Assembly (NCBI GenBank): GCA_026545225.1
Contig: CM048852.1
Coordinates: 13,736,146-13,800,145, forward strand
Reading direction: 5' to 3'
Length of the DNA stretch: 64,000 nt
DNA from: Cornus controversa
Taxonomy: Eukaryota > Streptophyta > Magnoliopsida > Cornales > Cornaceae
Below, piece after piece: positions 1-64,000 of the stretch (position 1 is the stretch's first letter; each line of letters starts with the position of its first letter). A model generated the notes under the pieces. It saw nothing but the letters and a program-made list of their open reading frames with translations, was not told where the DNA came from and did not search any database. The translations under genes were made by a program, and so were the position numbers.

Positions 1-1950
1 TCAGCGTTCAACACGGCAGCAATGTCGTTGCCCATTGTGGCACCCACAGTTGGGTCTTTTGCGGGTCATTTGGCCTGTTGAACTTTTCTGGAGTGGGGCG
101 CCAATGGTGGTGGTGGTGGGAAGTCGATGGTGGTGGTGGTCGGGAGAGGTGGGACGTCAATGGTGGAGATTGAACATAGAGAGACGAAAGAAAGAGTGAG
201 AGATCGACTGAATGTCCTTTTTGGACATTTTTTTTTATTTTTATTTTATTTTGTTTTAAGGGTATTTTAGACATTTTAATTGGCAAATTGTCAATTTGTC
301 CTTATTTGAACAATTTTAAAAATATAAGGCGTTAATTGAACGGCAGGACTATTTGCACATTCTGTATATAGCAATAGTGTTTTTTTGCACTTTACCCTTG
401 AATTAATATAAAAAAATTTCAAGTAATACATTTAAAAAAAGGAAGTTGCATATATTCGACACAACCTAAGAAAGCTATTTTACATTATTCCTGCTGAACC
501 AAACTAATGGAGGGAAGGACCACTGTTCTTTCCCTCGGTGTATTTTCTCATCTCCTCTATTCTCCTACCGTCCCTTACTCAAATTTTCATCCTACCCAAA
601 AGTACATCTGTATCAGGTTTATTATGTTGTTTTAGTTTCTAAAATTAAATTCTTGCAGTTTCAATTATCAAAATTACAGTTAGCTTCCCATTTTCTCATG
701 ACTCAAGTAAGAAAAAACTGAGAACCAAACTTTTTTTTCTTCTCTCCTCTAAATGGAAAAATGGTTTGGTGGCATTTGCAATTGTTCCCTGATTAAGAAG
801 ATAGTGGAGTCAAATTTGTAATACCCCGAAAATTTAGACGTCAATTATTTTAAATTTTGAATTACTTTATATTATTTTATTAATTCATGTGAAATGCCTT
901 GTCTCTATTTTTATCATTTTATGTGAGTCGTTTTTCCTTTATATGCATTTTATCATTTCATGTGAATTGTTGGGTTTTATTTATTTTATAATTTTATTTG
1001 AATTGTTTTCTCTTTATAGATTCTTATTATTTTCTATGAATTGCTTTGCTTTTATATTTTTATCATTTTATATGAATTGTTTATTGATTGTGTATTATTT
1101 AATTTAAATCTTTTAAATGCTTTAAATTGGGTTAGGGAGGAATGTGGGCAGGTGCAGCGTGCTGGGGAAGAAGCCCCAGGTCCCTCCCCACGCGCTTGGC
1201 CAGTGCGTGGCGCCTGCGTCGAGAAAAGACTTTTTGGGCCCCACTCGCTGAGGCCCACCTCTGGGTCCAATATGAGTCCATTACGAATTATCCTTCTATT
1301 TTTTTAAAATTTTTTGAAACTTTTTAAAATTTTAAAAAATTATTTTTAAAAGTACTTTTATTATTCCAAAAATTTCCAAAATTTTATGTCAACTTCGTGG
1401 GGGTTTAAGGAGCTTGGGTTTTAAATTTCATGTCGAAATGATTTTCCCTTGTTTTAAATTAAATTTTAAAATGTATAAAAATTTCCAAAAATTCATAAAT
1501 TTTTACTATAACTTTCTCGAGATTAAATGAACTTGGATTTAAATTTTCATTCCGAAATGAGCTTTCCTTGTAGTTGAATGGATTTTTAAAATGTCTAAAA
1601 GTTGGGTTTTCACCTTCTTTTATTTTAGAAAATATTTTAAAATTCTAGAAAAATTCAAGTAACCTTATAGGGATAAAATACATCTGGGTTTTAAATTTCA
1701 AGTAAAAATGAGTTTCCCTTGTGGTTGTATCGGTTGTAAAAGTATGCCTCAAGCTATGTTTTATTTTCTTTTTACAGAAAGATATTTTTTTAAATTTTTG
1801 AAAATTTTTGAAAATTTCAGAATGATTAAATAGGGTTCTTAGAAGCAGAATAGGCCCAGAAACCTATATTAGAATAAGGTTTATACTCCCTCAAAGATTT
1901 GAGTGCATTAGAGGCTTGATTGGGTATTTGATCCTATAATGGATGGTTGT
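1..1950. repeat. Tandem duplication, copy 1 (right part only)
   Basis: This stretch is repeated almost perfectly at 3490-5448. By eye I count only about five substitutions plus a few bases of indel in T- and A-runs. It holds ~816 bp of flank followed by the first 1134 bp of a gypsy LTR (817-1950). Identity stops abruptly at 1950/5448 inside the LTR. The simplest reading is a tandem duplication of a ~3498-bp unit (1951-5448), whose first copy starts left of the window. No credible gene is present; the His/Pro-rich reading frame on the minus strand is the antisense of a GGT-rich tract. Confidence 0.9.
817..1950 (+). mobile_element. Truncated Ty3/gypsy-type LTR (duplicated copy)
   Basis: It begins with TGTAATACCCCG, identical to the start of the full LTR at 4315, and follows that LTR for 1134 bp. 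It then ends at the duplication breakpoint rather than at a transposon end. It has no target-site duplication of its own, as expected if it arose by segmental duplication and not by insertion. Confidence 0.85.
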
Positions 1951-3489
1951 CAAGGTGAACCTCCTCGACCTTTCAGTTCTGATTATATTCTTTGTGAATA
2001 GAGATTCGGTCAACCTGGTGGTAGCAAGCGCTCAGTTGGTTGGATAGCAAGACCGGTTGCCCTTCAGTTTGTCGATCTCCCACTGCATCTGGACCTTCCA
2101 TTCAAGGTAAAACTGTGTGGGATTGATCTAATCTTAGTTGGGTCGGCTATGGTGAGGATGTCTACCTACAGGCTGGTTATGATGAGAGGCACTCAATGAC
2201 TGGTTGCTTGATTTGGCCCCTTCATTTCGCTGTCATCTAGGGTCTCTCACGCTTTCGGGGCGTTCAACCCTTGCCCCTTCATTCCGCTGTCATTATATAT
2301 GCAAAAAATGAGTTATTAACATTTCTTTATAAAATATTATCATTAATAAACAAAATAAGAGTTAAGAGTCATTGTAGAATGGATAAATTTTATATTAAAT
2401 TATGTTATGTATCTCAATACTTCTACTTTAAATGAATTGTAAACGTTCTTAAAAATGTGTTTTGAAGTATCTAAGAAGTATCAGATAAATATTAGAAGTA
2501 AAAAAAATAGTTTAAAATTATGAATAGTTTTAGGAAGTATCCGAAAGTATTCGAGAAATATTGGTATTGGATACGGACACAATACGGGTACATTACTCTT
2601 GTAGAAGTACTATTCGTGCTTCCTAGATCTTAGCTAGAGAGCTCTCCAAAATTTAAGATGTTAATGTCACTTGTTCTATGTTGCTACCGTTGTATCTTGT
2701 AGTACTTTCAAGATATGACTGTATTCTTATTTTTTTCATGCCGAAATAAATAAATGATGATGTAGTAAGTAGGATTGGAGTCGGGTAAACAAAATAGAGG
2801 CAAGCTAAAGGTATTCTTTGCCACAACCAAATACCAAATAAATTAAATAAATGATGTATAGGTTCCCATCGGATGGAAAGTGAAGGTCAAAACAATTGGG
2901 AATCGGTAGAGGAGGTTGCTGATATCCTCCACACATGCAAATTAGATTCTCTCTCTCCCACTGATCTGACTCCCGGTATGAAATTTGGTTTCTTATATTG
3001 GCACCATTAGATTCGTACTTTAGACACATATTGTGTACTTTTACTTCTTAATGCGATACCGGCATCACATTTTTTTATGTTCTGTTCAGTTGGGATTATA
3101 ATATATACTAGCATTGATTGATATATTTCTGTTCACTTAATTTTATATGTAATCATGGGAATAAATCTTTGCATCCACATGACATAACTTGTTTGTTTAT
3201 ATGGGATTCAATATGCTGAGTTCCATGACCTTACTTTAGGCATTGTTTTGCACAAATTTGTGAACACGTTATAAGGTGACATGTGGCTTTGCAAATTTAA
3301 TGGTGGCCCATGTTTTAACAATCAATTTATGGGTATTACATTGGTCTCATAGACTGATATACAATGAGGGATTTGCCGTTTGTATAAGGCTTGTTTGGGT
3401 GCCGAATCTTCATGGGTCAATTGTATACTGATGGACCACGGAGTTGTAGTCTTGTGCATAGCTAGAGCAACAGTGCTCAAATGGAGGTA
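1951..3489. other. Non-coding DNA between the duplicate copies
   Basis: I recognise no gene here. A 20-base sequence occurs twice with one mismatch at about 2217 and 2275, and the rest is AT-rich. Under the tandem-duplication model this is the left part of the duplicated unit, and its partner lies just left of the window. Confidence 0.6.
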
Positions 3490-5448
3490 TCAGCGTTCAA
3501 CACGGCAGCAATGTCGCTGGCCATTGTGGCACCCACAGTTGGGTCTTTTGCGGGTCATTTGGCCTGTTGAACTTTTCTGGAGTGGGGCGCCAATGGTGGT
3601 GGTGGTGGGAAGTCGATGGTGGTGGTGGTCGGGAGAGGTGGGACGTCAATGGTGGAGATTGAACATAGAGAGACGAAAAGAAAGAGTGAGAGATCGACTG
3701 AATGTCCTTTTTGGACATTTTTTTTTATTTTTTTATTTTTATTTTATTTTGTTTTAAGGGTATTTTAGACATTTTAATTGGCAAATTGTCAATTTGTCCT
3801 TATTTGAACAATTTTAAAAATATAAGACGTTAATTGAACGGCAGGACTATTTGCACATTCTGTATATAGCAATAGTGTTTTTTTGCACTTTACCCTTGAA
3901 TTAATATAAAAAAATTTCAAGTAATACATTTAAAAAACGGAAGTTGCATATATTCGACACAACCTAAGAAAGCTATTTTACATTATTCCTGCTGAACCAA
4001 ACTAATGGAGGGAAGGACCACTGTTCTTTCCCTCGGTGTATTTTCTCATCTCCTCTATTCTCCTACCGTCCCTTACTCAAATTTTCATCCTACCCAAAAG
4101 TACATCTGTATCAGGTTTATTATGTTGTTTTAGTTTCTAAAATTAAATTCTTGCAGTTTCAATTATCAAAATTACAGTTAGCTTCCCATTTTCTCATGAC
4201 TCAAGTAAGAAAAAACTGAGAACCAAACTTTTTTTTCTTCTCTCCTCTAAATGGAAAAATGGTTTGGTGGCATTTGCAATTGTTCCCTGATTAAGAAGAT
4301 AGTGGAGTCAAATTTGTAATACCCCGAAAATTTAGACGTCAATTATTTTAAATTTTGAATTACTTTATATTATTTTATTAATTCATGTGAAATGCCTTGT
4401 CTCTATTTTTATCATTTTATGTGAGTCGTTTTTCCTTTATATGCATTTTATCATTTCATGTGAATTGTTGGGTTTTATTTATTTTATAATTTTATTTGAA
4501 TTGTTTTCTCTTTATAGATTCTTATTATTTTCTATGAATTGCTTTGCTTTTATATTTTTATCATTTTATATGAATTGTTTATTGATTGTGTATTATTTAA
4601 TTTAAATCTTTTAAATGCTTTAAATTGGGTTAGGGAGGAATGTGGGCAGGTGCAGCGTGCTGGGGAAGAAGCCCCAGGTCCCTCCCCACGCGCTTGGCCA
4701 GTGCGTGGCGCCTGCGTCGAGAAAAGACTTTTTGGGCCCCACTCGCTGAGGCCCACCTCTGGGTCCAATATGAGTCCATTACGAATTATCCTTCTATTTT
4801 TTTAAAATTTTTTGAAACTTTTTAAAATTTTAAAAAATTATTTTTAAAAGTACTTTTATTATTCCAAAAATTTCCAAAATTTTATGTCAACTTCGTGGGG
4901 GTTTAAGGAGCTTGGGTTTTAAATTTCATGTCGAAATGATTTTCCCTTGTTTTAAATTAAATTTTAAAATGTATAAAAATTTCCAAAAATTCATAAATTT
5001 TTACTATAACTTTCTCGAGATTAAATGAACTTGGATTTAAATTTTCATTCCGAAATGAGCTTCCCTTGTAGTTGAATGGATTTTTAAAATGTCTAAAAGT
5101 TGGGTTTTCACCTTCTTTTATTTTAGAAAATATTTTAAAATTCTAGAAAAATTCAAGTAACCTTATAGGGATAAAATACATCTGGGTTTTAAATTTCAAG
5201 TAAAAATGAGTTTCCCTTGTGGTTGTATCGGTTGTAAAAGTATGCCTCAAGCTATGTTTTATTTTCTTTTTACAGAAAGATATTTTTTTAAATTTTTGAA
5301 AATTTTTGAAAATTTCAGAATGATTAAATAGGGTTCTTAGAAGCAGAATAGGCCCAGAAACCTATATTAGAATAAGGTTTATACTCCCTCAAAGATTTGA
5401 GTGCATTAGAGGCTTGATTGGGTATTTGATCCTATAATGGATGGTTGT
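3490..5448. repeat. Tandem duplication, copy 2
   Basis: Near-identical to 1-1950. This copy runs on past 5448 into the rest of the LTR, so it is the parental arrangement. The flank (3490-4314) contains a GGT-rich tract and an AT-rich tract but no convincing coding sequence. Confidence 0.9.
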
Positions 5449-6791
5449 GTTATTTTTTTTGTCTTAACTGTTTTCTTCTTTAAGTTATAATTATCCATGT
5501 TACACTTGGTATAGTTTATTTGGGAATGAGTTTTCTCCTTGTGATGTTTGGATATTTGATTATTTAAATCCTTGTGTCTTGTGCATTTTCAATAATTGTG
5601 TACCTTATTCTTATTTATGTTGTAATTTGGTTTGGGAGGCATGTAAGGATTGCCGGGGCATGTTAGGATAATACGTATCTAAAATTAAAGGAGGCATGTA
5701 AGGATTGCCAGGGCATATTAGGATTGCCAATACCTATTAAGGTATCTAAAATTAAAGGAGGCATGTAAAGATTGCCAGGGCATATCAGGATTGCCAATAC
5801 CTATTAAGGTATCTAAAATTAAAGGAGGTATGTAAGGATTGCCGAGGCATATTAGGATTGCCAATACCTATTAAGGTATCTAAAATTAAAGGAGGCATGT
5901 AAGGATTGTCGGGGCATATCAGGATTGCCAATACCTATTAAGGTATCTAAAATTAAAGAAGGCATGTAAGGATTGCCGGGGCATATCAGGATTGCCAATA
6001 CCTATTAAGGTATCTAAAATTAAAGGAGGCATGTAAAAATTGCCGGGGCATGTCAGGATTGCAAATACCTATTAAGGTATCTCAAATTTAAGGAGGCATG
6101 TAAGGATTGGCATGAGCATGTCAGGATTGCTTTAACTTGATAAAATATATGCATATGTTTCTGTATTCTGAACTTAAAGAATGTGTTCATTGCTTTATGA
6201 TAAGGGTTTTAATGGACATGGTAAAAGATGGCTTTTATTTTGAAAACATGAACTGAATAAGGAATGACCTGAATGTTTACACCTATATTTATCTCTTGTG
6301 TCCCTCCCATTGAGGGTATGTATATTGGTTCTCTGATTAGGATACAGTAGCTAGAACTTACTCGTGGGTTTAACCCACTTTGTTGATATTTCAGGTCCCA
6401 AGTAGGTTCCACCGCAAGGATAGAGTATTAGGGTTGGTTGTGGCAGATATCTCCTCTCATCTGTCTCAGGGTAGGAATTCATCTTCTTCTTCAAGAGTTC
6501 AAGCCATGATCTTTATGAAGGTTTTGTTTATTGGTTTTAATTTAGTGTTGCAATTTTTTGTTCATTCTAGTTAAGGGGTCCTTGGGTTACGGGACTTCCA
6601 AATTGTAATACCAGACACGTACTCAATTATTTAATATTTATATTAATTCAGAGAGACTTTCTTTCCCGCTTTTAGATTTTATTCATTATGTCTTTTGTCC
6701 TCTATGCTTGTTCTTATCAGTTGTTAGTATTTTCCAAGTTTTGTGTATGAGACTAGCTACCTCATGCGCGAAATTTTGTGGGGGTATTTCA
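4315..6791 (+). mobile_element. Full 5' LTR of a decayed Ty3/gypsy element
   Basis: The LTR starts TGTAATACCCC and ends GGGGTATTTCA. These ends are inverted repeats of each other with one mismatch, and the whole is 2477 bp. A primer-binding site follows three bases later at 6794, then remnants of gag and pol in the same orientation. The LTR contains the 67-bp tandem array. No matching 3' LTR is seen in the window, so the element is truncated. Confidence 0.85.
5634..6130 (+). repeat. 67-bp tandem repeat array inside the LTR
   Basis: Units start at 5690, 5757, 5824, 5891, 5958, 6025 and 6092, exactly 67 bp apart. A shortened unit precedes them at 5634, and the last unit is partial. Each unit contains GGAGGCATGTAAGGATTGCC, an AGGATTGCC echo, and AATACCTATTAAGGTAT. 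Units differ by a few substitutions. This is a minisatellite within the LTR. Confidence 0.95.
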
Positions 6792-6793
6792 TT

Positions 6794-6804
6794 TGGTATC
6801 AGAG
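6794..6804 (+). promoter_or_regulatory. Primer-binding site (initiator Met tRNA type)
   Basis: TGGTATCAGAG sits three bases after the LTR end. It matches the common plant retrotransposon primer site complementary to the 3' end of initiator methionine tRNA. This fixes the LTR boundary and the plus orientation. Confidence 0.85.
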
Positions 6805-6943
6805 TATTCCAGGTTCAAGTGTCCTTGGGTTTTAAGGGTCACTCGTAAGGTGTCTTCCACGTTGCGTATTCTGATAAATAGAATCTAGGTATAGGACTTG
6901 TGGTACTTCATACGTTTTAGTCTATTATTGGGGTTTTATCCAG

Positions 6944-7538
6944 ATGTCACCCCATAGGAGGAGGAATGTGAACCACAACTAGAGTTAGGACAATGTTTAG
7001 GGTGAAAATGCTGAACTTCCTCCCGATTTGGCAACCATGATCGCTTAGGCTGTAGCTACAGGAGTGGAGATTGCTCTTTAGAGTCAAGAGCCACCACAAC
7101 AGCCACTGAAATGGAGCATGGTCCATTACTAATGGAACAACCTAATAGTTGAGAAGGATTCAAAACTCTTTCACAAGAGGGAGTTCCTAAACTTATTGTA
7201 GAGGGGCAGAACAGTCGTAGGGTATGAGCATGAGTAAACCAATTTATCTTTGCTTGCACTTGAGGAGGTGAACACTGAAGAGAAGAAGGTGAGTTGTTTC
7301 GCGAATGTTTTGATTTAGCCTACTCGATAGGTCATTGTGGCTAATCTAGCTTATTCCACTTATACTTAGGTGGTTGATGCTACATTGTGGCAGTGTCAAA
7401 TAAGGAGGGATTTTAAGGACAGGGGGATAAACAAAATGATAGATACTCTACTAGTCAGATAGTGGAAAAGAAAAATAGAAATAGCATGGTAATCTGTTCA
7501 ACAAATGAACTATGGGAAGGTCTACAACGTTATGACAT
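6944..7538 (+). pseudogene. Degenerate gypsy gag remnant
   Basis: An ATG at 6944 opens with a Met-Ser-Pro-His-Arg-Arg-Arg start, like the arginine-rich start of chromovirus-type gag. In-frame stops follow almost at once and recur throughout. The position between the primer site and the protease fits gag. Identification rests on context and the short N-terminal resemblance. Confidence 0.5.
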
Positions 7539-7856
7539 ATGATGAGTAGGCTCCTTAGGCGATATCACTCTTTTGTGTCTCAGCCGTTTGTTAGGATATC
7601 GGGTATACTTACTCAATCATGTAGTTCTCCACTTACTATAACTACACCATTGGGAGTTACTACGGTATTACGGGAATGCTGTAGTCAAGCCACTATAGGC
7701 GTTGGCAGACTCAGGTTCTTGGCTGACCTATTGGTCTTAGACATAAATTCATATGATGTCATATTTGGGATGGATTGGTTATCACATTACCATGCTCAAG
7801 TTAATTGTCACGATAAGACAATTGTTTTGCTATACCAGGTTAGGAGATGTACTTGA
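7539..7856 (+). pseudogene. Retropepsin-like protease fragment (gypsy)
   Basis: A 105-codon open stretch ends with SYDVIFGMDWLSHYHAQVNC, which matches the conserved second half of Ty3/gypsy protease (consensus-like D-V-I-x-G-M-D-W-L). The active-site D-[ST]-G region upstream is not recognisable, so this is a relic. It lies between gag and RT debris in the expected order. The methionine start is unlikely to be biological. Confidence 0.8.
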
Positions 7857-7984
7857 TTGCTATGTCGCAATCGAAGGGAGGGTCTAGAACGCACTTATTC
7901 TTTATCAACGAGGAGTCTCCAGAAGGAACCAGGTATCCTTAGATTATATTCCAGTGGTATGAGACTTTCAGGATGTGTTTTAGG

Positions 7985-8612
7985 AAATTTCAAGACTACC
8001 ACCGAGTCGTGAGATAGACTTTATAATTTACTTAGCTTCAGGCACCAGGCATACTTCTAGGTTAGAGGATGACCATGCCAGACATCTTCGTATCATTTTT
8101 CAGGCACTAAGAGATCACTAGTTATATGCAAAGTTTGAGAAATGTGATTTCTGGCAGAGGAAGGTGAAGTTCTTGGGTCATGTAGTATTTGAGAAGGGAT
8201 AGCGGTGGATCCTAGCAAGGTGTCTGCGGTATTGGAGTGCGGGTAACCTTCCTCACCCATAGAGATTTGTAGTTTTCTAGGATTAGCTGGTTATTGTTGT
8301 AGGTTCATTCAGGGTTTCTCTAAGATTGCTAGCCTTCTCACCCATTTAACTAAAAAGGGTGTGCCTTTCGTTGGGATGTTTCTTGTCAGGTAGCATTTGA
8401 TGAGTTGAAGAGCAGGTTGATAATTGCACATGCCCTAGCTACTCATCAGAGTGGCATTGAGTACTTGGTATTCATCGATGCGTCATTATAAGGTCTGGAG
8501 TGTGTGCTGATGTAGAAGGAGAGGCCGATATCTTATGCTTCACGTAAGCTTAAGCCTTATGAGCTTAATTACCTGGTTCATGACTTGGAGTTGGCAGCCG
8601 TGGTTTTCTAGT
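7985..8612 (+). pseudogene. Degenerate reverse transcriptase/RNase H remnant (gypsy)
   Basis: Reading across frames and stops gives the RT thumb region (LYAKFEKCDFW, VKFLGHVV, FLGLAGYCCRFIQGFSKIA) and the start of RNase H (VFIDAS, PYELNY, HDLELAAVVF). The catalytic fingers/palm of RT and all of integrase are missing. The similarity ends near 8612. The order and spacing are those of a chromovirus-like Ty3/gypsy element with large internal deletions. Confidence 0.8.
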
Positions 8613-8639
8613 ATAGGCATAAAATGAAATGCTTGATTT

Positions 8640-9885
8640 TATATGCTTGAAATGCATATATGGGGTAACTATGAGAAAATGGGAAAAATAGACCGTACAT
8701 AGAATGTCAGAGTTGTCCAACCATGCTATGTAAGTGGCATTATTGCCCTATGAGGTATAACGGTCAAAGTGTTCTAATCATACTAAGGCTACGACCAAAG
8801 ATCAGATTATATCCATACTTGGTGATGATCAGAGTTGTTTAATCACCTTGAGGCAAAGATCAGATTATATCCATAATAGGTGACGATTGGAGTTGTCTAA
8901 TCACCTTCAGGCAAACCAAAATATTGCCAATGGAGTATGACATTGTCGGAGTTGTGCACGTCGTACGAATAAGTAGGAGGTGTCCTAAGTCACTTGATCT
9001 TTCGGAGAGGTCCAAATAATGTTGCGGTATCGGGTAAGACCCGAGAGAGAGTTATATCTTTATGCTTATGTGTTTGACTATTAAGCACGTCGTACGGGCT
9101 CAATGTAAATATATTGCGTTTGAGATTTGCAACTTGTTAAGTAGGAGACGTGGTAAATAATTTACATTGTTTATGTAAATGTTTATATATATATGTGTGT
9201 GTGTTTGTGCGTGTGTCTATATATATATGTTAATTTTGGATTTTTACTGCTTATTGAGCATGCTGTAAATGATTTTAAAAATCTTGTCTATTTGTAATTG
9301 TTATTTGTGCTAAAATTGTCATATGAGTTGTTGGTTCATGTACGCTAGTTGGAGCATGATTTTAATTATTGTGATATAATTGATGTGCATATTTGGGAAT
9401 CGACCTGCTAAAGAACGTAGTGAAAGCATTTATTATACCTTATTGAGCTTTTGAGCTCACATCCCCGTAGACTGCTTCAGCGTTCATCGTACCTTGTTAA
9501 GCTTTTGAGCTCATATCCCCCTAGATTTTGTAGGTATTGCTAATGATACGGATTTAGCTATGAGACTGATAGTAGTTGCAGAGGTAGTGATTAAATTCTA
9601 TATAATTTAATGTATGTCCAGGATATTGGATAGATGATTTATTTTTGAATTAAACGTATTGGACATTTTGTGTTGGATAGATTTTTTTCAGTTGTACATT
9701 TGATTTATGTATGTGAGATGGATATCAGGGTTTGATTTATTTAAATTGGAGATATATAATTTTTCTTGGAAATAGAAGAAGATTTGGACTTTAAAGCTAT
9801 TGATGATTAGATTGTGATTGATTGTGAGTGTTTGATCTCTCATATTGCGCCTCATTTTTCAGGACTCGAGAATTGGGCCGTGACA
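8640..9885 (+). mobile_element. Probable second LTR remnant, gypsy type
   Basis: The region carries the motif TTGAGCTTTTGAGCTCA about 400 bp before a terminal GGGCCGTGACA. The solo LTR at 14489-16338 has the same arrangement (TTGAGCTTGTGAGCTCA, then GGGGGCGTGACA). Short imperfect repeats with CAGAGTTGTCCAACC-like text lie at 8705-8960. The left end is not identifiable. It is not homologous to the 4315-6791 LTR, so it belongs to another element. Confidence 0.5.
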
Positions 9886-10004
9886 CTTAACTACCTACAA
9901 ATTATTATCTTTCATATTAGTATATCCTAAATTCTAAAATTAATATAGAAGTTAGTGTATATTTTATGAAAATGAGTAATACATTAACTTTTAAACTACT
10001 AACT

Positions 10005-10387
10005 TTGCTCAACCTTTCCCTTGTTCATCTTTTACTATAACAGTGCCCGTTTCAGAATTGAATCCCACACCAGTCTCTCATAATAGTTTTTTTAAAGTCT
10101 TTGTAAATTGCCCTCAGTTGGTTGAACTTATTTTTAAGTTGGATCTTTGTGTAGACCTTCCCTGTTTCTAGCTTCATTCCTAAAACTAAATTCCTCCGAC
10201 CAATATAGTTAAAGGTGGAATTTGTTCGATTTCCAACCATAACTTCTTCCTCCATACACAAAATGAAAACTTCAAAATGGGACTCATCCCATACTAATTT
10301 TCTATCATCACCTTCTTCTGTCAAGTCATCCCCTTCTAATGGCATATCATTACCAAACTCAACCACATTTTCATTATTGATATCCAT
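10005..10387 (-). pseudogene. Myb/SANT-like DNA-binding domain gene, frameshifted
   Basis: The 111-codon ORF at 10052-10387 opens with an acidic leader and then KLVWDESHFEVFILCMEEEV, GNRTNSTFN and YTKIQLKNKFNQLRAIYKDF. This is the pattern of the plant Myb/SANT-like domain (Myb_DNA-bind_3) found in L10-interacting MYB-like proteins and near plant transposons. After residue ~105 the family's continuation (TGVGFNSETGTVIVKDEQGK) is present but in another frame, and a stop follows. This is therefore a truncated, frameshifted copy. It has no intron or neighbours that would indicate a live gene. The domain assignment is by pattern memory. Confidence 0.7.
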
Positions 10388-10734
10388 CTAATTACACAAA
10401 CAAAATTACTAAATTAGAAGACACCAAAAAATTAGATGAACCAATTATAGTTTAAGAGCCACAGGTCTACATATCATTGATAACTATTTCGTTATTATTA
10501 TTTAATTATACTTGGTCACTTGGAACTAGTTTTTGAAGGGCAGAACTAGAAGACATCAATTTAAATGATACTAATGTTCAAAGACAAGCCAGTAGGCCAA
10601 TATCAAGTGGTAGAACAGGCATTATAATGATTTATCAATTGAAAATAAAAAACATTTATAAGGTAGGGAAAGAATTCAATAGAGAGAAAATTAAATATAT
10701 CATTTATAAATATAAGTTTTGAACACCCTAACAG

Positions 10735-10737
<3 letters not shown>

Positions 10738-10791
<54 letters not shown>
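10738..10791. repeat. (TA)n microsatellite
   Basis: About 27 uninterrupted TA dinucleotides. Confidence 0.95.
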
Positions 10792-10793
<2 letters not shown>

Positions 10794-11082
10794 CTAAAAG
10801 ATAACTAAAATGTTTGCCCTCCTAGTGTAATGTTGTTGTCCATAAATTAATCAAATAAGCTTTGAAGTGTAAAATAGGAGACGATGAATGGGGGAGGTGT
10901 GGCTTTAATAGGTGCTTGATGTTATTCATACGGATTATAATGATGTTTCTCAATCAATGAATACTCAAATCTCAATTAAAAACAGAGAGTAATACATGAG
11001 TTTTACGTATTTAACTAATTAATTAAAAGATACTTATTTATTTGACTTTTTACATATCTCAGAAAACAATCTCAATCCAATA

Positions 11083-11296
11083 GTTGAATATGGAGAGGTG
11101 ATGAGAAGTCTCTCTTAATAGCGTTATTAAAAAATATAATTAAATTATATTTTCATTTCTATAAATAAGAAAATAATTTAGAAACAATGGTTGAATATGG
11201 AGAGGTGATGAGAAGTCTCTCTTAATAGCGTTATTAAAAAATATAATTAAATTATATTTTCATTTCTATAAATAAGAAAATAATTTAGAAACAATG
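11083..11296. repeat. Tandem pair of a 107-bp unit
   Basis: The unit beginning GTTGAATATGGAGAGGTGAT occurs at 11083 and again at 11190. The two copies are essentially identical over 107 bp, which indicates a recent local duplication. Confidence 0.93.
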
Positions 11297-11500
11297 GATT
11301 ATTCAAATGATTTTGATTTCAAATCCAAATAAAAGTCATTAGAATACCAAATATTCACTAAAATATGTACAAGGGACATGATTAAATTACATGCACCTTA
11401 TAATAATGTGAGATTAGTGAAGACTGAAGGAAAGTAAGTAACAAGAAATATCACTTTTGTAAAAAAAAAATAAGTATTTAGATTAGAGACAGAAAGTGGA

Positions 11501-11669
11501 GAGAGAGAGAGAGAGCTGCTTAGATATATTAGGGGAGAGAGAGAGAGAGAGAGAGATGCTTAGATATATTTTTACTATTGTACTTTGTCGCACTTGAAAT
11601 TCGTTCAAATTTTTAGTTTATAGTCATTGATTCCATTCTGTTTATTTATTGCAGTTTCCTGTTTAAGAC

Positions 11670-11715
<46 letters not shown>
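11501..11715. repeat. GA and CT/TA microsatellites
   Basis: Two (GA)n tracts near 11500 and 11538 are each followed by GCTTAGATATATT, so the block itself is duplicated. A (CT)n run grading into (TA)n follows at 11671-11715. Confidence 0.85.
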
Positions 11716-12639
11716 GATTCCATAAAATCTAGTGGAGATATTCAAGACCAATAGTAAAATATTAAAGTAGTTCATGATGGATGATGTAAATTAAAGAACA
11801 AGACTCTTGAATTCAGAACCAATAATATCAAATAACAAGATGTACAAAAATTAAAAGAAATTGAGTTATAGAGATGAAGTAGAGAGAGAGAAAGAGCACT
11901 AATAGAAGCTTGGAATTTAGGTACATCAGACCCTCTAATTACGTAAATCAAATAGCAATTAACATAGCAATTAACAGTTCCAAGACCCATCAATTCAAAT
12001 ACAAATTATGATCAACCATATAGTCCTGGATTTCTAAAATATTACAGTAAAATATAAAAAAGTTTTCATTGTTTTGATTCTCGATAAAATATAAGGAAAC
12101 TTAAGTTGAAAAAAGTTTTGTTATTTTTACATTCAAATAAATTAATAATCAAGTCAACTAATGATTCTTCCAGATCTATACATGAAGAGTTCATTTTTTT
12201 CATTTTCACTAAAGTAAGAATTCATATATCTAATCATTTTCTTTCACTCAATTCTTTAGCAACCAAATCGAGTCATCAAAGCAAAATATGTGAATGAGGC
12301 GAATCTATAGCTTTCAAAGCTCAAGAATTTGTAATGAACATAAGAATACATCAACGCCACAGAAAAAGCATACCCCAAATAATGAACATCTATAGATCAA
12401 CAACAAAGAAGAAAGAAGTTTTCAATCCAGCAAGGAATAAGAAATTTTGAACATTCTCATAGGTGGGACTTAAAGTGGCACATAGTTGAGAGATCCTAAA
12501 AAGTAAAGATTGTCTATTTATTGACATCAAACAAATCATTCAACGAGTATCCTAACGGTTCTATAATTACCCATAAAATGAAATAAATTAAACCTATTTG
12601 TATATCCAACAAGTGGATTGAATTTACGGCAGAAATCCA

Positions 12640-13700
12640 AAGGAACCAATCGAGTTGCGCTCCTTCAACATGAACAAACTAGGGTTTTAGAGTAGCGAAT
12701 CGCCACAATCGCCACCACAAAGGAGACAGAATGGATCGGCGACTCAAAATTGTTACTTGGTGTACTTGGATCGAGTTGTGCTCCGTCAACACGAACAAAC
12801 TAGAGTTTCAAAGTAGCAAATCACCACAATCGCCACCACAAAGGAGAGAGAATGGATCGACAACTCATAATCATTACTTGGTGCACTTGGATCGAGTTAT
12901 GCTCCTTCAACACGAACTAGGGTTTATGACGCCGGACAGAATAGTGATTATTTTGTAGGCTAAGGGCAACAGAAAATAAACAGAAAGAAAGCACGAGAAT
13001 TGCCCAAAAACTCAGAGAAAAGTCTCTGGTATTCAATATTATTATTCAAAATCAAAAGTATCTTCGAATCAAGCCACAAGCCGGGTTATATAGCTGAACT
13101 TCGTCAACATTACCAAAAATAGCAAAAACCTAATATTCTTGCCAAAATAAAATACGAAATAAAAGAAGGAAGTTGCCAGAGTTCTGGCCCAAATCAAGTC
13201 CAGAATCTCTTCCTAATCAACAAAATAAATATTACCAAAAAAAGAAAGAAATAACTAAAATTAGGGATTCGGAGGGGAAAACAGTGGATTTTGGCCTCGA
13301 AAAAATACTCACCCAGCATTAGCTAGGTGCCCAAGACGTGCGCGCTAAACCAAGCTTTTCGAATTGTGGTCATAAGGCAATTCTGACACCTATAGCCAAA
13401 GTTATGACCAAAATACTGAAGCGCATCTAAAAATACCCTAATTAGTGACAAGGTCACGATTTCCTGCCATCTTTACGCTGATCTGCCAACTCAAGATATT
13501 TCAGTGCCATTAATGTATCGTCTGACAGCTCAGCATCATCTAACTCGGATGCTCCTGCATCAGTTTAAGAGTACCGAATTGCCACAATCGCCACCACAGA
13601 GGAGAGAGAATGGATCGGCGACTCAGAATCGTTACCTAGTGTGAGTTGTGCTCCTTTAACCACAATCGCCATCACAGAGGAGAGAAGGATCGACCAAAAA
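12640..13700. repeat. ~119-bp tandem repeats split by a solo LTR
   Basis: A unit containing ATCGAGTTGTGCTCC, CACAATCGCCACCACA and AGAATGGATCGGCGACTC occurs from about 12640 and again from about 12770. A third copy starts at about 12890, is cut at 12926 by the solo LTR, and resumes at 13568. A shorter fourth copy runs to about 13700. The CGCC(A/T)CCACA motif recurs in each. Coding function is not evident. Confidence 0.85.
12927..13562 (-). mobile_element. Solo LTR with TSD GTTTA
   Basis: The 636-bp element has TG...CA ends and is flanked by GTTTA at 12922-12926 and 13563-13567. It lies inside a unit of the 119-bp repeat, so its borders are independently supported. Read on the minus strand it begins TGATGCAGGAGCATCCG. 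The orientation is inferred from that start and from a T-rich leader-like end. No internal coding region remains, which is typical of LTR-LTR recombination. The lineage is not resolved. Confidence 0.85.
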
Positions 13701-13719
13701 TGCCCTATATACTTGTTGC

Positions 13720-13952
13720 GAATTTTGGGCTTTTTGTGTCCTCTGCTATAGTATTTGTGCTGGACCACTTCGCCCGCTACAATGCTAAAACACTGCAAAA
13801 TAGCCCAAGGCTGTTTTGTATTTGGGCAGCTTTATTTGAAATGTTACAGAACTATACACAACAAAACAAATCTCACCAAACATGTATTGAGTGTAATTTT
13901 AGTTACTATAGTGGGCCTGCAACAAAAACACAACCACACAAGCCCAAAATTC
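13720..13952. mobile_element. Possible small foldback/MITE
   Basis: The sequence is bounded by 13-bp perfect inverted repeats, GAATTTTGGGCTT at 13720 and AAGCCCAAAATTC at 13940. The interior is 207 bp and non-coding. I see no clear target-site duplication, so this is tentative. Confidence 0.35.
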
Positions 13953-14167
13953 ATGATAGTGTTATGTTTTGATAAATTTTCTGCCCAATTACATATCAGC
14001 ACTGGAGCAAGGAAGCACTTAACCCACTAATCGCATCACACAAAATCAAAACTGAAAACAACTTTGCTCATTTCCCACCAAAATTTCTCTCTCCTCTCGC
14101 ACAACTTCCTCTGGCGATTTGAAGGCCAAGCCCTATTTCTGATACTTTTTGACAAGAAGACCAAGAT

Positions 14168-14277
14168 CTTGGCTATGGAGAGAACCAGTTGTCATAAGGT
14201 TTCATACGCAAGGTCTACGACACTCTCTGCCCAGATCCTCTCACCACCATCGTCTCCTCCGTCACCGTTCTCTATGT
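14168..14277 (+). pseudogene. Lifeguard/BAX-inhibitor-1-like gene fragment
   Basis: Translation gives GYGENQL, a stop, then GFIRKVYDTLC and LTTIVSSVTVLY. This corresponds to the N-terminal part of plant LIFEGUARD (BI-1-like, multi-pass membrane, cell-death-suppressing) proteins, where YGENQLRWGFIRKVYG leads into the first membrane helix. The TAA replaces residues just before GFIRKVY. Only ~36 codons are present. The reading then passes directly into rhomboid-like sequence in the same frame, so the two fragments are fused. No promoter or further LFG exon is found. Assignment is from remembered family sequence. Confidence 0.6.
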
Positions 14278-14488
14278 AGAGTCCACAGAAACTCAATGGA
14301 CCTCATGGTTGGTCCCTATGATTGTGGTGGCCAATATTGCTATGTTCGTTGTAATCCCTTGTTTTCGCAAGGAACCGGGTTTCAACATCTCTATCTATTT
14401 CTGTCGGCAGAGTCCCATTATTGAGATACCTGACATTGATATCAGTTTATTTCCCCTGATGTACCCGATTGTTGTTGTTGATGTTTAT

Positions 14489-16338
14489 TGTAATATCCCA
14501 AAAATTTTAAAATAGATTTTTAAAATATTTTGAGGGTTAGATGAGTAATTTTGAGTATATATAATTATAATATAATTATATATATATTTATGTTTAGCAA
14601 ACAATATTAGGGATTTAAATTTAAATAGAATCCTAATCCTAATGATGTGAATTTTGAATATTTGATTCAATATTTGATTTGAGTTTTGAGCCTCAAACTA
14701 GCAGAACGATGTGAATTTTGAAGGCCTAATGTAACAGAAGTGGTTATTTATAAAGAATTTGTAAACCACTCCGATATTACGTTTGTGTATAGATATACCT
14801 AGATAGTTTCTTGTAACAACTCTGGATACTTTTTAGATATTTGGTAGTGTAGATATTTTGTAACAAAACTCTTGAAAAAATATATATATATATCTTGAAT
14901 TTTCTGATGATTTGTGATGGGATATTTGGAGAAGAAAATGATCTTCAAATAAAATGATTTTTAATTAGTTTAAATTAGAGAAATTTAGGAGAAAATATTT
15001 TAAACATTCTAGAAATGATGAAAATCCGGAAATGATGTATTTGAGAATAACTAGCCTATTTATGTGAAATATTTGAATTGTGATTGAGTTAGGTGGGGAA
15101 ATCGATTTAAAATTCGATAAAGGCTTGTTTATAGAAAAAAAAAGGGTAAGAAATTAGATTATGAAATTTTATCGAGATCTATATTTGAGATTAAGGACCT
15201 TCACAAATTTTGTACTCTCACTACTTGCATCTTGTCTGCTTGAGTAATAATTAAAGTGTATAGAAACACGTTGATCGATTATTGATTAAATTTGCTTACT
15301 CTTGTTGTCTACTTTGAGTAATGATTAAAGTGTATAGAGACACGTTGATTATTGATTGAATTTTCTTAATGTTTCATATGTTTGATAAATCAACATAATT
15401 GGTAATTAATGAATGTTATCTGATTAGTCGGAGGGTAGTCCGGGACTAACCCTATGAGGACTTTGATAGGCATGGTCCGGGACTAGCCTATTTGGAAGTG
15501 CACTATCCTTTTTGTATGGCCATAGGGTTAAGCGTACCCTTATTATGTGGACGTGGTCCGGGACTATCTGGGTGAGTAGACATACAAGTCCAACCACATG
15601 TGTGACCTTCGATAGTCCGAGACTATGCGATGCACACCATTTTTGTTGGCTGAGCTAGCCATTTATTGGAGGGGAGCCCGGGGCTCATGTGAGATGTTTA
15701 ATTGAGATAATTGTGACATAAATTAAATGGTGAGAACTTGAAGTTTTGATATGTTAATTAGTGCGTTATTAATTGTTATATGATGTTGACGATGGTAAGG
15801 TATAAAATTCATAAAATGACTTCAGATGAGTTATACACGATCCATGCATTTTATATGAGATTGTGCATTTTTTTTAATTAATGTTTGTTTAATTTAACTG
15901 TCATTGAAGTAATATAATCGGTTGTTGCGAGTTACTTTTATATATGAGAATATAAAGTCAGGTCAATTTGCTGAGCAGGGAATGTGTTTAGCAATCCCTT
16001 GTTGAGCTTGTGAGCTCACTCCTTAACAATTTTCAGGTACTCGTTGGCTATGTATATGAAAGAGAGCAATGGTGGAGATGGAGATCATCTAGTTTATTTT
16101 CTTATTTCTAGTTAGTTCAGTCACTTCTGTTATTGAGAACTCATGTAACGAGGATGACGTTAGTTAGTGGAATTTGATTAGTGTTGAGGTATGGATTCAT
16201 TTAGTATTTAATAGAATTATTGAATGAAGATGATTTCATTTAATGTTTTGTGGTTGGTTGTGAATGTTATATTTAAATCATGCACTAAATTTAAGTATGG
16301 GACGAGAGTTTCCTTAGTTTAAATTTGGGGGCGTGACA
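14489..16338 (+). mobile_element. Solo LTR, Ty3/gypsy type, TSD TTTAT
   Basis: The 1850-bp LTR runs from TGTAATATCCC to GGGGGCGTGACA and is flanked by perfect 5-bp duplications TTTAT (14484-14488 and 16339-16343). It carries TTGAGCTTGTGAGCTCA near 16000, as in the remnant ending at 9885. It has no internal region. It was inserted inside the already rearranged rhomboid fragment, so it is the youngest layer there. Confidence 0.93.
15436..15625. promoter_or_regulatory. Repeated dyad TAGTCC-G-GGACTA in the solo LTR
   Basis: The motifs TAGTCCGGGACTA, TGGTCCGGGACTA, TGGTCCGGGACTA and TAGTCCGAGACTA start at 15436, 15473, 15554 and 15613. Each is a near-perfect inverted repeat around a central base. 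They lie in the part of the LTR where promoter sequences are expected. Function is inferred from symmetry and recurrence only. Confidence 0.5.
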
Positions 16339-16653
16339 TTTATAGTTCCTTCTCTTCGATCTTATCCTAGTGAGGGGACGAGTAATCTTTCTCCACATCG
16401 CCAAGGGGTTTCGGGGAAGGGACTTGTCTCGTTCAATTACAGGCTTGATCCAGTATTAGGATGGATGAGATTGACCCAAGCAGAAAGATCTCCAGAGATA
16501 GGAGTTCGGGCATTTCTATCGTGGAATCATGTATGTCAACAATTGCCCCAAGAACAATCTTGGGTTCAAAGGTGCTTGCGTGGCAAAATTTCTTGGGAGA
16601 TTATCTTTTGAGCCTCTCAAAGAAAACCCTCTCTTTGGCCCTTCCTCTTCAAC

Positions 16654-19600
16654 GTAATGTTTCTTTCTTACCCATTTCTTAGCTGTATCAATTGATAGTT
16701 GTTTGGACTTTTAGAGTTTAGTTTTTATCGATTGCAGTCTTTCCATGAATCTGGGTTTTGGGTTTTATCAACTTTCTCATTTCCATCTAAATCTCAGCTA
16801 TAAGATGTTTGTGTGGGAATTTCTTGTTCTTGTGTATATTTTCATCTCTCAATTTGTGTTATTTAATTCGATTAGGATTGATTTATTGATTGAGAGTGTT
16901 CTGTGTGCGTTTGTGCTTGTGGGTTTCTTATATATGGATGTGTTTTTGTTTGAAGCTTTATAGCAAGATCTTCCCGTGGAAATTTCTTGTTTTTCTAAAA
17001 ACTATCCCTCAATTTTTGTTGTGTTCTGGTTTCAATTTGGGTAGGGCTTGTTCTGCAATTGTTGTTTTTGAACTAGTCTGTGTTTTAATTAGCTGATTAA
17101 GGATCTTCTTATTGAATTTGGCTTTTGGATTTCTGAAATCTCCAGCCATATCTGCTAATGAGAAACATAATTTGATTGTTTTCCGGCAACGATAGTGATT
17201 TAATGGGGATTTGACTGGAATGGGTTACTAACTTTTTGCTATTTATTGTTGATTTGATCTGGTTTAGATTAAATACATTCACTTTCTTTATGGCTGCCAA
17301 AATAATTGGATTTGATTCGAAGTCATCTTAACAGAAGTTACATATACAAAGTTGTTTTGATCTGCTTGCAAAGTACCTTGAAACCTTCTATTGGATTGCC
17401 TACACTAGTATATAAATGCCCACTACAAGTTTGTAGAGTTCCATGTTTTTATAAATCAATTATTCATAAATAAAAGCTTTTGTAAATTGTCTCTCAAACT
17501 TGGTTAATGCAAGTGTCTTCAGTGTGGCACGATATCTGGTTATCGACTGTCTATTTAAAAAAATAGGAATTTTGTCATTTTTGAAATTGAATCAGGGAGA
17601 TGCTAGTTAAATGTAGTATGTTGTTTTTAAATGCAGCCGAGGAGTTGTAGTTTCATTGGTGTAGCAGTTGCAAGCTGCTACTCTAGGTGCTGTTATGATT
17701 AAGGCTTTCTTAAGTTGAGTGTTAGAGGTTTAAATGTATGTGGTTCTTGCTGGAAAAAGATAATTCTAGGCTTACTTTTTGTAAATTAAAAAAAGTTTCA
17801 CTTCTTGTTTTAAGTGTCATACAAAAACATATGATTTGATTTTTCAACGTCCATATGAATGATTAGACTTAATCTCAAGTCAGCAATGGCCTTAATTCTT
17901 AAGTTTTGCAATATATGATTTTGCAATATATGATCTTTCTGCCCCCAAATCACTTAAATAGCAAATAACAGAAGGAAAAAATAATGATGCTCTCTTTCCG
18001 CATGCAAAAGAGCTTAAAGTTTCCTTTTTTATTTTATTCACTGTCTCCGAGCTTACCTTGTCATGCAACAAATAGCTAAATTGAGAGCATGTTGACCTAC
18101 ATTCTCTTGAAACGCTTGCCTAAACCATCCTGGAATTAGAACAGCCATATGTACAAACTAATGCCCCTAACATATCATGTTCCAACTACATTTATGATAT
18201 CATCCTGAAAATAAAATAGCTATATTAATGAACTAATGCTCTTTACACAAGGAATCCTAATTTCTTAATCTACCATTTTTTTTCCAAGTGGCACTTTACT
18301 TATAAATTCACATATTTATGTGGTTCTAATTGTATTTAATTCTCACGTATCTGATCTCTATATTCAATACGAAATAGGGTTTTTGGGTTTGATATAAAGG
18401 ATGTGAATGTTTTTGTTGATTTTTTTTTTGGAGATGTGTTTGGTATTTTGTTAGACTCCATTTGGTAGAGGTTTACTTTATATGTAATCAATTTAAAGTA
18501 ATTTAAACTTGCTTTGAATTTTGTTTATTTTATTTATCATGTATGCTGGCATTAAGTTATATATTCATCTGTTGTTATAAGTTCATCCTATTTATTACTT
18601 AGTACTTGGATTTTTAAGTATAAGCAATTTTTTGCTATTTAAAATGCTTAGATGCATTTAATTAAAATTCATATTACAGACATCGTATCTGGAATTGTGG
18701 TTTTTTCATCGTTTTTTCTTTTTGTGTTTTGCTGCATGTGAATTGCAACTAGATTTTTTACTTGGCTATATATCCAATTTTGTCCAATAGTATAATAGAA
18801 AAAATTGGCACCGTTTAAGGAAGGTCAAAGTCTTTGTCAAATGGAAAAGGAGAGAAATTAACAAGACGTAGAAACCAAAACATAAGAAACAGAATATACA
18901 GACCTTAGTGAATCTAATGGAGGATTGGGATTAAAGAAAATCTTCAAAAAGAACAAATACACACACACATATATTACCCAGTCTAGTCTTGCCTACATGC
19001 CCTACTCGAGGTGTTGATAGGAAAAGCCTGGAGATAAACTCTCAGCATTATTTTGTGTAAAGTGGCAGCATTTATAATTAGACCTGCATTCTCATGCTTG
19101 TCGGCCAGTGGCCCCTAACAAAACATCCAATTATTTATTGTAACAAAAGCCCAATACGTGAAATGATAGCCAGATAAGTAATATTATTATCTCCACTATT
19201 ACTTTTATGATCTTCTTGCATGTGTTTAGCATTCAAACTCTTGTGATTCAAGTATGGATTCAGAAAAGAGAAAAATGAGAATAACAATGATGTTTTCTCT
19301 CTTATTTTCCTACTTTCTAGAATTAGTAGATATCTTTCAATAATCTCAATTTCACTTTAACTTAATAAGATGTTAAATTCTAATTGATTTAATGTTTTAT
19401 CTCTTAACGGCTTTTCTTTTTCTCTGACTACAACCTCTTTGCTAGCACATGCTTGTTCTGTTTTTGTGAATCCTGTAGTGTAAGGTGAGGTCATTACACC
19501 ATTGAGACTTCCTTTGTTTTGATTGTGCTCAATTATAAGGTTTTAGATACTGTAAAGTGATTCTGTTTGTAAGGTGTTCTGATATTGAGACTTATGCTAA

Positions 19601-19947
19601 TCAGCTATTTATGCCTGGTATTAGATATCTTGCAAGAATCTGCGTGATTCATGTTTATTGCTTTGAACTATATTGTGAGTCATTGAATATGTAAATGTAA
19701 GTGAAACATGTAATGTATTGGATGTATATCTTGAGCAGTTGTCTTGTTTACCGTATTTGGAATTCGGAAGAAGGATCCTTTTCCCCCCTCCTATCTTTTC
19801 TATTACTTGGATATAAGAGATGGGATTCGTTTTTTGTTTGTTGTTCTTCTAGAAGGTATCATTGTTCTTCTTGACTAATGGGCTTGTATGGCTAGAATTG
19901 GTGGTTTTCTTCATCTGTGTTCTACTCAATAGATTATGTTTTCTTCC
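16654..19947. other. Non-coding, intron-like DNA
   Basis: This begins with the donor of the rhomboid-like exon and stays T-rich and stop-dense. I searched by eye for the next rhomboid exon (the EKxGAL...GWRL...WLHAG region) and did not find it. No other gene, tRNA or complete element was recognised. Confidence 0.55.
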
Positions 19948-20975
19948 TAGGGATGTCAACGGGGCGGGTTTGGCTAACCCTTCCTTGCCCTGTTAGAAAA
20001 TCAAGCATAACAACCATGCCCCTACCCCGGGACGGGGTTTTGGTAACAATAGCATCCTCGCCCTGGGAAGGTAATTGGGATACTGTCCCTCCCTCGACGT
20101 CTCGTCCCGCCCCATTTAAGACTCAATTTTATTTTTAGAAACTCTAAAATTCAAAAAATGAATCATGTAAACCCTACCAAAAATCACCGCAAAAATAAAA
20201 AACATAAACATAAAAGATGATATATATATAACTGGATAGAGAGAGAGAGAGAAAGAGAAAGAGGGGGGGGGGGGGGGAAGAGAGAGTTCTCACAGGAACT
20301 CTAAGCGTCTAAGCCATGGACCATGGTTAAAACGAGATAGAGAGTGTGAGGTAGAGAGTTCTCACTGGAACTCTAAGCCATGACCCTGGAGAGAGAGAGC
20401 GAGAGAGGGAGAGAGAATACCTTCACCGGAATGGCATAAATGGCTGACAGAAGGCTACTTTGAGAGTGGGAGAGGTTAGTGAGGATAGCGGTGCAACTGG
20501 TGTTCTCTCTATCTCGTCAAGTCTCTAGGTCTAGGATGAAAATGATGAATTGAATACATAAAATTGTAGTATACTATGTATATATATATATATGAGGGTA
20601 GTAAAGGAATATTTTAGTAAAACTAAGGGTATATATATATTTATATATAATCGGGATGCGTTTAACTATAAATCCGCCCTCAAACCAGAGTCAGGTTTTA
20701 AATCAAAATACCTTACCTGCCCCTACCCCGTTTAGGGGCCTACTAAGGGAAGGGTGGGGCGGGAAGGAGAAAATTACCACTCCTATTTCTTCCTTGGTGG
20801 TTTAGTTTGAGGTCATTTTTTCAAATGCATTGGAGCAATTGCTTCTTGACCAATTGGGTTGTATGACTCAGAATTGGTGGCTTTCGTCTTTGGACATCTG
20901 TATTCTACTCGATAGAATATGGTTTCTTCCTCTGTGGTTTAGTTGAAGTCATTTGTTCAAAGGCATTGGAGCTAG
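19866..20975. repeat. Local direct duplication, one copy split by the hAT element
   Basis: The sequence running from GAATTGGTGG through CTACTCAATAGATTATG to a TTCTTCC block and a GGTTTAGT block occurs at ~19866-19947, continuing at 20786-20840 after the hAT insertion. It occurs again uninterrupted at ~20841-20975. The copies differ at several positions. The duplication predates the insertion because only the first copy is interrupted. Confidence 0.75.
19948..20785. mobile_element. Non-autonomous hAT-type DNA transposon, TSD TTTCTTCC
   Basis: The 838-bp element starts TAGGGATGTCAACGGGGCGG and ends TTACCACTCCTA, which are short imperfect inverted termini of the TAGGGNTG type. A perfect 8-bp duplication TTTCTTCC flanks it (19940-19947 and 20786-20793), which is diagnostic of hAT. 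GC-rich stretches near both ends contain the GGGGCGGG motif. The interior has GA tracts and a run of 15 G (20263-20277) but no transposase ORF. Confidence 0.9.
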
Positions 20976-21304
20976 TGTGGCAACTGTTTTTACTAGGTTT
21001 CACAAGCTGTCAACAATGAGCTATTGTGTTCAGAACTTTATAGTAATTCGTCTTTGCATATGATTTTTGATGCTTTATCTGCCATTGAACTAATTATGTT
21101 CTCTAAAATTTGCCTCCCAAATTCCACTATGGATAAAATTAGATTGATTAAAGCTACTTCACTTTTTTTTTCAAGTTTTATTGAGTTCTAGATTCTTGTA
21201 GAGATAGTAATAATAAATAGGTAATTGGGTTTACTCACTTAGTAACTTCGTTTTTGACACCTAAGTTTCTTCTATGATATACTTGGATGGGAAATCAGTG
21301 CATT

Positions 21305-21470
21305 TAGGGCTGCAAATGAACCGAGCCGAGCATGTTTAGGCTCAGTTTGCCATAGTCAGGAAGGTGTCCGGGCTTGATCGGCAAGCCAAGCTCGTACTCG
21401 GCTTTGCCATGTCTTGGTGAAATCCAGCTTGGGCTCGTTTGTGCCATATATATATATATATTTGTGATAT
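21305..21470. mobile_element. Truncated hAT-like element end
   Basis: It begins TAGGGCTGCAAATGAACCGA, a familiar hAT/MITE-type terminus. GAGCCGAG- and GGCTCG-rich text follows for about 150 bp, then breaks into a TA run. No second terminus or target-site duplication is found. Confidence 0.5.
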
Positions 21471-21544
21471 CATATATCGTTTCTATTTATTGATAATTGT
21501 AGTATGCTTCTGATTGGTTGATTTCTGGGGCACTTTTTTTTTTT

Positions 21545-22870
21545 GAAAGGTAAGTGGGAAATTTATTCAACAAAAGCCAACTGAACAGGATGACTTGGGG
21601 CATACCCCAAGGGGGAACAACAAAAATGGACTCCCCAAATCTATCAAAAAAACCCAGGCAAAAGTCAATGAAAAGCAAAACATTACAGACCCCACCCAAA
21701 ACACCACAAAGCTAGAACCTCTCCCTTAAAACATAAGACTCCTGCTACCATACCACACAAACAGTAATAAATCTACCTCTAAAAACCCCTTTTAATCCTG
21801 AGCACCCATCTGATAACCGACAACACCATCAAAACTGATAGGAGCTGATATCTAGAAATCACTGGGCCTTGCAACAGAAAAGCTGATGCACCATCACCAT
21901 TAGGTAAGAAAGCCATCATGGAATTTGTAGCAGAACACTAAAATAGTCTACCATCCAGACTACTAAACACCACAGCAACACACCAAAACAACCAATTACA
22001 ACCCCACCCAAAGTCACTACCAGCAAAACACCACAGGACCTTGCACCAGAAAAAGGCAAATGCACCATCTCCCATTAATATGACGACCAGCATAAATTTT
22101 CGAGGCAAATCACTTTATAGAAATCTGCCATCAACTACCAATGGCCTAGCACATAAATTCCTCAAGGCAGATCATTGTATAGTATTCTGCTGTCTAAAGA
22201 AAGTTCAATGTCAACTACCAATGGCCTTGCACCAGATTAAGTGTAACACCCGTTCAGACTACTATACACCACAACAACACCAGAAAGTACCTATGGCCTT
22301 GCACCAGTAAAGCAAATGCCCCAGATCCTTAGCCGACGAAATATGCAACACCACCACCCAAAACTGAAAGAATAGGTGCTGTCAATTAAGCTCCAAAGAA
22401 ACTTGCATCAATTGAAGCAAATACACCAGAACCTAAAACATCAGCAGCATAGAATTCATAACCTAAAACATGTATATTAGACTGCCAACCATCACCATTA
22501 AGTATGACAACCAATCATACTACTAAACACCACAGTAACACAGAACACCTCATCAACACACCAAAAAACCAAATACAACCCCAAACACACCTCAAAGCAT
22601 GAGCCTCTACAGTAGGCACATAAGACACAAAACAATAACAACACCCCAGAATTGAAGGAATAGATACTGCCAGCTAACCACAACCCCAAACTTGCATCAG
22701 TTGAAGCAAATACAATAGCACCTAATATATCATCAGCATATAATTCATAACAGATCACTGTATAGCAGACTGCCATCCAGGAATAAGTCATTGCACAACA
22801 TCAACAAATAATGTTTCAGGTAACCTCCACTCCTTTTGCAACCAAAGGTTTATATGAGAACCTTGCAACT
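21545..22870 (-). other. LINE 3' untranslated region with imperfect repeats
   Basis: Downstream of the zf-RVT stop the sequence contains several diverged copies of text around CCTTGCACCAG, CAAATGCACCATC, ATCACTGTATAG and CTACCATCCAG. These look like an internally repetitive 3' UTR. No ORF is credible here. Confidence 0.6.
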
Positions 22871-22873
22871 TCT

Positions 22874-23344
22874 TCAAAGAGCAGACCATAACTCGAACAG
22901 ATTGCACAATCTCACAGCTTCCTGAGTTTTAAACTCATTTGAAAAAATTCTATTATTCCGTTCCATCCAGATTCCTTGCACAGTTGCTGCAAGGGCAAGC
23001 TTGTTAATGACAGCAACAAGAGATCTTCCTTTTAAATTGAAAGTGGCCCAATGGATGATAGACCCCCAATCTGAAGAAGGCCACTGCAGTGCACATTTAG
23101 ACCTGCTGAAAGACCAAATCCTTGATGTAAAACTACAATAAAAAAATAGATGGTCCTTGTCCTCACATCTACTGCTACAAAATAGACAATTCCATTTCAC
23201 TAAAACTCCCCATTCCATTAACCTATATCTGGTTTTCAATTTATCCTTGATTGCCAGCCACCAAAACATGACATGTTTTGGTATTGCTTGAGGGAACCAC
23301 ACAATATCATCCCATGGAACTTTACTTTCTTTCGGCCTCAGCAT
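22874..23344 (-). pseudogene. LINE ORF2 C-terminus, zf-RVT domain
   Basis: The frame encodes VPWDDIVWFPQAIPKHVMFW, CLFCSSRCEDKDHLFFYCSF and the run to GIWMERNNRIF. This is the zinc-binding 'zf-RVT' region at the C-terminus of plant non-LTR reverse transcriptases (C-x2-C then H-x4-C: C..CSS....DHLFFYC). It is separated from the RT thumb ORF by ~300 bp containing stops and shifts. A related segment forms the tandem array at 32216-33180. Confidence 0.9.
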
Positions 23345-23639
23345 TATCCCACGTAGATCTTATTGTAAAATCACCCTTGGCAGGTTGCCATATCACCTTA
23401 TCTTTCCTATCACAATGGGGAACCTAATCAAGTCGAACATTCTGTCTAAAGTTCATCCACTCCAGCGTATTTGTGGAAGGCCATTTCTAAGCATTGTTAT
23501 GAATAACTTCAGAAACTCTAGCTTCCTTACCCAAACCTGAATCTCTAATCATTCTCTCAGTTGCCTGCAGACAGATTGGACCACTGGGAAGCCACCAATC
23601 AAACCATAAAGAGGTATCTTGACCATCCCCAATGATATG

Positions 23640-24200
23640 CTATACAGCAGACCAAAACTTCTGCCTAGTTTTAAGAATCTTCTTCCATGTCCATGATGCC
23701 TCTTTAGGTACTTTCACTTCCCAAAAGTTCCTATTCTTAAGCAAATTATGTTTCACCCAATTAACCCATAGTGAACAGGACTCTATTTGAGACATTTTCC
23801 ACGGGTGTTTAGCCATAGCTACCGAGTTCCATACATTAACATCTTTTATTCCCAAACCTCCTTCATCTCTTGGATAGCAAATTTCGTCCCATGCAATATG
23901 ATTACCCCCTTCCTGCATCATAGGACCCTTCCAGAAAAATTTCCTCATAACATAATTTATTTCTTTTAAAATAGCTTTCGGAAGAACATAAATTGAGGCC
24001 CAATATCCCTGAACAGAGAACAAAACAACTTTAATCAGCTGAAGTCTTCCAGCAAAGGACAAGAATCTATTAGTCCGGGCCTTGATTTTAGTGGTTATCT
24101 TCATTATCACCTCTTCACAATCTTTACTCTTAAGCCTTGTGGAGATTAACAGAACCCCAAATATTTGACTGGCAAAGCTCCAAGTAAATTTCTTGCAGAA
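23640..24200 (-). pseudogene. LINE ORF2, RT thumb/connection region
   Basis: The frame reads STRLKSKDCEEVIMKITTKI, FLSFAGRLQLIKVVLFSVQG, YWASIYVLPKAI, KFFWKG and then GGLGIKDVNVWN. These are the conserved blocks that follow the catalytic palm in plant L1 elements. It lies in a different frame from the palm. The usual ~50-60 residues between the FADD motif and the 'LP.KYLG' block are missing. The codons before STRLKSKD are out-of-frame or non-homologous. Confidence 0.88.
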
Positions 24201-24866
24201 AATAACAATAGGTCGTCTGCAAAACCGAGGCTGGACAGTTTCTGTTTCTGGCACTTCCAATGGTAGTCAAAAGCACCACAACCAATTTCAAAATTTATCA
24301 TGCCTGTTATGATCTCCATTACCATTACAAATAGGTATGGAGACATAGGATCCCCTTGTCTCAGACCCCTACCATTAAAAAAATACCCTTCCAGCCCACC
24401 ATTGATATTAATTGAGAATTTTGCTGTAGTGATACACACCATAATCCACTTGATAACTACCTCAGGCACTTTAAAAGCTACTAATGTAGCCTGGATAAAA
24501 TCCCAAGAGACAGTATCATACGCTTTCCTCAAATCAATCTTCATAGCAACTCTAGGAGGCTTAAAATTCCTATGATAATTTCTCATTAACTCTTGGGCAA
24601 GAAGAATATTATCAGCAATATCCCTGCCAGCCACAAAAACACCATGATTCATGCTAATACATTGAGGCAGCACCACTCTAACTCTGTTAGCCACAATTTT
24701 TGCAATACACTTATACAAGGTGTTACACACTGAAATAGGCCTGAACTCTGAAGTCAGCAACATAGGTAGGATTTTCCACTTTAGGTATAAGAGTAATAAT
24801 GGTTGAATTAATCTCCTTTAGTAACTTCCCAGACAAGAAGAAAGACATAACAGCCTTAGTAACCTC
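24146..24866 (-). pseudogene. LINE ORF2, reverse transcriptase palm (3' of the CACTA)
   Basis: From the CACTA junction the frame encodes VTKAVMSFFLSGKLLKEINS and LIPKV. After a small disruption come FRPISVCNTLYKCIAKIVAN, MKIDLRKAYDTVSWDF, GLRQGDPMSPYLF and the catalytic FADDLLLF. All palm motifs of an L1 RT are present, including the Asp pair. Immediately after FADDLLLFSARN the sequence jumps to LGALPVKYLG, which shows an internal deletion. Confidence 0.92.
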
Positions 24867-24884
24867 CACTACAAGAAAAAACTA

Positions 24885-25350
24885 TTTTAACGACATACAA
24901 TGCATGTCTTTAAAAGTATTTAACGACTTGCAAGCGTCTGTCGTTACTGGCCATGCCGTGAAAAGTCTATTTTATTAACGACGTGAAACGTGAGTTGTTA
25001 ATGTTAAAATGTGACGTCGTCACACAACAGAACGATCGTTAATTTCAAACATTTATGACATTTTTTGCAAGTCGTTAATACATCATAGTTTTAACAACCA
25101 GCTCTGCAAGTCGTTAAAACATTCTTTTGAAGACATGCATAGTGTGTTGTGCTTATGTGGATCCTTTTAACGACCTGACATGCATGTCGTTATTTAGATT
25201 TTAGTAACAACGTCTCATACGTGTTGTTAATATTTCTAGGACCTGTAACGACTTGCTTCTAGGCTCGTTAATATCACATATTAACAACATGCAATGTAAG
25301 TTGTCGTATTCTTATTTCTGACAACATGTTTTGCAGGTCGTTAAAAGTTT
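24885..25350. repeat. CACTA left subterminal repeats
   Basis: Variants of TTAACGACNTGCAA and of its complement TTGCANGTCGTTAA recur at least ten times in both orientations, often as inverted pairs ~15-25 bp apart (for example near 24890, 24975, 25065, 25100, 25170 and 25335). Such arrays are the transposase-binding regions of CACTA elements. Confidence 0.85.
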
Positions 25351-26089
25351 TTTTATTTTTAAAAAAATAGAATTCCCTCTCTTTCTGATGGAACAATAAT
25401 ATTTGTCTTGCCCCTATTATATCACAAGGTACCTTTCATATCACAAATTATGCCTCTCTTCAATGTAAAAAAATAATTCACACCACATCATATCCCATAA
25501 GCATCACATCTAAACATATATATCAAGAACAATAACCAAAATCCATTAGTTTTCACTAAAACAAAAACATTAAGCCTAACACGATTTCTACTTCAAAATA
25601 TTTAAAGTCGTCATAAATGCCAAAAAAATTCTCATTCATATGATATAATAAAGCCAACAAGAAATAAAAACCAAACCTTGAAATTCAAAAGAAGCAATCA
25701 TCTCTTGCAAAATAAGAACATAACAATCAATTTTGAACATATCCACTCATGTATACAAAGTCTTGACAGCAAAATTGATTCTTCAATCACGTTCTGCCAA
25801 AAAGAGAAAAGAAAATAAGTTACTACATTTAATTGGATCAAGCTTAAAGAAATATGGGGGAAGAAAAAGGCGAAGGAGAGGAAGCTGTAAATGGAAACAA
25901 AGAAAAAGATGAAGAGAGTTCAAACTCTTACAAATAAAAATATATTTATATCTATTTATAAATGAATAAATCCACACATATATATAATGTAAAATAATTA
26001 CCTTTGAGAGTAAGTTCTTCTAACAAACTTGGCATGGCATACAATTGATCATACTTTAGCTTATCAAAGGTAAAAGTAATTTTTGCTTG

Positions 26090-26270
26090 CCCTATACAAG
26101 GTCACATCAGTTGCATATACATCCTTGACCCAGATTTTTCAACATTCAGTTTTCCAATAAGAATAGTATCCACAAAATGCAATTAGGTCTGTTGAATCAA
26201 TTTCTCCAATAGAAATAACTAAATTTGGCTCAGTCCAATGTAACAATTCACAATCTAATCCCTCTAAATT
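26090..26270 (-). pseudogene. Possible decayed CACTA transposase segment
   Basis: The minus strand reads LLHWTEPNLVISIGEIDSTD, then an intervening block, then KIWVKDVYATDVTLYR, with a stop between. The spacing loosely fits the 'G.I.STDP...KV.V..V...A.LY' pattern of plant En/Spm-type transposase C-termini. The match is weak and no flanking domain supports it. Confidence 0.25.
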
Positions 26271-27840
26271 TTCAGTAGGCTCAGTAATAGGACTGAATTG
26301 AGGCGAAGCTCTTGCATTATCACACTATGAATTATGAAAATAAATAAGAAAACTATAAGTTTCAAAATCACTTTAGTAAATCAATTATGATAAAACAATC
26401 AAGAGGTTGATATTTTCATTGTTCTCAATTGATTCATAAGAAATGCAGAGTCAATTTAAAATGTCCAAGCCCAAAGTAGAATGCATTTATAACGGAGATA
26501 CCACAGACAATATCAATCTCAATGCATTAGCAAACACCTTATATTAGATTTTATAAACTTTGCTTAATAGGCTGTTAAGTTAAAAATTTGCAAAGTCAAT
26601 GTGCTATCTTCTCTTTAAAACTAAACCATTATGCATTATAGAACTCAAACATCCCTGCCACAAAATCTTCAAACTCACAAACACTTGCAGATCAAGTAAA
26701 TGTATAAACTTCATTAATATTAACATCAACACCTAAGCACTGACAACTACCTCGATCATTTAACTTGCTAGATATTAAGTTATTGTAAACATCTCGTGAA
26801 AAAGAATCCATTATTTAAATGTGTTCAAATACATTTATATGCAGAACATACACAGAGAGATTGGTTGTGTATTCTGAATAGATTCAGAACATTCAGCACA
26901 AAAGTTCAAAATATGACAAAACTGGAAACCACAACTGTACCTAGCCCAAATATTCATCATAGCAAAAAAAATTAGAGCATATCTCCACACAAAACCATAC
27001 AACGCAGAACAGCAAACACAGTTTGGCATCCCACAAAAATTCTGTTGTCTCACAGCAATATACTCCCAATCAGACCAGATCCCACAAAGCCAAATATAAG
27101 AATAATAAGAGCATATGTAATAGCCACTACACTTAGCAAAACAAACTAACAAACATATTATAACAAACCTCCAGACATCAATAGGTTGATTCCAGAAACA
27201 AAACCAAAATTGAAAAGAAAACATGAATAAAACAAAGTCAGCCCATAATCAGTGTAAGCTAGCATATGGAAAATTTTCAATACTATATAACGCCATTATG
27301 GAACTTCTCATATAATATTTGCCTTTGTTTGTTCTCAAAGACTCAAACTATTTGGTTATGAAACATGAAGAATCAAAGTAACTCATCCATTTTCAATTCT
27401 ATCTTTGTGTTAATCTATCTACTTATTTTTTTTAATGCAACATTGACAGTAGTTCAAGAAGTTGGTAATGTTATATATACCACAAATACTTACATGTGTC
27501 TGTGCCTATGCAACAAGGATGAAAGGAGCAATCCCCAAGTTTAGAGAGATATATAAGAAGGAATTACAAGCCTAATAATGCCATTATCATGAACAGGGGT
27601 CACGATATAATAGTGAGAAAATGACTAATTAAAAACTTTGTTCATGTTTTTAGAACATTTGCTCATTCACACAATTTCTCATATATGTTTTGTTCTTTCC
27701 CTATTTCACAGTTTCCTTTCACCCTTTTATTACTCATTTCTCTATAAATTAATGCTGCATATATAAATAGAATTTTTTCTTTGAATTTCAGTTGGAGTAT
27801 AGAATTTATGTACATGCAGTTTTGAAAGAATTAATATATA

Positions 27841-27842
27841 TG

Positions 27843-27881
<39 letters not shown>

Positions 27882-27882
27882 C
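27841..27882. repeat. (TA)n microsatellite in the CACTA
   Basis: A TA-dinucleotide run within non-coding CACTA interior. Confidence 0.9.
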
Positions 27883-27999
27883 ATGGAAATGCGCTTGATC
27901 CATGTAAGCCTAGGCCTCAATATTAAGAATAGGATAGAAGTAGTTGGGCTCTTTAACAAGATTTGTCAATCTGTTGTTTTCCTATCTAAGGTAAATCTA

Positions 28000-30900
28000 C
28001 TAATTCTAGGGTGACTTTTAGTCAAAACAATAGTGTACACTTCATATCCTTAATTTCTGATCACCCACCATGCAATGAACTCCTGGTTTTGCCTGAAATT
28101 ATTGCTCCTATGCTTAGCCTAAAATTCTTTTCTATTTGATGAAATGAAACCCCTAGTTTAGGATCCAAAAAAAAAGAGGAAGAATACTGAAAGGCTACAT
28201 TGATTCAGTATGTATATCATATGTTACCTTAATTAGGTTAATCTTTTTATGATTATATCACATGGTACCATTTTCACAGATTTCATATTGTGATGAAGTG
28301 CAATAAAAAATGATAGTTGACTTTTATCTTCCCCAATCTAATGTTAAAATTCTTAAGAAGAAGAGTCATTTATAAAAACAAAGTCATTATGGTGACAAGA
28401 GAACTTTGGTGAATTGTGAATTGTATAGAAGTATACACTATATAAATCATGTTCTCATGGGCAAGGGCTAAAACTAGTTAAAACCAAAAGCAAAGGAAGA
28501 AGAATAAGGAAGAGAATATGTTTCTATCACTTATATACAAGATTAAAATGGGTATATTAATAACTTACCCCACTACAAAACAGAGTGATGCTTGATATAT
28601 TAACTCCTACAGCCTCCTTTGGTTCCTATAAAAAACACCTTGAGATCTTAACCTGCTAACTGTTGGAATTCATGAAAAAAAAAAATAGTGTAAAGAATTG
28701 GGAGAATAAAATACATCAGTAACATATTATTTCCATTAAGAGAGTGGGCAATCCTGACTTTGAAAGGCAAAAATTTTATTGATATATTATATGTTCTGTC
28801 ATAGCTGTGTGGCTGATTTATATTGCTCAGTTTGGTGGTTGTTGGGGTTCTAGATTTGACAGTTTTAAGCATTTTAGCTGCTTGTGCTAGTTTATTGTTT
28901 TCACTATAGGCATGAGCTTTTGTGGCTGCTACTTACAAGGTGATATGTGTTATTGTTTGCAGGTTTCTTGTGTATATTCTGTTAGATATATTTTGTGTTG
29001 CTTTTTAGATATTTGTGATGTAGTCTCTAATAGGGCTAAGTTTGTTTTCTGGTTTTTGAGTTTCTTGTGATGTTGTCTCTAATAGGGCTAAGGTTGATGG
29101 GTACAGCAAGGAATAGACTAATGCACACTTTGTGCACAAAAAGATAGATGGAATTTCACTAGAGAAAATTTTTACATAGCACACAACTAAAATTTACACT
29201 ATAACTTATTTACAAACTGATCCTGATTTGTGCACATTTTGTGCACAGGTACATTGAAACATCTAACAGAAAAAGAAAAAACACAGACAATTAGATGCCA
29301 CATATGATACCTCAATGGCTCAATCGTAGTACTAACATGCATACTTGCTAAAGAGATTATGCAGACGTGATTTTGCCGCTAAAAGAAGTCTTAGCAAACA
29401 TAATAAATTTAAGCACACAACCATATATAATTAGCAATGTCAAAGAGATTTATCATGTCAATAGATTTTGTCACCAACAGTGATTAAGTTTATGAACCAC
29501 TCATATTGATATCGCATAAATCCCATCTCTAATAGGTCTTGGTACAATTCAAAGGTTCCAGTCTAAGAATAGCCACTTTGTGTAAACTAATGCCAAATGT
29601 TAGGTTTGCCTCTAATCTTTCGATTCTTTCCATCCCAGTACCACACATGCGGATGTATACTGGATAATGCATATAATCCAATTAATTCTAATAATACTTT
29701 TCTGATTTATTAGTCATGGACATTAGAGTATATATATTCTGGCACCAAAAGCACAAGTAATTTGTGATTCAAAAAATTTATAGACGATAGTTGCATTTAT
29801 ATTTTATGAATGCAAATCAGTAGCAATTTGACTGACTTATCTGCTTACTACCTTTATTTTCAATTTTGCATATCAGATGAAAATTCTTGATAAAATCCTC
29901 ATTATTGGAAAGAAAAGCAGCCAGAAGATCAGGTGACCTGATATTTCTAAGATAGTATTAAATCTTATAACATAAATGCTTGTGAAAAGTCAACTTAGCT
30001 GACACAATCAGGCACTGACCATTAATAGTTGACTTCCAATGCCTTCTCATGAAAGAGATTGGCAACAATGGTAAAGCACATTTTGCACCCATGGAGGAAT
30101 AACTTATGCTCCAATTTTGAAATCAATATCACTAGCACAACATGGTCTCTTCAGCAGATAAGAAGAATTGGCACCTGACAATGAAATATAAGAACAAAAA
30201 ATAAAAATAAAATAATTGTCACCTGAATGAAATATTTTAGTATTACCATTAATATCACATCTAACTTCTAAGAATTATCTCGAGAGAGTTAAAAGAAGAT
30301 GATGATGATGAAATAAATGTACAGAAGATTGAGAAAATAATTTATGAATCCAAAGTTAAGGAAATTGTCATATGAAAAATACATTAGTATAATGGTCCAA
30401 ATGTGTTGAAAAGAGTTAAAACAACAAGAAGAACTTCCAAAACCTTACTACTTTTACCTCAGTCCTCACAAGCCACAAAAATTATTACAGCAGACTAGAG
30501 CAAAGAATTCCTTAGTCAACTCTAATATGTTATCTCCATAAATGTTAAGGAAATAACACAGTATATGGGGAATAGAGAAACAATCAACAGAATATGAAGT
30601 TTCTATAAATGGACGTAAATGAACAAGAGAAAAGAGAAGTTCCTATCAATAGTCTACATGCACATTCAGTTTATATCTGTTTGCAGAGTAGTAATAGCAT
30701 GCCTCAGTAAACCATTAAAAAAATCACCACTAGTCCCCACACAAACACATCCAATCTTTGAAGTGATGAAAGCGATTTGTCTCTAACAAAAATCTCCCTC
30801 CCTTCAAAGCTTGATATAAATTTTATAACACCATAGCAGTCGCCGCAAATCCTAAGGTTCTTATAACTTTAAGGGGAGACCCTGAGCAAGTGTTTAGAAG

Positions 30901-32100
30901 CCCCAACACTACAGCCAACTTCTCACTATGCCCACACAAAATCCACTCAATTTGACTTTTAGAATTGTTTGTTTCATAGTTGTAATTGACAAACTAGTTT
31001 TTAAGGCAAACAGTCCTATATTGTAATTATTTTTAGATTTTATCGAGGGAGATCCCAATTCCTCAATTGATTCTTTACTTGAGAGTACTAATTCTTCTAC
31101 ATTTTTAATAAAATTGTCGAAGGAAGTTAAATTTGTTCTAAATAAATTACTCATTAGTATTTGATTATTAATCTTATTATAAGTTCTTTCTCTTCTATCA
31201 ATAGATATACTAGCCTAAATGCCCTCACTATTTATAGGTGATCAAAGATGATATACTGATTTTCCAACCTTCACACCAACTCCTTGAGTAAACCTGACTT
31301 TCATCACCACTAACATGAGGGGCAAAAATATGTACCATTTCCCACATAGGGGAATACTTGAAGTCTATATGCCAAGCCAACACCACCAATCAAATTATTT
31401 ACTTATAAATCCATGTGATTATAATGAAAATATGAAACAATTGAGGATACATATACATTGTATATCGGGACAATATTAATGAATCCTTCAAGCAATATAA
31501 AATGCATGTTTATATCTATATCACCAACCATATATTCCTATTAATTGATCGAGAAAAAGAACTTAGCATCAAACAACTCAACCCAATCGCAAAAAATAAC
31601 TCCCCAAGTATAATAAAAATCAAAATAGAAGAAGGAACAAAAATCAAAATTGAAAATATTTCAAAATGGAACTTGGTTAAAATTCATATAATGCAAAAAG
31701 AGGATCTAATGATAAATCTAAGGTCAAAACCCTTGAAACACAAAAGACAACACACAAAACACCTACAACAATTATCCCTGGCAAAATATGTCACAACTTT
31801 TAAAGGCTTCATAGACCAATTAAAACAATCCTACTTGCTTCATATCCTAAAGATAGAAGCAATAACACAAGTAAATGGGATTAAAGTACAAATAATAGAC
31901 CAGCTGCAAACAAGTCCACGTACAAGTAAATACTACACCAAAACAGGCTACAAAATCAATCATTATACTAGCCAGAGGAACTAATGCATTCTGAATTGTA
32001 ATCAAAACCATGCTTCCAATAAATGCATATATCAATATAAGAACATTCCCATATTGATTGAAATCATCATCAATAATATTTCTTTGAAATAGACTTAAGC
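28000..32100. other. CACTA interior without recognisable genes
   Basis: This is AT-rich sequence with frequent stops in all frames. The frame at 31502-31984 is lysine/isoleucine-rich and compositionally random. A short block TCTCTAATAGGGCTAAG is repeated at about 29022 and 29075. I cannot assign a function to anything here. Confidence 0.5.
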
Positions 32101-32215
32101 AAAATCCACTCATTAGTAACCCATCTATTAGTTGGATTGTTATTGAAACCAGTGAGATAGAAAATTTTTAATCTAAACACTTCCATCACTTCCCGTTGAA
32201 AGAAATATCCTCATA

Positions 32216-33180
32216 TTTCTTTCTTTCCAAATTGTGTATATAGAGGTAGCCAACTCAAACTTCTTAAGAACAGAAATCAGGGATTTTCCTTTCAAAGTTA
32301 GAGTAGCCCAGTTTATTAAATTGCATTAGTCAACTTTAGGCCAAACCAAAGCACATCTAGCAATAACAAAATCCTATAATCTTTTTGTAAAACAACATTG
32401 GGAAAACAGATGATCTCTAACATAATAGTTTTTTATTTATTTATACAACTTAACTCAAATTTCTTTCTTTCCAAATTATGTATACAGAAGCAGCCAACTC
32501 AAACTTGTTAAGAATAGAATTCAGGATTTCCCTTTCAAAGTTAGAGTAGCCTGGTTAATTAAATTGCACCAGTCAAATTTAGGCCAAACCAGAGCACATC
32601 TAGCAATAACAAAAGCTTATAATCTCTGTGTAAAACAACATTGGGAAAATAGATGATCTCTAACACAATAGTTTTTTTATTTATCTATACAACATAACTT
32701 GAATTTCTTTCTTTCCAAATTGTGTATACAGAGGCAGCCAACTTAAACTTGTTAAGAACAAAAATCAGGGATTTCCCTTTTAAAGTTTAGCCCAATTTAT
32801 TAAATTGCACCAGTCAACTTTAGGCCAAACCAGAGCACATCTAGCAATAACAAAAGCCTATAATCTCTGTGTAAAATAGCATTGGAAAACAAATGATCTT
32901 TAACACAATAGGTTTTTTATTTATTTATACAACATAACTCAAATTTATTTTTTTTCAAATTATATATACAGAGGCAGCCAACTCAAACTTGTTAAGAACA
33001 AAAATCAAGGATTTCCCTTTCAAAGTTAGAGTACCCCAGTTTATTAAATTGCACCAGTCAACTTTAGGCCAAACCAGAGCACATCTAAGGATAACAAAAG
33101 CCTATAATCTATGGGTATAACAGTTTTGGAAAAATAGATGATCTCTATCAGAATAGTTTTTTATTTATTTATACAACAGA
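32216..33180 (-). repeat. Four-copy ~243-bp array of a LINE zf-RVT segment
   Basis: Units start near 32216, 32460, 32704 and 32944. On the minus strand each translates, with stops and shifts, to a version of DHLFSQCC..., ARCALVWPKVD, INWATLTLKGKSLISVL and IYTIWKERN. This is the same zf-RVT stretch as residues ~65-130 of the LINE ORF at 22874-23344, but from a different LINE. The units are roughly 90% alike by eye. A protein-coding fragment has therefore become a satellite-like array inside the CACTA. Confidence 0.85.
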
Positions 33181-33599
33181 ACATTTTTTTTAATTTATAA
33201 AACAGAACAAGAATGAGACCTAACAAATAGAAAAAATAAACAATATATAGTTTTTTTTTTCAAGCCTAAAGGTTTGAGTATTTTTTCTACTCAAGCGATA
33301 TACATGAAACTGTCTCATTATGGCTCGTATTGATACACACACACTAATTTATTATACACACACAAACAGTTGGTGCTTACATCCATATTCCAAAATATTT
33401 GACCAGGACATTTCTTAATCCTCATGATATTGGACAAGAGCAGTATAATAATAAATATAAAAAGGAAAATTATTTGGTAAAATCAAAATAGGGTTTATTT
33501 TATTAAATCAAAATGGATTATAAATCAACCATTGATTCGTAAAAATCAGCTTACTTTTTGCAAGGCGTGGATAAAAGACACAAAATTAGACATGGCATA

Positions 33600-33920
33600 T
33601 GAAACAACCTTTGGCAACCAATTCTTCTAAAACCCTAGCATGGTACAGAAGAAAAGCTTAAAATTCTCCACTGTAAAATTTGTAATAAAAACCAAAATAG
33701 AATAAGGAGAAAAACAATGTATCATACTAGTCATGACAACTTTGCTTCTCTTCATCTTTTTTCACGATAATTTTTCTGAAAACCCTAACACGGTAAAGAA
33801 TGATAGCCTAAAATTCTCCAGTTTAGTAAAAAACAAAAAAATAGAGGAAGGAGAAGAAGAAGGTGTCATACCAGTCACCAAACCGTCCAATTTGCTTCTC
33901 TTCATCCTTTTTCACTATAC
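33600..33920. repeat. Imperfect tandem repeat near the CACTA right end
   Basis: Blocks containing AAAACCCTA(A/G)CA, AAAATTCTCCA and TTTGCTTCTCTTCATC recur at ~33635, ~33780 and ~33890. The plus-strand reading frame at 33733-34059 overlaps these repeats and is not considered a gene. Confidence 0.6.
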
Positions 33921-34259
33921 TTATCATGCTGATCTCAATTTGGTGGGAAAACCAATTAACAAAAGGGTCTTCATCGATTCAATGGGAAAACTCAAATTTC
34001 CCACACACATACTGGGTTGTTACAGGTTGAAGACTGTTTTACCTAGTAGAGTTCCTTGATGGTGTAGATTAAGGATGGAGTCATAGATCAAATGAGTTGA
34101 AGTACTATATGGAGAATAACAGAAACCTAGGGTTTAAAATGGGGAGAGGAAACGATCAAAGCTAAAAGAGGGAAATCGTGTATTAGTGAAAAATGAGGGA
34201 AATGTTTTGGAGGGAATTGGTGAATCTTTGGCTGAATAATGACAATATAACAAACATGT

Positions 34260-34436
34260 TGTTATACTAAAAAAATATAGGTCGATAAAAGAAAATTTAA
34301 TGACTAATTTATTGCAAGTCGTCAATATAAGTCTATTTTTAACATTTAAAAAGGTAATTGTAATAGGATCCTTAAAATTTACTTAACACAACTTGCTTTT
34401 TATGCATGTCATCAATTACAAGTTATTAAAAATTAA
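34260..34436. repeat. CACTA right subterminal repeats
   Basis: The motifs GCAAGTCGTCAATA, ACTTAACACAACTTGC and ATGCATGTCATCAATTAC match the left-end TTGCANGTCGTTAA family, with decay. The region adjoins the right terminal inverted repeat. Confidence 0.7.
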
Positions 34437-34449
34437 TTTTCTTGTAGTG

Positions 34450-35854
34450 CTCATTACCCACAATATGCCAAGTTCTCTTATAAAATAGAGCATTATACCC
34501 ATCACTCCCTGGGGATTTATCATCTTTAAGAGAGAAAAAGGTCTATTTAATCTCTTCCTCAGTCACTTTCCCCTGCATTAACATAATCTAATCTTCATTT
34601 AAAGGGTTTTGAACATACTGACTGAGATCAGGAACCATTGCATCATCCACATCTCTGCTTAACAAAGTTTTATAGAAGTTGATAATCTCCTTCATAATTA
34701 ACTCCTTCTGTTCCAATCTTTGCCCCCTTTCTGTGGCGAGGGACATAATACTATTATGTTTCCTTCTATGGACAGCAACCTTATAGAAGTAAGTTGTATT
34801 TCTATCTCCCAACTGCAACCACTGAATTCTAGATTGTTGTCGATAGAAAGACTCCTCAGCCATAGCAAGAGATTGATATTGATGAAAGCACCGTCTCTCT
34901 GCACTTTGAAGAAGAGAGTTAGTGGGATCATTATCCAGCTGTTTCTGCTTCTCAACCAATCCTTCTCGAGCCTCCTTAACTTGATTGGAAAGATCATTAA
35001 AAAACCTGCCATTTAGAACTTTAAGACCAACTTTGAGCATTTTTAACTTTTGAGTAACTCTAAACATAGGCGTACCTTGAACCTTAACAGACCACACCTT
35101 AGCCACCAATGAGAAAAAATCAGGATGATCAATAAGGTGATTATTGAACCTAAAAGGCTTGTTAGAAGTCGGAATATCAGCATTGATCTTCAACAAAATA
35201 AGTGAGTGGTCAGAAATCCCAGCCGTTTCAAAAATAGCTTCAGACATGGTAAATGTAGACACCCAGCAATCATTTACCAATACTCTATCCAGTTTCCTAA
35301 ATAGAGTAGAATTGGACCAAGTAAATTTAACCCCGGAATACTTCAAATCCATAAGCTCAGCAGCCTCTATACACTCCCCAAACTCCTTCATACCCTCTAT
35401 CCATTCAGAAGAGCCACCCATCTTTTCATGCCTACACCTGATGGCATTAAAGTCCCCAGCCAAAAACCACCCATCATTACAGTGATTTTTAGCCAAGATC
35501 ATAATATCAGCCCATAACAATCTTCTTCTTATACTGCAGTTATCACCATATATCCATGTAACCACATAATAACCAGAGCAACCTCTCACATTAATAGAGC
35601 AGTGGATAAGTTGGTTAAGGATCTTCACCTCCACTCGATTATTGTCCCAGCAAACCCAAATCCTCCCTCTAGAAGAGAATTGATAATTATGTGCTATCAT
35701 CCATCCTATGGCAATATTATTCAGTTATTAGACTCCCTAACTTTAGTTTCAATTAGACCAAAGATTGGTAGATCATACTGTTTAATAATCCTACCAACCT
35801 CTTTTTGTTTATGAGGCTTATTTAAGCCTCTTGTATTCCATGCAGCAAAAAACA
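34450..35854 (-). pseudogene. LINE ORF2 N-terminus: endonuclease and start of RT
   Basis: The frame begins near 35854 with MFFAAWNTRGLNKPHKQKEV and LPIFGLIETKV, is broken by a stop, and continues as the 370-codon ORF 34588-35700. Endonuclease/exonuclease/phosphatase motifs are clear: FLAGDFNAI, DLKYSGVKFTWSN, KLDRVLVN and GISDHSLILL. Downstream, DRNTTYFYKVAVHRRKHNSI and FFSLKDDKSPGSDGYNALFY lead into the RT palm. This is the target-nicking domain plus RT start of a plant L1. Reading continues past the CACTA at 24866. Stops and frame breaks make it non-functional. Confidence 0.93.
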
Positions 35855-36323
35855 TAAGAAAGAATGTGAATAACCACCCTCAACTAGTCCCCTTCAGTGG
35901 CGACTTTAGCAAAACACACCTCTTAGGCTTTAACAGAGTACAGAAAGTACCTTTAGCCTCATCAACACCAATGCTCTTATTAAGTAAAGACACAGAACCC
36001 TGTTAGAACCACCAGCAAGCACAGGTATTACCTCTTGCTTAGGTGCATCCACCTCCTCACTTGACTCTCCTTGCAGCTCCTCATCTTGATTGAGAACTTA
36101 AAATTTATTAGACGAATGCAGAACAACAGGTTGCTGCACACTACCACCCACATTGTCCCCCATTGAGTTCACCTCAGTAACCACCACAGTGTTACCTTCA
36201 GCAGCAAATTGAGCCGCAACCTCCTGACTAGAAAGATTAACACTCTCCCCAGTAGTTCCTTTTTTTTGTTACCATCCTCCAAATCTTCTCAGGTGGACCA
36301 ACATTAGGCCTTCGCTCCTAAAC
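35855..36323 (-). other. LINE inter-ORF/ORF1 tail region
   Basis: Between the ORF1 stop at 36324 and the ORF2 start, the minus strand shows decayed coding-like text (VVVTEVNSMGDN, QGESSEEVDAPKQEVIPVLA), likely the acidic C-terminal tail of ORF1. There is no separate gene. Confidence 0.6.
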
Positions 36324-36987
36324 CTAGTTTAAATCTCCATGCACCGCCTTAGAGCTACAGTTCTGCACAGAATGACTAAACTTGCAACACTCCTTACAAA
36401 TCATTGGTTTCCATTGATAATCCACAAAAATAGGAATACAAGACCCATTCGGGAGCTTCAAATCAAATTCTAAAATTAGTTCATCCTCCACTCCGACTTC
36501 AACACATACCCTCGCATAGCTTATTCTTTTCTGTTCCAACATCATAGCATCAGCATATAGAGGCTTCCCCACTGCACTAACCAGGTAGCTTAAACCTTCA
36601 GGAGTCCAAAACTCCATTGGGACATTAAACAACTTTATCCACAATGGAATTCTATCCAGAGAATCTTTGTGTAGCTCCATTCCCTCATTCCATTTTTGCA
36701 GAACAATAGGCCTATTCAGGAAATTGCATGGCCCCTGTTCAAAAATGTCATCCTTGCACTTCTCACTTTCAAATTTGAAAAAGAAAAACCCCTTTTCTGT
36801 AGCCAATACCTCTTTCAACCCATGAGCAGCCCATAATTTCTTAGCAATAGAATTCACAGTGTAGAGTGGCAGCTTCTTATCCACAAAGTATCCCACCAGA
36901 GTTGCCATCCATCCCTTTACTAAAGCTGTTGGTATTTCTGGTGGTGGAGACACCACCCTTTTCAAATTCTCAGTTGAAGAAGGATAG
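36324..36987 (-). pseudogene. LINE ORF1, DUF4283-like plus zinc knuckle
   Basis: It encodes ALVKGWMATLVGYFVDKKLP, KGFFFFKFESEKCKDDIFEQ, GPCNFLNRPIVLQKWNEGME and IPLWIKLFNVPMEFW, and ends with the CCHC knuckle CKECCKFSHSVQNC. This is the gag-like RNA-binding ORF1 of plant L1 LINEs (DUF4283 plus zf-CCHC_4). The frame enters from the right at 36987, where the Copia LTR begins. The apparent start within the LTR is an artefact. The upstream part resumes at 44934. Confidence 0.92.
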
Positions 36988-37061
36988 TGTGAGTTGCGCG
37001 GTGTAGAAGCGGTTGCGAAAAGTATTTTAGAACCTAGAGGGGAGGTGAATAGGATCACTTG

Positions 37062-37311
37062 TGTAATACCCCGCTCCAACACATGGTATGATATTGTCCG
37101 CTTTGGGCCATAGCCCACACGGTTTTGCTCTTGGGTTTTATCCCAAAAGGCCTCATACCATTTGAAGAGAACATACTACATATAAGCACATCCCCTTTTC
37201 CACACCCAGGCGATGTGGGATTGAGTACCCTGCACCCTGTCAGTGTGGTAGCTCAGCCTAGTGTCTGTCTTCACACCCGCCCACTCACACCCGTCCACAA
37301 GGGTTACTATA
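37062..37311 (+). mobile_element. TRIM-like solo LTR, 250 bp
   Basis: It starts TGTAATACCCCGCTCC and ends GGGTTACTATA, and is flanked by ACTTG (37057-37061) and ATTTG (37312-37316). It is absent from the right LTR at the exact matching point, so this is a clean presence/absence pair. The GATATTGTCCGCTTTGGGC and CCAAAAGGCCTCATACCA blocks are ones I associate with plant TRIM elements. That family assignment is from memory. Confidence 0.75.
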
Positions 37312-38084
37312 ATTTGCTCGTTTGCTTAATTTTTAATTAATTCAATTTTAAGTCCAATTAATTAAACAATTAAAGCAAGCAAATAAGTAAACTGCAAGTA
37401 AAGAAAAGAATGCACCAGATATACGTGGAAACCCAAGGCGGGAAAAACCACGGAGGGAGGCGGCACGCCTCAGGAAACCAATTCACTATGATGAAGCAAA
37501 GTACAACAGACTCTGTCTCAGTCTCACACCCCTCTTCACTCTGTCAAGGATCTGATGCGGAACACCTCAGACTTATGATTGCGACAACACGTCCAACTGC
37601 TGCAGACTTCCGGCTAACGTCACCACCCTTACAGAAAGGTTGCTGGAAGAACCAAAATACTCAGCAAGTATTTTGTTCCCTTCGTAGTGCAATCTGGTCA
37701 CCTTTCTTCCTCAGCAAGCAAGCAAGCGAAGAACCTTCAATCCAATGTTCTGATCAGCAAATAGATTTGATGCAATCTCTGAGCAGCTAATCAGAAGTAG
37801 AACACCATCCTAGAAATCACTCGTGTAGTATGGATGTGTGTTCTTAAAAATATATAAACCCTAATTATTATGTATATACTTTCTCTCTTTAAAACTAATA
37901 TTTCAGGGCTTCTTTTTCACACCCTTTGTAGAGAAAATATGGATACATATATATAGGCAAGGAAGTCCTAATTCTACTTGGAAAAGAAGTTAAATACCAA
38001 AATAGAACTTTCCTAGAAGTTTCAAACCCAATAGGAATCAGAATTTTCGTCAAAATTTATTTCCTATTTGGAACAGGCTAAGTG

Positions 38085-38187
38085 GGACCGGTGCCAAATA
38101 AATAGGACCGGTGGGACTTTTTGAAAACCTGCAGAACCCATCTTACCGAGAAAAGTTGGACCGGTCCTAAATATTGGGGACCGGTCC
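38085..38187 (-). promoter_or_regulatory. GGACCGGTCC palindrome pairs, 3' LTR
   Basis: Motifs start at 38085, 38105, 38158 and 38178. The last two are perfect 10-bp palindromes and the first two are half-altered (GGACCGGTGC, GGACCGGTGG). Within each pair the spacing is exactly 20 bp. The block lies ~130 bp upstream of the LTR's TATA-like box on the minus strand, that is, in U3. The right LTR has the same arrangement. Confidence 0.8.
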
Positions 38188-38439
38188 TACTTTGAAAAAC
38201 CCTAAACTTTTCATTTAAACCTTGGTTTTTCAAAATAGGCTCGGAACTAAAAGGTGCAGAGTGTCCTCACCATACTTCCCTGTACTCTATGGTGTTCATA
38301 CTGATTTGTCAGCTTCCATGCACTTGAGTGTCAGCTCGAAGATGTCGATGATCGGTTACATAAAATAACATGAAACTTACAACTCGATCATTCAGGTTTT
38401 GATCAACGAAATATGCCAATTACAAATTTATATGTCACA

Positions 38440-38451
38440 ATCTCCCCCTTT
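38440..38451 (-). promoter_or_regulatory. Copia polypurine tract
   Basis: AAAGGGGGAGAT on the minus strand lies directly before the 3' LTR start (TGTGAC), where plus-strand DNA priming is expected. Confidence 0.85.
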
Positions 38452-38930
38452 GGCAATTTCATGACAAAACCACTTTGACAATCAATAACCTAACCCATTG
38501 GAAAAATTAGATTACAAATTTGCCCAAATACACAGAAATATAGAGCTGATCATCAGAAGCTTTACTTGTGTGTTCAAGACGGTTAGTAAAAACCTGTTGT
38601 ACCTGCACATCTCTTAAACAACACAACCTGTGAAAAGCTTAATAATGAAAGATAATCATATATCAATATCTCCCCCTTAATCTAATAAATATTTATCCCC
38701 ATTTGCCAACAATATTATCTCCCCCTTTTTGGAACAAATTGACAAAGAGCTAGCAAAAAAAAGATATAGATAAATCATGAAGCACATAGAGACAAACATA
38801 ATCATCATCACTGATCAAATAAATATCCAAAACATATCAGTTGATGGAATAAACCAAAATAAATAATCTAGACATCAAAGATAAAGAAATTAACCATAGT
38901 CTAGAACAAAAATATATTAAGACCTAAAGT

Positions 38931-39983
38931 CTAATCATCCTCTACATCATCAGCAGCCTTATCAGAAGTAGCAGGGTCAAGCTTGTCTATCCTAGCATGT
39001 AGGCGATCGAACCCTTGCTGAATGAACCTGAGAACTTGGTTCATCTGATTGGCCGTCACAGGTGTGTCAGTAGCAGGAAGTTGGAAAACTCCACGACCCC
39101 CAGACACAGCCTGACCAGCTTCTTGACTGAGCTCATAAGCTTTCCTATCCTTCTCTTTCTTGTTGACTGAACGAGTAATTGAGGTAGCATCAATTATCCC
39201 TTTCGGTTTTTCAACATCTGCTCCATCAGGAATAGGAACCCTTGCACCTCTCAGAATAGCCATGATAATCTGTGGGAAGGGTAAGGCTGATGATGACCTA
39301 GAGTGTCGAGTAGCTAGAATCATGGTACGCATGATTGTTGCAGGAAGATTGATGGGATCCTCTCGAACAATATGATATAGTAGCTCGGCTTGACTCTTGA
39401 TCAAATTACCTTTATGATCATGAGGATCAAGGTTGTAGGAGACCACCAAATTTAATGCCGACACATTGTGTGTGATATAAAGTGAAGGCAACCTATCAAC
39501 AAGTCTAGGGGCATTGGGTATACATAACTCCCTAATCATGTCATCCATGGTTGGTCGGTTTGGATCCTCAATTTGATATGGCAAAACTAAGCCATTTTCA
39601 ATCTCTGGGACTCCCAATATATTGGCAATTATATCCTTGGTAACCTCAACCCGAACACCATAACATTTGGTCACAAAAGTGAGGTCATCCAGGCTCGATG
39701 TAATGATATTACCATAGAAATATCGAACCATGTTCGGCTTGACAATCTCCCGAAGATCACATAGAGACTCCCAACCATTATCCTCAAAATATTGCACAAA
39801 ATCCAATTCCCATTCTTGTTTAATCGCCACAAGATTCACTTTCCTTTCTATCCTCATAGCTCGACATCCAATGATGTTTATGAAAGTGTTGTAGTTAAAA
39901 TCATCTTCAAACATGTTTCTAGTAAACACAATTCGATTATTTGCACTTGTGGACGCATCATTTCGTCCCCGTTTGCGTGCCAT
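38931..39983 (-). CDS. Extra ORF of the Copia element: putative plant transposon protein
   Basis: An intact frame of 350 codons from MARKRGRNDASTS; an in-frame ATG 45 bases upstream exists, but this start parallels the MARVKN start of the Athila extra ORF. It contains FEDNGWESLCDLREI, MVRYFYGNI, GVRVEVTKDIIANILGVPEI, then SLYITHNVSALNLVVSYN, LYHIVREDPINLPATIMRTM and a C-terminal amphipathic stretch (QVLRFIQQGFDRLHARIDKL). This fits the plant-only domain annotated as 'putative plant transposon protein' (PF20167-like), whose biochemical role is unknown. It follows gag in the space where pol would be. Palindrome pairs lie ~340 bp upstream. No stops or shifts are present although gag has one. Confidence 0.8.
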   Translation of the reverse strand: MARKRGRNDASTSANNRIVFTRNMFEDDFNYNTFINIIGCRAMRIERKVNLVAIKQEWELDFVQYFEDNGWESLCDLREIVKPNMVRYFYGNIITSSLDDLTFVTKCYGVRVEVTKDIIANILGVPEIENGLVLPYQIEDPNRPTMDDMIRELCIPNAPRLVDRLPSLYITHNVSALNLVVSYNLDPHDHKGNLIKSQAELLYHIVREDPINLPATIMRTMILATRHSRSSSALPFPQIIMAILRGARVPIPDGADVEKPKGIIDATSITRSVNKKEKDRKAYELSQEAGQAVSGGRGVFQLPATDTPVTANQMNQVLRFIQQGFDRLHARIDKLDPATSDKAADDVEDD

Positions 39984-40325
39984 TAACACCACAATGAATG
40001 GGATAAAAAATATAGTCAAGAGTTCCATTTGTACTTTTTGTCGAACACTTTGTGTGCAAGTCTTTAAACCTCAATTTTCAAAACAATTTATTTGCACAAT
40101 TTCTCCCAAATCAATACTCAATCAACCCAAACTCCAAAAGTTCAATCCCAACCTCCAATATCAATCAATCACAAAGAAATTTAGATGAAGAGAAATGTGT
40201 GTGAGTTGGAGTGTTTTTAAGAGAGTTTGAGAGTTAGAGATATGAGTGTATGTGAGTGAGAATAAGTGAGGGGTTTTAAGCCAAAACGCGCGCGCAGAAT
40301 CAACATTCTGGGCATTCGCTAAGTG

Positions 40326-40419
40326 CGACCGGTCCTCATATTTGGGGACCGGTCCAACTTCTTTCTGTTCCTCAGAACCTGCAGAAGTGCGACTGGTGCT
40401 CAATAATGGGGACCGGTCC
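40326..40419 (-). promoter_or_regulatory. GGACCGGTCC palindrome pairs upstream of the Copia extra ORF
   Basis: Motifs start at 40326, 40346, 40390 and 40410. The members of each pair are again exactly 20 bp apart. 40346 and 40410 are perfect GGACCGGTCC, and the other two are variants. The sequence between pair members resembles that of the LTR pairs (A/T-rich ending TTGGGG or ATGGGG). Downstream on the minus strand lie a CTTAAAA box and a CT-rich leader with repeated CTCAC before the ATG, as in a promoter plus 5' UTR. Confidence 0.75.
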
Positions 40420-41576
40420 AACTTTGTGAATTATGAAAAATTACACTTTGGACCTTTAATTCACCAAAAACACAGATCTTTAATCTGATTTAGCAATTTA
40501 GCACATAAAAAGTGAAAAATAAACACAAAATCAAAATAAACATATTTTTTAATTTTTTTTTTTTGATATTTTTCAAGAGAAAAAAAAACTAAAACATGAA
40601 TAATCTCATGAGAATAATCAAAACACATTTTTCAGAGAATAACATGAGTTCTAAAATTTCTGAACAATTTCAATTATTTATAAATGCAGAATTTTAAAAC
40701 CAATATATTGTCTTTAAAATTCATTCTCAAATTCATGATCATGACACAACTTCCAACACACAAATATTTATAAAAATTTAGAAATTCATCTAATAAATCC
40801 ATGTGTGTGTGTGCAATCCAACTTCATCAAAAATTAATCAAATTCCTTTGATTCATCATCTAAAACATATTGGATAATAAGCAAATATAACTCCACAAGA
40901 TCAATCATTTATTTTTCATTCGTCATCATTTTTTTTTCTTTTTCTAAGACGGTGGCTTTCACTCTTACAGGCAGCCAGCTATTTTCCTCAAAACAACTCT
41001 TTAACTTTTTAAAGATATCTCATTGGAGATTTACATTATAGTGGAAGCTACGAACACATACCGAAGGTAGCCTTTTCCTTTTGTCTTAGATTTTCAGCAA
41101 ATTTCCTATTTTCTTTTTCTTTTCATGCTGAATAAAAACATATATATTTTTTTTCATTTTTTTTCATTGATCATTTAGGCTTTCAATGCTACTCATACAA
41201 TATATTCTAGTCAACTTCACATTAGTTTTCAATCAATTTTCTTAGAGTTGGACTAGTGCACAAATTGTATGGACTCAGAAGATTTACCTCTAAAAAGAAA
41301 TAAATACAGCACATTGGTCATCAATGTTTAGATCATAAAATCAAGTACTTCATTCATTGACAAACTAAGTGTCCCAATTATGCATTCACAAATTAAAGTG
41401 AAATTTAAAAAGAACTATAAAGAATTCACATTATTTCTCAGAAAAATATAATTCTCATAATCTCATATGATTATTACTAAAAATAAACACAACTTATCCT
41501 AACCTAAAAGATATGGTCCAATGGAAAACAAATAATGAACATAAGCTCAATCCATGACCATCAAAGTTCTAATGAC
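40420..41576 (-). other. Copia internal spacer
   Basis: About 1.15 kb of AT-rich non-coding DNA between the gag stop and the palindrome pairs. There is no protease, integrase or RT motif on either strand; this is where pol is missing. Confidence 0.7.
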
Positions 41577-43655
41577 CTAGTTAGGGGGTTTTGCACCTAA
41601 AGACCTATTAGGAATAAATCCCATAGTATCAACAGGCACAAACTTCTCCAAATCTTCCTTTTTCATCCAGATAGTTTTAACATGCAATTTATTAGGAGAG
41701 AATTGTGGAGAAACAAAAACATTCTTCTTTTTATTTGAATTCTTTTTACCTTGAGACTTTTTGGGTTTGTTCCAATAATGTGACTTTTTAGCATGAACCC
41801 TATTCTTAGCAAAAGAATTATGCACATGAAAATCAGAATTAGAATGTCTTCTCTTTTTATAGCAATAGTGTTGACTATGTCCAGTCTTACCACAAAAAGA
41901 ACAATAAAGTACATTGGACACAACTTTTGCATGCACAGACTCGACTTGAGACTTAGGTTTGGGTTCAGACACAATCAAATTCTTGGGTTTAACAAAAACA
42001 GTATTTCCCTTAGATGATGACCCAACAAAACCTAATCCAGTTTTATCTCCTACAGGCTTACCAACACTAATCATGCTATCAAGCTTAATCTGTCCAGAAG
42101 TAAAAGCAATTAATTTCTCTTGTGATTTTTTCAATTCAGGCTCGAGAAAATTAATTCTAGCAATAAGAACATCTTTAGCAGAAATAGCTTGACTTACCTT
42201 GTTTTTGAGAAACTTGACTTTGCCTTGAAGATTCAGAATTTTAGCTTTACTTTCTTCAATCAACTTCACTTGATCTTCATTCTTTTTCTTCAAAGTCTCT
42301 TTCTCAAATTTTTCTTGCTTCAGCTTCTCAGATTTTTTATTATAAGCTTCCAGCAATTTCTCAAAAAGTTCTGGCAGCTTGCTTTCACATGGTTCTTCAT
42401 CAGACTGCTCAACTTCTGAATCGTCAGACCCTACTTGACTGAGAGTAGTGTACATCTCTGTTTCACCTACATCAGAAGAAGAATCATTAGCAGTATCATC
42501 ATTCAATAAAGCAACAAAAGCCAAAGAATCATTCTCAACAGAAGAATCACTATCGGAGTTCGAAGATTCAGACTCAGAGATAATAGCTTTCATAACTTTC
42601 TTGTTTGAAATTTTCTTTGCACTAAAGCTATTTTTCTTAGGACTTGGACATTGATTAGATGTGTGTCCTTTACCACCACATGTCCAACAAGTAACCTCAA
42701 TTTCCTTAGAGTCATCTTCTTTCTCTTTCCTTTCCTTACCTTTGGATGATGAGCTTTGATTTCAGAATTTAGAAGGATTTCCTTTTCTCAAATTTTTACT
42801 TTTTTCATATTCAAGAATCTTTCTAAATTTCCTAGCAAGGACTGCAACATCATTATCTGAATCATATTCAATCCTTTCAATTTTTTCAACTTCAGATTTT
42901 GAAGAATTTAAACAATTTGACAAACTTGAAGACTTTGAAGTCTTTGATATTTTTAAAGCCAAATTTTTTGATTTCTGAAGTTTTGGATATTTCATCTCAA
43001 AAGTTTGAATTGATCCAGCTAACTCAGCCACCTCCATAGAATCTACATCTCTGCTTTCATCTAAGGCTTCCAACTTAGCTTGGAACCTATCAGGCAATGA
43101 TCTCATGATTTTTCTAATAATCTGAAAAGAAGGAATTTTCTCTCCAAGGTTAGCACTACTTTGAACAATATCATTAAGCCTAGAATAAAAATCAGAAAAC
43201 ATCTCATCTTCATCCATTCTAATTGTTTCAAATTTAGTGGCAAGCATTTGTAGCTTAGATCTCCTTACCTTGGTGGTACCCTCATGAGTTACCTGTAAAA
43301 TATTCCATGCTTCTTTCGAAGTGGAACATGCAGAAATTCTAGCAAATTCAGAAGGAACAACAGAATTAAATATAGCATATAAACCCTTGTTGTTATTATT
43401 TGCATCTTCATGTTCAGCATTAGACCATGTTGCCTTATCCTTTTCTACAATCACAACAGCATCACCATCACTAGTTGTAATGGTAGGAATTTTATAGCCA
43501 TTCTCTACAGCCATCCAAACTCTCTCTCCTTGAGATTTTAAAAAGGCTTTCATGCGAGACTTCCAGAAAGTATAATTTAAACCATCAAACAAAGGAGTTC
43601 GCTGAATCGATCCACCCTCTTTCATACTTGATTTCATGATAATTTTTGAAAACAA
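41577..43655 (-). pseudogene. Copia gag (UBN2 type) with one premature stop
   Basis: One frame of 693 codons with a single TGA at ~42762. The N-terminal part has FDGLNYTFWKSRMKAFLKSQ, ACSTSKEAWNILQVTHEGTT, KLQMLATKFETIRMDEDE and IMRSLPDRFQAKLEALDES, the UBN2/gag-polypeptide pattern of plant Copia. After the stop the frame continues with the knuckle CWTCGGKGHTSNQC, an acidic and coiled-coil region (SKAKILNLQGKVKFLKNKV), and a second knuckle CSFCGKTGHSQHYC. It ends with NRSLGAKPPN where pol would otherwise follow. The stop splits capsid from both knuckles. It may be read through or simply be a null mutation. Confidence 0.92.
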
Positions 43656-43710
43656 AAATAAATTTTGATTTTTTTAAAATTACTTCGCAAGGAACTACTC
43701 ACAAATTAGA

Positions 43711-43729
43711 GAACACTGCTCTGATACCA
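43711..43729 (-). promoter_or_regulatory. Copia primer-binding site (initiator Met tRNA)
   Basis: TGGTATCAGAGCAGTGTTC on the minus strand, two bases inside the 5' LTR, complementary in type to the 3' end of initiator methionine tRNA. Confidence 0.9.
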
Positions 43730-43731
43730 AT

Positions 43732-44928
43732 TGTGAGTTGCGCGGTGCGGAAGCGGTTGCGAAAAGTATTTTAGAACCTAGAGGGGGGGTGAATAGGATC
43801 ACTTGCTCATTTGCTTAATTTTTAATTAATTCAATTTTAAGTCCAATTAATTAAACAATTAAAGCAAGCAAATAAGTAAAGTGCAAGTAAAGAAAAGAAT
43901 GCACCAGATATACATGGAAACCCAAGGCGGGAAAAACCACGGAGGGAGGCGGCACGCCTCAGGAAACCAATTCACTATGATGAAGCAAAGTACAACAGAC
44001 TTTGTCTCAGTCTCACACCCCTCTTCACTCTGTCTAGGATCTGATGCAGAACACCTCAGACTTATGATTGCGACAACACGTCCAACTGCTGCAAACTTCC
44101 AGCTAATGTCACCACCCTTACAGAAAGGTTGTTGGAAGAACCAAAATACTCAGCAAGTATTTTGTTCCCTTCGTAGTGTAATCTGGTCACCTTTCTTCCT
44201 CAGCAAGCAAGCAAGCGAAGAACCTTCAATCCAATGTTCTGATCAGCAAATAGATTTGATGCAGTCTCTGAGCAGCTAATCAGAAGTAGAACACCATCCT
44301 AGAAATCACTCGTGTAGTATGGATGTGTGTTCTTAAAAATATATAAACCCTAATTATTATGTATATACTTTCTCTCTTTAAAACTAATATTTCAGGGCTT
44401 CTTTTTCACACCCTTTGTAGAGAAAATATGGATACATATATATAGGCAAGGAAGTCCTAATTCTACTTGGAAAAGAAGTTAAATACCAAAATAGAACTTT
44501 CCTAGAAGTTTCAAACCCAATAGGAATCAGAATTTTCGTCAAAATTTATTTCCTATTTGGAACAGGCTAAGTGGGACCGGTGCCAAATAAATAGGACCGG
44601 TGGGACTTTTTGAAAACCTGCAGAACCCATCTTACCGAAAAAAGTTGGACTGGTCCTAAATATTGGGGACCGGTCCTACTTTGAAAAACCCTAAACTTTT
44701 CATTTAAACCTTGGTTTTTCAAAATAGGCTCGGAACTAAAAAGTGCAGAGTGTCCTCACCATACTTACCTGCACTCTATGGTGTTCATACTGATTTGTCA
44801 GCTTCCATGCACTTGAGTGTCAGCTCGAAGATGTTGATGATCGGTTACATAAAATAACATGAAACTTACAACTCGATCATTCAGGTTTTGATCAACGAAA
44901 TATGCCAATTACAAATTTATATGTCACA
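43732..44928 (-). repeat. Copia 5' LTR
   Basis: A 1197-bp intact LTR with TG...CA ends. The palindrome pairs lie at 44574, 44594, 44647 (mutated GGACTGGTCC) and 44667, with the same 20-bp pairing as in the other LTR. A TATA-like CTATATATATG lies ~130 bp downstream on the minus strand. Confidence 0.95.
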
Positions 44929-44933
44929 GATAA

Positions 44934-45753
44934 AAGCCAAACAATTCCTTAGACACAGTGTTCTGATTCGTAACAATCGAAGCCCAAGTCAGAGGCCTGA
45001 CCCGGAACTTCAATAACCCATTCATTCTCACCCGGCGTATCCGAACACGCACCCACTAGTTCAGATCCACACGCTTCTTCCAACTTAGATCCTCTCGCCT
45101 CAACCGTCGCATCACGCGCCACCATTCTAGTCTGAAAATTCCTATTGCCACCTCCATTCAGGTCACCACGAGATATAGGACCTCCCCCCCACCCCCCGTG
45201 ATGGCCTCTGAATCGGCGATTTCTCCTATTGAAGTTACCTCTATGGCCACCAATTCTACGGTTTACCCCTCCATGAGTACCAGCAAAGCCAAACCCATCT
45301 GGATAGCCACCATAACATTTGGTACTAGATCACGTAATTCCTGATTTTCTTACTTCAGAACACTCAGAGCATCCCAAAGAACAATCATCTCATGATACAT
45401 CTTGTGCAAACTAACTTTCTGATCTTCCTCTATATTTATTTCCTCAAATTCATCTTCTGAAGCTAACTTCATCGCAACCCCAAAAGCTACTTCCTTCACT
45501 CCATCAAACATAGTAACCTTCCTCACTTTCCCCACAGATCGTAAGAGCCAAAATCCCCAACTTACAGAAAAAAAAACTCTAGTACCCTTAAACCCAACAT
45601 CACCAACACCGAAATTTGTACAATAGCAACACCGCCTCCAGCAACTTGGTGATGGAAACGAGCAGATGAGATTCAACGAAGAAAATTTTTTAGAGAGGGA
45701 AGCTCTCAACTAACCCATGCTCATTTCTATGTTGTTTCTGGGGCAGAGAAAAG
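44934..45753 (-). pseudogene. LINE 5' region and ORF1 N-terminus
   Basis: Read on the minus strand, WASIVTNQNTVSKELFGFYP joins across the Copia insertion to SSTENLKRVV of the ORF1 body at 36987, so the frame is continuous once the insert and one target copy are removed. Upstream is a glycine/arginine/asparagine-rich stretch (GGHRGNFNRRNRRF-like). Further upstream lies a separate 119-codon ORF (45350-45709) with an acidic C-terminal half (EEINIEEDQKVSLHKMYHEM), possibly a 5' part of ORF1 before a stop. The LINE ends near 45753, before TTTCTGGGGCA. Confidence 0.7.
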
Positions 45754-45764
45754 TTTCTGGGGCA

Positions 45765-45985
45765 TGTTAGCGGTGCTCTTTAGTTGTTTTTGCTAAAGCT
45801 GTGCATTTTTTATGATTTGTTTAACTTTAGTATTTATTTTGGCGATTAGTTTGTGTAGATTTTTTGTTCTTCTACCCACTTGTTTGTTGTCCTTTCAGAT
45901 TTCTAAGTCTTTAAGGCTTAAAGTTTTGTGGAATTTATTGTTATAGTGATGTATTTGTGGTTCTTCATTGCCAACTAGAGATTGT
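45765..45985. other. Host DNA between the LINE and the Athila element
   Basis: 221 bp of T-rich sequence with a splice-acceptor-like TTGTCCTTTCAG at ~45889-45900. It continues at 58982 after the Athila element. No coding similarity is recognised. Confidence 0.5.
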
Positions 45986-47405
45986 TGATGTGGTCGGAAC
46001 TAAATTATATTGTAAGCTTAATTTTGCCCTTTTTATCAAAATATAATTTAACCACTCGCAAGAGCACGAATCTTTGTAGATAAGGTTCTATATAGAGGGT
46101 ATCGATCCCACGAGAACTAGTCGTTAATTGTCATAAAGAAAGATTAATTCTACTTTAATTCTAAAGAAACAGGTTTTTGGTTTTGTGTTTAAAACTATTG
46201 TGTAAATGAAATGACGATAAAATTAAAGAGTAAAGTCGGGAGAGAGAACTAGGGTTGGTTTCCACCACTAGCCATTCACATGTTCATAAGTGTAGCAAGC
46301 ATGGGGTTCATTAATTAAATGCCTAACAATGTCATTAGGCTTGTGACCTCAATGACATATCAAAAGATCAATGTGTGTGCTAACCTATCATAATCCATCT
46401 TCAACAAGCATAGCTCTTCAACCTAACTAACTACCTAATTACCCTACTCTCTACGTAAACACTACATGCATCCAAACTACCTTGTCTTGGCATGGTCTAT
46501 ACAAACTAGCATCACACATTCATTTAAACACCATTATCTAACCATCATTTGCACTTCTTGTGGAATATGCAAATGTTGTGCATTCAAGTGACAAAACCTA
46601 CTCTAAGACAAGAATAAATTCCCAATCAAATGAATATATATAAGAAATGTATTTGTGTACATAATCACTAGGCTAAATAATCAACATTTAATTACAAATC
46701 CCCAAGAGCTACAAAGATGAACAAGTTTACATGGCTAGGGGTTGAAACCAACACCCTAGTAAAAGAGTTAGTTGCTCATGGTTGCCTTGCACCCTTCCAT
46801 TGATGAAGAGAATGAAGCTTCTTGGTCTGGTTCAGCTTTTCTCTTCCTCTCCCGAAGGTCTCTCTCTTCTTCTTCTGATGTGTATGTTGAGACTCATGAG
46901 ATATGTGGCTTTTGGTGCTTTTTGTATGCTTTTTGGCTCCTTTGGGCCCACCATATATATATATATATCATTATATATATCTCTTGTATCAAGAAGGCCC
47001 CCAAAAGTCTTGTTCAAGTCAGACAATCCCCCTAAGTCGTGCAAAAAGGGGGATTTTGTTGCAAGTGGGAGAGCAGGTGAGCAAGTGGCCAAGTGGGCTC
47101 TGCAGCATTTTGATTGATCGAAATTGCATTTCGATTGATCGAGATTTCAATCAATGGAAATGAGATTTTGATCAATCGAAATCTCGATTGATCGAAATCC
47201 ACATCTCGATTGATCGAAATGCCTTGGCAACATTTTCTGATTTCATCTCTTGACTGCAGAAAGCTTCCAACTTTGCTCCATTTACTCCAATACCTGCAAT
47301 ACATCAAAAACACAAAAATATCGTAAACATATCTCGGTAAACGCAAAAACGGAACTAACATATGCAATAAAGAGGGTTCAAATGCATAGAATTGAACACT
47401 TATCA
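45986..47405 (-). repeat. Athila 3' LTR
   Basis: A 1420-bp LTR, the same length as the right copy. It contains the palindrome array at 47107-47220 and a (TA)n TATA region at ~46954-46981. Reading frames inside it are duplicated in the other LTR and are not genes. Confidence 0.96.
47107..47220 (-). promoter_or_regulatory. TCGAT-YR-ATCGA palindrome array, 3' LTR
   Basis: Six copies of the ~18-bp dyad ATTTCGATTGATCGAAAT and its variants, as in the right LTR. Five of the nine differences between the two LTRs fall inside this ~115-bp block, and four of those are CpG/TpG-type changes. Confidence 0.85.
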
Positions 47406-47420
47406 CACCCCCAAACTTAC
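47406..47420 (-). promoter_or_regulatory. Athila polypurine tract at the 3' LTR
   Basis: GTAAGTTTGGGGGTG on the minus strand lies directly against the 3' LTR. A near-identical second copy lies at 48477-48491. Confidence 0.85.
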
Positions 47421-49210
47421 ATATTGCTAGTCCCTTAGCAATACAATATTACAAAAATGAAATCAACTATCTTATACAAAAGTTTAATCATGCTCAGTCA
47501 TCAACTAGATAAAGGGCGCTCATCCATTCATTTCACAATTGGCAAATGCAACAAGTATTACAGAACTATGTGGTCATTAGCAAAAATGGACTTTCACAAG
47601 CTATAAATGAACGACAGTCCCCACATACTGGCCAGCCCGAACAACTATAACAATTCCAACCCCAAAATCCTCTTTGAAAAGTGAACATGCATTCTAACGT
47701 GCGGCTTTTGTCATATTTGGAGAAGAAAACGAACAAATCTGTTTTTAAGAGAAAAACTCATTGAAAATGTTCAACCCGGCTGTTTCATTATCACAAAACA
47801 TTCATGATTGCTCATGTGCGGATGACCGTGCAATGCTTAGCTCTTTTTGCTTTCTTGTAACCCCATGTAACGGCATTGGGCCAATGACTCCCAAACCAAT
47901 TGGTTTTAGGGCATTAGGCGAAGAAGCACCCCTCGGACTTAATAACCGAGCTTACAAGGCGATGAGCGTAAGCAAGCCATCCGCTTATTACTGCTCAACC
48001 TTACACACTTTTACACGAATATTTCTTGCTTTGAGGCATAGAAATCCGGTTTATTTAGTGAGAAGGCTTATTGCATATTTTTTTTTTTTACAACAACCGG
48101 AAGAACTTATTCTCTAAGCTGTTCAGATAAAAACAGAAATTTCAAAAATTCTCCCTCAGACTTATACCCCACAATTTAAAATGCATGTGTGCGAATTTGT
48201 GCGGTTAAGGACAAATTTAGGGCAAGAACTGTACGTGCTCGAGTTTGGACAATAATGTAGACCGTTCTAGCTTACTATCAAGCTTGCAAAAGCGCGGGTA
48301 TTTACAATGTTAAAGTTCTTAACTACCTGCTGCATTTACCTCGGACATTATCTTCCTTTAAAAACCAAGACATCATAGCAAGCATGCAAAAATATCACAG
48401 AAAAAAAACTGCTCTACAATGACACTCAATATAATGACTGAACATTGCATGCATATGCAAGTGGTATAGCATACCGCACCCCCAAACTTATATGCAACAT
48501 TATCCTCAATGCTTGGACAAGAAGAGCAAGGAAAGAAGTTACCAGGATGGCAGAATGCGAGAAAAATGGAATTCCACAGCAGCGGTCATCCTGTAAATAA
48601 GAAAAATCTGCACAGAATACCAACTGGATACCACGAGCATTACGAGGAACAAAAAATAGATAAATAGAACATAATGAAATACTTATGCACAAACAGACAA
48701 TGCCAATATCACTGTAAATCTAATGGTCTGAACTGGTGTTTCCCGATTGTCTAAGAGGTCTATGCGATAAGATATTGACTATCCAGGCGCGCTAACGTAT
48801 AGCACGCAAAGGGGCTGCCTTTCTTTATTACCGCCATACTGTGTTGAAGCAATCTCAACAGTATTGGGAATTAAAACCAGGCAGTAATAAACGGAAATCA
48901 TCAACTGAATCGCATATAACAATTAGACAAGTGGTACTACATACATAGTCAAAGTATAGAGAACAGATAAATTGACGGAAAGCAAAATAAAGACAGTAAA
49001 GATAACACATGGCATAAAAGAAAATAAACAAAAAAGGGTATTCCATATAAGTGAGAATGAGTTTTAGTACAAAGTGTACCTGCAGGTGGAATACTCAAAA
49101 AGAAACTAAACATGGCCAACATTGCCTATAAAAAAAAAAAATAAATAAAAAGAAAGAAAGAAAGAAAGAAAAATACAGAAAATAAAGCAGAAAAGATGAA
49201 TACAGTGCAG
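47421..49210 (-). other. Athila 3' internal non-coding region
   Basis: About 1.8 kb between the extra ORF stop and the polypurine tract, without credible coding sequence on either strand. It contains the second polypurine-like tract at 48477-48491 and A-rich GAAA repeats near 49130-49190. Confidence 0.65.
48477..48491 (-). promoter_or_regulatory. Second, internal polypurine tract
   Basis: ATAAGTTTGGGGGTG on the minus strand shares 14 of 15 bases with the tract at the 3' LTR, 1.07 kb upstream of it. It may be a second plus-strand priming site or a relic of an older LTR border. Confidence 0.6.
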
Positions 49211-50434
49211 CTACTCGAGGGCGGGTGGTGGTGGTGGTGGGTCGGTGGGAGCAGAAGTGGAGGTGGAGGCTCGACCTGCGAACAGGAACTGCAGATCCTG
49301 CCGGAAGGCTCGGAACTCGTCTAAGATCGCTCTCTGGCCCTGTACCAGAGAAGAAATGTCCGTCTGAATACCTGCCAGCTGACTCTGCGTCACCTGGACG
49401 TGCTCGTCAAAACCCTGCTGGAGCCGCTCTACGTCAGCTGCCAGGCAGGAATAGCCTGTCGCTAAGATATCATGCCGCTCTGCAGCGACATCCATCTCCT
49501 CCTCCCCCATCTCCCCGTCCTCTGTCTCAGCCCCTGCTGGCTCTCCCTCATCCATCTCCACCGGGGCATCCATATCTACATCGTCTGGTGGATCACCCTG
49601 ATGGTCCTGTCGCTCTAAGTGTCGCCTCACCCGATCCCACTGAGTATATGTGAAACGGGTGGGCGGTGCCAACTGAATGTCAGTCCGACTGACCGGTATA
49701 CTGGCACTGCTGAGAAAAGCAGCGATCAGGAATGGAAAGGGAAGACGCCAACTCGCTGCTCTCCTCTTCCTCTTGTTGACGAGGCCATCCCAAACTTTGT
49801 GCATCTGCCCCCAGATAAGCGATGGGACAGAAAACCAAGCGCCCGTATGGAAAGCATAGAGGCAACTGAGGAGGTCACCCCTGCGCTCGGCCACGTGCTG
49901 CAACGGACACGCGTTCTTGAGGAGAACGGTGTCCAGGAACCAATATCTGCTCGGGCACATTGACTTGGACGTGCAGTTGTGGTTGGGCGTGGTAAATGCC
50001 CCGCCACACATGTCCATCACTATCGAGAAGAGCGTGGTATCTGCTGGGAGCGCGGCACTATAGAGTGGCTGACCGTCCGGGCCAACCATGTCCGGCGGCT
50101 GCTGGTGAGGAATGCCGAGCATATGAGCAATCCGGCTCGGCGTAATCGTGATCGTGACAGTGGCCACGGTAGTCTCGAGTGTATCTGGCACTGTGCAGGA
50201 GTAGGTCATGTGCTCGTAAAAGACCTGCACTAGGCGCTCGTGTGCCATGTCGGTGGGAGGCACACATAGCCGGTCGAGGCGACGCCTCCTGAGCTCGGCA
50301 ACCGTCCACTCGGTGTCGGGACGCCTCTCGAACTCGGCTAAGTCGAAAACCTGCTCCGGGTGGAACTTCCGAGACCGGAAGGCTCGCCCGGGCACGTCAC
50401 GAGCAGCACCGGCGGCGTTTTTCACTCTCGCCAT
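49211..50434 (-). CDS. Extra ORF of the Athila element: putative plant transposon protein
   Basis: An intact frame of 407 residues from MARVKNAAGAARD; the longer frame from 50464 would start before the predicted splice acceptor at 50449. It is clearly GC-richer than its surroundings. The core has RSRKFHPEQVFDLAEFERRP, RLVQVFYEHMTYSC, TVTITITPSRIAHMLGIPHQ, then SRYWFLDTVLLKNACPLQHV, RRGDLLSCLYAFHTG and PFPFLIAAFLSSASIPVS. An acidic stretch (~residues 285-325), a coiled-coil-like region (AADVERLQQGFDEHVQVTQS) and a proline tail follow. The layout parallels the Copia extra ORF: an 'FYxx' block, an '...I.xxLG(V/I)P' block, and a final xxLQQGFD or xFIQQGFD helix. The function of this plant-only domain is unknown. 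Its intactness while pol is broken suggests recent selection, or chance. Confidence 0.85.
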   Translation of the reverse strand: MARVKNAAGAARDVPGRAFRSRKFHPEQVFDLAEFERRPDTEWTVAELRRRRLDRLCVPPTDMAHERLVQVFYEHMTYSCTVPDTLETTVATVTITITPSRIAHMLGIPHQQPPDMVGPDGQPLYSAALPADTTLFSIVMDMCGGAFTTPNHNCTSKSMCPSRYWFLDTVLLKNACPLQHVAERRGDLLSCLYAFHTGAWFSVPSLIWGQMHKVWDGLVNKRKRRAASWRLPFPFLIAAFLSSASIPVSRTDIQLAPPTRFTYTQWDRVRRHLERQDHQGDPPDDVDMDAPVEMDEGEPAGAETEDGEMGEEEMDVAAERHDILATGYSCLAADVERLQQGFDEHVQVTQSQLAGIQTDISSLVQGQRAILDEFRAFRQDLQFLFAGRASTSTSAPTDPPPPPPALE

Positions 50435-50448
50435 CGCCTCTGAACAGT

Positions 50449-50834
50449 CTGCACTGGATTCCAAAAGGTACGTAAATAAAAGATGAATAAGAAGAAAGTT
50501 AAACTACTACTAGACTAAAAGAATAAAAATAAAAATGAAGTCCTAGTCCAAGGTACTGACAAAAATGCAAAAAGATGCACTCGAAGAGGCAATGTGAACG
50601 GGCGCAACCGAAATGAAGGTGCCGCGGTTATACACCATACACTAAGCGTTTGAAATGAAGAAAATGCCAAATCCCACTCCTGCTTCAATTCCTACCCCCC
50701 GAAACCCACAAAAACTCGATTCAGACATCGCAATCGCAACCATCCACCCCAACATGATCTAACTATGTTTATTCCGCTGTAAAACTATCAAAAATGGCGA
50801 GAGAATAAACAAAAAGTAGCCATGCATCACTTAC
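50449..50834 (-). other. Predicted 5'-UTR intron of the Athila extra ORF
   Basis: On the minus strand a strong donor, ATGAG|GTAAGTGATG, lies at 50835/50834. An acceptor, CCAGTGCAG|ACTG, preceded by a pyrimidine-rich stretch, lies at 50449/50448, fourteen bases before ATGGCG. Splicing would remove 386 nt and several upstream ATGs. Confidence 0.6.
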
Positions 50835-51475
50835 CTCATGAGGAAGAAGATGAACGGCTCAACCGAAGAAAACTCCACGCGCAGCCGCGAAGAGAAGATC
50901 GCGCAGATGCTAGCGGCGGATCGGACTGCGTCGGATGGCGGCGGATGATCGAGAATGGAAGATCGAGTGCTCGGGAGTGCTTGGAGAAGGCTTGGATCGC
51001 ACAGAGGGAGAGAAGAAGTCGGATGGTCTTTTAAAATGGGAGGGAAGCCCAACGGTTTAAATAGATTTTTGGCTCACGTGCAGGCTCCGCGTGCCTTTCG
51101 ATTGATCGAAATGTGCATTTCGATCAATCGAAATTTCGATTGATCGAAATCTTGCTTCGATCAATCGAAACTAACTTCGATGGATCGAGATTGTCTCTTC
51201 GATCAATCGAACATTCCTTCTCTAAATCACATTTTTACTTCGATCAATCGAACATTTAATTGATGCAATCGAACTTTTATTTCGATCAATCGAAATTCCA
51301 TTTCGATCAATCGAAAGTTTCGATCGATCGAAGACCTATCGAAGTGCAATCGAAGAATACCACCTCTCGGGACTTTGGACTTGGCAAATCTCTGCAATTT
51401 TTCGATCAATCGAAACCAAAATTTCGATCAATCGAAATTTTCGATTGATCAAAATCTTGGTTTCGATCAATCGAA
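50835..51475 (-). promoter_or_regulatory. Internal promoter of the Athila extra ORF with palindrome array
   Basis: Reading 5' to 3' on the minus strand, a block of 14 dyads of the form TTCGAT-(CA/TG)-ATCGAA (plus strand starts 51097, 51119, 51135, 51156, 51176, 51198, 51239, 51281, 51302, 51319, 51401, 51423, 51440 and 51462) is followed by a TATA-like CTATTTAAA (51056-51064). A CT-rich, GC-rich leader and the splice donor at 50834 come next. Spacings are 20-22 or 16-17 bp, or near multiples of ~21 (41, 42, 82). The same dyad is found in U3 of this element's LTRs. Confidence 0.75.
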
Positions 51476-51646
51476 ATGCTCAAAAATAGTCAGTTTAAAA
51501 TATGCTTCAGGGACTTGGATATTGGGGAATTAGATACTACATTACTTAGATACAAACCCACTTTGGATTAAAGGGACACCATGGAAGCTTGATAGCAACC
51601 ATGGTTTCGCCACCTTACACGTCTATGGCGCGACGTCCGAGCCGGC

Positions 51647-54373
51647 TCACGAGTCAAAATACACGGGATCCGTCAAAGTGACGATATCCACGTATTCGGT
51701 GGTGACTTGGTCATCCACGCACACTTTTAAGCGCTGCTCGTTTACTTTGAATATCGAACCATCTTTCAAGTCCTTCAATTCCACCGCTCCGTGGGGCACG
51801 ACGGAATTAACCAAAAATGGACCATCCCAACGGGAGCGAAGTTTTCCGGGAAACAAATGGAGGCGTGAGTTGTACAACCAAACTTTTTGGCCCGGCAAAA
51901 ATGTTTTGACTCGAATATTACGATCGTGAAAGGCCTTGGACCTTGCCTTATAGATTTTTGCATTCTCATAAGCGTCATGTCGCAATTCTTCCAATTCATT
52001 TAATTGAAGCTTTCGATTAGAACCGGCCTTTTTCATGTCAAAATTGAAGGTCTTGGTGGCCCACATAGCTTTATGCTCCAATTCAACCGGAAGATGGCAC
52101 GCCTTGCCATAAACTAACCGATAAGGTGACATTCCAATGGGAGTTTTATATGCGGTTCGGTATGCCCATAATGCGTCGTTTAGTCGCAATGACCAATCCT
52201 TCCGGTCAGGCCGAACAGTTTTCTGAAGAATATTCTTAATCTCCCTATTGGATACTTCTACTTGGCCACTAGTTTGAGGATGGTAGGGGGTGGCTACTTT
52301 GTGTGTGACGGAGTATTTGAGAAGCAAGGTTCGAAGGAACCGGTTAGAGAAATGCTTACCTCCGTCACTGATGATGGCCCGAGGCGTACCAAACCGGCTA
52401 AAAATGTTAGCTTGTATGAATTTAACCACGACTGCGTGATCGTTGGTTTTGGTAGCAACGGCCTCTATCCACTTAGATACGTAGTCCACCGCCACAAGTA
52501 TGTACTCATGACCAGTAGAGGGTGGAAATGGTCCCATGAAGTCAATGCCCCACACATCAAATATTTCAATGACAAGAATAGGGTTAAGAGGCATCATGTC
52601 CTTCCGAGACATCGCGCCGAGGCGCTGACATCGCTCACAAGAGCGGCAGAATGAATATGCATCCCGATGAAGTGTCGGCCAGAAAAATCCGCATTGAAGA
52701 ATTTTTTCTGCGGTTTTCTTAGCACTAAAGTGTCCCCCACAAGCGAGTGTATGACAAAATTTAAGAATGCTTTGGAATTCACTGTTGGGTACACACTTAC
52801 GAATTATTTGATCGGGGCAGTATTTGAACAATTGAGGATCGTCCCAATAATATGATCGTGATTGGGAGAGAAAACGATCCTTCTCTTGTTTGGTCCAAGA
52901 AGATGGTATTTTACCGGTTGCCAAATAATTAACCACATCCGCATACCAAGGGATACTCTCTTGTGAGATGACAAAGAGTTGTTCATCCGGGAAGGATTCA
53001 CAAACTGGAATGGAATTATGGAGGGATTCAACAAGGATTCTAGAAAGGTGGTCAGCTACCACATTTTCAGTTCCCTTTTTGTCTCTAATCTCAAAATTGA
53101 ACTCTTGCAACAAGAGTATCCATCGGATCAACCTAGGCTTAGTGTCCTTTTTCGCCAAAAGATGCCGGAGGGCAGCATGGTCCGAATAGACAATGACCTT
53201 TGAACCTAATAAATAAGCTCGAAATTTGTCTAATGCAAATACTACCGCAAGCAATTCCTTTTCCGTTGTGGTATAATTGATTTGAGCCTCGGAAAGGGTT
53301 TTACTTGCGTAATAGATGACATGTGGCAGTTTGTCTACTCGTTGCCCCAAGACCGCACCCATGGCATAGTCGGATGCATCACACATAATCTCAAATGGGA
53401 GAGCCCAATTTGGAGGGATTAGAATTGGAGCGGTTGTAAGCATGGCGCGGAGTTTTTTAAAAGCGTCAAGGCACGCTTCATCAAAGGTAAAGCAAGACTC
53501 TTTTTCAAGAAGGCGACACAAGGGCCGAGAAATCTTGCTAAAGTCTTTGATGAAACGGCGATAAAAGCCCGCATGCCCAAGGAATGAACGAATCTCTCTC
53601 ACCGTGGATGGTGGAGGAAGTTTGGAAATGAGCTCAACCTTGGCTTTATCAACCTCTATTCCTCGCTTAGACACAATATGCCCTAGGACAATACCCTCTT
53701 GAACCATAAAGTGACTCTTTTCCCAACTAAGAATTAGGTTGGTTTCTTGACATCTTTTGAGAACACAAGCTAGATTTTGGAGGCATGATTCATATGAAGG
53801 CCCAAAAACGGAAAAATTATCCATGAACACTTCTAAGAATTTTTCCACCATGTCCGAGAAGATAGACATCATACACCGTTGAAAAGTTGCCGGTGCATTG
53901 CACAACCCAAAGGGCATGCGTCTATAAGCAAATGTGCCGAAGGGACATGTAAAGGTGGTTTTCTCTTGGTCCCTCGGGTCTATAGCAACCTGATTATAGC
54001 CGGAATATCCATCCAAAAAGCAATAAAAGCTTTGCCCGGCCAATCTCTCCAATATTTGATCAATGAATGGGAGGGGGAAGTGATCTTTCCGAGTGGCTGA
54101 ATTTAATTTTCTATAATCAATGCACACTCTCCATCCTGTGGTGGTGCGTTGGGGAACTAATTCACCCTTATCATTAGGTTGCACCGTAATACCAGACTTC
54201 TTTGGAACCACTTGAGTGGGACTAACCCACTTGCTATCAGAGATGGGGTATATGATCCCCGCATCTAGTAACTTCACCACCTCCTTCATTACAACGTCCT
54301 TCATGTTTGGATTCAATCGACGTTGTGCCTCCCTTGAGGTCTTTGCATCCTCTTCCAAGTGTATGCGATGCAT
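51647..54373 (-). pseudogene. Athila pol: reverse transcriptase, RNase H, integrase
   Basis: A 908-codon open frame. RT has [20 protein letters not shown] (83-102), [10 protein letters not shown] (119-128), [18 protein letters not shown] and, at 183-186, FMDN in place of the usual FMDD, so one catalytic Asp is Asn (codon 53816-53818). RNase H keeps D332, E371 and D398. Integrase has a His2Cys2 zinc site (H541, H548, C579, C582) and a D611-D670-E706 triad in [18 protein letters not shown] and [10 protein letters not shown]. The frame is offset from the upstream protease frame by a small indel near 54390. RT is therefore probably inactive while integrase and RNase H look intact. Confidence 0.95.
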
Positions 54374-55484
54374 ACAAACAGAAGGGTCCCTTAAGATCTA
54401 CCACACTCCATCCTATTGCTTCTTTGTGCTCTTTGAGCACCTTTATGAGTTCCAATTCTTGAGCATTTGTGAGATTGGAAGCAATAATGACTGGAAGGGT
54501 CTCATTTGCGCCCAAGAAAACATACTTGAGTGTAGCTGGAAGAGGCTTGAGCTCAAGTTGTGGTGGGGAAATTAAAGAAGGAGTTTGGGGAGTTTTGGAC
54601 AAAGGGGGCAAGGGTTCTCTCGGAACTCTCCACTTAGGCAAATCCATGACAGTATTAACATCGAGCATGGAATTGACTTCACATATGGATTGCTCAATGT
54701 CAAAATCGTCATAGTTAAAATGATTTAGGCATGCCTCTAAAGGGTCCGTGGAAAGAATAGAAGGAAGTGCTTCTTGAACAAGGTCGTCCACAACATCGAC
54801 ACAAAAGCACTCACTTTCATCGTCGGGTGTGTGGTGGGAAGCATTGAAGATGTTCAAGCGGACTTTCATATTCCCAAAAGAGATGTCCATCACTCCAGTA
54901 CGGCAATTAACGCAAGCGTTTGCCGTGGCCAAGAATGGACGACCTAGAATGATAGGAATATGATGATTCGGATTTTGGACCGGTTCCGTGTCAAGGACTA
55001 TGAAGTCCACCGGAAAATAGAATTTGTCCACTTGAATGATGACATCCTCAATGATGCCACGTGGTTGCTTCACCGAACGGTCGGCAAGTTACAACACAAC
55101 CGTGGTATGCTTGAGTTCCCCCAAACCTAGTTGTTGGTAAACTGAGAATGGAAGCAAATTGACACTAGCCCCTAGGTCAAGAAGTGCTTTTTCAAAAGAT
55201 TGATTTCCGATGGTGCACGAAATGGTCGGAGCTCCCGGATCTTTGAATTTAGGAGGGGCTTGGTGTTGGAAAATGGAGCTTATGTGCTCAGTTAAGAGGA
55301 CTTTCTTAGGAACATTATTCCTAGATTTGCGCTTTTGAGTGCATAAGTCCTTCAAGAATTTCGCATAAGAGGGAATTTGTCGAATAGCATCAAGGAGAGG
55401 GAGATTGATCTTTACTTGTTTGAAGATCTCCATCATGTCTTGGATTTTCTCTCCTTGCTTCCTGAAATGAGAAGGTTCCTTCAA
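54237..55484 (-). pseudogene. Athila protease region, with stops
   Basis: It starts in the same frame as gag, directly after its stop at 55485. ORF 55089-55484 has KINLPLLDAIRQIPSYAKFL, then the protease active-site block ALLDLGASVNLLPFSVYQQL. A TAA at ~55089 interrupts it, and the same frame resumes with PRGIIEDVIIQVDKFYFPVD, FIVLDTEP and IILGRPFLATANA, the second half of the Athila protease. A linker reaches to [17 protein letters not shown], where the frameshift into RT occurs (~54390). The DLGAS form of the active site is usual for this lineage as I know it. Confidence 0.93.
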
Positions 55485-57275
55485 TCATTGAGGAAAAGGA
55501 ACCGGAGGTTCATAAGAGGTGTCAAGATTTGGAATCGATGATGCCACAACTTCACTTGCCTTTCCTTTTGGATTTGAAGAGGTATTTTGCAAATTTGGAT
55601 TTAATGGAAATAATTTTGGATTTAATTGGGATTCTTTTGGATTTTTAGGTTGCTCTTGAAATTCCTTTCTCTCTTCCTCTCCTACCTTGGAGTTAATGAT
55701 TTTACCACTCCTCAAGGTTGTGATTGATTGAACTTGCTCTGGAGGAGCATTACAAGTTGAAGATGATGGATCTTCAATCATATGCACACCCTTGGGATTC
55801 GCCACCGGTTGACTTGGCAACTTACCTTCCTCCCTTCTATTTAAGGCATTAGCTAGTTGCCCAATTTGAGCTTCTAACCTAGCCATAGATTGAGCATTGG
55901 CCTCAAGCTTAGAGATTGATTGAGAGTGAGTTTGCAATAAGCGGGTGTTGGCCTCAAGATTGCTTATCACTCGTTCTTCAAAGCTTTGGCTTCTTGGAGG
56001 AGGCGGTGGTTGTTGGTAATTTGATCTTTGATTGTAAGGTTGAGGGTTTGGCCTATAAAGAGGCTGTTGAGATTGGGAATTAAAAGAACTTTGCCCTTGG
56101 AAAGAGGGACTTGATTCTTGATTCTTCCATGAAAAAGCCGGATGGTTCTTGTAACCAGGATTGTACGTGTTCGAATATGGATCATTCATTTGTTTAGCGT
56201 ACACGGCATTCGCTTGCTCTTGAGCATAATCGGAAGATTGCCCGGCAATAGGACAATATCGCACAAAATGCGAAGTGCTATAGCAAAACGAACACCCCTC
56301 CTGATTTTGGACAGATTGGTTAGGAATAGGCAGCCCATTTTTCATGATTAAATCCATTTTTTGGGACAAGGCTTCTACGTGCATGGCAACCTCATCTACC
56401 CGTGAAATCTCATGCACTCCTCTACAAGGTTGGGTGGCCTTCCCTTTCCTAGTGGAGGAGCGTTGAGCTGAATTGTTGCTTAGGGTTTGAAAGAGTTTCC
56501 ATGCCTCATCGGGGCTTTTCAAAAGGTACCCACCCCCACACGCGGAGTCTATCATTTGCCTATGTTGCTCACTCACCCCATCATAAAAACTTTGCACTAG
56601 CTGCCATTTTGGGACAGCATGATGCGGACAAGATTTTAAGAGATCTTTTAACCTCTCCCACGTCTCATGGAATTGTTCTTGGTCAATTTGGGTGAATCCG
56701 GTGATTGCTCGCCGAATATCACTTGTCTTACCCATTGGGAAGTATTTTTTTAAGAACTCTATTTGCATTTCCGCCCAAGAATGGATTGAGTTGGGTTCTA
56801 GGGAATTGAACCAACTTCTAGCCTTATCTTTTAGGGAAAATGGAAACATACGTAGCTTTAGATCATCTTCCGTAAAGTGTGGTACACGAATGGTGGAACA
56901 CACGGAAAAGAAGTAATCTAAGTGCCGGTATGGATCCTCATTAGGAAGACCGTGAAAGTTGTTAAGAAGGTTGAGGGTGGAGGACTTTATTTCAAATTGA
57001 TTTGCCGCTACATCCGGAAATTGAATACATGAAGGTACTTCAAATGTAGTCGGAAGGTAAAAGTCCATAAGCAACTCTCCTTGAGGAGGTGGTGGTGGAG
57101 GCGGTTGTTCATGATTAAAAGGAGGTAGACCGAGAGGTTGTCTCTCATTTGGTTCCATGTTTTCAGTTCTAGGCAAAATAGGGTCCCTAGAGGTTCCTCT
57201 ACGTTGTCTAAGTGTTCGTTCAAGTTCACTATTACAAGGAAGCAAAGGAAGTGACAATGACCGTCTACCTAGCAT
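55485..57275 (-). CDS. Athila gag
   Basis: A 596-codon open frame. It has a proline-rich N-terminus and the capsid-like gag domain (FHGLPNEDPYRHLDYFFSVC, LRMFPFSLKDKARSWFNSLE, EFLKKYFPMGKTSDIRRAIT, ERLKDLLKSCPHHAVPKWQL). A CCHC knuckle CSFCYSTSHFVRYC, a Gln/Pro-rich stretch and a predicted coiled coil (SISKLEANAQSMARLEAQIG) follow. A second in-frame Met within MEPNERQP may be the true start. It ends in TGA, and protease follows in the same frame, so a gag-pol product would need readthrough. The plus-strand element at 61882 encodes the orthologous protein. Confidence 0.93.
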   Translation of the reverse strand: MLGRRSLSLPLLPCNSELERTLRQRRGTSRDPILPRTENMEPNERQPLGLPPFNHEQPPPPPPPQGELLMDFYLPTTFEVPSCIQFPDVAANQFEIKSSTLNLLNNFHGLPNEDPYRHLDYFFSVCSTIRVPHFTEDDLKLRMFPFSLKDKARSWFNSLEPNSIHSWAEMQIEFLKKYFPMGKTSDIRRAITGFTQIDQEQFHETWERLKDLLKSCPHHAVPKWQLVQSFYDGVSEQHRQMIDSACGGGYLLKSPDEAWKLFQTLSNNSAQRSSTRKGKATQPCRGVHEISRVDEVAMHVEALSQKMDLIMKNGLPIPNQSVQNQEGCSFCYSTSHFVRYCPIAGQSSDYAQEQANAVYAKQMNDPYSNTYNPGYKNHPAFSWKNQESSPSFQGQSSFNSQSQQPLYRPNPQPYNQRSNYQQPPPPPRSQSFEERVISNLEANTRLLQTHSQSISKLEANAQSMARLEAQIGQLANALNRREEGKLPSQPVANPKGVHMIEDPSSSTCNAPPEQVQSITTLRSGKIINSKVGEEERKEFQEQPKNPKESQLNPKLFPLNPNLQNTSSNPKGKASEVVASSIPNLDTSYEPPVPFPQ

Positions 57276-57537
57276 GCATTAACAATTGAACAACACCTCT
57301 ACACACAAAGTAACAATCATATATACAAAAGAATGTGAATGATTCAAACCACCAAGTTTTGAAGTTATACTCACAAAGGGTTCCAATTTGAATTCTTCTA
57401 GATGCCCGCAATGTGGTATACCTAAAATCAAGAAGTTTGAGATATAAGAACAAGATATATACAAAAAAGAATGAAAGAATTTCTAGCATAAGAATTAAAC
57501 CAGATTTAATCTTCCAATGGCGACAATTAAACCGTAG

Positions 57538-57555
57538 TCCCCGGCAACGGCGCCA
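57538..57555 (-). promoter_or_regulatory. Athila primer-binding site (Asp tRNA type)
   Basis: TGGCGCCGTTGCCGGGGA on the minus strand, six bases from the 5' LTR. It is complementary to the 3' end of plant aspartate tRNA, the primer used by Athila/Tat-lineage elements. Confidence 0.93.
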
Positions 57556-57561
57556 AAATTT

Positions 57562-58981
57562 TGATGTGGTCGGAACTAAATTATATTGTAAGCTTAATTT
57601 TGCCCTTTTTATCAAAATATAATTTAACCACTCGCAAGAGCACGAATCTTTGTAGATAAGGTTCTATATAGAGGGTATCGATCCCACGAGAACTAGTCGT
57701 TAATTGTCATAAAGAAAGATTAATTCTACTTTAATTCTAAAGAAACAGGTTTTTGGTTTTGTGTTTAAAACTATTGTGTAAATGAAATGACGATAAAATT
57801 AAAGAGTAAAGTCGGGAGAGAGAACTAGGGTTGGTTTCCACCACTAGCCATTCACATGTTCATAAGTGTAGCAAGCATGGGGTTCATTAATTAAATGCCT
57901 AACAATGTCATTAGGCTTGTGACCTCAATGACATATCAAAAGATCAATGTGTGTGCTAACCTATCATAATCCATCTTCAACAAGCATAGCTCTTCAACCT
58001 AACTAACTACCTAATTACCCTACTCTCTACGTAAACACTACATGCATCCAAACTACCTTGTCTTGGCATGGTCTATACAAACTAGCATCACACATTCATT
58101 TAAACACCATTATCTAACCATCATTTGCACTTCTTGTGGAATATGCAAATGTTGTGCATTCAAGTGACAAAACCTACTCTAAGATAAGAATAAATTCCCA
58201 ATCAAATGAATATATATAAGAAATTTATTTGTGTACATAATCACTAGGCTAAATAATCAACATTTAATTACAAATCCCCAAGAGCTACAAAGATGAACAA
58301 GTTTACATGGCTAGGGGTTGAAACCAACACCCTAGTAGAAGAGTTAGTTGCTCATGGTTGCCTTGCACCCTTCCATTGATGAAGAGAATGAAGCTTCTTG
58401 GTCTGGTTCAGCTTTTCTCTTCCTCTCCCGAAGGTCTCTCTCTTCTTCTTCTGATGTGTATGTTGAGACTCATGAGATATGTGGCTTTTGGTGCTTTTTG
58501 TATGCTTTTTGGCTCCTTTGGGCCCACCATATATATATATATATCATTATATATATCTCTTGTATCAAGAAGGCCCCCAAAAGTCTTGTTCAAGTCAGAC
58601 AATCCCCCTAAGTCGTGCAAAAAGGGGGATTTTGTTGCAAGTGGGAGAGCAGGTGAGCAAGTGGCCAAGTGGGCTCTGCAGCATTTCGATTGATCGAAAT
58701 TGCATTTCGATTGATCGAGATTTCGATCAATCGAAATGAGATTTCGATCAATCGAAATCTCGATTGATTGAAATCCACATCTCGATTGATCGAAATGCCT
58801 TGGCAACATTTTCTGATTTCATCTCTTGACTGCAGAAAGCTTCCAACTTTGCTCCATTTACTCCAATACCTGCAATACATCAAAAACACAAAAATACCGT
58901 AAACATATCTCGGTAAACGCAAAAACGGAACTAACATATGCAATAAAGAGGGTTCAAATGCATAGAATTGAACACTTATCA
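57562..58981 (-). repeat. Athila 5' LTR
   Basis: 1420 bp, TGATG...TATCA, nine differences from the left LTR by eye. On the minus strand the order is start, a short leader, the palindrome array (58683-58796), a TATA region (~58530-58557) and a transcribed part. The array therefore lies in U3. Confidence 0.96.
58683..58796 (-). promoter_or_regulatory. TCGAT-YR-ATCGA palindrome array, 5' LTR
   Basis: Six 18-bp dyads start at 58683, 58704, 58720, 58741, 58757 and 58779. The type form is ATTTCGATTGATCGAAAT (8-bp arms around TG or CA). Spacings are 21, 16, 21, 16, 22. It sits ~130 bp upstream of the TATA region. Confidence 0.88.
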
Positions 58982-58986
58982 ATTGT

Positions 58987-59466
58987 TGTCAATTATTGGA
59001 TTCCTAACATGGAGGTTGACCACAAACTAGATTTTAAGAATGTCACAAAAGTTGATCACATCGTTAAATTTTTTACATGACATCTAACTCTTAGGGAGGG
59101 AGGGTGGACAACATTTTCATTATCCCCGTTGAACCAAACCATTAAATTTCTTCCTTTTTTGGTGGCTTTTGTAGATAATTGTAATGAAACATAAACATTT
59201 GTGTAAGATTGTGATTGTTAATAAAAAAGGCCGAACTGGGTTGCACTAGCAGGTTGACCACCCCTGAAATTTTTGACAATGTTATTATGTAATTGGACAG
59301 TGAGAAAAATAAATGTTGTTTTCATTTTGATTTAATTTTGTGTTGAGCTCTGAGGGCATTTTTAAATTTTTTATTAATCATATGTGGTGCCTTTACTTAG
59401 ACTGTTGAAGTTAATAAAATGATAGAAGGACATTTGTTTTGTAATATTGGTCCTTTACTTTTTCAG
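58987..59466. other. Host DNA right of the Athila element
   Basis: Continuation of the 45765-45985 flank. I find no upstream alpha-adaptin exon and no other gene. It ends with a TTTTTCAG acceptor for the pseudo-exon at 59467. Confidence 0.55.
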
Positions 59467-59745
59467 GTTTTTAGATGTGATCCTTCAGTTGATTGACAAA
59501 GCAGGAGATTTTGTCAGTAATGACATTTGGTTTCGTGTCATATAGTTTGTTACAAACAACGAGACCTACAGGTGACTATAACTTTTGTTACATATGCTCC
59601 ATTCTATAAGTGGCTACGTCTTTATGTGTAATGCATCATTTGATTAATATTTGCCTTCCATTTCATATATTTTTATCAGTCTTATACAGCAGTGAAAGCC
59701 AGGTAGTATCTTGATAAGCCTGCTATACATGAGACAATGGTCAAG
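59467..59745 (+). pseudogene. AP-2 complex alpha-adaptin pseudo-exons
   Basis: Exon A (59467-59571) follows a TTTTTCAG acceptor and encodes FLDVILQLIDKAGDFVSNDI, WFRVI, a stop, then FVTNNE, and ends at a GT donor. Exon B (59679-59745) follows TATCAG and encodes SYTAVKAR, a stop, then YLDKPAIHETMVK before GTGTGT. This is the highly conserved trunk segment of plant AP-2 alpha adaptin, the large clathrin-adaptor subunit of endocytosis. Exon A has CAG to TAG and a one-base loss near its end, and exon B has a TAG at a conserved Glu. The next exon (VSAYLLGEYG...) is not found. Preserved splice sites indicate a genomic, not cDNA-derived, fragment. Confidence 0.87.
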
Positions 59746-60214
59746 GTGTGTATGCTCTGCCTATGATTTGTGTACATTTCTCATAATGTGTGTGAAAGAA
59801 TGCCTTAAAGTTTATGTGGACGGGATAGTGCTGATAATTTCTTTACCAGATTTAAATATTTGTATGATGCTTTATTGCGGAGAAAAAATTGGTATAGCCA
59901 ACCCCAAGTTGTGATACATTATTGAGTGGAGCTCCATTGCTGAGCTAAATTTTAGTTGTTATCTATTGTTCACTTCACCTCTGGGATGGACATTTTCTTC
60001 AGATGACATGTTATTGATACAAGGAATGCTTTATAAGGATTTGCTTGAGAGGTTGTTGCGTGTTAGTTGAGCAAGATAACTGTTGTACGTGAGAGAAAAG
60101 CTAGAACTGGGAAATCTTCTGCCATCTAAGATTGTTGGAAGAATACCCATCATAGTTGCACTCTTATCTCTTGGACTTGTCACTTTAGTGGTAGGTCAAT
60201 GGAGACTAACATCA
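59746..60214. other. Non-coding DNA before the second Athila copy
   Basis: Starts as the intron after exon B. No further adaptin exon or other gene is recognised. It ends where similarity to the Athila LTR begins. Confidence 0.55.
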
Positions 60215-61587
60215 TAGTTCCGTTTTTACGTTTACCGAGATATATTTACGGTATTTTTGTATTTTTGATGTATTGCAGGTATTGGAGTAAATGGAGCAAA
60301 GTTTGAAGCTATTAGCAGTTCAAGAGAAAAATCAGAAATTGCAGCCAAAGGCATCTCGATCAATCGAGATGTTGATCTCGATCAATCGAGATCTCGATTG
60401 ATCGAGATCTTATTTCGATTGATCGAAATCTCGATCAATCGAGATCCAATCTCGATTGATCAAGATTCTGCAGAATCCACTTGGCCACTTGCTCACCTGC
60501 TTTCCCACTTGCAACAAAATCCCCCTTTTTGCACGACTTAGGAGGATTGTCTGACTTGAACAAGACCCTTGGGGACCTTCTTGATATAATAGATGTATAT
60601 ATTGATATATATATATATGGTGGGCCCCAAGGTTGAAAAAGGAGCCTTAAAGCACAAAATAGTCACATATCTCACATATCTCTCAACACACATCAGATTA
60701 TCCAAGGAGAGAGACCTTCGGGAGAGGAAGAAGAGGAGCTGAACCAGACCAAGAAGCTTCACTTTCTTCATCAATGGAAGGGTGCAAGGCTGCCATGAGC
60801 AACTAACTCTTCTACTAGGGTGTTGGTTTCAACCCCTAGCCATGTAAACTTGTTCATCTTTGTAGCACTTGGGATTTGTAATTACATGTTGATTATTTAG
60901 CCTAGTGATCATGTACACTAATACATTTCTTTTATATATTCATTTGATATGGAGTTTATTCTTGTCTTAGAGTAGATTTTGTCCTTTGAATGCACAACAT
61001 TTGCATATTCCACAAGAAGTGCAAATGATGGCTAGATAATGGTGTTTAAATGAATGTGTGATGTTTGCTTGTATAGACCATGCCAAGACAAGGTAGTTTG
61101 GATGCATGTAGGGTTCACTTAGAGAGTAGGGTAATTAGGTAGTTAGTTAGGTTGAAGAGCTATGCTTGTTGAAGATGGATTATGATAGGTTAGCACACAC
61201 ATTGATCTTTTGATATGTCATTGAGGTCACAAGCCTAATAACATTGTTAGGCATTTAATTAATGAATCCCATGCTTGCTACACTTATGAACATGTGAATG
61301 GCTAGTGGTGGAAACCAACCCTAGTTCTCTCTCCCATCCTTTACTCTTTAATTTTATTGTCATTACATTCCCGCAATAGTTTATAAACAAAAACTCAAAA
61401 CCCTATTTTTAGAATTAAAGTGGAATTAATCTTTCTTTAAGAGAATTACGACTAGTCCTCGTGGGATCGATACCCTCCATATAGAACCTTATCTACAAAG
61501 ATTCGTGCTCTTGCGAGTGGTTAAATTATATTTTGATAAAAAGGGCAATAATTAAGCATACAATATAATCCGAGTTTAGCCACATCA
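60215..61587 (+). repeat. 5' LTR of the second Athila copy, left-truncated
   Basis: 1373 bp, corresponding to all but the first ~47 bp of the 1420-bp LTR. It carries the palindrome array at 60353-60466 and a TA-rich TATA region at ~60596-60617. It ends CCACATCA. Confidence 0.9.
60353..60466 (+). promoter_or_regulatory. TCGAT-YR-ATCGA palindrome array, second Athila LTR
   Basis: Six 18-bp dyads start at 60353, 60375, 60391, 60412, 60428 and 60449 (spacings 22, 16, 21, 16, 21). Four are ATCTCGAT-CA/TG-ATCGAGAT, with the third arm base changed symmetrically relative to the other element. One has the ATTTCGAT form and one is imperfect. Confidence 0.88.
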
Positions 61588-61593
61588 AAATTT

Positions 61594-61611
61594 TGGCGCC
61601 GTTGCCGGGGA
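61594..61611 (+). promoter_or_regulatory. Primer-binding site (Asp tRNA type)
   Basis: TGGCGCCGTTGCCGGGGA six bases after the LTR end, identical to the site of the minus-strand element. Confidence 0.93.
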
Positions 61612-61881
61612 CTACGGTTTAATTGTCGTCATTGAGAGATTAAATCTGGTTTAATTCTTAGGCTAGAAATTCTTTCGTTCTTTTTGTATATATTTTGTTC
61701 TTATTGCTCAAATTTCTTGATTTTAGGTATACCACATAGCGGGCATCTAAAATGATTAAAGTTGGAACCCTTTGTGAGTAAAAAAATCTAAAATTAGTGG
61801 TTTGAGTTCTTTCATTCTTTTTGTATATATTATTGTTTTTTTTTTATTTTGCGTATTGAGGTATTGTTCTACTATTAATGC

Positions 61882-63660
61882 ATGCTATGTAGACGGTCAT
61901 TGTCACTTCCTTTGCTTCCTTGTAATATTGAACTTGAAAGAACACTTAGACAACGTAGAGGAACCTCTAGGGACCCTATATTGCCTAGGACTGAAAACAT
62001 GGATCCAAATGAAAGACAACCTCCCGGACTACCTCCTTTTAATCATGAACAACCACCTCCATCTCCACCTCCTCAAGGAGAGTTGCTTATGGACTTTTAC
62101 CTTCCGACTACATTTGAAGTACCTTCATGTATTCAATTTTCGGATGTAGCGGCAAATCAATTAGAAATAAAGTCCTCCACCATCAATCTTCTTAATAGCT
62201 TCCATGGTCTCCCTAATGAGGATCCATACCAGCACTTAGATTACTTCCTTTCCGTGTGCTCCACCATTCGTGTACCACACTTCATGGAGGATGATCTAAA
62301 GCTGCGTATGTTTCCATTCTCCCTAAAAGATAAGGCTAGAAGTTGGTTCAATTCCCTAGAACCTAACTCAATCCATTCTTGGGCGGAGATACAAATAGAG
62401 TTCTTGAAAAAATACTTCCCAATGGGTAAGACAAGTGATATTCGGCGAGCAATCACCCAAATTGACCAAGAACAATTCCATGAGACGTGGGAGAGGTTAA
62501 AAGATCTTTTAAAATCTTGTCCGCATCATGCTATCCCAAAATGGCAGCTAGTGCAAAGTTTTTACGATGGGGTGAGTGAGCAACATAGACAAATGATAGA
62601 CTCCGCGTGTGGGGGAGGATACCTTTTGAAAAGCCCCGATGAGGCATGGAAACTCTTTCAAACCCTGAGCAACAATTCAGCTCAACGTTCCTCCACTAGG
62701 AAAGGGAAGGCCACCCAACCTTGTAGAGGAGTGCATGAGATTTCACGGGTAGATGAGGTTGCCATGCAAGTAGAAGCCCTATCCCGAAAAATGGATTTAA
62801 TCATGAAAAATGGGCTGCCTACTCCAAGCCAATCTGTCCAAAATCAGGACGGGTGTTCATTTTGCTATAGCACTTCGCATTTTGTGCGAGATTGTCCTAT
62901 TGCCGGGCAATCTCCCGATTATGCTCAAGAGCAAGCGAATGCCTTGTACTCTAAACCGTTGAATGATCCATATTCAAACACATACAATCCTGGTTACAAA
63001 AAACATCTGGCTTTTTCATGGAAACCTCAAGAATCAAGTCCCTCGTTCCAAGGGCAAAATTCCTTCAATTCTTAAGCTCAACAGCCTCATTATAGGCAAA
63101 ATCCTCAACCGTACAATCAAAGATCTAATTACCAACAACCACCACCTCCTCCAAGAAGCCAAAGCTTTGAAGAAAGAGTGATAAGCAATCTTGAGGCCAA
63201 TACCTACTTATTGCAAACTCACTCTCAATCAATCTCTAAGCTTGAGGCCAATGCTCAATCTATGGCTAGGTTAGAAGCTCAAATCGGGCAACTAGCTAAT
63301 GCCTTAAATAGAAGGGAGGATGGTAAGTTACCGAGTCAACCGGTGGCTAATCCTAAAAGTGTGCATGTGATTGAGGATCCATCATCTTCATCTTGTAATG
63401 CTCCTCCGGAGCAAGTTCAATCAATCACCACCTTAAGGAGTGGTAGAATCATCAATTCCAAGGTAGGGGAAACAAAAGAAAGGGAATTCAATGAGCAATC
63501 CACAAATCCAAAAGAATCCCATTTAAATCCAAATGTTTTTCCTTTAAATCCAAATGTGACCGAAATCCCACCAAATCCAAAAGGAAAGGCACGTGAAGTT
63601 GTGTCGTCATCAAGTCCAAATCTTGACACTTCTTTTGAACCTCCAGTTCCTTTTCCTTAA
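61882..63660 (+). pseudogene. gag of the second Athila copy, one nonsense codon
   Basis: The frame matches the first element's gag almost throughout, from a RRSLSLPLLPCN leader through the capsid-like domain and the knuckle CSFCYSTSHFVRDC. It has a three-residue deletion in the IT...QIDQ segment. A TAA at 63073-63075 interrupts the Gln-rich region where the other element has a sense codon. The same frame resumes (ISNLEANTYLLQTHSQSISK) and ends in TAA at 63658-63660. Confidence 0.93.
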
Positions 63661-64000
63661 AGATTGAAGGAACCTTCTCATTTCAGGAAGCAAGGAGAGA
63701 AAATCCAAGATATGATGGAGATCTTCAAGCAAGTAAAGATCAATCTCCCTCTCCTTGATGCTATTCGACAAATTCCCTCCTATGCAAAATTTTTGAAGGA
63801 CTTATGCACTCAAAAGCATAAATCTAGGAATAATGCTCCTAAGAAAGTCATATTAACTGAGCACATAAGCTCCATTTTCCAACACCAAGCCCCTCCTAAA
63901 TTCAAAGATTCGGGTGCTCCGACCATTTCGTGCACCATCAGAAATCAATCTTTTGAAAAGACACTTCTTGATTTAGGGGCTAGTGTCAATTTATTTCCAT
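63661..64000 (+). pseudogene. Start of Athila pol/protease, truncated by the window
   Basis: Directly after the gag stop and in the same frame, the sequence reads LKEPSHFRKQGEKIQDMMEI, then QIPSYAKFLKDLCTQ, EHISSIFQHQAPPKF and, at the window edge, LLDLGASVNL with the protease active site. No stop is seen in the visible part. Confidence 0.9.

What the first reader, a model, noticed from the sequence alone, without database searches (positions are those of the whole stretch)
36988..61587. Two unrelated retrotransposons share one regulatory design: phased palindromes in U3 and again upstream of an extra ORF
Seen: the Copia-type element (GGACCGGTCC) and the Athila-type element (TTCGAT-YR-ATCGAA) use different palindromes. 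Both place repeats of the palindrome upstream of the LTR TATA region and a second set upstream of an extra 'putative plant transposon protein' ORF that starts MAR[K/V]. In both, motifs are spaced about two helical turns apart (20 bp exactly in the Copia; mostly 20-22 bp in the Athila). Known: both lineages are LTR elements but are distant, and the extra domain has no known function. Inference: the extra protein, or a host dimeric factor, binds its own family's palindrome and controls both promoters, a cis/trans module that different elements acquired and re-coded.
Basis: partly seen in the sequence, partly recalled or inferred. Interest (0 to 1): 0.92.

Follow-up and report, generated by a model that had tools for sequence, protein, structure and literature searches.

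The report
Retrotransposons with private palindromic control switches
Several retrotransposon families in one plant genome each carry their own spaced palindromic DNA motif both at their main promoter and in front of the same kind of extra gene, which suggests that each family makes a protein that recognises and switches on its own copies.

Summary
On the minus strand lie a Sirevirus (Ty1/copia; GGACCGGTCC) and an Athila (Ty3/gypsy; TCGAT-YR-ATCGA). Each has palindromes in U3 upstream of a TATA box and again upstream of an extra ORF with a PF20167-type domain. In the same genome a third, Sirevirus-like family, with an ORF about 19% identical to the window Sirevirus ORF, has a third palindrome (AGTCGACT). 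Close pairs are almost always 20 bp (Sirevirus) or 22 bp (third family) apart; the Athila mixes 20-22 with 16-17 bp. The ORFs are under purifying selection. An abundant Athila variant has both arms changed (CTCGAT..ATCGAG).

The Sirevirus half is prior art: Bousios et al. 2010 described palindromic 'RM boxes' in Sirevirus LTRs and upstream of ENV, and called them Sirevirus-specific. New here: the design in Athila, PF20167 in all three ORFs, fixed pair spacing, and re-coding of both arms.

Most likely (about 0.5) the PF20167 protein binds its own family's palindrome and activates or de-silences both promoters, like VANC of VANDAL transposons. Binding is inferred; a host factor is not excluded.

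The parts
43803..44928 (-). Sirevirus 5' LTR (the part aligned to the 3' LTR; it runs on to about 43740, before the PBS)
   Evidence: 98.4% identical to 37314-38439; 18 of 1126 differ
37314..38439 (-). Sirevirus 3' LTR, cut short at its outer end (37314)
44574..44676 (-). U3 palindrome array of the 5' LTR: 4 copies of GGACCGGTCC (0-2 mismatches) as two 20-bp pairs, 53 bp apart; TATATATAT about 130 bp downstream (near 44440)
38085..38187 (-). The same U3 array in the 3' LTR
40326..40419 (-). Internal palindrome array, about 300 bp upstream of the extra ORF (40326, 40346, 40390 with 3 mismatches, 40410)
38931..40028 (-). Extra ORF, 365 aa, PF20167 (Transposase_32), with hydrophobic leader MELLTIFFIPFIVVL then MARKRGR
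   Evidence: Pfam E 1.1e-23, 84.5 bits, over the cut-off of 45; dN/dS 0.10-0.12 against five relatives
42762..43673 (-). Sirevirus gag (PF14223)
41577..42761 (-). Zinc-knuckle ORF of gag; no RT or integrase found in this element
   Evidence: tblastn of a copia RT and of an integrase fragment (both from L061) against the window gave no match
38442..38449 (-). Terminal polypurine tract AGGGGGAG followed by AT/TG (Sirevirus hallmark); further copies at 38670-38677 and 38719-38726
43718..43726 (-). Primer binding site TATCAGAGC (Sirevirus hallmark)
57561..58981 (-). Athila 5' LTR; 5-bp target site duplication ATTGT at 58982-58986 and 45981-45985
   Evidence: 99.4% identical to 45985-47405; 9 of 1421 differ, ends read
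45986..47405 (-). Athila 3' LTR
58685..58794 (-). Athila U3 array: 6 palindromes TCGAT-YR-ATCGA, spacing 21, 16, 21, 16, 22; AT-rich TATA stretch about 130 bp downstream
47109..47218 (-). Same array in the 3' LTR
51097..51475 (-). Athila internal array: 14 palindromes, spacing 22, 16, 21, 20, 22, 41, 42, 21, 17, 82, 22, 17, 22
51057..51063 (-). TATTTAA, TATA-like, about 34 bp after the last internal palindrome; 5' splice-like GGTAAG at 50835 and CAG acceptor-like sites at 50456/50451 ahead of the ATG
   Evidence: sequence reading; no transcript evidence
49211..50434 (-). Extra ORF of the Athila, about 407 aa from ATG (MARVK); PF20167-like domain; long C-terminal helix predicted
   Evidence: Pfam E 1e-8, 35.7 bits, below the cut-off; the 100 best of 6211 candidates in the genome, the window's own among them, are 96-100% identical; dN/dS 0.20 against L036
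51647..54373 (-). Athila pol (RT, RNase H, integrase)
55485..57275 (-). Athila gag (PF03732)
60355..60464 (+). U3 array of a second, inverted Athila copy (LTR 60215-61588): 5 of 6 palindromes have both outer bases changed (CTCGAT..ATCGAG)

Best explanation
Each family carries a self-recognition circuit. The extra PF20167 ORF makes a nuclear, probably dimeric protein (basic N-terminus, PF20167 domain, C-terminal helix that is long in two of the three families). This protein binds its own family's palindrome; two sites 20-22 bp apart suggest a pair of dimers side by side. The sites in U3 drive the genomic RNA and the sites upstream of the ORF drive the ORF itself, so the protein activates both promoters, and probably also keeps them unmethylated, in all copies of its family. 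SHOWN: the arrays, the ORFs, purifying selection on the ORFs, private motifs per family, near-fixed spacing of close motif pairs in two families, motif conservation above spacers in two families, and change of both arms in an Athila variant. INFERRED: binding by the ORF product, dimerisation, nuclear location, activation and anti-silencing.
For: Three ORF families about 19-24% identical go with three different palindromes in one host. Motif pairs genome-wide against the reversed pattern: TTCGATYRATCGAA at a fixed 21 bp 1833 and 0; AGTCGACT at a fixed 22 bp 931 and 16; GGACCGGTCC with any gap of 2-32 bp 838 and 1, and of the 50 sites listed 47 have gap 10 and 3 have gap 11; CTCGAT variant with gaps 1-31, 8482 and 0. 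In PF20167 loci not chosen by spacing, 51 of 53 AGTCGACT intervals under 40 bp are exactly 22 bp, with 22 distinct spacers (strands not merged), and 28 of 29 GGACCGGTCC intervals under 40 bp are 20 bp. Motif identity exceeds spacer identity in 6 of 6 Athila comparisons (0.982/0.971 at the closest, 0.955/0.805 and 0.944/0.778 at the widest); AGTCGACT motif columns diverge 0.035 against 0.084 in spacers and 0.068 outside. With motifs masked, U3 and internal arrays share almost nothing. In three coordinate groups on C1 the CTCGAT variant stands at distances that match U3, internal site and U3 of one Athila (inferred from coordinates). dN/dS is 0.10-0.12 (Sirevirus), 0.20 (Athila) and 0.19-0.39 (third family) between diverged copies. 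The window Sirevirus has lost pol but keeps gag, ORF and both arrays; 7 of 10 neighbouring array pairs listed are 6.46-6.54 kb apart, against 6.49 kb in the window, and 5 array pairs enclose a listed PF20167 hit. Nine of 10 listed PF20167 hits on C1 below 23.8 Mb have an exact spaced pair within 2 kb; chance is about 0.9% each. VANC precedent: PMC5735166 (passages).
Against: No binding, expression or methylation data. Both AlphaFold models are poor (pLDDT 37 and 40) and no known DNA-binding domain was found. The hydrophobic leader of the Sirevirus ORF could mean a secreted or membrane (env-like) protein. In the GGACCGGTCC family motifs are not more conserved than their spacers (0.047 against 0.027 internally, 0.022 against 0.018 in the LTR), though both are better kept than sequence outside. 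In the two Athila LTR comparisons motif identity (0.944, 0.931) is about that of the rest of the LTR (0.934). Copies of one family are not independent, so large counts exaggerate the evidence. ORFs within the third family that differ by 15-30% keep one motif, so change of motif together with protein was not caught. In PMC2829016 four RM elements lack ENV and six ENV elements lack RM.
Confidence: 0.5

Rival explanations
1. Host-factor sites. Each family has collected sites for a different host dimeric transcription factor in U3, and copied them to the internal promoter that expresses the extra (env-like or accessory) protein. The ORF is cargo, not the binder.
For: RM boxes in PMC2829016 are palindromic, and that paper's comparison with known plant sites mainly recovered stress-related factors (section 9). 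Four RM-bearing Sireviruses there have no ENV gene. A hydrophobic leader in the Sirevirus ORF would fit a non-nuclear protein. Some plant retrotransposons, such as ONSEN, are activated by host factors (passage in PMC12859917).
Against: Three motifs in one host, each private to one ORF family (0 of 30 loci hold both of the two motifs seen there). Arrays with near-fixed pair spacing and a variant with both palindrome arms changed at thousands of sites are easier with a partner that can change along with the element.
Confidence: 0.35
2. Passive or structural repeats. The palindromes are by-products of tandem duplication, or act as DNA or RNA hairpins, for example in packaging, dimerisation or strand transfer, with no protein reader.
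For: Arrays contain short repeated units: the Athila 21+16 bp unit, and repeats between motif copies in L061. U3 and internal Sirevirus arrays share an 11-bp match at the same offset, hinting at one old duplication.
Against: Palindrome and spacing stay while spacers differ (22 distinct spacers at 22 bp). Outer bases of the two arms agree more often than not (37 T..A and 15 C..G against 21 mixed, odds ratio 5.0, p 0.004; six of the 19 row sets, picked to limit duplicates, rows still related). The arrays stand at promoter positions in three families.
Confidence: 0.1
3. The PF20167 protein acts through the palindromes but as a repressor or copy-number control rather than an activator.
For: The same architecture (sites at its own and the main promoter) fits negative autoregulation equally well; nothing measured here gives the sign.
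Against: Strong purifying selection on a gene carried by spreading elements argues for a benefit to the element. CpG observed/expected is raised around the arrays (masked Athila internal array 1.41 against 0.77 for the whole element; masked Sirevirus arrays 0.63-0.76 against 0.43), as if they escape methylation. The masked Athila U3 array gave 0, its spacers being very short.
Confidence: 0.1

Closest known systems
Sirevirus RM boxes (Bousios et al. 2010, PMC2829016; sections 9, 10, 19 and passages read)
   Same: Element-specific palindromes in many copies in the upper LTR ahead of a conserved TATA box and again upstream of the ENV gene: 9 of 9 RM elements with ENV, 0 of 4 without. CpG-rich clusters. 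Motifs of the same style (CGGTCGACCG, CGGACCGTCCG, ACAATCGATTGT).
   Different: That paper compared Ty1/copia elements and called the motif Sirevirus-specific. In the parts read it did not tie ENV to PF20167, did not propose that ENV reads the motif, and did not mention pair spacing. Here the design also occurs in a Ty3/gypsy Athila.
VANC / VANDAL anti-silencing system of Arabidopsis (PMC5735166, passages read)
   Same: Transposon-encoded protein, family-private short motif in dense non-coding arrays, related proteins with different targets, motif arrays that evolve together, methylation loss as output.
   Different: VANDALs are Mu-like DNA transposons; VANC has DUF1985 and DUF287, not PF20167 (no DUF1985 match at E up to 10). 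VANC21's motif YAGTATTAY is not a palindrome. Binding was shown there and is inferred here.
Athila/Tekay additional ORFs (PMC11728184) and Retand TRP28 ORFs (PMC11963269); passages read
   Same: Extra ORF; PF20167 in a sunflower Athila aORF with a predicted nuclear signal; TRP28 predicted to bind DNA, in elements that often hold family-specific tandem repeats.
   Different: No palindrome arrays described in the passages read; TRP28 ORFs are antisense and a different domain.
PMD proteins MAIN/MAIL1 (PMC7156037, passages read)
   Same: Transposon-related domain proteins in plants linked to TE silencing and to a promoter motif ('DOWN').
   Different: Different domain; direct binding of the motif is open there too.

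Membership tests
Sirevirus (window Copia element) | Multiple AGGGGGAG polypurine tracts, the terminal one followed by AT/TG | tested here: met
   3 copies; terminal AGGGGGAG-AT-TG at 38449
Sirevirus (window Copia element) | PBS TATCAGAGC and poly-C signal at the LTR end | tested here: met
   PBS at 43726; CACCCCCCCTCTAGG near the 5' LTR end; the 3' LTR is cut before that point
Sirevirus (window Copia element) | Sirevirus RT/pol phylogeny | not testable with these tools
   no RT found in this element
Sirevirus RM-box system (both window elements) | Element-specific palindrome, many copies, upstream of TATA in LTR and upstream of the extra gene | tested here: met
   the Sirevirus has 4 copies in the LTR and 4 internally (one with 3 mismatches), about the paper's minimum of 8 per element; the Athila has 6 and 14
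Sirevirus RM-box system (both window elements) | CGG-CCG core | tested here: not met
   GGACCGGTCC has CCGG inside, not CGG..CCG; the Athila and AGTCGACT motifs lack it (Tnd-1 in the paper also lacks it)
Sirevirus RM-box system (both window elements) | Found in Sireviruses only | tested here: not met
   the Athila has gypsy-type RT/integrase order and gag and no AGGGGGAG or TATCAGAGC
PF20167 Transposase_32 | Pfam score over the curated cut-off of 45 bits | tested here: inconclusive
   Sirevirus ORF 84.5 bits, over; Athila ORF 35.7 bits, below, but matches positions 2-177 of 177
VANC-type anti-silencing system | DUF1985 domain | tested here: not met
   no match listed for the 10 ORFs scanned, E up to 10, HMMER filters on
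VANC-type anti-silencing system | Protein binds the family motif and causes methylation loss | not testable with these tools
   no binding or methylation data; raised CpG observed/expected only
Athila (window gypsy element) | Ty3/gypsy gag-pol with an extra ORF between pol and 3' LTR | tested here: met
   the lineage name is taken from the finding and from recall, no RT tree made

The most novel reading that the evidence does not exclude
PF20167 proteins are a widespread class of retrotransposon-encoded, sequence-specific activators or anti-silencing factors of plant Copia and Gypsy elements: an LTR-retrotransposon counterpart of VANC, in which protein and palindrome change together so that each family wakes only itself. 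This would explain the long-puzzling 'envelope-like' genes of Sireviruses and Athila.
Probability: 0.38. Interest if true: 0.88.

Novelty: new variant of a known kind. Interest (0 to 1): 0.7.

Why it matters
Plant 'envelope-like' genes have no agreed function. If they encode private activators that read palindromes, the question becomes testable with one binding assay per family. It would also mean that sequence-specific anti-silencing, so far shown for Mu-like DNA transposons, arose or spread in the two main retrotransposon superfamilies of plants, and it would supply a set of short-motif DNA-binding domains with different specificities.

Tried and rejected
PF20167 relatives were sought in the protein collection (none at E <= 0.001) and in viral contigs (none), so all comparisons come from one unnamed plant genome. 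Solved structures: only a weak keratin coiled-coil match (E 0.17). Two AlphaFold jobs gave poor models, so no fold search was run. A link to DUF1985 (the VANC domain) was looked for and not found. ORF exchange between Athila and Sirevirus was considered and dropped: the window Sirevirus ORF is nominally closer in identity to Athila (24%) than to the other Sirevirus-like ORF (18-21%), but its best E-value is to a member of the latter, so nothing is resolved. A genome-wide count of asymmetric motifs (TTCGATYRATCGAG) did not complete. Copies of the pol-less junction (window 40430-41640) could not be counted, so the spread of the pol-less form rests on array distances alone. Literature searches for this design outside Sireviruses; nothing seen in those listings, several of which were cut at 15-20 papers.

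Limits of the controls: the other LTR element in the window (1-5448, perhaps cut by the window edge) shows no such array; that is one element. No genome-wide control set of elements without the ORF could be fetched. L001-L030 are the best-scoring 30 of 150 scored hits (4447 candidates) and fall in two families only; the script took a wrong frame for L011, frames of several damaged loci start late, and L002 has no exact upstream copy. Searches fixed the gap in the pattern, so they do not test spacing; searches do. In some searches motifs were picked on one sequence or on the majority row, which favours them slightly. The LTR of the third family is inferred: no LTR pair lies within L061, but one identical motif pair stands at both C1:5416966 and C1:5426163 around a PF20167 hit.


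Full report
WHAT IS THERE. The window (C8:13736146-13800145 of a 771.7 Mb plant assembly) holds two elements on the minus strand. The first (37314-about 44930) has copia-type gag (PF14223), a zinc-knuckle ORF, no RT or integrase found, and an extra ORF with PF20167. It is a Sirevirus by its non-coding marks: three AGGGGGAG tracts, the last followed by AT/TG, the PBS TATCAGAGC, and a poly-C stretch at the 5' LTR end. Its LTRs differ at 18 of 1126 sites and the 3' LTR is cut at 37314. The second (45986-58981, with target duplication ATTGT) has gypsy-type gag and pol, LTRs differing at 9 of 1421 sites, and an extra ORF between pol and the 3' LTR with a PF20167-like domain. A second Athila copy lies inverted at 60215 to the window end.

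THE ARRAYS. Both elements have a palindrome array in U3 about 130 bp ahead of a TATA stretch and another array upstream of the extra ORF. Counts exceed shuffles for both. The Athila internal array is the strongest palindrome cluster of the window in a gapped scan, while the Sirevirus array taken alone is not striking by exact clustering. The Athila internal array is followed by TATTTAA, a pyrimidine-rich stretch, and a GGTAAG donor-like site with acceptor-like sites just before the ATG, which reads like a promoter with a spliced leader; no transcript was seen. Spacing: 20-bp pairs in the Sirevirus; 10 of 18 intervals at 20-22 bp in the window Athila, the others 16-17, 41-42 and 82.

PF20167 gave 150 scored hits of 4447 candidates in this genome and none in 14 control genomes. 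The 30 best loci fall in two families: 9 with GACCGGTC cores (the window Sirevirus family) and 21 with AGTCGACT cores; 30 of 30 hold at least two copies of one motif and 0 of 30 hold both. In the 11 loci whose ORF opens with MPPRTMGG, exact AGTCGACT copies lie 223 to 1020 bp upstream of that start. Locus L061 shows the layout: pol with copia RT (PF07727), an internal array, the ORF, AGGGGGAG-type tracts, then a second array ahead of a TATA box. The second array is taken to be in the 3' LTR; L061 does not reach the other LTR, but one identical motif pair stands at C1:5416966 and C1:5426163 on both sides of a PF20167 hit. So the third family is also Sirevirus-like. The three ORF families are about 19-24% identical.

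GENOME-WIDE COUNTS. Pairs against the reversed pattern: TTCGATYRATCGAA at a fixed 21 bp 1833 and 0; AGTCGACT at a fixed 22 bp 931 and 16; GGACCGGTCC with any gap of 2-32 bp 838 and 1, of which 47 of the 50 sites listed have gap 10 and 3 have gap 11. The 15 TTCGAT loci fetched, some of them overlapping, are all this Athila family, LTR or internal. In loci chosen by PF20167 and not by spacing, 51 of 53 AGTCGACT intervals under 40 bp are 22 bp with 22 distinct spacers (strands not merged), and 28 of 29 GGACCGGTCC intervals under 40 bp are 20 bp. Of 10 listed PF20167 hits on C1 below 23.8 Mb, 9 have an exact spaced pair within 2 kb and 1 (15.86 Mb) has none; chance is about 0.9% each.

SIGNS OF CONSTRAINT. 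Motifs are more conserved than spacers in 6 of 6 Athila comparisons; in the two LTR comparisons, however, motif identity (0.944, 0.931) is about that of the LTR outside the array (0.934). In the AGTCGACT family motifs diverge 0.035, spacers 0.084 and sequence outside 0.068. In the GGACCGGTCC family motifs do not beat spacers (0.047 against 0.027 internally, 0.022 against 0.018 in the LTR), though both are better kept than sequence outside (0.114 and 0.049). With motifs masked, U3 and internal arrays show almost no similarity; the Sirevirus pair keeps an 11-bp match at the same offset. In the inverted Athila LTR 5 of 6 palindromes have both outer bases changed (T..A to C..G). This variant makes 8482 pairs genome-wide against 0, and in three coordinate groups on C1 it stands at distances that match U3, internal site and U3 of one element (inferred from coordinates, most letters withheld). 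Over six of the 19 row sets the outer bases agree (37 T..A, 15 C..G) more than they disagree (21 mixed; p 0.004), though the rows are related. The ORFs are under purifying selection: dN/dS 0.10-0.12 (window Sirevirus against five relatives, dS about 0.86), 0.20 (Athila against L036), 0.19-0.39 (third family, five pairs with dS over 0.09); three very close pairs give 0.37-0.46. The pol-less Sirevirus form seems to recur: 7 of 10 neighbouring array pairs listed are 6.46-6.54 kb apart, and five array pairs enclose a listed PF20167 hit; this rests on distances only.

THE PROTEIN. From the alignment, all three have a basic N-terminal stretch and the PF20167 region; the Athila and third-family ORFs add an acidic linker and a long helical tail, the window Sirevirus ORF only a short tail. 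The models, made for the Athila and third-family ORFs, are poor overall, but both show a hairpin then helix in the PF20167 region and one long C-terminal helix. No DNA-binding family was matched. The Sirevirus ORF has a hydrophobic leader in the same frame, which weakens the nuclear reading unless translation starts at MARK.

HOW IT LIKELY WORKS. The simplest model is that the extra protein is a dimer that reads its own family's palindrome in both promoters. Shown: architecture, motif privacy, spacing, constraint. Inferred: binding, sign of the effect, chromatin outcome. CpG observed/expected is raised at the arrays even with motifs masked (Athila internal 1.41 against 0.77 for the element; Sirevirus 0.63-0.76 against 0.43), though the masked Athila U3 gave 0 because its spacers are very short. 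This agrees with the CpG islands reported for Sirevirus RM boxes and would fit protection from methylation.

WHAT IS KNOWN. Bousios et al. 2010 (PMC2829016; sections 9, 10, 19 and passages read) described palindromic RM boxes in 13 Sireviruses, upstream of the LTR TATA box and, in 9 of 9 with an ENV gene, upstream of ENV; 4 without ENV have LTR boxes only (Fisher p 0.0014 on their table). They called the motif Sirevirus-specific, suggested nuclear factors, and noted six ENV-bearing elements without boxes. PF20167 was seen in a sunflower Athila ORF with a predicted nuclear signal (PMC11728184, passages). VANC proteins of VANDAL transposons bind family-private motif arrays and remove methylation (PMC5735166, passages); a 2026 meeting report mentions unpublished VANC-DNA structures (PMC12859917, passages); a 2026 paper leaves open whether Athila ORFs act on methylation (PMC12844716, passages).

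VERDICT.

Noticed in passing
window 1-5448: LTR element with LTRs of about 1950 bp (99.3% identical) around only about 1.5 kb of internal sequence; looks non-autonomous and shows no palindrome array.
   Followed up: partly
window 5608-6143 and 32210-33206: Tandem repeats with units of 67 bp and about 243 bp.
   Followed up: no
window 60215-64000: Second Athila copy in inverted orientation 1.2 kb from the first, about 91% identical, carrying the CTCGAT..ATCGAG motif variant.
   Followed up: yes
window 38931-40028: Hydrophobic leader MELLTIFFIPFIVVL in frame before MARK, also in relatives; undecided whether it is translated.
   Followed up: partly
G000 C1:1906380, 4164765, 5896712: GGACCGGTCC pairs with an 11-bp gap (21 bp) and different spacers: 3 of 50 listed; perhaps another family with the same motif.
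   Followed up: no
G000 C1: Several CTCGAT arrays are about 8.8 kb apart instead of 11.6 kb, two of these groups with a further array 3.9-4.0 kb from one end: perhaps a gag-pol-shortened Athila family that keeps the ORF module.
   Followed up: no
window 24149-24817, 34588-35724, 36324-37175, 10055-10387: LINE-like RT fragment (PF00078), weak endonuclease-like ORF (below cut-off), DUF4283 ORF, and a Myb/SANT-like ORF (PF12776).
   Followed up: no
L061 2914-3169: Tandem repeats of about 87 bp between motif copies in the third family's presumed LTR.
   Followed up: no
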